From Haliotis asinina (taxonomy: Eukaryota; Mollusca; Gastropoda; Lepetellida; Haliotidae), in assembly GCF_037392515.1 (NCBI RefSeq), contig NC_090292.1, positions 42,335,747-42,399,746 of the forward strand: a stretch of DNA of 64,000 nucleotides, given 5' to 3'. The notes below the pieces were generated by a model that made no database searches, was not told the origin of the DNA, and worked only from the letters and a program-made list of their open reading frames with translations. Made by a program: the position numbers and the translations under genes. Positions 1-64,000 of this stretch are shown here, piece by piece; the stretch's first letter is position 1; each line of letters opens with the position of its first letter.

Positions 1-2
1 AA

Positions 3-272
3 CAGACTGATGCCCCCATGGACATACACGAACACACGGATGCTCCTGTAGACATGCCAAAACAGACTGATGCACCTGTAGACATACCAGAACAGACAGA
101 TGCGCCTACAGACGTACCAGCACGGACTGATGTGCCCACAGACATACCAGCACAGGCTGATGCACCTATAGACATGCATGAACAGACTGATACGCCTATC
201 GACATACCAGATCAGAGTGATATACCTACAGACATATTAGTACAGACTGATACGCCTACAGACTCGTTAATG
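3..272 (+). repeat. 30-bp coding minisatellite (decapeptide repeat)
   Basis: Nine back-to-back 30-bp units sit inside the OTU/transposase frame. They encode variants of QTDAPVDIPE in which T, D, P and D are nearly fixed. The array is cut by the left edge, so the copy number is a minimum. Unit length is a multiple of three, so gain or loss of units keeps the frame. Confidence 0.9.
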
Positions 273-3161
273 CCGTGTTATCGGCGCGGAGGAACATCAT
301 CTCTGAGAGATAGTGACAGTGACTTTGACAGTTCAGATAATGAACTATTGGCAACACTAAGGAGTAGAAAAGGACTGCTTCCTAACAACGACCCAACATC
401 ATCGTCAGGGGAAGAATATCATCCAGATAAAACCACACTCACTTCATCATACTCCAGTTCAGAATCCTCAAATGAACCTTTGATCCAAAAGCGAAAGTTG
501 TTAAAACTGAAGAAAAAGAAACCATGTGACAAAGCAAGCCTAGATTCGCCCGCAGCTGTGTCAGCGGAATCAAACATTGGTCGACAGGTCCAAAACTATT
601 CATCGCAAATGCGTCAGATTCATGAAAGAAGATTGTTACAGCTTGTTCAGTCTAACGGATACACTATACAACAGGTGCCTCGCGATGGTGACTGCTTCTT
701 TACTGCGTCAGCGATCCATCTCTCAGGAAGTATGACTGCCACTCAGTTGAGAAAACAAATTTGTGATCATTTAGAAGAAAAGATGAATGAATATATTGAC
801 TTTTTTCCTATCAAGGAGGACAGTAATCTAGAAAAGTGGCAGGATTATCTGCTGGAAGTAGAAAAGCTGCGTGAGGCTGGTTACTTCTCAAGTACAGTTG
901 CAGATTTCCTCCCTCTGTCACTGGCAAACTGGTCAGGGCACTGTGTTCGAATATTTTGTAGCAAAGCATCTAACCCTCTCATAGACATTACGCCAACATC
1001 ACAAGGAATTGAAAATGCAAAACGAATTGTCTTGGCATATACACCAATCACAGGACTTCCCGGCCACTATGGTGCCTGTACGATTCCAGCAATACCATCT
1101 ACGTCATCAACACACATTTGCCACGACAGCGGTGTATTGACGTCTCCTTCAGCAACATCCCAGGTCATTTCATTCACCAATTCTGACGACTCCAATACAA
1201 TTCCTGGTACATTAAATTCTGAAAGCGATGGTTTAGCTACATCACAATGTACTTACACAAACGATGCTGACATTCCAACACCCACTCTTAATATCCTCAA
1301 ATCACTAAAGCCAAGAAAGTCAGCAGCTTTCAACACTCCTCCAAAGAGGAAAGTATTCAGGAAGCGTCAATCAACTCCTGAAACCTGGATTAAAAATAAA
1401 AGGAAGCACCTGAGACTCTCTGGACAAGAATATGTGAATCAGGAAGGGAAGACTATGAGGGCTAGATCTGTACAAGCAGTTGACTGTTCAAAGTGTAGGT
1501 ACAAATGTTCTGCAAACATCTCTGAAGAAACCCGCCAAAGTATTTTTATAAACTTTTGGAACTTATCCTCATGCGCAAGGCAAAAAGACTTCATATGCTC
1601 AAATACAACAGAAAAGAAGACTCGAACATACTTGGATGAGGAAGAAAATGTTGTACAGAAAAAACGTCAAGTTCACCGAACATACACTTTTCAACTGGAT
1701 GGAGAGCGACACAATGTCTGCAAAACATTTTTCAGAAAAACTTTGGATGTTGGTGAATCCTATATCAACCACGCTCTACAAAATAAGAACCAAGGGACGT
1801 TCGCTGGAACTGAAAACAGAGGACACCACAAGCCACATAACAAGACTCCCGCCGGTACACTAAAATTGGTTCGAGAGCACATAGAATCATTCCCGACAGT
1901 TGATGCTCACTATACCCGGCGAGACACAAACAGAAAGTTTTTGGGATCAACACTAAATATAAAAAAAATGTACGAACTGTACAAAGACAAGTGCTCCAGA
2001 GATGCTACCAAAGCAGTGTCCTCATCACTGTACAGGAAAGTGTTCACTGAGGAGTATAACTATTCTTTTCACGTGAAAAAGAAGGACCAGTGCTCTCTGT
2101 GCCAGAGGTACTACAGAGAACAGGAGAACGGGTCAGTTCAGCCAGAACTTGAACAGGAGTACACTCAACACCAAGAGAGAAAAATGAGAGCCCGTGAAGA
2201 AAAGATTAAGGACAAAGCCCTTGCTCTGAAGAACAAATCCATTTTTGTGGCAACATTTGATCTGGAGGCTGTATTGTATACACCATGTTCACTTGTCAGT
2301 GAACTCTTCTATATGAGGAAGTTAAACAGTTACAATTTTACAGTGTATGACCTTGCCACAAAAGGAGGCTCATGTTTTGTGTGGTCGGAAGTTGATGCCC
2401 AAAGAGGATCCTGTGAGGTTGCATCATGTCTGCAAATTCAGCTGAAGGCTTTACCACCTACCGTCAAGCATGTAGTTCTGTATTCAGACACCTGTTCAGG
2501 ACAGAACAGAAACCAATATGTCGCAGCCTCCTTACTACATGCTGTGACCACTACTGAACACATCAGTACAATTGACCACAAATTTCTTGAGCCAGGCCAC
2601 ACACAGATGGAGTGCGATGCAATTCATTCCACCATTGAATTCGCCAAAAAGAAGACTAGCATCTATGTGCCAAGCCAGTGGGACACAGTTATAAGGATGG
2701 CCCGACGGAAAGATCCATATATTGTCATCCCAATACAGTATACCGATGTCATGGACTTTAAGAAATATGCCCATGGCAAATTGAGAAACACCAAAATTGA
2801 TACTGATGGTGGTCGTGTGAACTGGATGTCAATGTGCTGGATGCGCTACATTAAAGACAACCCAGAAAGCATCTTCTTCAAGACTGAGCACAGCAATGAG
2901 CCATTCAGAGAACTGAAAGTGTCTACAGGCAGTCGTCGAGGAAGACCTCAGAGTATCTGTGAAACTCTGACCCAAAGGTACTCAGGAAAACAAGCAATTT
3001 CTTCAGCCAAGAAAAAAGACCTTATGCCACTCTGTCGATCGGGTATTATACCGAGAGAGTATCACAACTATTACAAAGAACTCCCGACAGATGCTGACAA
3101 AGTAGAATGTCTCCCCCTTCCTGACGCCCAGGAGCAGAATACGGACACTGATACTGACTGA
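3..3161 (+). CDS. OTU-domain / DDE-like transposase-type protein, 5' partial
   Basis: A single uninterrupted frame runs from the left edge to a TGA. The first ATG is at 18, but decapeptide repeats continue upstream of it in frame, so the true start lies outside the window. Residues are counted from that ATG. Residues 1-85 are decapeptide repeats (QTDAPVDIPE type). Residues 90-190 are Ser/Asp-rich, then Lys-rich. Residues 213-355 match an OTU cysteine protease, with DGDCFF (D223, C226) and a C-terminal GHYGAC (H350). A Cys-containing module (CSKCRYKC, near 490) follows, then KKDQCSLCQRYY. An RNase-H-like core has FDLEAV (D748), YSDTCSGQNRN (D824) and GHTQMECD (E865/D867). From memory, the C-terminal half resembles a family common in arthropod, cnidarian and mollusc genomes (DUF7869-like), probably transposon-encoded. 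The OTU fusion is the odd part. I see no introns. It could instead be a domesticated host gene. The domain calls are firm; the mobile status is inferred. Confidence 0.75.
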   Translation, partial: QTDAPMDIHEHTDAPVDMPKQTDAPVDIPEQTDAPTDVPARTDVPTDIPAQADAPIDMHEQTDTPIDIPDQSDIPTDILVQTDTPTDSLMPCYRRGGTSSLRDSDSDFDSSDNELLATLRSRKGLLPNNDPTSSSGEEYHPDKTTLTSSYSSSESSNEPLIQKRKLLKLKKKKPCDKASLDSPAAVSAESNIGRQVQNYSSQMRQIHERRLLQLVQSNGYTIQQVPRDGDCFFTASAIHLSGSMTATQLRKQICDHLEEKMNEYIDFFPIKEDSNLEKWQDYLLEVEKLREAGYFSSTVADFLPLSLANWSGHCVRIFCSKASNPLIDITPTSQGIENAKRIVLAYTPITGLPGHYGACTIPAIPSTSSTHICHDSGVLTSPSATSQVISFTNSDDSNTIPGTLNSESDGLATSQCTYTNDADIPTPTLNILKSLKPRKSAAFNTPPKRKVFRKRQSTPETWIKNKRKHLRLSGQEYVNQEGKTMRARSVQAVDCSKCRYKCSANISEETRQSIFINFWNLSSCARQKDFICSNTTEKKTRTYLDEEENVVQKKRQVHRTYTFQLDGERHNVCKTFFRKTLDVGESYINHALQNKNQGTFAGTENRGHHKPHNKTPAGTLKLVREHIESFPTVDAHYTRRDTNRKFLGSTLNIKKMYELYKDKCSRDATKAVSSSLYRKVFTEEYNYSFHVKKKDQCSLCQRYYREQENGSVQPELEQEYTQHQERKMRAREEKIKDKALALKNKSIFVATFDLEAVLYTPCSLVSELFYMRKLNSYNFTVYDLATKGGSCFVWSEVDAQRGSCEVASCLQIQLKALPPTVKHVVLYSDTCSGQNRNQYVAASLLHAVTTTEHISTIDHKFLEPGHTQMECDAIHSTIEFAKKKTSIYVPSQWDTVIRMARRKDPYIVIPIQYTDVMDFKKYAHGKLRNTKIDTDGGRVNWMSMCWMRYIKDNPESIFFKTEHSNEPFRELKVSTGSRRGRPQSICETLTQRYSGKQAISSAKKKDLMPLCRSGIIPREYHNYYKELPTDADKVECLPLPDAQEQNTDTDTD

Positions 3162-4010
3162 AACAACAATCGTTGCTTTGTGCTATTATATGGCATAAAT
3201 TATCATTTGGATTATGAACATGGATGAGTATAGTGTAATTGTCATAGTGTCATAGTTTGAATTAATATATTTCTTAGTTACTTTCATTCAGACGGACAGT
3301 ACGCCATGTTTCCAAGAACAGGCTATGTTGTACTATTTCTAGAGTCATCATTTATCACAAAAATCACTCCTTTCAAGAGGACATAGTTATGCAAACCTTT
3401 TCCTATATGATATTTTACAAGTTTAAAGAGAATGAAATAGTGTTAAGAGGTGGATATTAATATCAACGATATCATCCATATTGACCTGGTCAGATTCAAC
3501 GAACATTTATTTTAATGTCACTGTAATAGCAGTGTATGAAATGGTGTCTACCCGGCGGCCCGCTGCTTGTTAGTTACATGGCCTACAACTTTATTTTATA
3601 GTCAGCCCTATGGGGCCATACCAGGTATACATTTGACCATGTCATTGACTACGGGAAATCTTTTACATAATAATTTACAAATGTGGTACCTAGACGATGT
3701 CTGTATAGTTCATGGTCAATCAAACCATAGCCTCCACAGATCAGCCTGCCCATTTATCTAACACTAAACGTGATTGGTCTAGAAAATGCTTTCTTCTAAT
3801 GAACAGTGTTGTTCCTGACTGATAGTGTGTAACAATTACACAACAATTCATTAAATACATTATTTTAACACCTTATTGCAGTTTCCTGTTTTGATACAGT
3901 CCTGGTTACATGTTAACAGGACCAGCAACATTTTTTCAGTTATTAGACCGGTGGGTTGTTGGCGGTCTCTAGCCCGTGTTTTATATCGTATTGTCCTCTT
4001 TAATTACAAT
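3162..4010. other. Non-coding AT-rich DNA after the OTU/transposase frame
   Basis: No reading frame or recognised repeat. It may hold the 3' untranslated part and terminal repeat of the upstream element, but without the left end I could not match any terminal inverted repeat. Confidence 0.4.
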
Positions 4011-4185
4011 ATTTTAGCTTACAATGCTAATTTTATGTTCGTATCTGTGAAAGCCTAGTATTTTTACTGTCCTTCTATGACAGTTTTTACGTTTTCAATT
4101 TATTGATTTTAAAACTGACATGAATTAAATTAAATTGCTCTCGTCACGATATGGCTGTAATATTGCCGATGTGACGATAAATTCC
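4010..4185 (+). mobile_element. Jockey-type LINE 3' UTR fragment
   Basis: It ends in TCGTCACGATATGGCTGTAA followed by TATTGCCGATGTGACG. That is the reverse complement of the 3' end of the minus-strand LINE at 11273. The CTGTCCTTCTATGACAG stretch matches the LINE 3' UTR as well. The piece is 5' truncated and old. Confidence 0.6.
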
Positions 4186-4189
4186 TTGC

Positions 4190-5660
4190 TGTTTTTAAGG
4201 GATTTCATACACAACACTGTAATAATGAAAATGGGCATCCAGAACAATTGATAACATTACTGGAATAAGAGAACTATTTATGTCATCAAACACTTAATGT
4301 GTTTTTACAGTGTCCTACTGGAATCTGTGTGATGTAATCTTGATTCACGTATAACAGATGCAATTTTTAGCATCAACAGTTTTTAGTCTTCATCTATGTT
4401 ATTGTCTAGTGTCATAATTCGATTAGGTTACACCAAGCGGCCTTTATTATGAACTGTTACATATATCCCTAATTTGACTTAATATGTAATGGGTGTGTCA
4501 GTGGTTGCGTATTTGTGTACGTATGTGTCTGTGTTTGATTTATTTTCTATTCAGTTCCTTGAAGCTGTACTGTTTATGAATTTCTGTTTACAAGTAACAT
4601 GATAGTGAAATAGTTAAAATGCTGAAAAACTGAAATGCTGAAAGTCTTAGTTTAAATGGTTATATTCATCAATAAAACAGTACACAGTAATGTTGCACTG
4701 TGGAACTATCATGAATATATCTGTTTTTCATGAATATATCTGTGGGAAAGGCTTGAACGTGGTTAAGCAGTTACTCATGTCTTCAGTGACATGTGAAGAT
4801 AAAATCTTACAAGCGCTATTTTCCGTGAGCTATAAGTAAATTCATTCAATAACAGAAAGTCAGTTACTGCTGGTTAATGTTTCCAGCCACCAGCTGAGAG
4901 TGTGGGATACTGCCTAAAGCAGCATTACCGGTGGATATGGTTATAGGACTTAGAGGAAACAGTGGTTGGCGGCTGTGATGATATCGGTGATCTTGAGATC
5001 AGGTGTCATTGCTTTCAGTAGGCTTCCGCATTGATACAATTCTTGGAGCAAAGAGAATGCTCCCCAAGTTAATGGAAACGGTGACACGGGGGAATTGTAT
5101 CCACAAACTATGCCACAATCTCCTGTTTAAAGATAACAGGATTCTTGACTCTGAGAGAAACATATTCACAACATATTCTTAACTGCCATAAACTATGTTT
5201 CTAATTTAACTGGTTTGCGCTCTCATATTTACTGAGTCCAAAGAGTTTTACATCTATGCCAGAACAAGCTAAAGTTTATTTTCATCATATCTTTCTACTT
5301 AGAAAGATTATATGTATGGTTCTATGGCAACATGAATGTACTAACATACTCTGTCACCCAGTCACGAAACAGTAAACAAGAATTGATTATTACTTTTTTT
5401 TTATAACTGTCCAAACATTTGAATGCTGTTTCCCCGACATGTGCCTCAGTGGTTATAAGTGGTTCTGGCTCTAACCCCTCGAGTTGTGGACTTGACTGTA
5501 AGGTTCCACAACTTGTCAGACATTGAGATGGTGTTGTGCCTTCTGTCATGCAGACCACAGTATGGACCGAATGCAGAAGATCAGAGAAAATTCACCAGTG
5601 TGGCTGTAAGGTACGTTCACCTGTTGTGCAAAGAAGTCACACAGCACTAAGCTGTGCAGC
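4190..5660. other. No recognisable gene
   Basis: AT-rich sequence with only short frames. One small direct repeat (CATGAATATATCTG twice near 4710-4745) is visible. I can assign nothing else. Confidence 0.5.
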
Positions 5661-5666
5661 CAACCT

Positions 5667-6230
5667 TCAGAGTGACATTACATCATGTAACGATGTGACA
5701 ATGTTATAAATATTTGATATTTGCATTTGTTTCAACTTGGAGGATAAATGAAGAATATAAATCCTTTCAAACGTGAAGGTCAAGGACGTTATCTGGCGGA
5801 TGAGAAGACGGTTTAGACGTCGATCCACCTCATCCCAAACATGCTTTATCGGGGAGAGATCCGGTGAATTTGCAATGTATGTCAACGTTGTGGTGTTCCA
5901 AGAAATCCACAGCAACACTTGCCTTATGAAGCGGGCATTGTCCCGTTGGAATGTTAACCAAGGACCATGACGTTGCAGAAAAGGAACTTGAACAGGTCGA
6001 TAAATCTGATCCGTGTAGCCAACACCAGTTAGGTTGCCTTGAACAATCACCAAAGAAGTATTTGCCATGCTGCTATTCCACGCCAAGTCATCACGGAACC
6101 ACCACCACCAAAGCGATTCCTCTCCAAGACATAGGCCTGAGTATAACGTTCTCCCACGCACTTATATGCACGTTAACTGTTCATCACTATGGAAAACCTG
6201 GACTCATGTGTAAAAAGACATCATAAAATC
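5667..6230 (-). mobile_element. Tc1/mariner transposase relic
   Basis: The minus strand encodes the C-terminal half of a Tc1-type transposase. RNRFGGGG-like sequence is followed by VIVQGNLTGVGYTDQIYRPV, then QRDNARFI (second catalytic Asp, usually QDDNARPH) and SPDLSPIKHVWDEVDRRLNR. The family normally has SPDLxPIEH at the last motif, so the final catalytic Glu is replaced by Lys. The N-terminal helix-turn-helix half is missing or unreadable and I found no terminal inverted repeats. This is a dead, truncated DNA transposon. Confidence 0.8.
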
Positions 6231-6364
6231 GATTCAGGACACCGGAACATGTTGTTTATTTAACATGGAATTTTTTACCATAGACTCAAAGCGCACAAAA
6301 AGATCGATCGTACTACGAAACTACACAGAATGTCAGTGAGGAGGTTGTTTGTTTCCAGGTACCC

Positions 6365-6480
6365 AACTAGACAATTATTTACCATACCTTCCATTGTCTT
6401 GCAAACACAGCCAGTGAATGAAACTGGTCTGTAATTCCATGAATCTGTGTGATTAGGTTTAGGAATAGGAGTGACAGCAT
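6365..6480 (-). mobile_element. Jockey-type LINE reverse-transcriptase fragment
   Basis: The reverse complement reads TPIPKPNHTD, then NYRPVSFTGCVCKTMEGMVN, which is the NYRPISLT-type motif of the N-terminal palm of non-LTR reverse transcriptases. It matches the same segment of the long LINE at about 13810-13940. Only about 115 bp survives. Confidence 0.65.
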
Positions 6481-6559
6481 TGCACTAACATACCCGATAA
6501 GAGTGATTGTGTCAGGATTTAGTCAGCCAGCCGACAGAGACTGCATTTCGAGCATGACA

Positions 6560-9500
6560 GAAACACCCGAGAATGGTTTCATTACTGGGTTACTGGGTTT
6601 TATCTACCTTTGCTCAAGCACCGAGTTCAGGGGTAACGGCAGTTATGTCCGGGAGGTCACCAGGCAGTGATCTACTATTTTTATTTGTCCCTGGAGGCAA
6701 ACCAATCATTCCTGAAATAGCCGATCGTATGGAATTGGCATCAATTCGTTTACAATATGAACGTTCCTGTACATTCATTGGCAATCTCCATGCACCAAAA
6801 CTACTACATTCAGCACTCCATTGGTACTGTCATGGAAGATCGACTAATGAATGTTCCTATCTCAGACGATATCCCATTATCAGAGGCAAGAGTTGCTAGA
6901 CATTTCATTTCCCTCGACCTGTGAAACGCCTACCATCACATCCTGATACATCCAGACCATCGGAAGTATCTCGATTCAATTTCAAGGGGCGTCATTACCA
7001 ATGGAGGATCCTGCCTTTGACATATTTATGGTCTTGTTGCTTTTTACTCGGGTAACCAAACTGATAACATTACAAGCTACCTACATTGTGTGTGACATCC
7101 GAGAGCTATGCTGATGAATTTGTTAAAGCTCAGCAGGATCCAGTCGTCTTTCATCTCTACAGGCAGTTCAGCATCAAGTTGCTAACACAATCAGGATGAC
7201 TCCTTAACGACGACAGGTAGGATTTAATATCAACTTGGAGATTACAATTCATATGGGAGTAGCTTGACACACAAGAGGCCATTTTGTTTGTAGCCCAGGA
7301 CAGATGGGACAAAATTTGTAGCATTCAGTGTTGAACTCACCCAGAACTCTGCATCATCAGCAGAAATTACTGTGGTTTTTGACGTCGGCGCATGCGCTGA
7401 CAAGGGCCAACTGCAACTGCACCCTCTTGAGATGTTCTTGTGCCCGTACATCCGGAACGAAAACCCCAGGGGGTTGATTCGTCTGCCCATGCAACCAGTC
7501 CTTCGTTGGTGGGTCGACAAGCGGAATGTTTGCGCTGGAGTCTGTATGGTGCCCTTCACGCCAACATGTCGCCTGTTCATCGACACACCTCTTGATTAGC
7601 CGAGTTACCATGACATTCGTTCTTCATCATCAAGTGGCTGATCATTGGTCATCCCCAGAAAAGGCCCTTCACATCAACGAGTTGGAATTCAGTGATATCA
7701 TTCTCCCCATTCAGCATATGCCGGCAGAACTCTGGTCATCCCATATTCAATCAAACAACTCGACATTAGTATGGTACATCAATTATCAAGGTTCGATCCG
7801 CTGTCGAACTGCTCATGTGTACTTTGGAGTTTTACCGTCTAATCCATTCGCTCAACATTATGACCAGAGCCTGGGGAATATCATTGCCGATGCCCTGTCA
7901 CTCCCCATACGACCATCACCAAAGTTACTGCCCTTAATATTGAAGTTAATGATCTAACTGATACCTCGACCAGACGTAGATCTATTTGCCATTTGGTGAA
8001 AAACATCAGCTTCCATGGTTCATGTCCCCAATTCCAGATCCTCTAGCGTGGGACCATGACGCGTCAGTCGGATCATGGGAGGGTCTAAACACTTAAGCAT
8101 TTCCTTCCCCGGCTCTTCCACCTAAGGTAGTTCAAACGTTACTTGCAACCGGCAAGATTTATCGGCACTTGGCCTTAAACAAGTAGCAGAACCGAATCAG
8201 TACGGCTACCCGCCCAAAACGACTTACTTCGTCATCCACATTCAGCCGTACACCACCGGTCAGAGTTTTACCATCTAATCCATGCTCTCAACATTATGGC
8301 CAGAGCCCGAGGAACATGAGAGGGTCCAAACACTTAAGCGTTTCCTTCCCCGGCTCTTGTACCAAGATTTATTGGCACTTTCAGCCGTATACCACCGGTT
8401 ATCAAAACCCCTCTGTCTACACGTATGGTGCATTTACACAAATCTTTGATAGCCAAGGGTTACTCTCTCAGAATAGCTGCAACTATAACATCTGCCCGTA
8501 GGACATCGACCTGACCATTGTATGGCGATAAATGGAAGATATTTGAACATTCGGTCGGCAGTTTCAAATTTCTGCAGGTCCTTATAGCCTTCAGTAAATT
8601 ATCTGTCAATTATTTACATGTTTCCCCTGTTTTCTTTATTAACGTTCAGGAATCATCCTCGATCCATCATGGTATGATTACTTAAAATTCATGATCAATT
8701 CCTGGTATTTCTGTGCTGTTGCGTAGGATTGTCAACACCAGTTTAACAAATAAAAACCACAGGCTTCGCTTGATTTTGTAGAAACAGTGTGAAACTGTGT
8801 AGAATGTAGTCTATTTTGTTGGCCTGCAGACGTCATTCAGGACCTGTAGATTTTAAAAGCCTGCAGGTAGCAACAGGCCCTAATAGCCAGCTGGTAGATT
8901 AAAGTGTCGCAAACACTGCCAGTGAATATGAGCCACAACATGATAAGGAGTTTGAACAGATAACATTACACACTTTCTTTCTCGTAGTATTAGCTACTAC
9001 GGCTCGTATTTCAGAGTTACACGCACTAGATGTGAATCGCGTGTACTTTGAGCAACACGTCTTGGCAGAATTTTCCTGGGACCGCGTTGGGACTTTGTCG
9101 CAAAGAACCAGTCACCAGGACAGCCGGGTGAAATGCTTACTGTCCCACCTTTGTCAACCATTCTTGGGCCAGATGATGTTCATGATTTGTCTCTCTGCCA
9201 TGTCAGAGCTCTACAAACTTCCCAGCCGCCACCCAGGGGCGTTGCCATCTTTGTAAGTGGCTATTTATCCCGCTGTCTACTACAGCCAAGGCTGAGTTCT
9301 CATGGACAACTTTTTCCTTTTAGATGCGTGCTTCCATAATGAGGGCGTATACCTCGGCTGGACTGCCACCCCTAGCAACATCCAATCCATACTGCACCCG
9401 GGCGTTGGCCTCTACAGTGCTTTAGCTTTACACAACGACTGTTCCCTGAAGGTCATCATGGAGGTTTGCTCTTGGCGCTGGGATACAGCTTTTTCCTCAC

Positions 9501-10172
9501 ATTGTCTGAGGGAATTATCGGTCACTGACGTCAAGGGTTTGCACCAGTTTGGACCCCGCCAGTTTGCACAGACGTTATCGTCGGCTCATCAACGCAGATG
9601 AGTACAGTGCGCGTTTAGCATTCGCTCTTGTGTACATATTGAATACAATTCTGATTCATATTTCTGAATTTTGTTCTGGATTCTTCTAGGATTACAACTT
9701 TTCCTAAAGTTTTCGACAATCTCGCTTGCTGACCTCTACTCCACGGAACAATCACGTCAGTGAGTCCTTCCCAATTTCGTTTGTGAATTTCGTAGCGTTG
9801 TAGGGCCAGATGTGGTCTTACTGGGTTAAGTGGTGGAGGTCATGTGGAAGCCATGAGGTGTTGGCACTGAACGTTAAACTCGTGAGCTTTCCATATCAGT
9901 TTACTTATGCCCTCTGTTTGAAGCTTGGGTATTGGATCGACCACTTCAGCCAATCTGTGGGAATCAAACGGTTCGATTCTTCCAATCGGTCCTTGCATCA
10001 TGCCTGATTCAATGTTGTTCGAGATAAAGAAGTACAACCACGAAGTACCGAATGAGGTACCCTTGGCATCGGGGTATATCGCAGTGTACCCTGCTTGTAA
10101 AAGGGGTACATTGAAAATAATAGAAGAGTGCTTAGCCAGTCAAAAAGATATTTATGTGTGAGGTAAGATAAG
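6560..10172 (+). mobile_element. Fossil DIRS-type (tyrosine recombinase) retroelement, broken
   Basis: Three domains occur in family order. First is reverse transcriptase (about 6690-7030: NAYHHILIHPDHRKYL and FKGRHYQWRILP). Second is RNase H (about 7620-7910: LHINELEF, then NNSTLVWYINYQG, then IIADALSLP). Third is a tyrosine recombinase (about 8960-9600: ARISELHALDV, then ILGPDDVHDLSLC, then ACSWR...TAFSSHCLRELSVTDV). The RNase H and recombinase motifs are those of DIRS elements. The right end is probably the GTACC/GGTAC-rich block ending near 10172, which recurs alone at 51478. The copy carries several breaks, is clearly not functional and looks old. A left terminal repeat was not found. 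Confidence 0.7.
10038..10172 (+). repeat. DIRS terminal-type block, shared with 51478-51612
   Basis: The segment runs from CACGAAGTACCGAATGAG to TGTGTGAGGTAAGATAA. It contains two GGGGTACATTGAA-like motifs and matches 51478-51612 closely in the same orientation. Its place just after the recombinase domain suggests it is the 3' terminal region of the DIRS fossil. Confidence 0.6.
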
Positions 10173-10257
10173 TGCAAATAAACCATGGGATAAGTGGGAT
10201 GGATAACGTCTGGGTGCAGTGTGGATTGGATGCTGCTGGCGTGGGAACTTGTACGAA

Positions 10258-10425
10258 ACCAGGTGAACAGTGGATTAGACTTTGTGTATATTTGTGACGG
10301 TTGCCCACCAGTGGAGCAGATTACGCTCACGTTTCCGTGGACACCTGTCACGACAACTAAGTGATAGTGATTCATAAACACATGTCCTGTCATCTTTACT
10401 CGCGATGTAAACTTGATGGTTAGGC
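10258..10425 (+). repeat. Dispersed repeat, second copy at 31440
   Basis: It shares GGTGAACAGTGG, TTTGTGTATATTT, GCAGATTACGCTCACGTTT, AACTAAGTGATAGTGATTC and GGATGGTTAGG-type blocks with 31440-31600, in the same order and strand. It has no coding content and the family is unknown. Confidence 0.65.
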
Positions 10426-10759
10426 CCACAGAGAGAGATGTTTCGGACATCATGGTCGTTTGGTCACGCTTTATGGAATTTGCTGACGTGATATGCTGGT
10501 TTCACCAGCTGTTAAACGTCACCAATTAAGCGTCAGTTTTAAGCGTTTTAAATACTGACAGTAACGGATGACCTCGACATCTGAACACATGCGTAAACAA
10601 TTACAAGTAATAGATTACGTTTCCAAATAAATTCCATAACTCTCTACATTTGAATGTTACGCTTACATCACAGTTTGTTTTCACTTGATTCACGCATGTA
10701 AAAGTGAAATCAAACATTTAGACGTACTGAACATTCGATTTAAGGTCAAGTATAACTGA

Positions 10760-11110
10760 GAGGTGTATGGAATCTGTGGCTTGGTACATAATTCACAGTT
10801 CCGACATATTTTCTTCCAAATTCATAATCTATATGTGCATAGCGAAATCTGTCCCATACTGACTGTACGTCTTGTAACAGTATACAGTCCAAATGAGACC
10901 AGGACGCAATACATACTGATGTATGTGCTTAAATTGTATAACGTGACGATACCAGTGTATTGTTCTGTTTATATTTACAAAGTTCGTGTTGCCGACATTA
11001 TCAAACAGACTCACACATGTATACTTGAACACTAAAAGTGCAGGGAACTGACAAGTGAAACGTAGAATAGAGAACATATTTTGGTGAAAGCAGAGTGTGT
11101 CTTTTAAGTC
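10760..11110 (-). repeat. Dispersed repeat, inverted copy at 30640-31040
   Basis: The reverse complement shares ATGTTCTCTATTCTACGTTT, CACTTGTCAGTT, GAACTTTGTAAATA, ACAGAA and TTATACAATT blocks with 30640-31040. About 350 bp is conserved with gaps. Neither copy keeps a reading frame. It is an unidentified interspersed element. Confidence 0.6.
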
Positions 11111-11134
11111 TTGTTTGTGTTCCCATGTAAATAA

Positions 11135-11272
11135 CAGTGGACTAGCTAGAGAATGAGAGGCTGTAAGGTTCTCGCAGACCTTTTGAGGATATACTAAACT
11201 ACATTGACGATATTCCATAACATTGTGCGGTCTGAGGTGTGGTGAAATGGATCGTGTTATTACTGGACTTGG
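11135..11272 (+). repeat. tRNA-like SINE fragment (family also at 18060)
   Basis: It matches 18060-18230 through GTGGACTAGCT, TTTTGAGGATATACTAAA, TGACGATATTCCATAACATT and GGTGTGGTGAAATGG. The other copy continues into a B-box-like TGCGTTCGAATCTC. Here the repeat is abutted by the 3' end of the LINE. Confidence 0.5.
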
Positions 11273-12015
11273 GTGAGTTGTTATGTAACGTCACATCGGC
11301 AATATTGCAGCCACCACGAGACGAGAACATGTTAAATATTGAAATAGAAGATGTGTATATAATAAAAATCTCTCGATGAAGGATGGTAAAACAACTAGAA
11401 CATCACAGTGAGAATTAAAACTAGCCTTGAAAATTAAAACTAATATCTCAATACAGTTTGGACAATACAATATAAAAAGGCTATAGATCGCCAACAACAG
11501 AAGGTAGATCACCATACTAAGACCATGGGGACTTACATTACCTCTGCTACCTGTGTTGGACCCTAGCTAGATTTAAGTCATCCCTTCAACCGTTAGCAGT
11601 TTCGTCATATCTAGCCATATATTAGAACTACACGTATGACCCTATCTGGATTTACACCATCTCTTCAGCCTTTGGCGATTGTAAGATATATTAGCCTCCA
11701 TTAAAATAACAAGAATACTACGTTTACAAATCCTGGTAAGTACAAATTAAATTTTGGGACTTACGTACCCTCTCAGGAGGACAGTAATTTTACAATACTT
11801 TAACCCCCTTTGAGGGTACAGCCACTAAAAATCTGTTACTAATCTATACTACTAATCATTAAAAATCATCTACAGAACATATCAATTACACTTCAACAAG
11901 GAAATCAATTTCTTTTACAAATCCAATAATGAAATGAATATTAACTGCGTTAAAAAGATTCGTAAGTGTTTTTGCATTGAAATATGTATCCCTTATGATA
12001 GAGAATTCAACACAG

Positions 12016-15010
12016 TCAAGCAGGATGTACTTGACAGCCCAAGTGGGTGTAACCGTGAGGTTTTATTTCATGTAATCTATTGATACCTACTTGGCTGTCC
12101 CACTTCTTTTGCATCAGATCACGAATATAAGACCTAATAGCAGTTTTATAGTCTGAGTATGGAATAACGAGTGGAGTCACAGATTTGTTGAGTGCTGCCA
12201 TGGCAGCAAGATCAGCCAATATATTCCTGGAAATGCCCACGTGGCTTGGTAACCAACAGAGGACGATGTCGTATTGGCCAGTAGCAAGATCATTGTACAG
12301 TTCAATAATTTCTATGAAAAGTGGATGTTTGCAAGAAAGATGTTTAATCGCCTGAAGACATGAAAGAGAGTCTGAATAGATTATGTATTGTTCATGTTTA
12401 GGGTGTCGTTGAACATATCTAAGAGCCGTTAATATGGCGTTAGCTCCCGCAGTGAAAATAGAGCTGCTATCCAGTAATCGAGAAGATATTGTTTTGGATC
12501 CAATGACCGAGGCACATCTGTAAATAAGGATTTGTGATTGTTATATTTGCTTTTTAATGATGGTTGTTGTTTATATAAGTATATAAGTAAGTAATAAGTA
12601 TAAGTAATTTCTCTCTGATTTCTTAAATAGTGTTAATGTTAGACCAACTTGTGGCCTAACCGATTGCCAAGGAGGAGAGGAAAGAAGACAGGAAGGCGAT
12701 AGAATCTCCAGCTCAATGCCGGCCGAAGAAATAAATGGTTTAATTCTGTTCCCTACAGGCGGAACAAGACTTCTTGTCCTACAAATCCTCATAAAGTTAT
12801 ATGTATATAGAGAATAATTTAGTAATGTACTGTAAAGATAATTTTACGACGTTGTGTAAGAGATGGTTCATCGACCTCAGCGTAGAGACTGTCAATAGGT
12901 GAAGTTCTAAAAGACCCGAGACAAAGTCTTAAACATTGGTGGTGGACAGAATCAAGAAGTTTAAGGTTGCTTTTACAGGCTCCGCCATATACGATGGAGC
13001 CATAATGGAGTTTTGAATGGACAGTGATCTACATAGGTGTAAGAGGGTAGTTTCATCCCCTCCCCACTTTGAGTTGGAAACAACCTCCAACAGATGTAGT
13101 CCCTTCAGGCCTTACGCTTTAAGGGATTTAATGTGGTTAAGAAGGTTAAATGAGAGTTGAAAATTAAACCCAAGAACCTGGCATCCTTGACAACTTTGAT
13201 GGGAGAGCCATTTAAGGACAGTTCAGGGTTCTTATGCGGCTTATATTTTTCTACAAACATGAATACAGTTCTTTTCGGATTTAGAAAATTTAAAGCCGTT
13301 TTCAAGACACGATTTATTTATTTTATTGAAACACAACTGTAATTGCCGTTCAATAGTACGCATATTTTTACCAGCACAGGAAACATTAAAATCGTCCACA
13401 AACAGTAATCCATCGATTGAATCATTTAAAACCTTGGATAAACTGTTGATCTTAATATCAAATAAAGTGACAGACAAAATACTGCCCTGAGGTACACCCT
13501 GAACCTGATTATAATGATCAGACAGCTTTGAACCTACTCGGACTTGATATTGCCTGTCTTTTAAAAACTCTATTATAAAAAGAGGCAAACGGCCTCTCAA
13601 CTCAAAGTGATGTAAATCCTTCAAAATACCATGCTTCCAGGTCATGTCATAAGCTTTCTCGATATCAAAGGAAATCGATACAACATGTTGTTTATTTATT
13701 ATAGCATTTTAAACGAAGAATTCTAAACGTACCAAATGATCAATGGTACTACGATTTTTCCTGAAACCACATTGGTGTTTTTGATCAGGTTATTGGTTTC
13801 AAGATACCATGTTAATCTATTATTTACCATACGTTCCATGTTTTTACAGACACATCTGGTTACAGATATTGGTCTGTAATTCTAGGGATATGTATGATCC
13901 ATGCCAGGTTTTGGTATTGGGACTAGAATGGCATTACGCCATGAAGGAGGACATTTTCAAGCCGTCCATATTTTATCAAATATGTCTAAAAGTATGACCA
14001 GACATCCCTCAGGTAAGAGTTTCTGTAACTGGTAATGTATATTATCATCACCCGTTACAGTTTCATGAGCTTGCTCAAGAGCAGTATGGAGCTCACATAA
14101 CCTTCATAACCTTATTTCATTCAAAATTAAGTTTTTTTTTCTTTTCCTGTTGATTCTGATATCTCTGAAACTCAGGAACATAATTTGCCATCCTTAAGAT
14201 GGTGAACAACCGATTTTGAGCCTTTACCTTTTATTCTCTGACTCATGTTCCACACTTTGGACATAGGCGTCCGTGAATTAATTTTGGAAAGATAGTTCCT
14301 GCAGGATTGTCGTTTGTTTTACTTGAAGGTACGATATGCCTTTGCATTTAGTATTTTAAATTTATTTAAGTTATGGACAGTTGTGTGATGACGAAAATAT
14401 TTCTCTGCCTTTTTCCATGCTTTCCTAGCATTTTTGCAGTCTGCATTAAACCATGGCTTCCGTTCATCATCAGCAATTATACTTAAGGCGTCAGAAAACA
14501 CCTGAATAGGATCAGCTATATCCAAGAAACTTATTCTAGATATGCAAAAGGTTTGAAATAAGGAACAATCTGCTTTGGAAAAATTCCATCGTGTGTGAGA
14601 TGGAGAATCAGTTGGAGAAATTTCTGATAGTATCGTTGGAAAATGACCACTTCCTCAAAGGTCATTGTGGACTGACCATTCAAATTCATTAAGTGCAGTA
14701 GAGTCTGCAAGAGACAAATTCAGAGGAGAGTATGTGCCGGTTGCAGGATCCCGAACCATCATTGTACATACACAAATCATTGTTGGAGATAAAATCTTCC
14801 AGTGTTTTACCTTTAGTATTAGTATTTGTACCACCACAGAGTGGAGTATGGCCTTTAAGATCACCCATTATAATGCAGGGTTTCGGAAGTTGATCATAGA
14901 GATCAGACAAATGCAGTGTGAAAGAAGGCAGAATATACAGCGAACATATTGTAAAGGCAGTATGAAGAGTTAGTCTCACTGCATCGGTTTGAAGGTTAGT
15001 TTGTAGTGTT
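12016..15010 (-). pseudogene. LINE ORF2 remnant (endonuclease, RT, RNase H)
   Basis: The endonuclease part reads PKPCIIMGDLKGHTPLCGG (14689-14979), where the family has a GDLNxHxxxWG-type motif. The RT part reads RQYQVRVGSKL, then GVPQGSILSVTLF, then LLFVDDFNV (13241-13645), where the catalytic box is normally (F/Y)xDD. SPPWQSVRPQVGLTL (12571-12792) is the spacer before RNase H. VGISRNILADLAAMAALNKS (12016-12240) corresponds to the usual GISGNExADxAAKxA motif. The RNase H motif has lost its conserved GNE. The frame changes repeatedly along the element. Confidence 0.8.
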
Positions 15011-15255
15011 ACTGGGCTGTGAATACGATTCTGCTTAACAATGATTGAAGATCAACCAGTGGCCCTATCTTCCGGAGGTGAGAAAGAATAATATGCTTCG
15101 AACTGATGTAGATCAAAAGTATCTGTCTGTTTCAAATAAGTTTCCCGCAGACAGTAAGCTGGTTGTGACAGATCCTGAACTAATAACTGTAACTCATTTT
15201 AATTTGTCCTTAATCCTCAACAGTTCCACTGTACTATATTGTCGAAAGACGACCC

Positions 15256-15520
15256 GTTAAGGTCCCGGGGTAGAATAGGATTTCAGCTACCCATAAAAGG
15301 CGACTGTGCTTGTCGTAAGAGGCGACTAACGGGATCGGGTGGTCAGGCTCGCTGACTTAGTTGACACATGTCATCGGTTCCCAATTGCGCAGATCGATGC
15401 TCATGTTGTTGGTCACTGGATTGTCTGGTCCAGAGTCGTCTATTTACAGACCGTTGCAATATAACTGGAATATTGCTGAGTGCGGCGTAAAACTAAACTC
15501 ACTCACTGTTCTAAGACATT
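15256..15520 (-). mobile_element. Abalone-type SINE-like repeat inside the LINE
   Basis: The reverse complement starts GTGAGTGAGTTTAGTTTTAC, then GCCGCACTCAGCAATATTCC, and runs to GATCCCGTTAGTCGCCTCTT, then a GGGACC-type end near 15270. It interrupts the LINE just downstream of ORF1. The exact LINE/SINE junction (ACTCACTGTTCTAAGACATT) recurs at 44826-44835 in reverse complement. Confidence 0.75.
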
Positions 15521-15546
15521 ACCTTTCAGGTGGGTTGATTGGGGAT

Positions 15547-16759
15547 CTACCCCGTACCTTTTTTTGAGGGCGACAAGCCGTGGACCCTAGAATGGACGTT
15601 TTCAGTTACGTCCATGTCCTCGAGAGATCCATATTCGTTAAATAGCAGAATTGTATTTTCCGACCCTTTTGGGGCTCTGCCACTTTGCTTTTTGGGAGCA
15701 TCGTACCTCAGTTTAGTTTTGCTTTTAACAACTGACTGACTATCAGATGATGACTGAGACTGTGAACGTGATTGAGAGGACGACGTATGAATAGATGATA
15801 GTTGTGACACTTCCTCTGACATGCTAAGTATTGATTCCGCAGTTTGAGATGATGTAGCAGGATATAAATGCTGTGGAGAGTTGCCTTTTACTCAAGTCAA
15901 GTGTTTGGCAGCTTGTGGTTGATTTAGATACTTTAGGGCTTGACTCGATTGGTGTTTTGGTTACTGAAGCATAACTTTCTGTCAGCTCAGATCTCTGTAC
16001 AAGTTTCTTGGCATCAGAAAAGAAACTGATGTTCTGGGTGAATCTGATCTTGTTGATCTGCATTTGTTCTGTCCAAATTAGACATTCGTTAGAGAACAAT
16101 GAATGATCACTTAAACAGTTGGTACATTTCTTAAAAGTACTTGTACAATCTTCAGTTGTATGTGTCACAGTGATCACACACAACGGACAATGTGCAGGTA
16201 TTTATATGATGGCCATACTTCGGACATTTAAAGCATCTCAGCGGAATGGGAATGTATGTGTCAGCAGTGATATTACAGTAACCTGCCTTCAAGAATTTGG
16301 GAGTAGTTGGTGACGAAAAGGCAAACAGGTAAGTACTCGTTCTGTGTATTTGTTAGAACAGTTTCATTGTGTTCACTAAGATCACTCCTTGGCCTTTCAT
16401 TTCAGTCACGGTGTCAAGTCCTGACATGTCAGAAAACAACCGATCACAGTCTCTGATGATACCCTTTTTCTTGTTTAACGTTTGTTGAGCAGAAACTGTG
16501 CTCGTCAAATTGACTAATTGCTACCGTTTCCGCACACAAGCTGCAGTGCGCCTGAACGTAACCGTTTAATGTTCTTAACTTCCCTGACAATACCTTGAAT
16601 ACCTTTGGCAAATGCAACAGGGTCCAATTTTAATGGTGTTTTGTCGCCAGTTTCAATCACAAGAAAGCTTGGCCAAAAGTCAATTGATTTGGACGGTCGA
16701 AAGTCATTATCATCCACATCATTTTGAAGAGGATTTGGGTTTCTTTGTGGGGATTTCAT
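15547..16759 (-). pseudogene. LINE ORF1 (gag-like) remnant
   Basis: It starts at an ATG at 16759 with MKSPQRNPNPLQND. The middle part reads AGYCNITADTYIPIPLRCFK followed by CCHC-like residues (CDHCDT and FKKCTNCLSDHS, about 16180-16260), as in zinc-knuckle nucleic-acid-binding ORF1 proteins of Jockey-like LINEs. The C-terminal stretch is Ser/Gln-rich and ends near a Lys-rich tail at about 15550. Several frame breaks occur. The C-terminal 180 bp recurs at 44655-44830. Confidence 0.65.
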
Positions 16760-17074
16760 AAGCCATATTTAGGGTTGAGATTTCGTCATCCGAGCTCCCC
16801 ACCCACCACGGAGTATCACAAGGACAATGCTAAAAACAAGCGGATCTCCAACTTGCAGCACCAAGGATACCCGGATGATATACTCCAGCAGAAAAATTAA
16901 AAGGTTAATGATTCCACCAGATTGGCCCATGAGCCACCGCCTTCTGGGCATACGACTCTAGGCAAAAACATATATCAAATGATGAATTTCAAATTACAAT
17001 CTCCAAAGAGCCAAGCATGAAAAATCAAATTACCAGTTTCATAAATTTTGAGCATGAAATAGTTGTAGCTCAGG

Positions 17075-17352
17075 GCTTGGCGTGACCAGCCGATTGATAG
17101 AACTGGGCCAGTTCTACCACCCGTCTAGGTGAAGTCAGGGCCAAAGTGGTGTGTTGAGCAATAGGAGCAATAGTCCTGCTCCCATTGCCCTCAACCACCA
17201 GGATCCCCTCCTCCACCGACACAGCGCCGCAACCCACGGCAAACGGGTTGGTGGACCAAATATCCCCCCGGGTCCACTACGGGGGTGTCGGCGAGCTCTT
17301 GGCGTTACCCAGCACCCACCACGAGGAGGTGGCTCGCCACGGGTGCCAAATA
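17075..17352 (-). repeat. Putative LINE 5' UTR monomer 1
   Basis: The plus sense runs from CAGGGCTTGGCGTGACCAGC through ACCCGTCTAGGTGAAGTCAG, CCACGGCAAACGGGTTGGTG and CACCCACCACGAGGAGG. It lies just upstream (on the minus strand) of the LINE 5' UTR, and a second copy follows at 17586. Related pieces occur at 28175-28375 and 57350-57580. Head-to-tail promoter monomers are known for some LINEs; applying that here is inference. Confidence 0.55.
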
Positions 17353-17585
17353 TTTATGAAGATGGGCATACGAATATTTGTTTTGAAAGCAAATGAGGTT
17401 CAGAAGATTGGCAATGGGCGTGACTCCACAAAACAGGTTATCCAATAATGTAACAGCGCAGAAGTTTGCTTCACACTTGTCACGTGACAAAACTTTACCT
17501 GGACATGCATTCGGCAAAAACACACATAAAATTAAACATATCATAATTTCCAAATTTTCTTGCAATAGTACATACATAAAAGTAG

Positions 17586-17862
17586 CACAGGGCTTTGTGT
17601 GACCAGCCGATTGGTTGGGCCGGACCCATACAACTACCCGTCTAGGTGAAGTCAGGGCCAAAGTGGTGTATTAGGCAACACAGTTGCAGGCCAGTATTGG
17701 ACTCCAACCAGGATCCCTTTCTCCACTGAAGACCGCAACCCACGGCAAACGGGTTGGTGGACCAAATATTCGCACGGGTCCACGACGGGGGTGAACTGTT
17801 CTCGGCTCTTAGCATTACCCAGAACCCACCACGAGGAGGGGGCCGTTCACGGGTGCCAGGAC
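17586..17862 (-). repeat. Putative LINE 5' UTR monomer 2
   Basis: Same orientation and motif order as 17075-17352 (GTGACCAGCCGATTGGT, CGTCTAGGTGAAGTCAGGGC, GGCAAACGGGTTGGTGGACC, ACCCACCACGAGGAGG). It is spaced about 510 bp from the first copy, with a non-repeated spacer (17353-17585) between. Confidence 0.55.
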
Positions 17863-17934
17863 GTGCTTAGCCACGTGCAAGTCTCTACGTGTTGGTTTCT
17901 GTGTATGTGTACTGAAGTAAATCTTTATCTGATT

Positions 17935-18035
17935 TTTCAAATGTGGTTAATTTTCTTCAACGTGTGGCCCTACCAGTTGCCAAGGAGGAGAAGAAAGCAA
18001 ACGAGAAGGAGATAGACTCCCCAGTTCAATACTGG
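17935..18035 (-). mobile_element. LINE ORF2 fragment
   Basis: It matches 12640-12730 of the long LINE (TGCCAAGGAGGAGA, then GCGATAGA/GGAGATAGA, then CAGCTCAAT/CAGTTCAAT). In reverse complement this encodes the SPPWQxVxP spacer between reverse transcriptase and RNase H. The piece is short and dead. Confidence 0.5.
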
Positions 18036-18059
18036 CAACATATTTCTATGAAAGCACGG

Positions 18060-18360
18060 TGAGTCTATAACGTCTTGTAACGGTGGACTAGCTTAAGAAC
18101 GACAACATAAGGTTCTCTGAGCGGCTGCAATGACCCTTTTGAGGATATACTAAAATACACTGACGATATTCCATAACATTGTGCGTGCTAAGGTGTGGTG
18201 AAATGGGTCGCGAGATTACTAGACTTGCTTGTGCGTTCGAATCTCTATGCATGTGTGTGCGTGTGTTCGTGTGAATGTGAGTTAAACAGGAAACATATTT
18301 GATCAATTTGATATTGTACCAATGTGCTTTGATAAACTTAATTAGCCCCAAACGCTCTCA
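18060..18360 (+). repeat. tRNA-like SINE (family also at 11135)
   Basis: It shares about 130 bp with 11135-11272. The continuation has an A-box-like GGTGTGGTGAAATGGGT and, about 35 bp later, a B-box-like TGCGTTCGAATCTC, followed by a GT-rich tail. It is read as a Pol III SINE; family name unknown. Confidence 0.45.
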
Positions 18361-18474
18361 GTCCAGACAAAAGAGTTAAGGATTCGAGCATTTTAGGCAT
18401 AAAATTTAGCCATCAATTTACGACCGTGGAGAAAACAGCGCACATTTTTATCAAACAGATGTCACCCAGGGAGC

Positions 18475-18650
18475 GGCAATACAGTGGAAGCTATCATAAC
18501 CGGCATCTGTCCATTCTGGCAAGTTGGCAACACCAACGTAAAATATCAGTCCCATCCGTCGCTTGTACATTTATCATCAGCTGGATAATCAGGGACATTG
18601 GCCAATCCGGATTATTTCTTCAGTCCCAATGACAGAGATAACATTGTATT
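18475..18650 (+). repeat. Dispersed repeat, second copy at 41378-41525
   Basis: Shared blocks are TGGAAGCT, CACCGGCATCTGTC or its variant, CGTAAAATCTCAGTCCC-like, CTACATTTATC-like, and TTCTTCAGTCC-like. It is non-coding and diverged. Confidence 0.45.
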
Positions 18651-18669
18651 ACTAAAGAAATATACTCGT

Positions 18670-19255
18670 CAAAAAAGTAGGGGAACCTGAACTTTGAAGT
18701 CTGATAGAATGAAAACCCAATGAGAAACGTTAGAATGACATTCATCTTGTGTATGCAGCATCATTTCACGTTATCACCACACGCAAACACAATGTATGGG
18801 AAGCCCGTGCACAACGTGGGAGCCTCCTACACCTGCATGGAGTGTCATTGTAAATCTTGACGTTTTAAAGGCAGGTCGGAATAATCATTGTAGACCATTT
18901 TTTCGATAAGTTTCTTGCATCTGTGTGCATGGTGAGGGTTTTCAGGGTCAAATCACACAATACTGACTGAACATTGTAAACCCGGAATTTTCATGTCATA
19001 CTCCAGTCATCTAACAAGGGGGAAAACTGAACGAACAGCTTTGCTTTGAAGGAAATCCACCCAGAACATCCATTATTATTGTATCAATATTGATTCAGTC
19101 CCATATATTTCCCCATTTCGACTATCGTACATTGAAAGGGTATCAAGCTAACGCCCCCCCCCCCCCCCCCCACCCGGACAATTGCCCCCCGACAACTGCC
19201 CCCTGGCTCTCTGCCCCCCCCCCCCCCCATTGAAAGTACAGTTCCCCTACTTTAA
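18670..19255 (+). mobile_element. Non-autonomous DNA transposon (MITE) with inverted ends
   Basis: The left end reads AAAAAAGTAGGGGAACCTGA and the right end AGTACAGTTCCCCTACTTTA, forming imperfect terminal inverted repeats. An inverted, related copy lies at 48650-49155. No transposase is present. The right half contains two long C runs (about 19146-19172 and 19216-19229). The ends resemble Tc1/mariner-type MITEs; the superfamily is a guess. Confidence 0.6.
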
Positions 19256-19590
19256 TAACCATGTAGATCAGCATCAACTACATGTAGGAAGGTGGAACTG
19301 GATGAGGTTAGGTCTGTGTTGTACCTCAACATGTGGATGTAAACTTGAAACATGTCCCCGTGATCTTGACATTTTTACCTGGACTAACACGTTAACTGGG
19401 TATACACTGTGATTATTAAAAACAAAGAATGCGACTTGATATGAAGCAGAATGATCCTTGCATTATGATGACATGAGTTACTCATCATTCTTTGAAGAGG
19501 AAAGAAAGGCATCTGAAATAACAGAATTATACATTTAGGAGCTTTCTGTAATGTTGCGTGATGTTAATGATTGTCCACCAATATCAGCAC

Positions 19591-19767
19591 AGAGCTGGTG
19601 CTGTTGATACTATGTCAAGCATAGAGCTGGTACTGTTGATACTATGTCAAGCATAGAGCTGGTACTGTTGATACTATGTCAAGCATAGAGCTGGTACTGT
19701 TGATACTATGTCAAGCATAGAGCTGGTACTGTTGATACTATGTCAAGCATAGAGCTGGTGCTGCTGA
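19591..19767 (+). repeat. 32-bp minisatellite, about 5.5 copies
   Basis: Units starting AGAGCTGG recur at 19591, 19623, 19655, 19687, 19719 and 19751, the last one partial. The middle copies are almost identical, which suggests recent expansion. Flanks 19256-19590 and 19768-20100 show nothing recognisable. Confidence 0.9.
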
Positions 19768-20109
19768 GCAGTCATTGTGTAATATTTTGCTGATCTAAAT
19801 ACAAATTACCAGCCATTTGGTACTAAATAAATGCCGTGTCTGTATCCCGCTTCCCTCAGTGGACATTTCACAGGCACTGAAAAGAATCACCGTTATTGTG
19901 CCATAAGGTAATAGTGTAATCGAGGACAATACAAACAAAACAAATTTCTGTGATGAGTGAAGAGATAATCAACTAGAATACCAATTTACATGTCACTCGC
20001 TCTTGAACGATACATGAAGAGATCTTAAATCTTTTACTCCAGTCAAGAAGACAAGGTCATCAATATCTCCTGGTGGCAAAATAATCTTCATGAATATGTC
20101 GAGTTGTTA

Positions 20110-20490
20110 TGGTCACTGATCTTACAAAAACATTCGTAGGTAAAGTATTCATATACCACTGCTTGACACGCATTAGATGAACTTGCGCTGTAAACGCGTT
20201 TGTGACAAGTAGGCTGGGCAAGGAATGTAGACGAATACACTCGACTGCTACAGGTACATGAGGTAGGTCGAGGACTAAGCATGTGCAATACATGCTGACG
20301 GTGGCGTGAAATCAATACCGCTACTGTTTATCACGTGTCTCGTAGAGAGATTTCGTTAAGCAAGACACGAATCGCACGAGGAAATTGAACATTTTAAATA
20401 TTTAGACGACAACATGTTTCCCTCGTGTTTCAAGTGGAATGTTCTGGAGGGCGTTCCCATATATGCAAATTGGGGTCATTTGTCAGGTCG
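20110..20490 (+). repeat. Unidentified dispersed repeat, second copy at 56650-57200
   Basis: Shared blocks in the same order are GACACGCATTAGATGA-like, AAACGCGTTTGTGACAAG, CACTCGACTGCTACAGGTA, TGCAATACATGCTGAC, TTTCAAGTGGAATGTTCTG and GCGTTCCCATATATGCAA. The copy at 56.7 kb has extra sequence inserted in the middle. It has no coding potential. Confidence 0.6.
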
Positions 20491-21175
20491 TGGCTTATCT
20501 AATACTTGTCAAGCAGTAGCATGCTTAAATCAAAAGCAGACTGCCTGGAGGTCCTCCATGCTTTGATGTACCTCAATAAAGTTGATACAAAAACAGGGTG
20601 AACCAGTTGTTATATAGCATTACATTATTGACGACCTACAAAGTGGAAATGGAGTATTGAAAAAGTTTTAAATTTCTGCTGATGAAAGTCAAAGAAGAAC
20701 TTGTTTGAAACGCTGAAATATTGCCGAGTTGACGCTATAAATGACTTGCTCACTCACTTCCTGAAAACGGTTACACTGGCTGATTATGAAAAGTTCAGTG
20801 ATAAGATTATTTACGAAAAGGTTTCAAAATATAAACCCCATGAACAGAACTGTACTGGGCACTCCTCCCACTGTTTCAGTCTTGTTAAAGATTTCTATCG
20901 TTGTTACGTATCACGTAAATAACTATATCCTCTGTATGCTCAAGTTAAGTGAAAACCTGATTCGAGTCATATGCAACGTGGCGACACATATATGGTGTAC
21001 CGTCACACCACATGTTTCCAATTACCACAAATATCACTGACCTTCAGTTTATTAGCCAAATCTGGTAACGTGTATATATCACCAGACTATTGAATAAATG
21101 TTATAAACAAACAAACAAAAAACAAACAAATAAATAAAAAATTACTGAGCAATTAAGAGACTATGTCATTAGTGG
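20490..21175. other. No recognisable gene
   Basis: It holds a weak LINE 3'-tail-like stretch (CTGAAATATTGCCGAGTTGACG at about 20713) ending in GCTCACTCACTTC, and an A-rich CAAACAAA run near 21108-21140. Nothing else is assignable. Confidence 0.4.
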
Positions 21176-21241
21176 AAAGCATTTACAACTTTTACCAACG
21201 TTGTATCTATGTTAACATGATGGTCAGATTTACACGTCTTT

Positions 21242-21322
21242 GTCATATTTACACACATTTGTCATATTTACACACATTTGTCATATTTACACACATTTGT
21301 CATATTTACACACCTTTGCCAC
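21242..21322 (+). repeat. 19-bp tandem repeat
   Basis: Four copies of GTCATATTTACACACATTT start at 21242, 21261, 21280 and 21299. The same unit, degenerate and inverted, is at about 29735-29850. Confidence 0.85.
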
Positions 21323-21607
21323 ATTTGCTCATGTAGTTATTTCATGTCCTTTGGAACAAATGTAAATTGGAAGAGCAAGTGTTACATACAGTCCAAAAGA
21401 TCATATGATCATATGATCCTCGGACGATGCGTTTATTGCCTCTCGTGGCAGGTTTGGGAATTATTGTTCCTTCGTGATGTGATTCTTGCAATGATCTTTA
21501 TGACACACTACTCCGTAGCCAGGTTACAGCTTGTAGTGAACCCTGTCACTAGCTGAATGTAACAAATTCAAAGATATGCATTATTCGTTCTTTCTGGAAA
21601 CACTGAC

Positions 21608-21950
21608 TAGCTTCTCCGTGATATTGTGCTTAGAGAGCGAAAGGTCGCGGGTTCGAGACCCGACCGCTTCATAACAGACGTTAAAATTTGGTACTTGTTA
21701 GTCCATGCCTGGCGCTCGGCGTTCATGGAGAAACTCTGTTGGTTGGCTCGGAGTCCATACAATGTGTCTGTGTGGGGTATTCGTTTTGAATTGAGGCATG
21801 GTATCTCAGTGACCTTGGTATCTCAGCTGAAATCTGGGCTACTACAACCAGCCACACATACACACGCATGCACGTTGGCATATGAGTGAAACATTCTTAT
21901 CATGGCACAATTTCGCCTCTACTTACCTCACAAGAAAGCTTATATAACAC
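21608..21950 (+). mobile_element. tRNA-derived SINE, copy 1
   Basis: The head has A-box-like TGATATTGTGCTTAGAG and a perfect B box in GTCGCGGGTTCGAGACCCG. The body (GGCTCGGAGTCCATA, CTGGGCTACTACAACCAGCC) ends in CACACGCATGCACG and a tail. The same family is at 21983-22304 and inverted at 29130-29460. Confidence 0.8.
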
Positions 21951-21982
21951 TTCACTAGTACTCTGAAAACCATGCATTGGCG

Positions 21983-22304
21983 TCTCCGTGGTGTAGTGCT
22001 TAGAGCGTCCGTCTGTCGAGTTAAGGTCGCGGGTTCGATCCCCGGTCGGGCCATCCAGACGTTATAATATGGAATTTGTTGGTCCCTGGCTTGTGCCCAG
22101 CTTCAATGGGAAAAACAGTCCTAGTCTGCTCAGAGTCAGTATGATGTATCTGAAAGAAGCTATTCATACTTAAATTATGCATGGCATATCAGTGAACTAG
22201 CACTGTAAAACTAGCTTGAATCTGGGCTAGCACAACCAGCCATACAAACACACGCATGCACATCGTCATGTGAGCGAAAACCGTTCTTAAACACGACGTT
22301 AAAT
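21983..22304 (+). mobile_element. tRNA-derived SINE, copy 2
   Basis: The tRNA-like head at 21983-22054 is well kept: TCCGTGGTGTAGTGCTTAGA (A box), GTCCGTCTGTCGAG in the anticodon-arm position, and GGGTTCGATCCC (B box) before CGGTCGGGCCA. The body matches copy 1. The 3' tail runs straight into a CTCAC pentamer microsatellite, as SINE tails often do. Confidence 0.85.
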
Positions 22305-22410
22305 CTCACCTCACCTCACCTCACCTCACCTCACCTCACCTCACCTCACCTCACCTCACCTCACCTCACCTCACCTCACCTCACCTCACCTCACCTCACC
22401 TCACCTCACC
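22305..22410 (+). repeat. (CTCAC)n microsatellite, about 21 units
   Basis: An uninterrupted pentanucleotide run grown from the 3' end of the SINE ending at 22304. The purity suggests ongoing slippage. Confidence 0.95.
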
Positions 22411-22679
22411 AACATAGAGAAGAGGGAGTGAAGGCTGGGACTTTGTTTTGTTGATAGGTGTACCTAACTAGTGAAGATTTGCAACTACGTGCACAGCCTT
22501 ATAGACATGCACGCTCCAGAACTTAGATACGCTATATACAATGTATACGCTACGATATGTAGAGGCTCAACGTTGCACCAGGAGGGGAATAAGTGCATGC
22601 CTTAGTTTAGATCCATTCAGTTAACTTTACAAGCAAATAACCCTGTATTACAACCATGAAATGGCTCTGCATCGCAAAT

Positions 22680-22864
22680 GCTATCTCATGAATATTCATG
22701 TATGCATAAAATATATATATGTGAACGAGTGTTCATTTGTCCTCGGCCATTGTGCTGACATGCGTAGTGGGAACTTCGATTTGAAACAAGTGTATATATT
22801 TGGCAGGAGTCAATCCACAAACACCAGTCAGCAACCCGTGTTCGCCATTACCACAGTTGAAAAG
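22680..22864 (+). promoter_or_regulatory. Gene A promoter and non-coding exon 1
   Basis: The TATA box TATATAT is at 22793-22799. Conserved upstream blocks are TGCTGACATGCGTAGTGGGA and TTCGATTTGAA. The first exon (start inferred near 22822) ends at 22864 before the donor GTAAAATA. The same module is at genes B, C and D and inverted at 28533-28720. The 440-bp intron 1 then leads to an acceptor at 23303-23304 (CTCTTTAG). Confidence 0.75.
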
Positions 22865-23363
22865 GTAAAATAATTTATACACTAAAGTCTATATGAATAT
22901 GCTTCTCGATGTGATTATTGGCCAATGATTTCCTTAAGGTGAGAGACTGATGTTATAATTGATTAGACACAGTACAGTTATAGTAGTTCTGCTAAATCGG
23001 TGTTCTTCCACAGATGGTGATATAGTTTTATTTTACCTTTAAATCTTTCCTTGACGATGGCTTTCTTACTCCACCTGAAATCAAACCACAAGATATCAAA
23101 AAGCAAAAGGCCAGCATTGTACCAGCTGAAAACCCCGTTAGGGTTTGTTAACACTCAAGGCACCATATAGTATCTGCTACATAAGTGCAGTCGAATCTTG
23201 CCAGTCCGTCCACAAATTTCAAGCATATGTTTTTGTTACACAAGTTTAAGCACAATGTTCACGATCTGCTAAAAAATACTAGCTGACATAAATATACTCT
23301 TTAGCATCCAAAGTGCAAAGATTAATCTTTTTCTCTGTGCAGAGGAGTTACGATTTCACAACA

Positions 23364-26300
23364 ATGTTCGTCGCCCTCTTTGGTCTCCTGGCCCTAATGT
23401 GTCACCCTATGTCGGTGCTCGGCGCCCCTGAAGAGAGAGACGCCCGTATGTACACAGTGTACATCTACCTTCCCCCAAAGGAAGGGAGGGACGAGAAGGC
23501 CGACATACTGGAGATTAAAACCAAATTGGCGGGACTAACTGACATCAAGGTTCTGTTTTCATTTAAGGTAAGTGAAGGCATTGAATCAATAAATCGCTGT
23601 GAAGACTTAATGTAGATCGGGATTCAAGACAGATTGATTTGGGGTTTTTTTGTTTTGTTTTGTTTGTGTAACATTGCACTCAGCGTCTGCCTATGAATAA
23701 TCGGGTCTGGATTCGTTTTAGTTTCTTGTGTTACACACACGCCATGAAGGCTGGTTGAGCATGGTTTGTTGGTAGCAAATCGTGAAAGGAGCGTAAAGCT
23801 GCAATGCGTGGGTGTGTGTGTGTGGTCTAGTGTATGAGCTCGGGTCAAGAATCAGAGAAAGCTGAGCAACGTCGAGCTCGGACACTTGGATGGGTGACCG
23901 TGTTCGGTGACTTGATGCCAAAGACTTTCGTACTGTCCCACAACGATCAGATATGATATATGTGGTCTCATCTTAGGCAAGTGAGTTTGTTCAACATTGC
24001 CAGCATCCGGGTGAAATAAAGTCATGAGACTATAAGCCTGTAGCGCCTAAAAGACAGCATGGGTTATCCGGGGTAATAATAATAGTGTACCGCTTCGAGC
24101 CTGCCACTCCATGGTGTGGAATTCAGGGCATTATAATAACTTTATTATAATTGTTATTGTAATGGAGGCACCAACAAAATGATTGCTAAACATAAAATGC
24201 ATCAAAACTGAAAATTTAATCAAAAAGCGAATAAGCCACAACCCAAAAATCACCCCGTGACCTTTATGTGAGCGGACTTGCAACTGCACAACCTGTTGGA
24301 GCAGCTGCTCGACTGTTATGGGCACAGAAATGTATGGTTTGAGGCCACGCGTGCAACATGTGTTGATGGGTAGAGTGTCATCACAGACCTTGTGGAACTG
24401 ACTGCAGACTGCAGTTATTGGAGGTAGACGATATATCATTATGCAGCTTCCTATCCCCGTGGACACGACCAACGCTCAGCCATTCTTCAGTGACGAGACC
24501 CGTCTCCCACTGCGTTATGTCCATGTGGCGGGAAAAGGTGGGGACGTCATGCAGTTTTGTGATCCTCCGTTGGACAGATTTGGAGGGTTCGGTGTAATGG
24601 CTTGATGTGCAATACCTGCTAAAACTCGATTGCAATTGCCTCCAAATTGTAATTATACAGAATTGGGACCAAGCAGGGATGCGGCTCTTTTATAGCAGTT
24701 TTGATTGGCCCCGTTTTATGTAACACGAGTGGTGATTTCAACCACCAATATTAGAATGTGACCATGCTATGTATTACAGCAGATCCTCATAGATCCATTC
24801 CTATGGCGTTTCAGGAACTAACAAAGTAATGTTTCGTTTACAGGAACTCGGGAATTCAATGGTAATTCTGGGTAAGTTCGACTGTGAAACCATTTCTGCT
24901 TGATTATGTCTTACGAACTGGATATACATCTAATGTTGGCTTACCATATATCTGCTTAATACGATATATTACTATTTTACACCACGGTGCCTAGCAAAAT
25001 GAAATAGAGAAAAGTGTAACGTGATGCCTAGTATTCTGGATGATAAAATGAGACATTAGCTTTCAGAGTAGGAAGATAAAGCACAGTAAACATCTACATG
25101 TCACCTTACAAGAAACAACAACTGTCTTGCAGTTCTTCGTGTCGACAAAGCGTGCAGCTGGCCACAGTTGACGAGCTTCCTGGCACGCAAGGGTTATGAG
25201 GTCAAGGTGAAGCCAGTGTATTACTGCAGTGACTTCGCCCGGGAACTTGGTCTGAATATGACCAGAGACTTTTATGACACTACTCTCAAAGATGATGAGG
25301 ACTTACTTCTTGGCGCACAGATATTTCCTGTGAAAGGTAAGTCTGGCAGAGTGTTTGTGTGTTTAGTTATACATCTATTGCTGATGCATCGCTACATGTA
25401 CATACACCCTCCCTCGACAGTGCTCAGTCCCAAGATGCGGATGGGGGATTTGGGTACATATGGCAATCGTCTAGTCTAGGTTCAAATTCACCAAAGAACT
25501 GACATTTTTTTCTGGCAGAATTAATTCTTTTTTGGCACCTGCTCATCGTTTCCATACTGCTTTTTACACCATCGTATCAAACACAAAATTGCGTAGCTTC
25601 CATTAAATTGTCAATCTACTCAATCTGCTTGGGGAAATATGTGTCCAACTCCTATTCCAGAACCAACTACGACTTTTAAACTATAAGCATCATATCCTCA
25701 AGGCATATAATGAATCATGTTGTAACTGACGTTCCAGTGGTCCCACACGAACCTGCTTTTCATCAAATATATACCGCAAATCAAAAGTTAAGCGCTAGCC
25801 TATTCAAAACTAAGATGTAAAGCAGTAGAAATGTTAGACTGAACTGATTGGGAAGACCAATCCATATTTTGCGAAGGTTCATCTGGTAAATTATGATTTA
25901 GGGATGTCATAATCATTTGTACGTACAATTAAAGGAAATATTGTAACAGATATGTTGACAATGCTTTTAAAACCAAAATAGCTATTCCTGTGCTTATACA
26001 AGATTATTACAGTCATGTGAACATGTAACAGTCATTTCTGATTTTCACTTTTCAAAAGAATGTAAACTTTTTGAGGAAAACAAAATGCATGTTTTCCAAA
26101 AGTCCATGCATCCTGTTGAAAGTAAAAGACAAATTCCATTATGACTTTGTTTTTGAACTAAAAGTACGAAACCAAATAATGATAGCTCTGTCTGCATGCA
26201 ACCTCCATTTTTGCAAAATATACTGGGTGGCGCTTAACTTTTTATTCACGTTATACATTCCAGGTTTGCCAACAGCTATGTATGACGAGAAGCTGAGACA

Positions 26301-26775
26301 GATGTTTTTGAGAGACATAAGGATCCTTAACGCAGGTCAAAAGGCAGCATGTTTCAGAACTCTAGCAAGTCTTCCAGTGGAGGTAAACCGTTTTCCGTAG
26401 TTCATTAATCCCATACTTTGGCTTTCAGGGTGTGTTTCTGAGTTTCTAATTTCCCCATCACTAGCGTTGCACGTGGATTGAAGACAAGGTGGCCAACACC
26501 TGCTTGCATGTAATTTGCATTTTAAAGTTTGGTAGAAGGGTTTGCTACACCAAATTATCTCGTTATTGTTTGTTGAAAATACTGTAGTGGTTATCGTTCT
26601 TAAGAACACTTTGAAATGACTTCATTCTCTGTCCCTCTTTCAGCTGATACACTTCGCTCCAGTTGGCCAGAAGGCAATGGAAGCTATAGCGGAAACCTTG
26701 CATGCACCTGATTCATTCGATCTTGAAATCCTTCGGATCCAGCAGCTCGACACATACGCTGGGGGATGCAAGTGA
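23364..26775 (+). CDS. Secreted two-domain cysteine protein, paralogue A
   Basis: I do not recognise this family. Coding exons are 23364-23567, 24844-24871 (a 28-nt microexon), 25133-25336, 26264-26382 and 26644-26775. All introns are GT-AG, with phases 0, 1, 1 and 0. The product is 228 residues. A signal peptide (about 1-20, ending MSVLG before APEERD) predicts secretion. The mature chain reads as two beta-alpha-beta-beta-alpha-beta halves (about 29-108 and 134-221). Cysteines are at 85, 109, 175 and 227. N119 is in an NMT glycosylation sequon. The ATG is supported by identical starts in B, C and D; frame upstream of it is not ATG-initiated. AATAAA follows at 26801. Intron 2 carries a 5S-derived SINE. 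The fold is inferred from pattern; function is unknown. Confidence 0.85.
23832..24125 (+). mobile_element. 5S-rRNA-derived SINE (SINE3-like)
   Basis: AAGCTGAGCAACGTCGAGCT, then CGGACACTTGGATGGGTGAC and CGTGTTCGG match the internal promoter half of 5S rRNA. A body ending in TTCAGGGCATTATAATAA follows. The same family is on the minus strand at 52628-52975. It lies in intron 2 of gene A. Confidence 0.8.
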
Positions 26776-28110
26776 AAATATATGATTTCCAAACTGGCAA
26801 AATAAAGATGAAATATGCTAGTTTACTAAATTCCAATAAATAATATTTCGCTTTCCTTTCTTTTTCTTGTTATTTATAAGGTATCTTCTGTGGAAAGTTT
26901 TGACAACTATCCGTGTACAATCTGTTCTCGTTCCTCCATTCTGCAGGGCACGCTGCTCCAGATACGTCAACACAGATTACTTTTTGACAACTGAAAATAA
27001 CACATTGAAATTGCACATGAAATTCTTCATGAGGATTTATGTGTGTCACTAGATAAATGGAATATTTGAACCCAGTGTCTGGAATTTCTGGAATTCGTTG
27101 AGATGTTTTGTTGAATGCCCAGAATCCCACACACAGAAAGATACAGGCATTCACTACTATTCTTGCAAATCTCTAATCTGGTCTGCAGAGAATAATGCTT
27201 CAGACACAAAGGCACGTCTAGACAACCACGAACACCAGGCAAGCAATGAGGAACTGGTACAACTGGATCAGATTGTGGATGCTGAACATCAAATATCCAT
27301 CACTTCTACTCTCTACTCGTTTCTGCATTCTGCAGGGCACTCTGCGTCAGACACATTGACACAGATTACACATCCCTGCGATGTTTAAATCTGGTGACTA
27401 TCTAGACGTGAGTGTCTGGAAAAGATGATTTGTCACTAATCATCATCCTGTATATGACTATACTAAAATGCATATATCTCCTTATATTTCCTGGTATCCT
27501 TGCACAATCTGCATTCATGTCAGCGTTCTGCATGGAACAATGTCTCAGAATCAAAGACACAGACATGTCTAGAAAAAATACAAACACCATGCAAGAAATG
27601 TTTATCGCTGAAAGATGTATGCCCTTCAACGGTGAAATGTCAAAACTGAATTAGTTTGTTGATGGTGAATATCCAGTATTCATGAATTACACCCAAAGGT
27701 GTTCTTCAGTATCTATGTTCAATCTGCGTTCTTCAGAGCTTAATGATTGAAATACGACACAGAATTTACATCCCCGTGATGTGTAAATCTGGTGACTATA
27801 TGCAAGCGAGCTGAAAAAGGTGATTGGCCACAAATTATCATCATTTATATCATGATACTCAATGTTTACATCTCCTTCCTGGTTTCTTTATCACGTCCAT
27901 CCGAAAATATTACAGAAAACCCGACTGCCTTCCACTGTCCATACCTTTCACTGTCCATACCCTTCACTGTTTATACCACATTACTCATTTCATGTAACCA
28001 TCTTCATTTGTGCTATGCCTAGTGCTCTGCACAGCCTCCCTGACACATGTCTTTAATATCCTCATATCCTTAAAATAAACTCCGTGAAGATCTGGAAGAA
28101 CTGATCTTCA
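26776..28110 (+). repeat. Duplicated 3' flank of gene A
   Basis: About 1.3 kb downstream of the stop is alignable with 38857-40080 after gene B. Shared blocks include AATAAATAATATTTCGCTTT, CAGAATCCCACACACAGAAA, GATACAGGCATTCACTACTA, AAAGGCACGTCTAGA and TATCACGTCCATCC. It holds poly(A) signals at 26801 and 26834. No frame is conserved between the copies, so the segment is non-coding. A diverged version lies at 55200-55420 after gene D. Confidence 0.75.
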
Positions 28111-28124
28111 GTAATCGCATCTTG

Positions 28125-28375
28125 TCAAAAGGGGTGACCAGCGGGATCGGATAGTCATGCTCGCTCATTTGGTTGAGGCCTCAACCACCAGACTACCGTC
28201 CTCCACCGACACGGGACGCAACTCACGGCAAACAGGTTGCCCAGTTTGGTCGCCCCTTACGACCAGCAAATGTGGTGCTGTGGACACATGCTGTCACGGG
28301 TTCACACGGGAGAAGAGAACTTGAAATACCCAGCACCCACGACGTGGAGGTGGCTATTCATGGGTGCCTCTGTGG
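28125..28375 (+). repeat. Chimeric SINE-like / LINE-5'-type repeat
   Basis: GGGGTGACCAGCGGGATCGG, then ATGCTCGCTCATTTGGTTGA is the 3' part of the abalone SINE-like repeat in minus sense. It passes into the monomer-like sequence of 17075 (CAACCACCAGACTACC, CACGGCAAACAGGTTG, CCCAGCACCCACGACGTGGA). It sits where gene B's flank also carries a SINE (40085). Confidence 0.6.
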
Positions 28376-28532
28376 AAGAACACCCATTCACCAGAACCAC
28401 TTTAACTGTATTATGTCTAATCAGTTATGACATCAGTCCGTCACGTTAAGGAAATCATTGGCCATTAATCACATCAAGAGGCATATTCATATATGTTTCA
28501 CTGCATAAATATTGATCAACAAAATATTTTAC

Positions 28533-28720
28533 CTTTCAACAGATTGTGATGGTGAACACGGGCTGCTGACTGGTTTGTCAGTTGACATCCCCAAAATATA
28601 TAATACACGTCCATCAATTCGAAGTTCCCACTGCGCATATCAGCAAAAAGGCCGAGGACAAACGAGCACTCGTTCCTCCATATTCTATGCACATATGAAT
28701 ATTTATGAGATAGAATTTGC
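28533..28720 (-). promoter_or_regulatory. Orphan promoter and first exon, same type as gene A
   Basis: Reading the minus strand, CCTCGGCC, then CTGATATGCGCAGTGGGAAC, a TATA-like TATTATATATTTT (28591-28604), CAGTCAGCAGCCCGTGTTCA and TTGAAAG are followed by donor GTAAAATA, with the exon ending at 28533. It is homologous to exon 1 of A and D. No family exon lies downstream on this strand. Confidence 0.65.
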
Positions 28721-28831
28721 ATTAAAGAGCAATATTGGTGGCAATACAAGTTTTTTTGCTAGTAAACTGATCTAAACTATGGCATGCACTTATTCCACTC
28801 TTAGGGGAAAGTTGAGGCTCTGCACTTCGTA

Positions 28832-28978
28832 ATGAGTGATTGAGTTTGGACTTGCGCCACTTTTGGCAATGAGGGGCACCAGAAATGCGCTCCACATATT
28901 GGACCTATGTGGTCGAATCGAACCCGGGTTTTCAATGTGACGGGCGAAGGCTTTATCCACTAGGCTGCCTCACCATCA
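28832..28978 (-). mobile_element. tRNA-derived SINE with 13-bp target-site duplication
   Basis: The reverse complement has A-box AGCCTAGTGGATAAAGCC, B-box CGGGTTCGATTCG and the body GCGCATTTCTGGTGCCCCTC. TCTGCACTTCGTA flanks it at 28819-28831 and 28979-28991, a clean insertion signature. A fragment of the same family is at 40565-40690. Confidence 0.85.
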
Positions 28979-29129
28979 TCTGCACTTCGTAGCGTGCGCA
29001 CAGTGAACCCTGTATCTACGCAAGGCACGTAGTTACGTATCTTTACAAAGTTGGATACATCCATTCCACCAGACAACGTTTATCCCCTAAACTCCGCCAC
29101 ACTTCCCTTTCTCCATATTGATAAACTAA

Positions 29130-29460
29130 GAAGCTTTCTTGTGGGGTAAGGTGAGGCGAAATAGTGTCATGATAAAAATGTTTCACTCATATGCCGACGT
29201 GCATGCGTGTTTATGTGTGGCTGGTTGTAGTAGCCCAGATTTCAGCTGAGATACCAAGGTCATTGAGATACCACGCCTCAATTAAGAATGAATACCCCAC
29301 GCAGACACACTATATGGACTCCGAGCCAACCAACACAGTTTTTCCATGAACGCCGAGCGCCAGGCATGGACTAACAAGTACCAAATTTTAACGTCTGTTA
29401 TGAAGCGGTCGGGCATCGAACCCACGACCTTTCGCTCTATAAGAACAACATCCCGGAGAA
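29130..29460 (-). mobile_element. tRNA-derived SINE, inverted copy of 21608
   Basis: Its reverse complement matches 21608-21950 along its length, including the B-box region (GTCGTGGGTTCGATGCCCGA in minus sense) and CTGGGCTACTACAACCAGCC. It was present before the arm duplication. Confidence 0.8.
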
Positions 29461-30459
29461 GCTAGTCAGTGTTTCCAGAAAAGAAACAATAATGCATATC
29501 TTTGAATTTGTTACATGCAGCTAGTGACAGGGTTCGCTACAAGTAGTAACCTGGCTAGGGAGTAATATGTGAGATTGTCATAAAGATCATTGCAAGAATC
29601 ACATCACAAAGGAACAATAATTCCCAAACCTGCCACGAGAGGCAATAAACGCATCATCCGATGATGATCGACGTTTGGACTGTATGTAACACTTGGTCCT
29701 CCAGTTTGTATTTGTTTCACAGGATATAGAAAACTACATGAGCAAATATGACAAAGGTGTGTAAATATGGCAAAAATGAGTAAGCATGACAAAGACGTGT
29801 AAATATGACAAAGGTTGGCAAATATGACAACGTTGTATAAATATGGTCATCACTTTGACATTCATAACGCTGGTCATAATTGTAAATGCTTTCCACTAAC
29901 GATATATATTTTCGTATCCTTGAAATAATGCGTGACCAAATTGAGATACACCATTTCTGGAATACTCTCATAATTGCTCTGTATTAGGTAATAAGTAAAC
30001 ATTCATTCAACGGTTTCGTAATGTAAAGTTATTGCCAGAATTAGCTCATGAGAAAGTCCGTCATTGTCTTTTTGTTGCAATTGGTAACGTATGGTGTGAC
30101 GGTCCACTTTAACACTGTATTTTCCTATGTGAGTACCTGTTAACTGAGACTTCGTTGACGCGTTGAATACAACTGACATTAGACATGAACTTAACTGGGA
30201 CTTACAGAGAACATAATTAATATTTACTCATTGACGAGCAAACTGACACGGCTCAAAATTAACTCAGTGGCACCTTCCTAATTACAGGTAGTTAACGTTC
30301 TCAGGCCTCAAAGACTGCTGTCTCCTTTCATGTTACGGCACACAAGGCCAGTCGTTATTTGCATGTGTAAATATATTGACAAGTGTTCAATCATAAGATA
30401 TACTAGAGAAAAATGCATATAATTTAGCGATGAGGATTTTTATATTTTTTCTGTACAAA

Positions 30460-31040
30460 TCTGGTAGCCCCCCCCCCCTCCCCCCTTCACAAATAGCCCC
30501 CCACGCATCTGTTCAAAACAGCTGACCCCCTTATATTCTGTGGACAAAATGAATGAATCCACCCTGAACATCCTCATCGCGACGCCAGTGATAAATTATG
30601 AACACTCCCTTAGTTTATTCTTTAAAGGGGAACACTGCAAGACTTTGGTCTCATAGAAATATGTTCTCTATTCTACGTTTCACTTGTCAGTTTCCTCCAG
30701 GCGTCGTTGTCACTTTTAAAGGTCACGTATACTCAGTTTGCCTTCTCAAACCGATTTGTATGCGTATTTTAATTATTGTCTGAAACATGAACTTTGTAAA
30801 TACAAACAGAATAATACAATATACATTATTTTCTACACATTATACAATTCAAGTGCATAGATCAGCATGTATTATGTTCGGTCACATTTTGACTGCACTG
30901 ATGTTACAATACCAGGTGTTCGTGAAATTCGTTATACAATACCTAGTCAATATGATATACATTTCGCGATGTACATATAAATCATACGTTTCGAACAAAA
31001 TGTCTCGAAAACGCCAACTATGTACATAACATTCATATAT
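30460..31040 (+). repeat. C-rich tract and dispersed repeat (inverted copy of 10760-11110)
   Basis: Runs of C lie at about 30469-30486. From 30640, ATGTTCTCTATTCTACGTTT and GAACTTTGTAAATACAAACA match the reverse complement of 10760-11110. No gene. Confidence 0.6.
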
Positions 31041-31439
31041 CACTCATATATCACTTGCTAATGCTTGTTTTCAAAGCCGATACGTGCTGACCTTTACACA
31101 GATGTCCACATTTGGCCAACTGTTTTCATTATTATATCGATCACCCAGACGTGAGTGAATCAGTTGAATAAGCCTGTGATGTTAGTATGCTATTTTAATG
31201 TAGAGTAGGTCAAGAAAGTCATTTCTGGAAGAATACTTATTCGTTTATTCTTAAATATACCAGCCTCAATGAAAAGGATGATTTAGCACAAAGTGGGGTA
31301 AAGTCACATATATGGGAGGGTAGTGCAGTGCTTTTCAAAGTGATTGATGGTAGATATGTGTAGGGCATTTTCAGATTAATGCATCGGCGACAAAATTATA
31401 TCCTATTTTGACTTGAACCAAACGTTCCCGATTTTTTTG

Positions 31440-31750
31440 CAGGTGAACAGTGGGCTAAACTTTGTGTATATTTAGTGGGGCAGATTACGCTCACGTTTTC
31501 GTGGACACACACCTGTTATCACAACTAAGTGATAGTGATTCATAAACAAATATTTTATCATTTTTATTCGTGATATAAATAACTGGATGGTTAGGTCCAG
31601 GTACGATTATTTACACACTTCCTTCACACACCCGTAGTGATTTATATACTACGTTCTGTCATCGTTACTCGCGATTTCAATAACTGGATGGTTATTTAGG
31701 TCCAACACGATCATTTACACACCACCTTCACACATCCGTAATATTGCTGA
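31440..31750 (+). repeat. Dispersed repeat with internal tandem duplication
   Basis: The first half matches 10258-10425. The second half repeats AATAACTGGATGGTTA, then a TTTACACAC...CTTCACACA...CCGTA stretch twice (about 31568-31640 and 31670-31745). It ends beside a SINE-like TAATATTGCTGAGTGGGGCG. Confidence 0.55.
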
Positions 31751-31789
31751 GTGGGGCGCAAAACAAACATGCTAATAATATAAGCAGCA

Positions 31790-33050
31790 TTGTAGAGCAT
31801 ATTACTAATGGATGTCGATAGGATTTTGTCACTTTTATTTATGTATACTCTTATAAAAGTTTGAAACCAAATTATAATTAAAACGTGCAGAAGTGTTATC
31901 AGTTGGTTGTTATTATAAATATCTAGGACTTTAATCTTTCACCAAGTCTATAATCTGTTTGCAGTGAAAACATACCGATGAATTTCAATTTACACATACA
32001 TGCAAAAAGGTAAGTCGAATAAAGTGCAGTTAAGATTTCCCCATAAATTTACCTTACCATGTGAACATCTAAATCTCAGAATTTTATTCAACTTAGGATA
32101 AAAATTGTTAAACAAACAATCATAGTCTCAAATCGCTTTATTTTTGTTGTATTTTTATATTATTATATTATTATATTATATTATTGTATGCACATCAAAT
32201 GAAACACCGAAAACAAATACGGCTGGTCTAAGCTATCGTTCATCACGTACTCCACATGCACTTGTTTCACTTTTACCCTAAGCTGAATATGATTCTGAGA
32301 CTTCAATTTTCAATAGGCAATGTAAAATAATGAGGACTCGCCATCTTAATTTCACTTAATTTGGTTTACGTTTTGTTGAAAGAGGAATTCATCAGTACGT
32401 TTTCATTGCAAACAGACAATATTTAGGTCTGCTGCCTGTGAAACATTACCTCTGCATAGCCCTTTTCCAAATACAGACACTTTTGAAAAAATACCATGCT
32501 TTTCAGTTTATTAAGGGAATAAAGAATATTTACTCAAAACTCATTTTTGTAACGAAGGCTATGTCGAGGATGAGTTTAATGTTCTTTTCTTTTGTGAACA
32601 TGGCCAGTTGCTTCGAAGCAGATACCTCCCCATGACCCCAACGTTGTACAAAGATGAATAACAAATGATCATAAAACGGTTAAACGCAATCAATAAAACA
32701 TTATCTGTTTCAAAAGTCCTAAACACGATATTGGACGGTGGACGGTTGGTGGACGGCATGTAATTCATATATATGTACAAATGTATGCGATTTTCATTTA
32801 CAAAACAAACGACTAGAAACAAACATTAACAAATGTGTGATGCAAGATGAGTGTCAAAATTAATGTTCTAAGTTTTTTCTCGACCTTCTTGAAAAAAAAC
32901 ACGTCAAAATCAAGAAGGAGACCCTATGCACGTTATGGGGCTATTGCGTTGTGCATATCATGCGTTGTGCACGTGCACATCATGCGTTGTGTTTAGGGGT
33001 GGTAACAGAGGGAAATAGAGATGAAATGCGTTCATAGGTTATCTGTCCTT
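31790..33050. other. No recognisable gene
   Basis: AT-rich DNA with a TTA/ATT microsatellite at about 32156-32190 and a short duplication of CATCATGCGTTGTG around 32960-32990. The scattered short frames have no family resemblance. Confidence 0.5.
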
Positions 33051-33710
33051 GAAACGTTTGTTAAAGTCTACACTTCCTAACCAAATTGAAAGTTCATTAT
33101 CTCCTACTTTGTTTAAGAATATATGATGTTAACTTTCTTCTTTCCCTACGTCCAGATAAGTTTTCCCACCCAGTTCCAAACTAGAGATATTTATGTGGTG
33201 TATATTTTGGTAAACCAGTAACAATACGGAGTGGTTGTAGTTGTTCTAGTCTCAATGACTGCTCATAATTACACCGATCCCAAACCTCGCAGGCATATTC
33301 AAAACGTCGTCTGATAAACATAATATAAATCTTATTCAGAATTTGCCTACTTAGTAGAAATCTCAATTTGCGCAAGGCTATTATCATCTTAAAACTTGAT
33401 ATTGCAATTTAGTCAATATGCCTATTCCATTTCCCACCTGCCCACAACATTAGACCAAAGTGTTTATGTTCACTTACTTTACGACTTTCACAACCATCAA
33501 AGTATAAAGTTATGTCATCACTTTGTTTCCTGAGAGTATAAACGATAGCTTCTGTTTTATTTGGATCATATGTAACCAGTCAATGTTTTCCCCATGAGCT
33601 TAGTATCTGTAGGTTGGAGTTTAAAGCAGACTTAAGCAGATTCTCTATTTGTGATAATCTAGTTTCTTTACTGCCCTTCATCGAATGGTTTTCGTTCATA
33701 ATTTAATTGC
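33050..33710 (-). mobile_element. LINE reverse-transcriptase C-terminal fragment
   Basis: The minus strand reads LLKSALNSNLQILSSWGKHW, then PNKTEAIVY, LRFLLSRQILNKIYIMFIRR, FEYACEVWD, and LEQLQPLRIVTGLPKYTPHK. This is the thumb region of a non-LTR reverse transcriptase (LEYACxVWD and ARIVTGLP are typical). It has frame breaks and is a different copy from the LINE at 11-17 kb. Confidence 0.75.
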
Positions 33711-33734
33711 TTTTGCTATTAATTTGTAATTTGG

Positions 33735-33785
33735 TTGAGTCACTATATGGTTGAAATATTGCCGATGTGACTATAACTCCTACCT
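33735..33785 (+). mobile_element. LINE 3' tail fragment
   Basis: TCACTATATGGTTGAAATAT, then TGCCGATGTGACTATAA matches the 3' end of the LINE family. Only about 50 bp is recognisable. Confidence 0.5.
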
Positions 33786-34224
33786 CACAAATTCTTCAAA
33801 GGGTCAGGGTTGGGGGTTCACCCAACCGTGAGATAATAATGCAAATAACATGAATAAAGAAGAATGGATCTCCTTGTGAATAAAAATCAACTATCTTTTC
33901 TTCCTGGGAACCATGACATTGTGGATGATTTAAATATATTCCCATCAAACAAGCGATTATGTTGTACTCAGCGACATGAAGTTATGAATTCATTACAAAA
34001 GAAAGTTTACGTCGTAATTATTTGAAATGTGTATTGGTATTAATATTTAAAGTGTATCTCGTATATGCAATTTGCATTTATATGCTAAGTATATTAATGT
34101 GTTGTGTATTTTTCTTTCATCACCGAATGAACTTGAATCCCGCTACAACCTTACAGCCTGTGCCATCTCTGTTCAGTGAGTTCGTGTCGTCTCTCAAACA
34201 TGGAGCCTTCACATATGAGAGCCG

Positions 34225-34631
34225 CTTCTTGGTAGAGTGGCAGTTCCCCAGGAGCAACTTCTTGATAGAGCGGCAGTCTTCCCCGGGAGCAACTTCTTGA
34301 TAGAGAGGCAGTCTTCCCCAGGAGCAACTTCTTGATAGAGGGGCAGTCTTCCCCAGGAACAACTTCTTGATAGAGGGGCAGTCTTCCCCAGGAACAACTT
34401 CTTGATAGAGGGGCAGTCTTCCCCAGGAACAACTTCTTGATAGAGGGGCAGTCTTCCCCAGGAACAACTTCATGATAGAGAGGCAGTCTTCCCCAGGAAC
34501 AACTTCTTGATAGAGGGGCAGTCTTCCCCAGGAGCAACTTCTTGATAGAGGGGCAGTCTTCCCCAGGAGCAACTTCTTGATAGAGAGGCAGTCTTCCCCA
34601 GGAGCAACTTCTTGATAGAGGGGCAGTCTTC
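34225..34631 (-). repeat. 35-bp minisatellite, 12 units
   Basis: Units starting CTTCTTGATAGAG recur every 35 bp from 34258 to 34608, after one 33-bp unit at 34225. Because 35 is not a multiple of three and the unit lacks stops on the minus strand, all three minus frames stay open (up to 160 codons). Those frames are artefacts of the repeat, not genes. Confidence 0.95.
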
Positions 34632-34639
34632 AACTACTG

Positions 34640-35050
34640 AGCCACACATTCAACCGTCCTTCTCCAGTTCTATGCTGCAAGCCATGGTGAAGCTGTTGGA
34701 TTCAAGGAGGAATTGAATGTTACCCTGTTACTTCTTGATAAATATGTATACCAGTAGTCAATGCCATCAAAATAAAGTAGTTTTAGAGGTCACATTGACA
34801 ATGCTGCACAGGCAACAAAAATGTAACTGCTCACATATATTTTTTCACGTGGACAGCACCCCACGACCCAGCCCATCCCTATCGTATATTACCTAACGCC
34901 TTATATTTCTTTCCACGTGGGCAACAGCTTCAGGCATTCGATGCAAACAACAATAACATGGTGTGTTACTTTCCACGTAGACAACACCTAACGCCTTCTA
35001 TTACTTTCTCCGCATGGACAATACCCATCACCTCATGTGACAATACTTGA
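34640..35050. other. Degenerate tandem DNA, no gene
   Basis: Loose repeats of TTACTTTCCACGTAGACAAC and CTAACGCCTT-like motifs occur between about 34840 and 35030. No coding or named element. Confidence 0.4.
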
Positions 35051-35057
35051 AGCTCAG

Positions 35058-35206
35058 GGCCCCGTTTCACAAAGCTCTCGTAAGCCTAAGATCTCGTAAC
35101 TTTTCTCGTAGTATCCATAACTCCTGTGTTACAACATAGGAGGCACAATGGCTACGAGAAAACTTACGAGATCTTAGGCTTGCGAGAGTTTCGTGAAACG
35201 GGCCCC
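35058..35206. mobile_element. Palindromic MITE-like element
   Basis: Left arm GGCCCCGTTTCACAAAGCTC, then TCGTAAGCCTAAGATCTCGT, pairs with right arm ACGAGATCTTAGGCTTGCGA, then GAGTTTCGTGAAACGGGCCCC. Arms are about 55 nt and the loop about 40 nt. The GGGCCCGTTTCAC terminus is one I recall from many marine invertebrate genomes. There is no coding capacity. Confidence 0.8.
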
Positions 35207-35209
35207 TGG

Positions 35210-36030
35210 GTGCTAACCTCCAAAAGGGAAGTTCCCATCGGTTTCCAATTTGTCTCCCATTGGCCACTCCTCAGCAGTGTAGATGTTATCTGCCCAAGAA
35301 TGACAGGTTTGCAACGGATATGGGTGCCTGGCGATGTCAATGCTCACACTTGAAATTAAGTACTGGAAGAAACATGATTATGTTTATAGTAAATGTTCAA
35401 CAACACTTTCACTACATATTTTGATGACATAGAGTTTAATTTGATTGGCATACATGAAATTATACTTATTTTCTGAAAACAGAATGTTCAAAATGGTGAT
35501 GTCGGCATCAATTACGTGTACAGTCCAACCCGTGCATAACATGGGGTCAGGGGCGTGGGATGGGAGTCATTTTCACAGTCTGCATGAAATATGAAACCCT
35601 GAAAGAAACTCTAACCCAGTCTCAGGATTGTGTCTATTTAAATGCCCCTCCTCTGCTCCTCTGCACACTTCAGAACATATATATTCAACGTAACATATTA
35701 TTAGAGAGCAGTATGTGCTTTATAAATAGGTCGAGATCGAGAGTAGAAAGGAGTGAATGAAGAGATACACGGATTTAATGCATTGAGAAAATGACATTGA
35801 CATCCCTACTTAATGTAGTAATTAGCCTAGAATGGCATCAGTAAACTGTCCAGGTTTTAAGCTACAACAATTTCATACATTTGCTGATATACCAGGGAAT
35901 ATGTGTAATGTTACACCATGGAAATCAGTAATTTCATGAAACACCATAAAATTTTAGGGAATGCATGGAGTCCCTGGGGGTCAAAGTGACTCCAGTAAAT
36001 CACAGATTCTTTTAGGGATTTCGAGCAAGA
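35210..36030. other. Unassigned DNA upstream of gene B
   Basis: No frames or repeats I recognise. From about 35955 it becomes alignable with the upstream region of gene C (GGGGTCAAAGTGA, then TTCAGGGATT-like), marking the left border of the shared promoter segment. Confidence 0.4.
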
Positions 36031-36039
36031 GTGGAACGC

Positions 36040-36236
36040 GTGCATGACATGACAGTTCGGTGCAAACTGTTTCTCATTAACATCCATATATGCAAAGAAT
36101 GTAATGGAGTTAATTTGTGTAGAGCTAATTTTTCTGGCATTATGTTGACATGCGCAGTGGGAATTTCAATTAGAAAGACGTGTATATATTTCGCCGCACT
36201 CATACCACAATCAACAGTCGGTAGCAAGCTGAAAAG
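36040..36236 (+). promoter_or_regulatory. Gene B promoter and non-coding exon 1
   Basis: The TATA box is at 36183-36189. Upstream are TGACATGCGCAGTGGGAATT and TTCAATTAGAAA. The first exon (start inferred near 36212) ends at 36236 in GCTGAAAAG before the donor GTAAGA. The 243-bp intron 1 ends in TCTTTTAACAG at 36479. It is closest to gene C's promoter; the first exon is about 18 bp shorter than in A and D. Confidence 0.75.
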
Positions 36237-36551
36237 GTAAGAATTTCAGATATGCATAGGTGATTAAATACATATTTTTATAGATATATTACATATTAAA
36301 TCATGCAATTAATGCTGGAAATTTCACTTTAACGTGTTTGGTTATTGTCCTTATTATACCAGATATAATTCAGTCACTTCTGGCCTAATTTAGACATCCT
36401 ATTCACATTTAAGCTATAAATATAGACATGTTTCATACTTTTCACTGTCAGCTGTGAAGTAATTATTCTCTTTTAACAGTCAAACCAAAGTGCGGAACTC
36501 AAAGAACCCTTGTCCTTTTCTCTGTGTGGAAGACATTACCATACCATAACA

Positions 36552-38856
36552 ATGTTCCTGGTCCTCTTTGGCCTTCTCGCCCTGTCGTGTCTCCCATTGT
36601 CGGTGCTCGGCGTCCCTGAAGATAGAGACGCCCTTATGTACAGAATGAACATCTACCTTCCCCCAAAGGAAGGGAGGGACGAGAAGGCCGACATACTGGA
36701 GATTAAAACAACAGTGGCGGGGCTAACTGACATCAAGGTTCTATTTTCATTTAAGGTAAGTGAAGGCACTAAATCAATAAATTGGTGCAAAAACTTTATG
36801 TGGATTGGGAGTTAAGATAGAATTGTTTATTTTGTTTTGCTTGTTTAAAACCGCACTCAGCGTGTATGGCTCAAGGATGCACAATCAGTTGAAGGAATTG
36901 TTCGATTCCTGAGCTCTAGTTGGCACAGAAATACATTGTTTGAGGTCACATATGCAACAAGTGTTGAGGGATAGAGGGTCAAATCAGACCTTGTGGAATT
37001 GATTGCACACCGCACGTATTCGAGGTAGACGTCCTGTCTAGGTATGTGACATACACAGCAACAACAACAGCAACAGCAGCTAATTTCCCCTCATATGCCA
37101 ATTACTTTTTGTAGAATTCAGTAAATGACTTTGTGAACACCCTAGCCTGTAAATCGACCCGAGCCGGTAAATCGACAATGACCAATCTAACACAGACTTA
37201 GATGATTTATTGAGTGAAATGGATTCAGCACCATCAAGAAAACACCATGCTTCAACATTAGCATGCATCTCTGTCCTGTAAGTCCCAACTTGTAGCTGTC
37301 ACTGGACAATTTGACGCAGCACAAACTCTTTCAATGGGAGGAGATATATTGATCTCATGAATGTTGCTGCTGCTGTGGCTGCGTCTGCCACGAAGGTTGA
37401 GAAGGGGGTATTCATCTACAAGGAACTGGGCCTAAAGGGTTCAAATAAATTAGGTCACACAAGCTCACACACTGGTGTGAATCATCGTAATGGTTTAAGA
37501 TGGAATGACTGCAATTCCACCCAAATTGTCCTTGTGAGTGGTGATTTCAACCACCAATATTAGAATGTGACCATGCTTTTTATTACAGCATATCTTCTCT
37601 TACCTATGCCTATGGCGTTTCAGGAACTAACGAATTAATCTTTCTTTCACAGGAACTCGGGAATTCAGTGGTAATTCTTGGTAAGTTCAGCTTTGAATCA
37701 ATTTGACTTGATTATGTCTCACATACTGGACATGCATCTAATTGTTGCTTGCCACATATCTGTGTTCTACTACTGTGTAAGTACATTCTACTACTAAATT
37801 ACACAATAGTGTGACTGAAAAATGAAACTGAATAACGTGTGACTTGTTGCCTAATCTTCTGGCTGTTTACATGAGACATTAGTTTTCAGAGTAGGGCCAT
37901 AAAGCTGAGTAAGAAACTATATGTTACCGGACAAGAAACAACAATTGTCTTGCAGTTCTTCGTGTCGACAAAGCATGCAGCTGGGCACAGTTGACGAGCT
38001 TCCTGGCACGCAAGGGTTATGAGTTCAAGGTGATGCCAGTGTATTACTGCAGTGACTTCGCCCGGGAACTTGGTCTGAATATGACCAGAGACTTTTATGA
38101 CACCTTTCTCGAGGCTGATGAGGACTTACTTCTTGGCACACAGATATTTCCTGTGAACGGTAAGCCTGACAGTGTGTTTGTGTTTTAAATGATTTTATCA
38201 AGCACAACAGTTTACAATTACACAGCTTACATTAAATTATCAATCTACTCAATCTTCTTGGAGACATTAGTGTCCAAATCCTATTCCAGAACCAACTATG
38301 AATGTGTTCAACTACTAATCCAGGAAACACTGTACCTTTGTCCTGGAGGCATATCGTGAACAATGTAGAAACTGACTTTCCAGTGTAACTAACTTTCATT
38401 CAAATAAACATTCTAGGTCTGACAACAGCTGAGTACAACGAGAAGCTGAGACAAATGTTTGTGAGAGACATAAGCATCCTTAATGCAGGTCAAAAGGCAG
38501 CATGTTTCAGAACTCTAGCACGTCTTCCAGTGGAGGTAAACCTTATTGCACAGTTCAATAATCCCATACTTTCAGGTTGTTGTTTTTTTAGTAATTTGCA
38601 TTTTAAAGTGTTGTAGAAAGGTGTGCTATACCAAATTAAGTAGTTATTGTTTGTTGAAGATACTGTGGTGGTTATCGTTCTTAAGAACACTTTGAAATGA
38701 CTTCATTCTCTGTCCCTATTTCAGCTGATACACTTCGCTCCAGTTGGCCAGAAGGCAATGGAAGCTATAGCGGAAACCTTGCATGCACCTGATACCTTCG
38801 ATCTTGAGATTCTTCGAATCCAGCAGCTTGACACATACGCTGGAAGATGCAAGTGA
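36552..38856 (+). CDS. Secreted two-domain cysteine protein, paralogue B
   Basis: Coding exons are 36552-36755, 37653-37680 (28-nt microexon), 37956-38159, 38417-38535 and 38725-38856, all GT-AG. Lengths and phases are identical to paralogue A, giving 228 residues. The signal peptide ends LSVLG before VPEDRD. All four mature cysteines (AGRCK at the end) and the NMT sequon are kept. Differences from A cluster near the N-terminus and around residue 128 (F here), while most of exon 4 is unchanged. It is the most compact copy (2.3 kb). The longer ATG-less frame upstream is untranslated leader. It shares its 3' flank with A. Function unknown; an intact, probably expressed duplicate is inferred. 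Confidence 0.85.
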
Positions 38857-40080
38857 AACGATATAACTTCCAAATGCAACTAAAACTGGCAAAAAAAGAT
38901 GAAATATGCTAGTTTACTAAATTCTGTTTGACCCAGAGAACAGTTGAATTTAAGACACGTATGTCCAATAAATAATATTTCGCTTTCCTTTTTTTCGGTA
39001 TTTATAAGGCATCTTCTGTGGAAAGAGTTTCGAAATACTTCTAAAACTGGCAAAATAAACATGAATATGCTAGTTTTCTAAATGCTGTTCGACCCTAAAA
39101 GCAGATGAATTTAAGACATGTATGTCCAATAAATAATATTTGACATTTCCTTCTTTTTCTTGTTATTTAAAAGCTGCCTCTTGTGGGAATTTTTGACAAC
39201 CGAACAGAACACGTTGAAAATGCACATGACATTCTTCATGTGTGTCACTAGATAAATGGAATATTTTAACCCAGTGTCTGGGATTTCTGGAATTCGTTGA
39301 GATATTTTGTTGAATGGCCAGAATCCCACACACAGAAAGATACAGGCATTCACTACTATTCTTGCAAATCTTTAATCTGATCAGCAGAGAATAATGCTTC
39401 AAACACAAAGGCACGTCTAGATAACCACGAACACCAGGCAAGGAATGTTTATTTCATAAAGATACCTGCTTACCCTTCAATGAGGAACAGGCACAACTGG
39501 ATCAGATTGTGGGTGCTGAACATGATATATCCATAACTTACACTCAAATCTGTACTCATGTCTGCATTCTGCAGGGCACGCTGCTTGAGACACATCAGAC
39601 ACATCAGACACATCGACACAGATTACACATCCTTGCGATGTTTAAATCATGTGACTATCTAGACGTGAGCATCTGGAAAAAGGTGATTTACCACTAATCA
39701 TCATCCTGTATATGACTATACTCAATGCTTATATCTCCTTACACAGGAGCCACGGTTCCGATATATTTACAACAACCACACTCCATATCTTAGACAGTAT
39801 GCTGTGACTCAGACGGTTTTTTATGCCAATTATTGTATCACGTCCATCCAAAACTATTACAGAATCCAGGCTACCTTCGACTGCAGATGCCCTTTGTCTA
39901 TACCACGCCTCTCATTTCTTGTGGTGTAATTCTCGCGCAACCGTCTTCGTATTTAACAGTGTTCCGAAAACCGTTATTATGCAAAGTGCTGCCCCCGGAG
40001 AACATATTCATATATTCATATTTCTTATTCATATTCATTTCACATATTCTTAAAACGGCCCAGATTCAGTAACTGCTGCT
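38857..40080 (+). repeat. Duplicated 3' flank of gene B
   Basis: Alignable with 26776-28110. It contains AATAAA at 38966 and 39126, and a stretch of about 160 bp present once after A but twice in tandem here (38882-39040 and 39042-39200: AAAACTGGCAAAA, then ATATGCTAGTTT, then CCAATAAATAATATTT). Confidence 0.75.
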
Positions 40081-40084
40081 TATC

Positions 40085-40235
40085 GAGATCGGGTGGCCAG
40101 GCTCGCTCACTTGGTTGAGGTTTGTCATCGTATCACAACTGGGTAGATTGGTGCTCATGCTGTCGATCACTGTCTTGTCTGGTTCAGTCGATTCTTCACA
40201 GATTGTAGCTGGACAATTGCTGAGAGCAGCGTACA
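40085..40235 (-). mobile_element. Abalone-type SINE-like repeat
   Basis: GAGATCGGGTGGCCAGGCTC, then GCTCACTTGGTTGAGG, and an AGATTGGTGCTCATGCTGTC block, ending near GCTGAGAGCAGCG. It lies at the same place in B's flank as the SINE at 28125 in A's flank, so it probably predates the duplication. Confidence 0.65.
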
Positions 40236-40564
40236 ATAATATTAGGAATCTTCACCTATCTGGCAACGACTTCTTGTTTTCCGTACGCAATCTAATGATT
40301 TATTGTTTGGTGTTAGTGGTCAGTTTTGAATCTCGCAAGACGGCAAAGGCACCGGACAGACACGTGCTCAAGCTGCATGATTTTACATTGCGTGGGATAT
40401 GTCACGAAAAGTGACGTCTGTTTGATTGCATCTGTTACAAATATTATTTTCTATATTTTAAATACCTATTCATACTTACAAATTTCATTAACGCTGTACA
40501 TCCAACAAACGTGGAAATAAAGCTTCAGTCCTCTTCAGTTGCTTCCGTAACCTTTTCAGATATT

Positions 40565-40690
40565 AGATGGTTGGGTAGCCTAGTGGGTAAAGCATTTGCT
40601 CGTCACCTAAGACCACTTCCGATGTCCCGCAACAGGATATTGCTTCAAGCGGTCTGACCTTAAAAGGACATGTCGAATATGCAGCCAAAG
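40565..40690 (+). mobile_element. tRNA-derived SINE fragment (family of 28832)
   Basis: GGTAGCCTAGTGGGTAAAGC, then TTGCTCGTCACCTAAGA is the A-box half of the same tRNA-like head as 28832-28978. The B box is decayed. An A-rich CAAACAAA tract follows (about 40766-40910). Confidence 0.55.
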
Positions 40691-40699
40691 TGGCATAAA

Positions 40700-41375
40700 A
40701 CTAAACAAAGAAGTCGGCGATGCAGCCAAATTCACCTAAAGCTAAGCGAACAAGTCGGCGATGCGAAACAAACAAACAAAAACCAGTGTTTAATAAAACA
40801 AAAACAAAACAAACAACAAGAAAAAAAACGTAATTGAAACGAAAACATATCTCCAACCAACCAACCAAACAAACAAGCAAACAACTAAACAAACGAAAAA
40901 ACCCAACAACAAGTAAACCCACATAATGTAGAAATTCATCACTGAAATCCCAGCTACCCTTTCACATCTTTCTACTAACATGGCGTTGGTAGGATCTAAC
41001 CATACAGAAGTTGATAAAATATTGGAATTTCTATTTCTTTGGAAATAAGAAGGAATGATAGATGTTGTTACAATAACAATTTATAGCACTTGGTTTTACA
41101 ATTTCCGTAAGTTCAATACACTTTGTGCCACTTGCTACAAATTGCCCCAGTTTACTACAGTTCATTGCACTTGTTCCTACAGATTGCCGCAGTTAGTAAC
41201 AATTTACGGCGCCCGCCTCTCAGTGCTAATGATACACAAATATTCTCGTTTTTTTTTTTTCTTTTAACATAACATTGGTGGGATGTGACCATGTTGAAGT
41301 CAACAATAGACTGGGGTGGTACATTTAGTGGAATTTGATGTTTCTATCATGTAACCATAGGTAGATAATGGATAC
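40700..41375. other. A-rich low-complexity DNA, no gene
   Basis: CAAA/AACAAACA runs at 40766-40910 keep some minus-strand frames open without coding meaning. Nothing is recognised from 40930 to 41375 beyond a T run near 41249-41260. Confidence 0.5.
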
Positions 41376-41377
41376 AA

Positions 41378-41525
41378 TGGATGGAAGCTGTCAACACCGG
41401 CATCTGTCAACACCGGCATCTTTCAACACCGGCGTAAAATCTCAGTCCCGTCCGTGGCTTCTACATTTATCCTCAGCTCTACATTCCTGCATGTTGTGTA
41501 CAGTGGATTAATCCTTCAGTCCGGT
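41378..41525 (+). repeat. Dispersed repeat, second copy of 18475-18650
   Basis: Same blocks as 18475. TCAACACCGGCATCT is triplicated in tandem here (about 41390-41435). Confidence 0.45.
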
Positions 41526-41924
41526 TTAGACAGCTTCCCCTGTATATATTAAAAACTGTCTTATCCAGTTTTTATTGCTGTTATGGATACATGTTTCATG
41601 CCATAATATCGATGGGGAATTTAAAGCCAGTAAGTGACCTGTCAGTCGATAATTGCATCCGTATATGGTAGAGTAGAGAAAGACAGTAGCGAAAGAGTTG
41701 CGCGCCTTGTTGGATTTCCTATCATGCTACAAAAGGCTGATAATACATTTACGTTTTGTAGAAAATACCCAGCTTGTCCATATTCTAATGTTATTATTTG
41801 AATAGGTTTCATAGCATAGCATTTGGCATAGACTCTTTCGTAGCTCATTTGCCTCAAACATGATTGTATTGAAAAACGGGCTTCATTTAACGCACAACTA
41901 TGTTTTAGAAGATCACAATGATGA

Positions 41925-42540
41925 GTGAGTGAGTTAATATTTACAGCCACATTGGCAATATTTCAGCCATATCGTGACGAGAACGTTTAACACTGAAATG
42001 GAATATATGTGTTTTATGAAAACTTGTACACGAAGGACAGTTAAAAAACTAGAATATCACAATTAGCATTAAAACTAGCGTGGAAATTTGAAATTAATAT
42101 CACTATATGGAAAATACAATGTAAATATAGGCTGTAGATCGCCAACAATTGAAGGTAGATCACCATATGGGACCATGGGGACATTTTCTGCCAGCATGGG
42201 CCCTAGCTGGATTTACACCATCCCGTCCGCCATTAGCTTTTATGCTAAGAATTAGCTATACATTTAACTGAGACAAATGCTACTACTGAAAACCTGAAAC
42301 ATTTTTCATTTACATCCAATGGTTTGGGACTTAGGTACCCTCACAGGAGGACAATATGTTTACACTTCTTTAACCCCCTTTGAGAATACAGACACTAACA
42401 ATTTGACTTACCAATGTAAACTTCCAATTATAAGATATGTATCTATTTACAAATCAGTCAACAGATCTAATTCTTTTAAAATGAAATAATTAAATGAGAA
42501 CTGGTATTGTTAAAAAGATCCTTCATAGTTCGTGATTTGA
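41925..42540 (-). mobile_element. LINE 3' UTR fragment
   Basis: Matches 11273-11900 of the long LINE: GTCACATTGGCAATATTTC-like start, ACTAGAATATCACA, GATCGCCAACAATTGAAGGT, GACCATGGGGAC and CTCACAGGAGGACAAT. A 5'-truncated insertion. Confidence 0.7.
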
Positions 42541-42562
42541 AATTGTCGTCCCATGTGATGGA

Positions 42563-42800
42563 GTGAGTGAGTGAGTTAATATTTAACGTCACATTGGTAA
42601 TATTTCAGCCATATCCTGACGAGAACACGTTTGATATTGAAATGAAAAAAAAAACGTCGTAAGAGGACAGTAAACAACTAAAACATCACAGTTACAATTA
42701 AAACTAGTGTGAAATGTTAACACTAATATATCACTATTTGGGCAATACAATATAAAATACGGGCTGTAGAACACCAACAACTGAAGGTAGATCACCTAGA
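42563..42800 (-). mobile_element. LINE 3' UTR fragment, second copy
   Basis: GAGTGAGTGAGTTAATATTT, then AACGTCACATTGGTAATATT is the same 3' end. It stops at GAAGGTAGATCACC (about 42800), where gene C's promoter segment begins. Confidence 0.7.
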
Positions 42801-42814
42801 TCCTTTGGGGTCAA

Positions 42815-43054
42815 AGTGATTTCACAAAATACTTCTTTCAGGGATTACATGGAAAAGTGGAATTGGTGCATGTGACAATAGTTCCGTGAAAACTGTTTCT
42901 CATAAATATGCATATGTGCCAAGAATGTAATTGAACACGAGTTAATTTGTGTGGCGCCATGCTGACATGCGAAGTGGAAATTTCAATTAGAAACACATAT
43001 ATATATTTCGCCGCACGCACACCACAATCAACAGTCGGCAGCAAGCTGAAAAGG
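42815..43054 (+). promoter_or_regulatory. Gene C promoter and non-coding exon 1
   Basis: A TATA run lies at 42996-43007. Upstream are TGACATGCGAAGTGGAAATT and TTCAATTAGAAA. The first exon (start inferred near 43030) ends GCTGAAAAGG at 43054 before GTAAGA. Intron 1 is 259 bp and ends in CTTTTCGCAG at 43313. The LINE fragment ending near 42800 directly abuts the conserved segment. Confidence 0.7.
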
Positions 43055-43384
43055 GTAAGAATTTCAGATACGCATAAATGATCAAATATATAAGATTTTG
43101 ATAAGTATATTACATATTTGATCATGTTTCTGGTTCTAAGTAGAGGTGGTCAATTTTCCTTAACGAGTTTGGTTATTGTCCTAATAGAGCAGATATATTT
43201 CAGTCACTTCTTACCTAATTCAGGTACCTTCTTCAAATTTAAGCTTATTTTAAAAATGCACATGTTTTATAATTTTCACTGTCAGCTGTGAGGTAAATAT
43301 AATCTTTTCGCAGTCAAAAGCAAAGCGCGGAACTCAAAGAGCCCTTGTCCTTTCGTCTGTGTTGAAACATTACGATTCCACAAA

Positions 43385-46300
43385 ATGTTCGTGGTCCTCT
43401 TTGGTCTGCTGGCCCTGTCGTGTCTCCCCCTGTCGGTGCTCGGCGTCCTTGAAGATAGAGACGCCCATATGTACAGAGTGAACATCTATCTTCCCCCGAA
43501 GGAAGGGAGGGACGAGAATGCCGACATACTAGAGATTAAAACAAAACTGGCGGGGCTAACTGACATCAAGGTTCTGCTTTCATTTAAGGTTAGTGAAACC
43601 AGTGCATAACCGTTTGGTAATGCGAAACCAACCCACGTTGCTTGTCGAAAGATACGACTAAGTGTGGATCCTACGGATAGGTTAGTCTCTGCCCTTGTTC
43701 AAATTATTCCATTGAAAGAATGAATGGAAATTTTAATGGCACACAGTGTCGGGTCCAGTGTCAGCTCGGGGTCAGCTCGTCCTGGAAAGATATTTCAACA
43801 CCACAGCTTTAACATCTTACTTATTCATTTCAATCAGTTGAGCGAAAACGCAAGCGCAGACAGACACACCCACACACATTATAAACAGAGGCAGATATAC
43901 CCCTTCAGCGTACACAAGCACTGGCTCTCTCGTTTGTTGGCTTTCAGTCTCCTTACTTCTCGCAAACATTAACGCACGAATCTTTCTTTAACAGGAACTC
44001 GGGAATTCGATGGTAATTCTTGGTAAGTTCAAATCTTATATGTTTTTATACTTGTTAAGAGGAACCCATCTGGTGTTAGTGTGATAAAATGTGCACGTTA
44101 AAACATATGACTTTATGCGTAGCCATCTGTCAGTTTAAATGAGGCATGAGTGTCCAGTAGGAAACTACTAAGACGAAACTATATGTTACCTGACAAGAAA
44201 CAACAACTGTCTTGCAGTTCTTCGTGTCGACAAGGCGTGCAACTGGCCACAGTTGACGAGCTTTCTGGCACGCAAGGGCTATGAGGTCAAGGTGACTCCA
44301 GTGTATTACTGCAGTGATGTCGCCCGGGAACTTGGTCTGAACATGACCAGAGACTTTTATGATACAGTACTCGAGGATGATGAGGACTTGGTGCTCGGCA
44401 CGCAGATATTTCATGTCAAAGGCAAGCAATGACATTGAATACATTTTTGTGCATTTTGCTATACGTCTATTGTCAGAACGATACTTTTGTACTCGCAACT
44501 AGACAAAGGTTTACCAGACCTTTACAGATCTCCCAAGGTGTTGATATGCTTTTGGTTAAGCATGACAATCATCAAGCGGTTGTAGATGTTGAGTTGATTT
44601 GAGATTTACGCCGCACTCAGCAAGATTCTGCTATACGGCGGCGGTCTGTAAATAAGTGGCAGAGCCCCAAAAGGGTCGGAAAATACAATTCTGCTATTTA
44701 ACGAATATGGATCTCTCGAGGACATGGACGTAACTGAAAACGTCCATTCTAGGGTCCACGGCTTGTCGCCCTCAAAAAAAGGTACGGGGTAGATCCCCAA
44801 TCAACCCACCTGAAAGGTAATGTCTTAGAACAGTGAGTGAGTTTAGTTTTACGCCGCACTCAGCAATATTCCAGTTATATTGCAACGGTCTGTAAATAGA
44901 CGACTCTGGACCAGACGATCCAGTGATCAACAACATGAGCATCGATGGGAGCATTTGGGAACGATCATGTAAAAGTTGGGGTTTAAATAACTGTTGTAAA
45001 AAGGCAAAACACGGAATGCTGAACAGTCCACAATTCGCAAGTGTTTTGCCAAAACACCACTATCTATTACTTCAATGGAAAGGACTGTGAACGTGATGTC
45101 ATTCTTTCAAACTGAGCTGTGTTCTCTTTACCATGCGGCTAACTGTTGAAGTACACACGGGGCAAAGACATATATATAACCTAACACCAGACACAACATA
45201 AGGAATGAAATAGCTCCCAAAATAATCAGTCTACTGATAATTTGATCCATTTTGGGTAACTAGCGTCTAATTAATATGACACAAACATTGCTTCATCCAA
45301 ACAATGTTATATATTCCAGATCTGACAACAGCAGAATATGACGAAGTGTTGAGACAAATGTTTGTGAGAGACATGGGCATCCTGAAAGCAGGTCAACGGG
45401 CGGCTTGTTTCAGAACGCTAGCAGGTCTTCCAGTTGAGGTAAACCCTCTTACACGGTTTCTTAACCCTATACCTATCTTTCTAGGTTTGTTTCTTTGCTT
45501 CTAAATTTTCCATCACTACTGTCCTTCCTTGCACATGGAATACACACGCCGTTTAGAGTGGAGAACACTTACTCACTGAGTGCTCATTGTTTAATTATCT
45601 TATTGTTATTCTGTTATAAATATTGAATATTATATCATATAAAATATGTCATAATGTAATTTTGTTAACATCTCGTAAGATTATTCAATGAAAGTTATCA
45701 TCCATACTGTAGTATTGGTTCATCTATAGTTTTATTGCAACATATGTCATATGTGGGATTTCACTTTCTCAGTAAAGTACAAATTCTAGTACTTTTTTAT
45801 TTTTTGGTCGAGTCCCATCCGGGATTCGGAGTGGGCTAGGCGGCTGACTTTGTGTGCTGGCGATTAGCTGCCTGACTCTGAGGGTGCGGGTTCGAATCCC
45901 GGATGGGACTCGACCAAAAACAGAAAGTACTTGAATTTGTACTTTACTGAGAAAGTGAAATCCCAAATATGTTGCATTTGACCACTTTCTAAATGACATC
46001 GTGTATCATATAATTTTATTGATCTTTGATTTAATGATTAATAGTTCTCATCACGATATGGCTGAAATATTGCGGATGTCAAAATAAATACTAACAGATA
46101 AACCCCAAATATTATTCATACCATGAATTAGTCGTTAGTATTCAATAAAACGTGATTAAGCTGTTTGCCTAATGCGTTTAATGGTTACACCGTGTTCTTT
46201 AGGAAAAAGATAGATGTTTTGTGTACTGAACCTAGTCATCGTGATTTCGGTTAATTCAGAATACTTTTGGGTGCATTGTATAGCTTAATCTCAAACAGCT

Positions 46301-46897
46301 ACACTCATGTGCCATATTTAAGTTCACAAAATGGCCGCTGTGATTCTGTTTCCTTTAAATGAAAGTTTATTTTATCTTGGCAATAGTTATAGTTTATAAA
46401 ACTTTAGGGGGTACAAATTACATGTTACATTTTTTTTAAAAAAAGGGGAATAACTCTCATGGAGTTAGGACGTCCTACCGACACCGTCACATTTGAAAAC
46501 AGTGTGCCCTAGAAACATTGGTTTCTTTATGCAGCCTAATTTTAAAGCACAACACCATATTATTTGTTTGTGTTGGTGTATAGTGATGGTTATTACTCAT
46601 GAGAACATTTCACCAGACTCTTTTTCCATGCAGATACATTATTATTAATGTATTAATGTACTATTAATATTATCAATGCTGTATTATTCAAATATTGTAA
46701 AAAGGCGCCAACTTCCCTTGCTCTAGTTTGTTCAAGGTTTTACGCTGACTTAATTACTATTTCAGGTGATACACTTCGCCCCAGTTGGTCAGAAGAAGAT
46801 GGAGGCTATAGCGGAAATCTTGCATGCACCTGGTAACTTTGATTTTGAAATCCTTCGCATCCAGCAGCTCGATCGGTACACTGGGGGATGCGAGTAA
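43385..46897 (+). CDS. Secreted two-domain cysteine protein, paralogue C
   Basis: Coding exons are 43385-43588, 43995-44022 (28-nt microexon), 44218-44421, 45320-45438 and 46766-46897. The layout matches A and B, with 228 residues and a TAA stop. The donor after the 204-nt third coding exon is GC (AAAG|GCAAGC), a known minor class; other introns are GT-AG. The signal peptide ends LSVLG before VLEDRD. All four mature cysteines and the NMT sequon are kept. Residue 128 is V, and the C-terminus is GGCE rather than GGCK. Intron 4 contains a LINE/SINE chimera (44590-44955) and intron 5 a fold-back tRNA-like element (45738-45974). AATAAA follows at 47091. Function unknown. Confidence 0.83.
44590..44955 (+). 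mobile_element. SINE / LINE-ORF1 / SINE composite in intron 4 of gene C
   Basis: A SINE-like piece (TTTACGCCGCACTCAGCAAG to GGTCTGTAAATAAGT) is followed at 44655-44830 by about 175 bp matching the end of the LINE ORF1 at 15520-15690 in reverse complement. A second SINE-like piece (GTGAGTGAGTTTAGTTTTAC onward) follows to 44955. The right junction is the same as at 15520. Confidence 0.8.
45738..45974. mobile_element. Fold-back element with an internal tRNA-like sequence
   Basis: The left arm (45738-45829) and right arm (45893-45974) are inverted copies over about 80 nt. GGGATTTCACTTTCTCAGTA, then AAGTACAAATTC pairs with GAATTTGTACTTTACTGAGA, then AAGTGAAATCCC; GGTCGAGTCCCATCCGGGAT pairs with ATCCCGGATGGGACTCGACC. 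The 63-nt centre has an A-box-like TGGGCTAGGCGG, and GGGTTCGAATCCC spans the centre/arm border as a B box. Dispersed unit; family not known to me. Confidence 0.75.
46040..46098 (+). mobile_element. LINE 3' tail fragment
   Basis: AGTTCTCATCACGATATGGC, then TGAAATATTGCGGATGTCAA is the family 3' end. It lies in intron 5 of gene C. Confidence 0.5.
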
Positions 46898-47353
46898 AAC
46901 AGACATATTTTCTTTTAATAGCTGGTTAGACTGGAGGATGCCCGATAAACTTTCTTAATATTTAAGTGTACGGTAAAATATAGCAAACCAAATATGAAAT
47001 ATGATTGTCCCCTAGCTACTGTTTGACCATCACAGCAAATGAATTGGTTCAAAACGTGAAATATTAATGCTGTATAATCATCTTTCACCGAATAAACTGA
47101 AGCATTTCTTGACTTTTTTCATTAATTCAGAAAAGTAATCTCATGTAGGTTTTGTACATAAGCGTAGAAGAGTTGAATAGTAGTCATGACATTTGACACA
47201 CTTAGTGATTAGAAACTGAATTCTAAATTCGTAATTGATCTCTTCAGGTCTAATTCTTCTGTGTGGCGTGGATCCGAATCTGTAACAAATATCACTAAAC
47301 AATCCCAAACCAGAATTTAAGAAGTCCAAACTCCTGCTGTACAACTAATTATT

Positions 47354-47760
47354 TTGACTCGGTGGGCGAGTTAGCTAAGGCGCCAGGCTAGTAATCCAGC
47401 CAGCATGAGGTGCCGTGATGAAACCAACATGTGACCGGGTTTAAAACCCTTGGAGTCGACTTTTGTGTGCAGACTCTGTGTTGTCACAACCGACAGTGTA
47501 TAGTACGCAGTCCTTAAACGAAGGTTCGTATCCGTTGGTATAAGACCAGATGGTGGCCACATGCATACGTGCGAACACCTCGTTGTGGGTACAGCAACGT
47601 GCATTAAACATGGACAAAGTACTGTTACTCTGTGTCCCAGTTCACCCACCTGTGAAAGGCTACCTCATAAGGATTAGGAAGCCATATAACCATAGGCTGC
47701 AAGAGTATACTCCCCTTGGACTTGAGATTGATAATTCGAAGTGCCATTGAGTCTGACATA
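47354..47760 (+). mobile_element. tRNA-Leu-like SINE
   Basis: GGTGGGCGAGTTAGCTAAGG (A box), CGCCAGGCTAGTAATCCAGC (anticodon arm) and GACCGGGTTTAAAACCCTTG (B box region) resemble a Leu-type tRNA with a long variable arm. About 300 bp of body follows. No tRNA gene is intended; the B box has drifted. Confidence 0.55.
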
Positions 47761-47799
47761 TTATAATCGAGGGAAAAAACCGCCCTTGATCAGCTGGAA

Positions 47800-48380
47800 C
47801 AGATTATAATGATGAATTCGTCTTACAAATGTCTCGCTTGCATCCCAAGTACACTGTAATCAGGCTTCTCATTGTTTTCGGTAACCTTGGTTTGGTACTT
47901 CCTGATCTCTTAGTCCAGATCAGAAGAGTGCCCGTGTTCCTCTCTGGGACCACACTCTGGGAAATGCAGATGGCTGCAGTGTTCTTTTACTCTGTAAAAC
48001 ATAGCAGCATAGTTCCCTTCAAGGCCAATTTCCCAAGTTTGAGACGGCTGCCCACTAAATTCATGCCAGGAACATGACAACACGTATTGCATATTACATA
48101 CTAATATATCTGGTGATTGAACCATGGCATCACTACCAACTACTGCGTGCTCGTTATGTGTGACTTTGTGTTACTGCGATGACTAACAAAAAGAGCCAGC
48201 TCCACAAAACATCTTCAAGCATCGCACTTGGACTGTGACGTCGTCAATATTTTTGTTAGCCATCTATAGTAAAATGTGCTACTGAAATTACCATAGTATC
48301 ATTTTGTATCTGGACCAGGTACAACCCTCCGACATAACTGCATCCGTATTTCAGGTGTAAGCTGAAGAACCTCCAGGTGA
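47800..48380. other. No recognisable gene
   Basis: Only short frames. No repeat I can match inside the window. Confidence 0.4.
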
Positions 48381-48387
48381 CAAGAGA

Positions 48388-48600
48388 GTGAGTGAGTGAG
48401 TTCAGTTTTACTCACTATTCCAACTATATGTAAAATAATCCGGTCTGGGCCAAAGATTCAAGTGATCAACAACAAAAACATTGATCTGCGCCATTTGGAT
48501 ACGATGTGTCAATAAAGTCAGCGAGACTGACCACTCCATCTCGTTCGTCGCCTCTTACGACAAGCATTGTTCACTAAAGCAAAATTCTAACTCGGATCTT
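48388..48600 (+). mobile_element. Abalone-type SINE-like repeat
   Basis: GAGTGAGTGAGTGAGTTCAG, then AACAAAAACATTGATCTGCG, and CGTCGCCTCTTACGACAAGC. Diverged but nearly full length. Confidence 0.7.
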
Positions 48601-48649
48601 CATGGCTGAAACGAGAGAAGGGGGTATAATCTTACCTACTTACAATGCT

Positions 48650-49155
48650 CTTCAAAAATAATGTTGGGGAACTGTGTTTTCAATGATTGTCGAAATTGGG
48701 AGACATATGAGATTGAATCAGTGTTGTCACAATAATAATGGATGTTTTGAAAATTCATCACCACATGGATTTCGTTCAAAGCAAAGCTTATCGTGCAGTT
48801 ATCTCCCTTGTTAGGTGACTGGTGTATGACATGAACATTTCAGGTTGACAATTTTCAGTCGGTAGTGTGTGATTTGACCCTGAAAACCCTCACCATGCAC
48901 AGATGCAAGAAAAGTATCGGAAAAATGGTCTACAGTGATTTGTTGACCTGCCTGAAAAATGTCAAGATTCATAATGACACTCCATGGACGTATAGGAGGC
49001 TCCCACGTTGTTCACACGCTTCCCAAGCATTGTGTTTGCGTGTGCTGTTAACGTGAAATGATGCTGCATACATAAGATGAATGTCATTGTAACTTTCCTC
49101 AATGGGTGAAAACTATCAGACTTCAGGTTCAGGTTCCCCTACTTTTTAAAAAGAA
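48650..49155 (-). mobile_element. Non-autonomous DNA transposon (MITE), inverted copy of 18670
   Basis: Ends are AATGTTGGGGAACTG and CAGGTTCCCCTACTTTTT. The interior matches the reverse complement of 18700-18960 (ACCCTGAAAACCCTCACCAT, GGCTCCCACGTTGT). It has no transposase. Confidence 0.6.
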
Positions 49156-49589
49156 TATTTTCATCTCATTGTACATCAAACGTATCAATTGTATAAGCTC
49201 AACTCTAATCACAACCAATGGACAGCAACCTACTTTGATTAAAGCACTAATCTTGTATCCAATATGCAGTTAGTATTTATACTTCGAACTAAGACGTTGA
49301 CTACCCGTAGAACTTGGTTATCCTTCATATACAATGCGTAAACCCAGAGGGGAACTCGTATTTACAAATGCAATTGAGCTTTGCTTAGTTAAGTAGTGAA
49401 ATGATAACAATAAAGTGCAATTAAGAAACACATGTTTCAGTATCACTTGCAGCATGCATTTGAGGACAGTCCCGGTGAGCACTTGTTTAATGTATTATCC
49501 TAAATTCATTATCCTGATCGTATCAGATACGAGAGACGTACTGTAAAGGTATAAGAAATGAACACTTACGAGCAACTGACACATGTGAA

Positions 49590-50030
49590 TGACTGAGTGA
49601 AATTACAATCAAATGTCACCCCGTCAATAGTTCAGTGATACCGTGACGAGAAAGAATTAGATAACACAATAAACACGTCCTCTTAAAACACCAGTCATTG
49701 AAGGACTGTAAAATGACTAGATTATCACAGATAGTGTTAAAAGCTGGCATGTAAATCTAAGACTGGTTTAATTACTACAACAATTCCACATAAAAACAGG
49801 CTATGGATCACCAACAACTGAAGGTAGGCCTCCATGCAAGGAACCATGGGAAAGAACTATGCCTTTGCATGGACCCTAGTTGGATTTACTCCACCCCTTC
49901 AGCCGAAAATGTAGTTGTTATTAACAATAACAACATACTACAATTACAAATATCTGGTACTTCGAATGTTTTAGCACTTACCTAAAATCCTCTCAGGAGG
50001 ACAATAATTTGACAAATGTGACGACGACAA
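49590..50030 (-). mobile_element. LINE 3' UTR fragment
   Basis: CCGTGACGAGAA, GGACTGTAAAATGACTAGAT, TCACCAACAACTGAAGGTAG, GGACCCTAGTTGGATTTAC and CCTCTCAGGAGGACAATAAT follow the order of 11273-11810. Old and 5' truncated. Confidence 0.65.
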
Positions 50031-51180
50031 AATCTGTTACATGTCAGATCCAAATCCTACACTATCAAGGCGTGACATGAGGATTCTAGTATGAATCAGG
50101 TTAGTAGGACACAATGTCTTTTGCATTATATGTGGTTTCTTTTATCAAAGTAAATTTTCGCATCCATGTAAGGCATCAGAAGTGTTCAGGAAGCACAAGA
50201 TAATGCCTGCAACAAGGCATTTGATTGCACTCTGAAATCTGTGCAGAGAGTGGCATTTTGCTCGACGTGATGGGTAGGTCGACAGTTTCTTCGTTTGCCG
50301 TTGATTATTTTCAGATAATTCAACGGTCTAAAGCCATATGTATACCTAAATGTATGTAAAAATACAGATGCCACTAGTCACATACAAAACACGGTTTGGG
50401 TGTCCTCGCTGAGCAAAGAATACTTCAAAGTATACAATACACAGCCGAAACGTCCTCAAGAGTAGCAGCAATGTCTACTTCACTTGGAGGTTTGTGGGTA
50501 CAGACATCAAGTGAAAACTAGAGAGAGAGCAAGCAATGCTGAACAAATTTGAAACATGACTTCTCATGTCTTACCTGCAAAGTGATGTTAGACTTAAAAC
50601 ATACCAGATCAAGTAGGTCAACCAAAATTACTTGAGAAAATCAGAAGGCCGTGTAATTTGCAAAATGCACTTTCAGGGTCAAGCAAGGACTCTGAAACGA
50701 TGAACCTTAGAACAAATATATCACGCTCACATATCGTGTCCATTAATTATAGCTAGAATTAAATTAAACTGTGTAACTTTAAGAACACATAAACGGGAGG
50801 GACAAAACATTTGAGGCGGATCAAGGCGTGCCACTGGCATGATGATCAGTTAATCAGTTAGGTATCAGCGCTAACTTTTCTTAAAAGAATATCCTTACTT
50901 AAGCGCATTTGCATATTCCTTTCCAGTAAACAACATGACATAGCGTTTCATGACTATGAAAGTCTAGTAAACACGGTCAAACTTGTAACCGCAAACATGT
51001 TTTAGAGGGTCAAAATCGGACCTTGATTTTGTGTGTCATGAAACAGAAATGAACTGATGTCCACTAATAAACATGCAAGATATGATTTGGGTCAAGGCCG
51101 ACCGAAATAACACTATAGGATAATAAGGACGATTTGTGGCCTCTTTCTTTTTTCATGTTTAGAAATTCCTTTTAGTTTCA
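50030..51180. other. No recognisable gene
   Basis: I see no conserved frames, splice patterns of the family, or repeats shared with the rest of the window. Confidence 0.45.
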
Positions 51181-51184
51181 ACTA

Positions 51185-51436
51185 TCAGTATGGTAATCTA
51201 CCTTCAGTTGGTGGGAATCTACAGCCAAATTTTGTATTGTATTGCCCCTATAGTTAAACTGTTTTAGGTTTAATAACTAGTTTTTGATGGACATCTGCGA
51301 TATACTGTTGGTTTTACTGTTCTTTGGCAACACGGTTTAATCTTCTAATTTTCTTGATATACATAATATATAATTATTAATTGTTCTCGTCACTATATGA
51401 CTGTCATATTGCGATGCGACGATAAATATTAACGCA
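51185..51436 (+). mobile_element. LINE 3' UTR fragment
   Basis: TATGGTAATCTACCTTCAGT, then a reversed CAATACAATA block, and a tail TTCTCGTCACTATATGACTG, TCATATTGCGATGCGACGAT. This is the plus-strand version of the same LINE 3' end. Confidence 0.6.
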
Positions 51437-51477
51437 CCCATTAGTTTCAGTAGTAATCGAGATAATAATTGAGAACT

Positions 51478-51612
51478 ACCACGAAGTACCGAATGAGTTG
51501 CCATTGGCAGCGGGGTACATTGAAACGTACCCTCGCTTGTAAGCGGGGTACATTGAAAAGTAATATAAGAGAGCTTAGCCAATTAGAAATTGACATTTCT
51601 GTGTGAGGTAAG
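51478..51612 (+). repeat. Isolated DIRS terminal-type block
   Basis: Close match to 10038-10172 (ACCACGAAGTACCGAATGAG, GCGGGGTACATTGAAA twice, TGTGTGAGGTAAGATAA) with no DIRS domains nearby. Fossil fragment only. Confidence 0.6.
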
Positions 51613-51619
51613 ATAACAA

Positions 51620-52620
51620 ACTTTGTTGGTTCTAGATTTTTAGGATGTTGCCTGTATTTAATCACTATGCAAAATCTAGCATCCATCAAGGTGATGATTT
51701 TGACAAATGTGGTGACGACTGCGTTAAAAATGAATTTTTTGTTTAATGCACAACCTTTTGGGGTGTCTTGGCAATTAATCAAGCAATTTAACGGAAAAAC
51801 AGATCACAAAAGAAGAGGAAAACAAGAGAAAACCAGCCTGTATTTTTTTCAGTGGGTCTATTGTTTAAGAGAAAGACATTTTAGTGAGTCAGACTTTGCT
51901 GCCTAGGTTCATTCAAGGATATGTGTCAAAAAACAGGACTGTCCAGCCTAGAAAACAGCTTCACACAGCAGAAATGTGCTGCGATACACAACCAGGAACG
52001 AAATCAAGACGAATCCGAATCCTGGAATGCAAGATGACACTTGGTCGAACATTGCCGTCAAAGGATGATTTAGAAGTTAACGAAACAGTATTACTCACTC
52101 TGGTCATGAGGAACCTTGACAGCAAGATTACCATTGCTAAAAAGTTCATAACAGCAACACCGTATGGCTACATACAAACTAGAGCAATGACTGTAACTGA
52201 GGGTACGATTCATTCGTTGACCCTCCTGTCAGGTGTAATTTCATGTTTTCAAGGACAGAGACAGAAACACTGTCGTCATGGATTATAGTCGTTGTGGACA
52301 CAATGTTGCGAGCTCCGTCCATAGAAATGTTGACTACGACTGTTAGTTACATTGTTAGTGTTGGTTCAGCATGATAAGAAACACAATACATTTACAGGGC
52401 GGTAGAGATGCTGCAACCAAAGTATGTAGGTCATGTATTCACCATTCAGTATCCAATGCACACTGATACATTCACTGAGTTACCAGATGTTGCACTTCAT
52501 GTATGATGAAAGCAAATTTTCTAAACAGAGCTGTCCATTCCAGTACTTCTGGAAAACTGTCGATTCTACGATGGATCTTCATGCATATAGTTCACCTTTT
52601 TGACATACACATACAGTAAT
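51620..52620. other. Unassigned DNA with one 134-codon frame
   Basis: A plus frame at 51884-52288 (starts MSQTLLPRFIQG) has no motif I recognise, no signal peptide, no family exon match and no flanking splice pattern. It may be a decayed transposon part or chance. Confidence 0.3.
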
Positions 52621-52627
52621 AATAAGG

Positions 52628-52975
52628 GCATTTGTAATGCCCTGAATCCTACATCACCGAGAGGCATGCTCCAAGCTCTACAGTCTGATTATTAGTGACC
52701 AGGATAGATAACCCAAGCTGCCCACGAGGCGCTAGAAGGTTATAGTCGTATGACTTATCTCACCGGGTACCCATTTTCTGCTGGGTGAACCGAGGCAATT
52801 TCGAACAAATCACTTGCCTAAGGCGAGATCTCATGTGTCATGTGCCCCGTTGTAGGGCAGGACTGAAGTCCTAGAAACTCTCAGGTATCAAGCTGCCGGT
52901 CACCCATCCGAGCACTGTCCGAACCCATTGTTGCTTAATTTCACCTGATTGTGACCTGAGCTCTCTTCACAGGAG
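52628..52975 (-). mobile_element. 5S-rRNA-derived SINE (SINE3-like)
   Basis: The reverse complement reads AATTAAGCAACAATGGGTTC, then GGACAGTGCTCGGATGGGTG, ACCGGCAG, the body GGCAAGTGATTTGTTCGAAA, and ends GATTCAGGGCATTACAAATG. It is the same family as 23832-24125, and is longer and better kept. Confidence 0.8.
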
Positions 52976-53054
52976 AGCACACCCATCCCCTGGTCTTTTC
53001 AGAAGAGGCAGAAAATATCACTTTTTTTAAAATCCAGGTTAGAATTGGTGTTCA

Positions 53055-53225
53055 GCAACCCGTGCCTACCGTAAGAGGAATCCAACGGAATCAGGTGGTC
53101 CGGATCGGTGACGTGGTTGACTCTGTAGATCGGGTGTTGATCCCTGGATTGTCTGTTCCGGGCTTGATTGTCTACAAACCGCCACCATGTAGGTGAGATG
53201 GTGCTGAGAGCGGAGTTAAACACAG
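53055..53225 (-). mobile_element. Abalone-type SINE-like repeat
   Basis: GAATCAGGTGGTCCGGATCG, then CCCTGGATTGTCTGTTCCGG, TTGTCTACAAACCGCCACCA and GCTGAGAGCGGAGTTAAAC. A partial, diverged copy. Confidence 0.6.
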
Positions 53226-53229
53226 TATC

Positions 53230-53740
53230 AATAAATTATATATTCATGGTCAAAGTGTATGGTCACATATTGGTCACATCGATGACGTGGTTGATGGGTA
53301 CAATGTGTTTGGGCCCCCATGTGTCCTCCTAAGTGATATTACTAGAATATTACCAAAAGCTAACTACTTACTCCCAAAACGGGAGTATATATATATATGG
53401 TATATGCATCTTAACTGTACGTCATTTCTGAAACATATTCGACATTGAAGGTCACGCTTATTGATGACAGATATAATGTTCCAATATAACGGAAAATTAC
53501 ACGCATAATGAATGTGCTTTATGTTTCACCTCGACGAAGCATAAATTGAGAATTGGATGTGAAGTGTGGGTTATTCAACTAAAAATCAGTGATCGATGAT
53601 CAATTCATCAACAATATAAGTGATCCTCAATGCATTAAAGCATTACATTACTAACTCATGACGAGTATAGAGCCTTACAACTGACGTAGCCTCTGAGGTG
53701 AAAATGAAAAACGCCTCAACGTTCATTATCCAGTTGTGAA
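53230..53740. other. No recognisable gene
   Basis: A short TA run (about 53388-53400) and AT-rich sequence. Nothing else identified. Confidence 0.4.
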
Positions 53741-53744
53741 GCAC

Positions 53745-53945
53745 AGTGGTGCCATGGTTAGCATGCTGGCTTCTCGCGCCAAAGGTTCTAATCCTGGTGG
53801 AGATATCAAAATGTGTGACCTAGGTCTCACACTGTTGGACAAAGCACTTCGTCCACATTGTACTCAGTCCACCCAGCTTCAAAAGTACAATTCCGTCAAG
53901 GCAACAGTGTAACGCCAGAAAACAGCATCGCGTTGGATTCTAGAG
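53745..53945 (+). mobile_element. tRNA-like SINE
   Basis: AGTGGTGCCATGGTTAGCAT (A box), then GCGCCAAAGGTTCTAATCCT (B box) and the body GGTCTCACACTGTTGGACAA, CACTTCGTCCACATTGTACT. Family inferred from promoter-box spacing. Confidence 0.55.
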
Positions 53946-53984
53946 GCAAAAAATGTCATTTTATCGTATAATTATTATTTACAT

Positions 53985-54095
53985 ATCACTTGTGATATTC
54001 TAGTTATTTTACTGCCCTTCGATGACAGGTTATACAATATACATATATTCCTTTTCAGTGTTAAATGTTCTCGTCACGATATGACTGAAATGACC
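53985..54095 (+). mobile_element. LINE 3' end fragment
   Basis: GATATTCTAGTTATTTTACT, then GCCCTTCGATGACAG and GTTCTCGTCACGATATGACT. It is 5' truncated. Confidence 0.55.
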
Positions 54096-54099
54096 CAGT

Positions 54100-55195
54100 G
54101 ATTCAAACGTGAATCTTTTGTTTGTTGTTCTCTGATCCGTGGTCCATTCCTTTTGTAACATTTCTTCGCAAGCATAATAAGACAATTTCTCATAGGTATG
54201 GGCCGTCGAAATAAAAGTATTCCAGAATACATATCAAACACACATCACACCCGTCCGCCTTCTTCAGAGCACACCCGTCCCTCATCAAGGGAAGCAACTG
54301 CACCCTGGCTGCCAACGGTAACCGCTAAACATAAATTGCGATTTTTCGCTTGACTCCTGTTACAGTAAATACAGCAAGAACATACAAAAAGAGGAATCAT
54401 GAAACAGTGCACAGCTTACATGTATGGATATAGTTATATCTGAAAACTGAACGAGGTACATAAGTAGGCTGTGGTGGTGTCAATGTAATTAAATATATAA
54501 CGCTCGATTATTGAGATCAAATGAATTTGTATGAAGTAATCGTGCCATGTTTGTTGTTGACTACAGAGACTATACTGTTTAGGGATGAATAACAATATAT
54601 GGATGAACTTCTCGTCTTTTTTACTTCAGCATTCACTCATATAGTGTTACCCATCCTTATTGCTATAACTTCTAAATGACACCAAACATGTGCAGATGAT
54701 GTTTGTTTTCCGTTGTACTAGTCCAGAACCCCACATAACTAAGCTAACATATTGTCAGAAGTGACACAATAGTTTCAATTTCCAGCGAAACACATTGAAT
54801 AGAATATGCAATGCATGTAATAATGAAGGCCACTCTAATATGGTAAAAGATACAAAAAGAATTGAATCAAAGGAACTTGTGACATACACATTTAGAAATG
54901 TGACACTCGACTGAGGATGTATGACAATGAGGATATTAGGTGACCTTTTGTGTCGATATGACTAAGCGATCCGGTTCTGATAGGGGTAGAGATCTTTCGC
55001 GGGTTCCGCTCACACTGGTGCTTTGTCCTTGGTGGCCAAATTAACGTGTCTTTGTCGCTGTGTCTTGAGCAATGTATCTTCCAAAACGCTGGAATGAATG
55101 CAGCTTGTACACAGGTACTGAAGACACCGTGTCCGGTTGTAACATTCGGTCATTGAAGGGCACTTACATGGACCTTTCAGCACTACACATTTTTT
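54100..55195. other. No recognisable gene
   Basis: Only short frames. CACACCCGTCC occurs twice (54246-54290). A tRNA-like stretch near 55000 (GCGGGTTCCGCT) lacks a matching A box. Confidence 0.4.
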
Positions 55196-55199
55196 GTTT

Positions 55200-55420
55200 G
55201 GTGTTAGTGGTTATTTAGACGTGTCTGTGTAGTAATGTCTGAAACAGTGTTCCCTGCAGAATGCTGACCTGCATACAGCTTGTGCAAGGATACCAGGGAA
55301 TGCCTGAATCTTTCTATGAGAGATTCCGGACATTCATATCTCAATGAATTCCAGCAATTGAAATGTTCCACTGATCCACTGCAACGACAAGTGTGTGTTT
55401 TGTGATCCAAATCCCATTCC
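55200..55420 (-). repeat. Diverged 3' flank of gene D
   Basis: In minus sense TTGCTGGAATTCATTGAGAT, AAAGATTCAGGCATTCCCTG, TGCAGGGAACACTGTTTCAG and AGACACGTCTAAATAACCAC match the flank segment after A and B (27060-27400 and 39280-39660). The duplicated block therefore reached about 0.4 kb or more past the stop in all three. Confidence 0.55.
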
Positions 55421-55594
55421 AGCTTTCAGTAACACAGTTTTTTCAATGACATGAAAGAGCAATAATGAAGCAGTTTATTCAGCAAAATATGATTACGTAG
55501 TCTCAAGTTTTTAAATTCATGAACGGTAGACAGAGAAGAATTATATTTCATCTTTATTGTGTCAGTTTTAGATGTATGTGGAAATGATATCTTT

Positions 55595-58500
55595 TCACTT
55601 GCATCCTCCAGTGTATGTGTCGAGCTTCTGGATTCGAAGGATTTCAAACTCGAAGTTATCAGGTGCATGCAAGGTCTTCGCCATAGCTTCAATTGCCGTC
55701 GGAGTAACTGGGGCGAAGTAAATCAGCTGAAATGGCGACACATAATTTCCTTTCAAAATGTTCTTAAGAGCGATAACCACAACAACGTTCTTAAGAGCGA
55801 TAACCACAACAACTTCTTCTCAAACCACTTATCCCACAAACTGAACCAAACTGTACTCACTTGATTTGTTTTGGGGGATGGTATTACTCTTTCGCTCCAA
55901 AATTATATTGACAGCATAACGTCAGCTACAAATGTTTGTGAACGATCACACTGTACGCATTACACACATTACGCAATCAATGAAATTATTTTACTGGTTT
56001 TAGAAACTCATTTGTATATGGAATTCTGGTATCATAATGTGTCATATTTTTTGGAAATGAGCTCGCAAATGTTTAGTGTACAATTTACATTGCTCTAGTA
56101 TAAGAGACGTTACAGAAAAGGAGTATAATTCAGCAATTAAATGCAAAGAGGGCAACTCAGTTAAGACAATGAACTTACTGTGAGCGGGTACGTGAAATGA
56201 GTTTGATTTCCTTTAAGGCATGGCATGTTCATATGGAGGGTGAGCTGAGGTCAGGTTGAGATGGGTTGTACATCACATCGACAATGTTCCAGCCATATAG
56301 TGACGAGGTCAAATCTGATTTCATACTCATTTTAAGTACAAGGTACAAATGTGATTACATTTTATTGTTTAAAAAACAGAAAATGTCGCAGCACCAAATT
56401 AAAAAGTAGGTAATTTGTTACTACAATGTATGGTTTACATCAACTTCCCTATAGCTAACAATGAGATGTCGGTTGACACGGGTAAGTAGGTTTTTCAAAT
56501 TGTTACACTTCATAATGGGAATCCCTTGCAGTCGAAAAATCTAATGGGTGCCTCTGACGGGGAATCGATGTGTCTTTATTTTAAACCGGGCTGTTGGGAA
56601 GCCATGTAGTAAGATATGTAGTTTGACACCCCGTCTCCCTGCCCAACATGGCGTGTCACAACGGACGATACTGCTAGACACATATTAGATGATCCTGCGC
56701 ACTAAACGCATTTGTGACAAGAGAGGCGGTACAACGAATTCGGCGAGTACACTTGGCTGCTACAGGTAGCTTGACGATTATCCACGTGCAATACATGCTA
56801 ACCGTGACATGAAATCAACACCGCATATCCCTTCAAATGATAAGACTGCAATTTCAGGCATAAGATGCTGATATTCCACGCTTACCTTTAGTTAAGACGA
56901 AGACAAATAGATGATTGGGGCATTGACAAGCATTTTAGATATTCAACAATTTTGTTAAAACAAAACCCCAAGAAAATGTCATCGGTGGTCCTAAACATAT
57001 TTGCTCAGTATATTGTGTTGATTCAATTCGTTGGGATGGTACCTGTTCCCAAATCGAGTGTGCTTTAACAATTCATGCGTGAAACGCACGGGGAAAATGA
57101 ACTTCTCGATATTTATCAGACAACCTGTCTCCCTTTTGTTTCAAGTGGATCGTTCTGTGGGGCGTTCCCAAGTATGCAAGTTTGGGGTCATTTGTCATTT
57201 GGATCATCTTACATGTGTTTACCAGAGGTAGTATTGGGGCCTGCCGATGTAATATTGCAGCGGATTTTCAAGATGCTAAAATCGAAGATAAGGTGGTGAA
57301 TACCCCTCGAATTTGACGTGAAATGCTGCAGCTGTCTACTAGGTTAAAGGTAAGGACTGAGTCTGTCTCCCACCCGTCTAGGCAAAGTTAGGGTCGAATT
57401 GCTGTCTTGGAGTAAGGAATATTATTACCCACGGCAAACATATTGCCAACTAAGACCGCATCATACGGCCAACTTAGGGTACTGTAGGCCTATTCGACCC
57501 TGACTCCACACGGGGTTGAAGAGCCACTTGCGTTACCTAACACGCACCAAGAGGAGGCTGCTCGTCAAGGGTGCATATGGTGGGAGGAAAATACAAAGGT
57601 GTTTGGGAAAATAAAAACTCAGAAACATACGTATGGGATTAAATAAGTGTGCAAGAAGGTTTACCTCCACTGGAAGATTTGCTAGAGTTCTGAAAGATGC
57701 GGACGGTTGACCTGCGTTCAGGATGCTTATGTCTCTCACAAACATTTGTCTCAGTTTCTCATTATACTGAGCTGTTGTCAAACCTGGAATATATATTTGA
57801 AAGAAAGCATGTTTCATGGGAGAGCGCTGGAAAGTAAACATCCCTTCAGGTCACAGATACAAGTGAGTGAGTTTAGTTTTACGCCGCACTCAGCAATATT
57901 ACAGCTATATGGCAGCGGTCTGAATAATCGAGTCTGGACCAGACAATCCCGTGATCAACAACATGAGCATCGATCTGCGCAATTGGGAAACTATGGGCAG
58001 ATGCCAGAAAGAGTGCCATAGAGAATTTGGACCAAGACTGACTATAGTGTTTACCCAAATCCAACATCAACATTTTGCAACCTGTCAGGGGATTATATCA
58101 GGTTTTATGTACATTTAGCGATGCTCCAGCGATAGATGTATAATTAACCACACACAGACTCTACCAGGCATACCTTTCACAGGAAATATCTCTTTGCCCA
58201 GAAGCAGGTCCTCATCATTCTCGAGAGAAGTATCATAAAAGTCTCTCGTCATGTTAATACCAAGTTCCCGGGCAAAGTCACTGCAGTAATACACCGGCGT
58301 CACCTTCACCGCATAACCCTTGCGTGCCAGGAAGCTTGTCAACTGTGGCCAGCTACAGGCTTTGTCAACGCGAAGAACTGCAAGATAATTGTTGTTTCTT
58401 GATCAAGGAAAATGTACTTTATCATCTCTGTGATCTAATTCTGAAAACTAGTGTTTCATTGAAACAGTCAGAAGATAGTCCCATTTTACTCAATTTCATT

Positions 58501-61347
58501 TCAGTGACCTTGTATTGTAATATAGTAATATATTGTAGAAAGCGAATATATGTCAAGCAGAAATGAGATATATGTGTAGTTAGTTAAAATGGTTTCATAA
58601 TTGAACTTACCAAGAATTACCATTGAATTCCCGGGTACCTGTTAAAGAAACATAAATTCGTCACATACTAATATTGATGGTTGCAATCACCACTCGTGTT
58701 ACCTTTAATATTCCCAGTCAGAACCGCAGTATAAGAACTAGCTGGTTGTTGGCAGAAATTGCATCTCCAGCCATTACACTGAACACTCCAAATCTGCCCA
58801 TTTTGCGAACACAAAACTGCGATTTGTGAGCCACGGCATACTTGCCTTTTTACTAAATGTTACTTGTACGATGTATAATCAAGCGTTCACGGCAGTCGCC
58901 AAACCGTGCTCAAGCAGTCTTTAAGAAACGAAGTTGAATTACCCTTTTCATTATCGCCAATTCAGGACATTTTAGCAAACGAACAAGCGCGAAGGAAGGC
59001 TTAAAGTATCAGAGCAGGAACATTTTCAACCATGAAGAACTCTCTTAAAAGTACTTAGGGCTAAAAGAGATCCCTTGACATATGTACAGGTGTTACGAAA
59101 GTGTATTTTCTGTAAATTGTATTACTGACTGGGTGATAATTGTTTAGAATTTTGCGTGGTAGTCATTACGGGTCACACTTCGTATCATAAATGCTCAGTG
59201 CTATTAGTATTTTACCTGCAGGCCTTTAACGAAGTGATCTAGAGTTGCCTCCCTTGACTAGTTGTGTTTACCTCCGGGAGACTACAAGAACATTGTAAGT
59301 TAATGGCGATGATCGTATCGTGCTCGAATGTTTGAGAATCAATAAATGTGTATATAATGGCTGGTTGGTGTGTTGACACGGATTAACCGGAGTACATCAT
59401 TCCGCCAAACATCAAACTGCCTGCCTTTTTCAACGCTCGACGAATATGACGGCTACCTGATCGTTCGCCACGTTACATTCAGTATTTCTGTTTCTCACTC
59501 TCAAACCAAGACTTTGGTGAGTTGCTATAACATTTTTGACCCAGTGCTTCAGATTTGACTCAGCTGCCTTGTACATGAAACCCCTTTTGTGAATCTTTGT
59601 ATCTTGCTTTCTGCTCAGTACAATATATAAACCGGGCTGTTGGGAAGCCATGTAGTAAGATATGTAGTTTGACACCCCGTCTCCCTACCCAGCATGGCGT
59701 GTTGTATTTTCCTGGTTTTGACGGAATTTCTTATACCTTTTGTCACGGCAAATTTCTAACCGGAACAAACCAAATCAGTTAATGATATTAGTATTTTGAT
59801 GATTGATATTTTATCTGTGTGTCAATAAATAGATATATCCTTATCAATAATTTCAAAATTTGCATATATCCTAAGTATTTTGTCCAGTTTAGACATTTGC
59901 ACAATTTAGTGATTCTCAACTTTGAGTGGTCGATCGTCTTTTGGATGCCAGAACGAGGTTCAAAGATTTCACCATGTTAAGTTGTATGCTAAGCTTGTCA
60001 ACAAGATCTCGAAGGAACAGTTCACTGGATTCCTTTCATATTCAGCATCATGTTCTACCTAACAATGACGCAGGGCCGAGTTCAGTTTGGTGACCTTCAC
60101 TTAATTTGACAGTTCATTGCATCGCTTTGAGGATTTCAGAATGTTTGCATGTCAAAATTGTCAGCAATATATCTCTCAAGAATAGCTCCCTGGATTTTCT
60201 TCATAGACTTTCACGACTTCCCTTGAATGTTTAGGCAATTTCTTTGTTACTATATTTCCACATTTCGTACACTATGACATTTCTATCAAGAGCAAAGTGA
60301 GTCTTGAACATATTTGTGCGTTTCAACAACTACAGAGCCAGACATAAAGAAAGACTGATTGTTTTGGTCGACATTGAACTTCATCTTAAACTACGAACTT
60401 CACTTTCATTACATATTAAATTTGATTTGCGTCGGGGGATTATGTCCCGTTAGTGACAGTGCTTGTTTCATACTTTGTTTCATACTTTGTTTCATACTTT
60501 ATTAGTACTTTACTTAAACATGGTTTGCAATATGAAAATGCCAAACCGTGGTAAAATTGGCAAAGTCAATGACTTGGTCAAGATGCACGGAGACATTACT
60601 GGACGTGCGAAGTTGGCAACTGTTCATTTGATTATGGTTGATACAGGATCCCGTTAGGCTTGAGCAGTTTCGTTTCGTCTGCGTACTAATACAGAACTTG
60701 CGGCTTGGAGTTCAGGTATACAGGTTTCTTGTTTTAATTACAAAATGGGCAATGGATAGAATCACCGACGAGGTATGAATGATTACGGGATATATCACCT
60801 TGGTGAAATTGATGTTGAAGTCCCTCGCTAAAGATCGGTACAGTGAACATTAATTTCTCTGGGGAAGCATTTCTCGTAATCACTCGTAACTCTCAACTTG
60901 TTGGTTATTCTCTAAGTATCCCAATTGGGTACATCGATGTCCACGCTGTTATCACTGGATTGGCTTGTCCACATTCATAGGCGGTGGATCCAAAGGAGTG
61001 GTGGGGTGGGTAATGGGGTGTTTGTACGTGAAATTGTGTTAACGGACCATAGAAACACCCGATCCCACCTTCTCAAAAAGATGCATCTGCCCCTGAGACT
61101 CGGTTATTACGCAGTGATTCATTGATTCAATGATTTCACTCACCATGAATGAAAATAGAACCTTCATGTCACTAAGTCCGGCCACTGTTGTTTTAATCTC
61201 CAGTACATCGGCATTTTCATCCCTACCTTCCTTCAGAGGAAGTGTAATATTCACTTTGTACATACGGGCGTCTTTATCTTCAGGGACGCCGAGCACCGAC
61301 AGGGGCAGACACGACAGGGCGAGGGGTCCAAGGAGGGTCACGAACAT
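55595..61347 (-). CDS. Secreted two-domain cysteine protein, paralogue D (inverted)
   Basis: Coding exons on the minus strand are 61347-61144, 58638-58611 (28-nt microexon), 58377-58174, 57783-57665 and 55726-55595. The layout matches A-C, all introns are GT-AG, and the product is 228 residues. Exon 2 starts at 61407 after acceptor CCTTTAG. The signal peptide ends LSVLG before VPEDKD. Cys85, 109 and 227 are kept, but the position-175 Cys is Ser (QPSASFR against QKAACFR). Residue 68 is Met before a GTGAGT donor, and an extra NIT sequon appears at residue 33. The microexon encodes VPGNSMVIL instead of ELGNSMVIL. It is the longest copy (5.8 kb plus a 2.5-kb intron 1), its introns filled by repeats. 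AATAAA lies at 55558-55553. Function unknown; the frame is intact. Confidence 0.82.
55760..55813 (-). repeat. 27-bp exact tandem duplication before the last exon of gene D
   Basis: GTTCTTAAGAGCGATAACCA, then CAACAAC occurs at 55760-55786 and again at 55787-55813. It lies 30-90 bp upstream of the acceptor. Genes A and B have one copy of the related GGTTATCGTTCTTAAGAACA in the same place. Confidence 0.85.
56255..56325 (-). mobile_element. LINE 3' tail fragment
   Basis: CATCACATCGACAATGTTCC, then AGCCATATAGTGACGAGG is the family 3' end in minus sense. It lies in intron 5 of gene D. Confidence 0.5.
56581..56658 (+). repeat. 78-bp repeat shared with 59627-59703
   Basis: TAAACCGGGCTGTTGGGAAG, then CCATGTAGTAAGATATGTAG and TTTGACACCCCGTCTCCCT match 59627-59703 with only about two or three differences. 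Both copies lie in introns of gene D (intron 5 and intron 2). Confidence 0.8.
56650..57200 (+). repeat. Unidentified dispersed repeat, second copy of 20110
   Basis: See 20110-20490 for the shared blocks. It lies in intron 5 of gene D. The central 56825-57100 part is not shared. Confidence 0.55.
57350..57580 (-). repeat. Fragment of the LINE 5'-type monomer
   Basis: CCACCCGTCTAGGCAAAGTT, ACCCACGGCAAACATATTGC, and ACGCACCAAGAGGAGGCTGC resemble 17075-17352. Diverged. It lies in intron 5 of gene D, near the 57665 donor. Confidence 0.5.
57868..58000 (+). mobile_element. Abalone-type SINE-like repeat, 5' part
   Basis: GTGAGTGAGTTTAGTTTTAC, GCCGCACTCAGCAATATTAC, CAACATGAGCATCGATCTGC, GCAATTGGGAAAC. 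Well kept, 3' truncated, in intron 4 of gene D. Confidence 0.8.
59091..59409 (+). mobile_element. Possible solo LTR (fossil), uncertain
   Basis: The segment starts TGTTACGAAAGTG. It carries a promoter-like and AATAAATG region near 59340-59356 and ends near CCGCCAAACA, giving a TG...CA outline of about 320 bp. No internal domains or partner LTR were found. Gypsy-type is a guess. It lies in intron 2 of gene D. Confidence 0.25.
59627..59703 (+). repeat. 78-bp repeat shared with 56581-56658
   Basis: Near-identical to 56581-56658 and in the same orientation. TATATAAACC marks its left edge. Confidence 0.8.
59710..61140. other. Intron 2 of gene D, no further elements recognised
   Basis: A CATACTTTGTTT unit is repeated three times at 60468-60500. 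A 64-codon plus frame at 60463 resembles no known protein. Otherwise unassigned. Confidence 0.4.
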
Positions 61348-61409
61348 TGTTCTGAAATTGCGATATTTCCACACAGTGAAAAAGACTAGACTTCACAGTT
61401 TTGGCTGCT

Positions 61410-63775
61410 AAAGGACTGGAAATTTTAACAAAAATTGTATATCTGTTATTTATATACTTATCCTGTCTCACGACACTTCTCTCCTGTTTGCACTTCTCTG
61501 TCTAGTTTTGACACTGAGAGGAATGAATGCTAACTTTCTCTGCAAGCCTGTCGTGTCCATGCGTACGTGTTCCAGTGGCTGCTCCACGTACAGGACAGGT
61601 CCCTAATGCCATGCTGAGCATGCAAGTACGCTCCACTATCTACATACAGGACTACCTCAGAGTGATAATTCTCTTCTTTGAGCCACATCCGTTATCTGAG
61701 AGGGTGGGTGGCTTATACATCGCATGAGATATATAAACGGTATATAAGTATATAAACATACAATTTACAGTTAAAATTGCCAATTTTTTCAACACAGGAA
61801 AGAGTTCCTTCCGTTTCCCCGTATTCTTTCTTCCGCAGTTTAAAATAGGTAACACTAAATGGTTCAAACCTATATATTGTAGTTAATCTGGAGGGCTGTA
61901 GTTATTTTTGTGAGAGTTCTAGTAATTGTTGTGTTAGGCTTTGCTAATAATTCTAGTGCATATCAATTAGTAAATATTATTTGGGATGGGGGAACGGGAT
62001 GAACTCTTACCTAAACCTATTCTATCTCACGGTTTGGAAAATCCCACGGTCGGCCGGCCGGTCGCAGATTACGTTAGTCAAGAAAGCACGGATAATGCAC
62101 ACTGCAAAGGCTAATGAAAACCGTAGATGGCCGTTTCGGTGATGGCCGTTTCGGTGATGGCCATTTGGAGCGTGAGAGAATCGATTGGATGGTCGCAACA
62201 CCGACTTTCGTAGAGCTGCCGAACCTGTCGAACATTGATGACTGATGCACCTTACCGCTGTCGAGTTGTATGATTGATTCGGTAGATGGGACGACTGGAG
62301 TTCAGCCGCCAAATGCTGAATGTCGAAAATGACGCCTTTGCGAAACAGTTCAGCTTATTAAATCCATTCGGAGTGGCGGACAGGTTCGGTGAGGTGAATC
62401 AGTTCAGCGATTTGACGATGGAGATTGGCTGTATGTGTCAGCTGGCAGTTCAGAGTGGTTCGATGAGATGGAACAACGAGTAGACATCTCGTTACACAAA
62501 ACCATATTGGTGTGGATTCGAAACCCGCATAGGTCTCAACCAAACAAAAGAGTACAAGAAACAGTATTTAACGAGTACCGTGGACATAAGATAATGCAAC
62601 AAAAAAAATCATCACCTTCCAAGTGGAGTATCTTCCAACGACGAGCAGATAATATGGGTTGTGAAAATGCAGGGGTATCGTCGGGTGAACGAGCTCAGTC
62701 TACCAGACAACGGGAGCTTCGTCTAATAAGATTAGGGAGCACATTCCACACAGCGCTTGCTCCAGAAACATAGGCCAATACAATCCGCACATGATCAGTG
62801 GGGATCCAATGAAGAAATTGTAGGGAAAACTGAAAGCGTCCACCCAGTGGTACGACTAGAAGAATTATCACTCTGGGGTGGTCAGGTGGGGTGACAGGGG
62901 AGCGTGTTGGACGCTGATAATGAGATTAGGGACTTGTCCTTTTACGAGAGCAGCCTTGGGAACACGGGCTCATGGACAAGAGACGCCGACAGGGAAAGTA
63001 CCTGCATTCCTGCAAGTCTGAGCCGAAGCAGGAGAGAGAAGTGGAAATCGTGAGGCAGGATAAGTATGTAAATAATAGATATACAGTTTATTGTACTCTG
63101 GGTCGAAGCAAGAGTGAGGTGTAAGAAAATCGTGTGGTAGAATAAGTAAAATTTACACACACACACACACACACACAAAGAATATGAAAATAAATGTTTT
63201 GGTCATAAAATTATGCTTGAAATTTGTGGAGGAACAAGTAATATGTAAAAAGCGACTTAATTTCAGTTGACAGTGATGGAATGGTGCCTTGAATAGTATC
63301 CAGTCCAACGGGGTTTCCATATAATTAAGTTGTATTGCACAGACGATTCACTGTAGGTGCGTTGCTGAACATTGAGCTTTTGCTTTTTAATTTTGTGGGA
63401 TTACATTCCAGATTTCAAATGTTCTCGTCCCGACATGGCTGGAATATTGCCTATGTGACGTTAATTACTGACTCACTCACTTACTCCAGGTTTCAAGAGC
63501 AACAGAAACTGCACGTGGGCCATTGATTAATTATCATTGTCAAGGAAAGTTATACAGATAAGATAAAAAGACTTCACCATCCGTGCAACAGGAAGGGCAC
63601 CCGGCTGCCAGGGCCACTCTAACTGTTCTCAGTGTAGTTCCAAAATTTGGCTTGTTTGAAAGTTACCGCAAAATATTTCACTGCCCCAAAATTTAAATGT
63701 TGACATGGGTTTCCTTGCCAATCGGGCCAAGGATTGTTAAGATTTGATGGCCCGACTGATTTTTTTCTAGCAGGC
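61410..63775. other. Intron 1 of gene D
   Basis: A 2.5-kb intron, against 0.24-0.44 kb in A-C. It holds a 15-bp unit (GATGGCCGTTTCGGT) repeated about three times at 62126-62168, an AC microsatellite (63155-63177) and a LINE 3' tail (63412-63487: TTCTCGTCCCGACATGGCTG). Plus-strand frames such as 62435-62773 have no recognisable motif. Confidence 0.45.
63155..63177 (+). repeat. (AC)n microsatellite
   Basis: About 11 uninterrupted AC units. Confidence 0.95.
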
Positions 63776-63779
63776 CAGT

Positions 63780-64000
63780 GACCAATTCGCAGACTGACCG
63801 CACTATGTCTAATCAGTCACGACATCAACCCTTCATCTCAAGAAATCATCTGCCATTAATCACACCAAGAGACATATTCATTGATCAACATTATATATTT
63901 GAAATTTTTACCTTTTCAATAGTTGTGATGCTGAACACTGGCTGTTGACTGGTGTTTGTAGGTTGACTCCCGAGAAATATACACACCTCTTTCTGATCGA
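63780..64000 (-). promoter_or_regulatory. Gene D promoter, exon 1 and start of intron 1 (cut by window edge)
   Basis: In minus sense, TGTATATTTCTCGG (TATA, about 63974-63984), AACCTACAAACACCAGTCAA, CAGCCAGTGTTCAGCATCAC and TTGAAAAG at 63912 precede donor GTAAAAAT. Intron sequence to 63780 matches the start of intron 1 at A and the orphan module (ATGTCTAATCAGT, CCATTAATCACA). Upstream promoter blocks lie beyond the window. Confidence 0.65.

Follow-up and report, generated by a model that had tools for sequence, protein, structure and literature searches.

To which protein family do the four clustered genes of this abalone locus belong, and what does their kinship say about the origin of that family? 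A sequence-only reading of the 64-kb stretch analysed here (the window, C13:42335747-42399746) had described four intact copies of an unrecognised, lineage-specific secreted protein. Genes A, B and C on the forward strand and D on the reverse strand were rebuilt from the window (Table 1) and indeed have five coding exons of 204, 28, 204, 119 and 132 nt, the last including the stop, with intron phases 0, 1, 1 and 0 and a single open frame of 228 codons each. Their splice sites are usable, with AG at all 16 acceptors and GT at 15 of the 16 donors; the remaining donor, after exon 3 of C (window 44422), is GC where A, B and D have GT. An AATAAA signal lies within 200 nt past the stop in the four genes, as had been noted. 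TATA promoters had been claimed for all four, and strict boxes near the ATG are found only in B and D: over 300 nt from the ATG, gene A has no TATA[AT]A motif, and the motif lies at -137, -298 and -109 in B, C and D, respectively. Inspected by eye, the N-terminal ~20 residues of A-D are mostly hydrophobic and end in VLG, in agreement with a family of probably secreted proteins. A tblastn search of the 64-kb window with the four products (E ≤ 1) found no further copy; the only match besides the exons of A-D was short and isolated (36% identity, E 0.65) and fell within an intron of gene A.

Table 1. Coding features of genes A-D, in window positions
Feature	Position	Strand	Remark
Gene A, ATG to stop, 228 aa	23364..26775	+	rebuilt from window
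A coding exon 1 (204 nt)	23364..23567	+	
A coding exon 2 (28 nt)	24844..24871	+	
A coding exon 3 (204 nt)	25133..25336	+	
A coding exon 4 (119 nt)	26264..26382	+	
A coding exon 5 with stop (132 nt)	26644..26775	+	
Gene B, ATG to stop, 228 aa	36552..38856	+	rebuilt from window
B coding exon 1	36552..36755	+	
B coding exon 2	37653..37680	+	
B coding exon 3	37956..38159	+	
B coding exon 4	38417..38535	+	
B coding exon 5 with stop	38725..38856	+	
Gene C, ATG to stop, 228 aa	43385..46897	+	rebuilt from window
C coding exon 1	43385..43588	+	
C coding exon 2	43995..44022	+	
C coding exon 3 (GC donor)	44218..44421	+	
C coding exon 4	45320..45438	+	
C coding exon 5 with stop	46766..46897	+	
Gene D, ATG to stop, 228 aa	55595..61347	-	rebuilt from window
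D coding exon 1	61144..61347	-	
D coding exon 2	58611..58638	-	
D coding exon 3	58174..58377	-	
D coding exon 4	57665..57783	-	
D coding exon 5 with stop	55595..55726	-	

Other features of the window include, at 12016-15051 on the reverse strand, frames that by eye resemble a LINE endonuclease, reverse transcriptase and RNase H, and an inverted pair of ~313 bp, 97.8% identical (15373-15685 and 44654-44965), which is probably a young mobile element copy. Tandem repeats occupy 34225-34631 (35-bp unit), 19586-19767 (32 bp), 22305-22410 (5 bp) and 1-263 (30 bp), and no Rfam family was found in the window at the gathering score.

The resemblance among A-D is far beyond chance. A, C and D are 80-87% identical to B over 228 residues, 153 of which are invariant across the four copies, and the pooled Nei-Gojobori pN and pS of 0.095 and 0.274 give a ratio of 0.35 (pairwise dN/dS 0.23-0.43), which indicates that selection has kept these proteins. 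A-D are thus under purifying selection, and the argument from full frames and conserved splice sites to real genes under selection holds. The description of exon 4 as nearly frozen does not: exons 2 and 3 are the most conserved part, with 59 of 77 residues invariant (exon 4, 27/40; exon 5, 24/43; mature exon 1, 30/48; signal part, 13/20) and the lowest pooled ratio, 0.25, against 0.41 in exon 4 and 0.43 in exon 5. Residue 128, located in exon 3, is indeed different in each copy (T, F, V and S in A to D), and the same is true of residue 181 (S, R, G, N). Two such sites in four sequences are too few to support the binding surface that had been proposed from residues 128-139.

The search was extended to the whole assembly (1.143 Gb, 159 contigs), in which product B gave 68 matches at E ≤ 10, including the window's own exons. 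On contig C13 these lie in the window and at sites 11-44 kb upstream of it; on C11 they lie at ~2.00-2.24 Mb, at six copies between 4.36 and 4.67 Mb and at one weak site at 3.95 Mb; on C15 they lie at 42.6 and 45.8 Mb. The family is spread over these three contigs. Eight further members, five from C11 and three from C15, were assembled and joined to A-D in a 12-row alignment, in which identity to the first C11 row ranges from 27% to 58% among the other 11 rows. These twelve rows are fewer than all members in the genome: the partial loci L032, L034, L035, L037, L038 and L049 were left out, together with five of the six near-identical C11 copies and a trial gene E, and one C15 protein (42.628 Mb) is incomplete, ending with the edge of the sequence used. 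The five-exon plan of A-D is common to the eight added members. At all nine further loci searched, those on C15 included, a 28-nt exon came out as the best candidate for exon 2. Across the 12 assembled members, even where identity falls to 27-31%, the positions and phases of the four introns correspond.

Several of these loci have features of their own. Upstream of the window, C13:42291970-42324344 (L031, L032) holds the candidate fifth gene, E, whose first three exons share 123-130 of 145 residues with A-D; the only nearby exons 4-5 lie 29 kb further on and match at 42-48 of 83 residues. With compatible frames and splice sites, E could be either a chimaera, a product of gene conversion or two remnants. 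At C11:4360095-4667690, the six near-identical copies are spaced 59-60 kb apart and each matches exons 1, 3, 4 and 5; one TAA stands inside every exon 5 match, ending the frame ~3 codons earlier than in relatives in copies one and two, where this was seen. Finally, exon 1 occurs twice with the same matched protein sequence at C11:2018395 and 2030977 (L034, L035), 12.6 kb apart, and no other exon was found in the 9.5 kb analysed for each, save a stray weak match.

Enlarging the family revealed its kinship. Searched with HMMER against the PDB (177,635 sequences), the 12-member profile matched two chains of 9uaj, the apple-snail PV1/ovorubin complex PcOvo: 9uaj_E, 'Perivitellin ovorubin-2' (E 4.8e-8), and 9uaj_A, 'PcOvo5' (E 4.1e-4), the next match being at 0.47. 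A profile of six of the nine rows from outside C15 retrieved the PcOvo matches at 4.1e-6 and 0.0071, followed by 0.5. For the three C15 rows alone, 9uaj_E ranked first at an E of 0.097, with the next at 0.18, a result that is weak by itself. Any profile holding PcOvo rows matches PcOvo in the PDB by construction and was kept out of the evidence.

Profile-profile comparison used a profile of the five PcOvo chains as the hhalign target, with E-values that hold for one comparison. The 12 members reached a probability of 97.2% (E 4.5e-11), and their score of 71.4 was three times the best of 100 column shuffles (maximum 22.9). A-D alone scored 37.7 (E 1.9e-5; shuffle maximum 21.7, n=100), the C15 rows alone 38.3 (E 1.5e-5; shuffle maximum 20.0, n=100), and six C13/C11 rows gave an E of 1.4e-9. 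In none of these four comparisons did any of the 100 shuffles reach the real score, and reversed profiles scored 11-18. The homologous stretch covers ~135 residues (profile positions ~53-190) with few gaps in the aligned core; ~50 N-terminal and ~35 C-terminal residues have no confident alignment to PcOvo. Successive aligned blocks, abalone against PcOvo, read 'LFSFK|ELGN..VVLVLEV' against 'LYSFKALGAPSYHIVVEV' (a bar is set at the border between exons 1 and 2 of A-D), 'CSDFARELGL' against 'MVDVAETLGV', and 'GLTTAEYNEKLR' against 'GLTSQESEAHLK'. In pairwise BLASTP against the five PcOvo subjects, the best E was 1.1e-9 (30% identity over 135 columns, with a C11 member), and the best A-D row reached 3.8e-4; such weak single-sequence scores for A-D may explain why ordinary searches miss the kinship with PV1. 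Searches of the abalone genome with the PcOvo2 and PcOvo5 fragments found no member, an uninformative result for single queries against short exons split by introns. In a tree of 17 rows, one branch (support 100/99) separates the five PcOvo rows from the twelve abalone rows, as expected if the two groups expanded separately after descent from one ancestor; this tree is unrooted, its PcOvo branches are long, and nine of its 14 inner branches are open.

The match to PV1 might be due to chance or convergence, A-D then belonging to an unrelated orphan family restricted to its lineage. Consistent with this, the A-D profile alone gave no PDB match (HMMER, E ≤ 10), and no family exceeded the cut-off in Pfam with the 12 members (best E 0.011, RBD_DGKtheta, with 2 members, then 0.23) or in NCBIfam with A-D (best 0.089). 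Such an origin is nevertheless very unlikely, given that the C13/C11 and C15 profiles, which have no row in common, each align with PcOvo beyond every shuffle, that the HMMER matches to PcOvo are strong for both larger profiles, and that the PV1 score rose on adding the eight members. The labels unrecognised and lineage-specific are thus not supported: with the eight added members, the profile matches PV1/ovorubin, and a strong match of this kind, to a family already named and characterised, is what the sequence-only reading had set as its own refutation, so that its placement is largely overturned. We conclude that A-D are probably tandem members of an old gastropod secreted family that also gave rise to PV1/ovorubin.

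Among other families, PHROGs gave nothing over the cut-off (best 0.014), and two of the five PcOvo fragments gave nothing over the cut-off or below E 0.01 in the family databases. An enzyme origin was also considered, namely a muconolactone-isomerase-like or other dimeric alpha/beta-barrel protein, perhaps with tandem ferredoxin-like halves. By eye, the exon 1 stretch (RVDISLPPKEGRDEASDI...) and a guessed order of strands and helices recall CatC (PDB 1mli); hhalign sets this stretch in register over 21 columns, and the isomerase scored 18.4 against the PcOvo profile, above 100 shuffles (maximum 17.6), yet with a probability of 2.6% and an E of 0.018. Against the abalone profile the probability was 2.4% (E 0.02) and two of 100 shuffles scored as high, while PF02426 gave one match in the genome, below the cut-off at E 5.8, in a test that is weak when exons are split. 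CatC thus resembles the abalone proteins in a short stretch and a guessed topology and differs in giving no significant profile score, which makes this relationship extremely unlikely. Membership of the muconolactone isomerase family (PF02426) was rejected, there being no significant profile match and an abalone score within the shuffle range. An internal tandem repeat was likewise rejected: when the two halves were compared with each other, 65 of 100 shuffles scored as high, and adding the PcOvo rows gave a probability of 0.8%.

PV1 has been regarded as an apple-snail novelty. In the sections consulted, PMC5696525 presents the PcOvo subunits as carotenoproteins exclusive to Pomacea with no similarity to any known sequence, and PMC6129957 lists five of six P. 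canaliculata perivitelline genes as single-gene families among nine species. Extracts of PMC13336756 (2026) report that PV1 makes up 84.7-90.8% of perivitelline-fluid protein in three aerial-egg apple snails, extend it to other ampullariids and describe it as limited strictly to Ampullariidae, with no occurrence in other gastropods. Among the matches listed, titles and abstract openings in the open-licence PMC literature mentioned no PV1/ovorubin relative beyond the apple snails, and that literature yielded no paper on 9uaj.

The same extracts of PMC13336756 infer a viral capture of PV1, said to have helped snails lay eggs on land, from Foldseek and Protrek hits, a tree in which PV1 is nested among viral sequences, elevated GC3 and the lack of PV1 in 16 other molluscs. 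Extended to the present family, this would mean that the abalone genes and PV1 were both captured from viruses, separately, or one of them from the other lineage, their likeness reflecting a common outside source. We consider such separate captures rather improbable. Four introns that agree in position and phase across 12 members, on three contigs, argue against them, and pattern scans and tblastn found no relative in IMG/VR, which is mainly phage, or in a prokaryote genome collection. Raised GC3 is not specific, since the GC3 of A-D (0.50-0.56) likewise lies above the window GC (0.403). Lastly, according to the extracts of PMC13336756, the absence from other molluscs rests on BLASTP at 1e-5 and at least 30% identity; in our five-sequence database, six of the best 15 abalone-PcOvo pairs have at least 30% identity and only two also pass 1e-5, and fewer would pass in a proteome-sized search.

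Confinement of PV1 to Ampullariidae, as worded in those extracts (PMC13336756), does not hold for the present genome, which carries egg-lysin exons. Six matches to egg lysin exceeded the Pfam cut-off, and one such exon shares 27 of 47 positions with sperm lysin 3lyn, as counted from the alignment. Since egg lysin occurs in abalone and in some other vetigastropods, the host is an abalone or a near relative. An ampullariid host was considered and rejected, because the PcOvo2 and PcOvo5 queries find no member in this genome, which does have the lysin exons. An intron-rich family in so distant a gastropod argues against both an Ampullariidae-only PV1 and a viral origin. It is therefore likely that PV1 is neither an apple-snail orphan nor viral, but one branch of an intron-rich secreted family present in the ancestor of caenogastropods and vetigastropods. 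That family would have given rise to apple-snail PV1, the main subunits of the egg carotenoprotein, and to an abalone branch including A-D; apple snails would have recruited it for egg provisioning, and abalone would have retained and expanded it for some other purpose or for an ancestral reproductive one.

Regarding function, the homology suggests that, after signal cleavage, the ~208-residue chains of A-D would fold as PV1-type subunits and, like PV1, form oligomers together with their paralogues. They would be stabilised by disulphides, predicted from the cysteines at residues 85, 109, 175 and 227 of A-C (D lacks the third), and could be N-glycosylated at the NMT found at residue 119 in the four copies. 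In abalone they may thus act as secreted storage proteins or as carriers of a hydrophobic ligand, possibly a carotenoid. Apple-snail PV1 comes from the albumen gland, dominates the perivitelline fluid of the egg and forms protease-resistant oligomers that bind carotenoid. Abalone spawn freely, with naked eggs and no albumen gland, so the ancestral role would not be tied to aerial eggs. As for the tissue, our first guess is reproductive, and the second is mucus or other secretions. A PV1-family protein serving in abalone as an immune or mucus effector, rather than in storage or reproduction, is possible though doubtful. Family and function may part ways, and recent tandem growth, including the six near-identical C11 copies, and the two sites with a different residue in each of A-D would suit a defence gene; against this, no part of the genes reaches a pooled pN/pS of 0.45.

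With a storage or ligand-carrying role as the favoured guess, the interest of the locus is evolutionary: the PV1 family is newly found in a lineage from which it was said to be absent. Abalone relatives with conserved introns make the origin of PV1 directly testable, supply outgroups to root it, and offer a system outside the ampullariids in which to ask what the fold did before its role as an egg protein.

The closest known system is PcOvo of Pomacea canaliculata (9uaj chains A-E: PcOvo5, PcOvo3s, ovorubin-1, 'Perivitellin protein' and ovorubin-2). Both families consist of chains of ~200 residues (in abalone, the length predicted after cleavage) with 12-26% identity (15/122 to 34/133) over the ~135-residue core, and chains E, A and C carry an N-x-T at a column where a C11 member has one. 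Both are encoded by tandem paralogues, with four genes in the window and more on C11 and C15. They differ first in their hosts, abalone and ampullariid. Secondly, a cysteine is conserved at column 112 in 12 of 12 abalone rows and at column 179 in 11 of 12, whereas three PcOvo rows compared lack both. Thirdly, the abalone family occupies at least three genomic sites and PcOvo one array. Finally, the termini cannot be aligned, and the abalone proteins are known here from their genes alone. The PV1-like genes of Pila, Lanistes and Marisa, likened to the abalone family by their description in extracts of PMC13336756, have similarly grown by tandem duplication.
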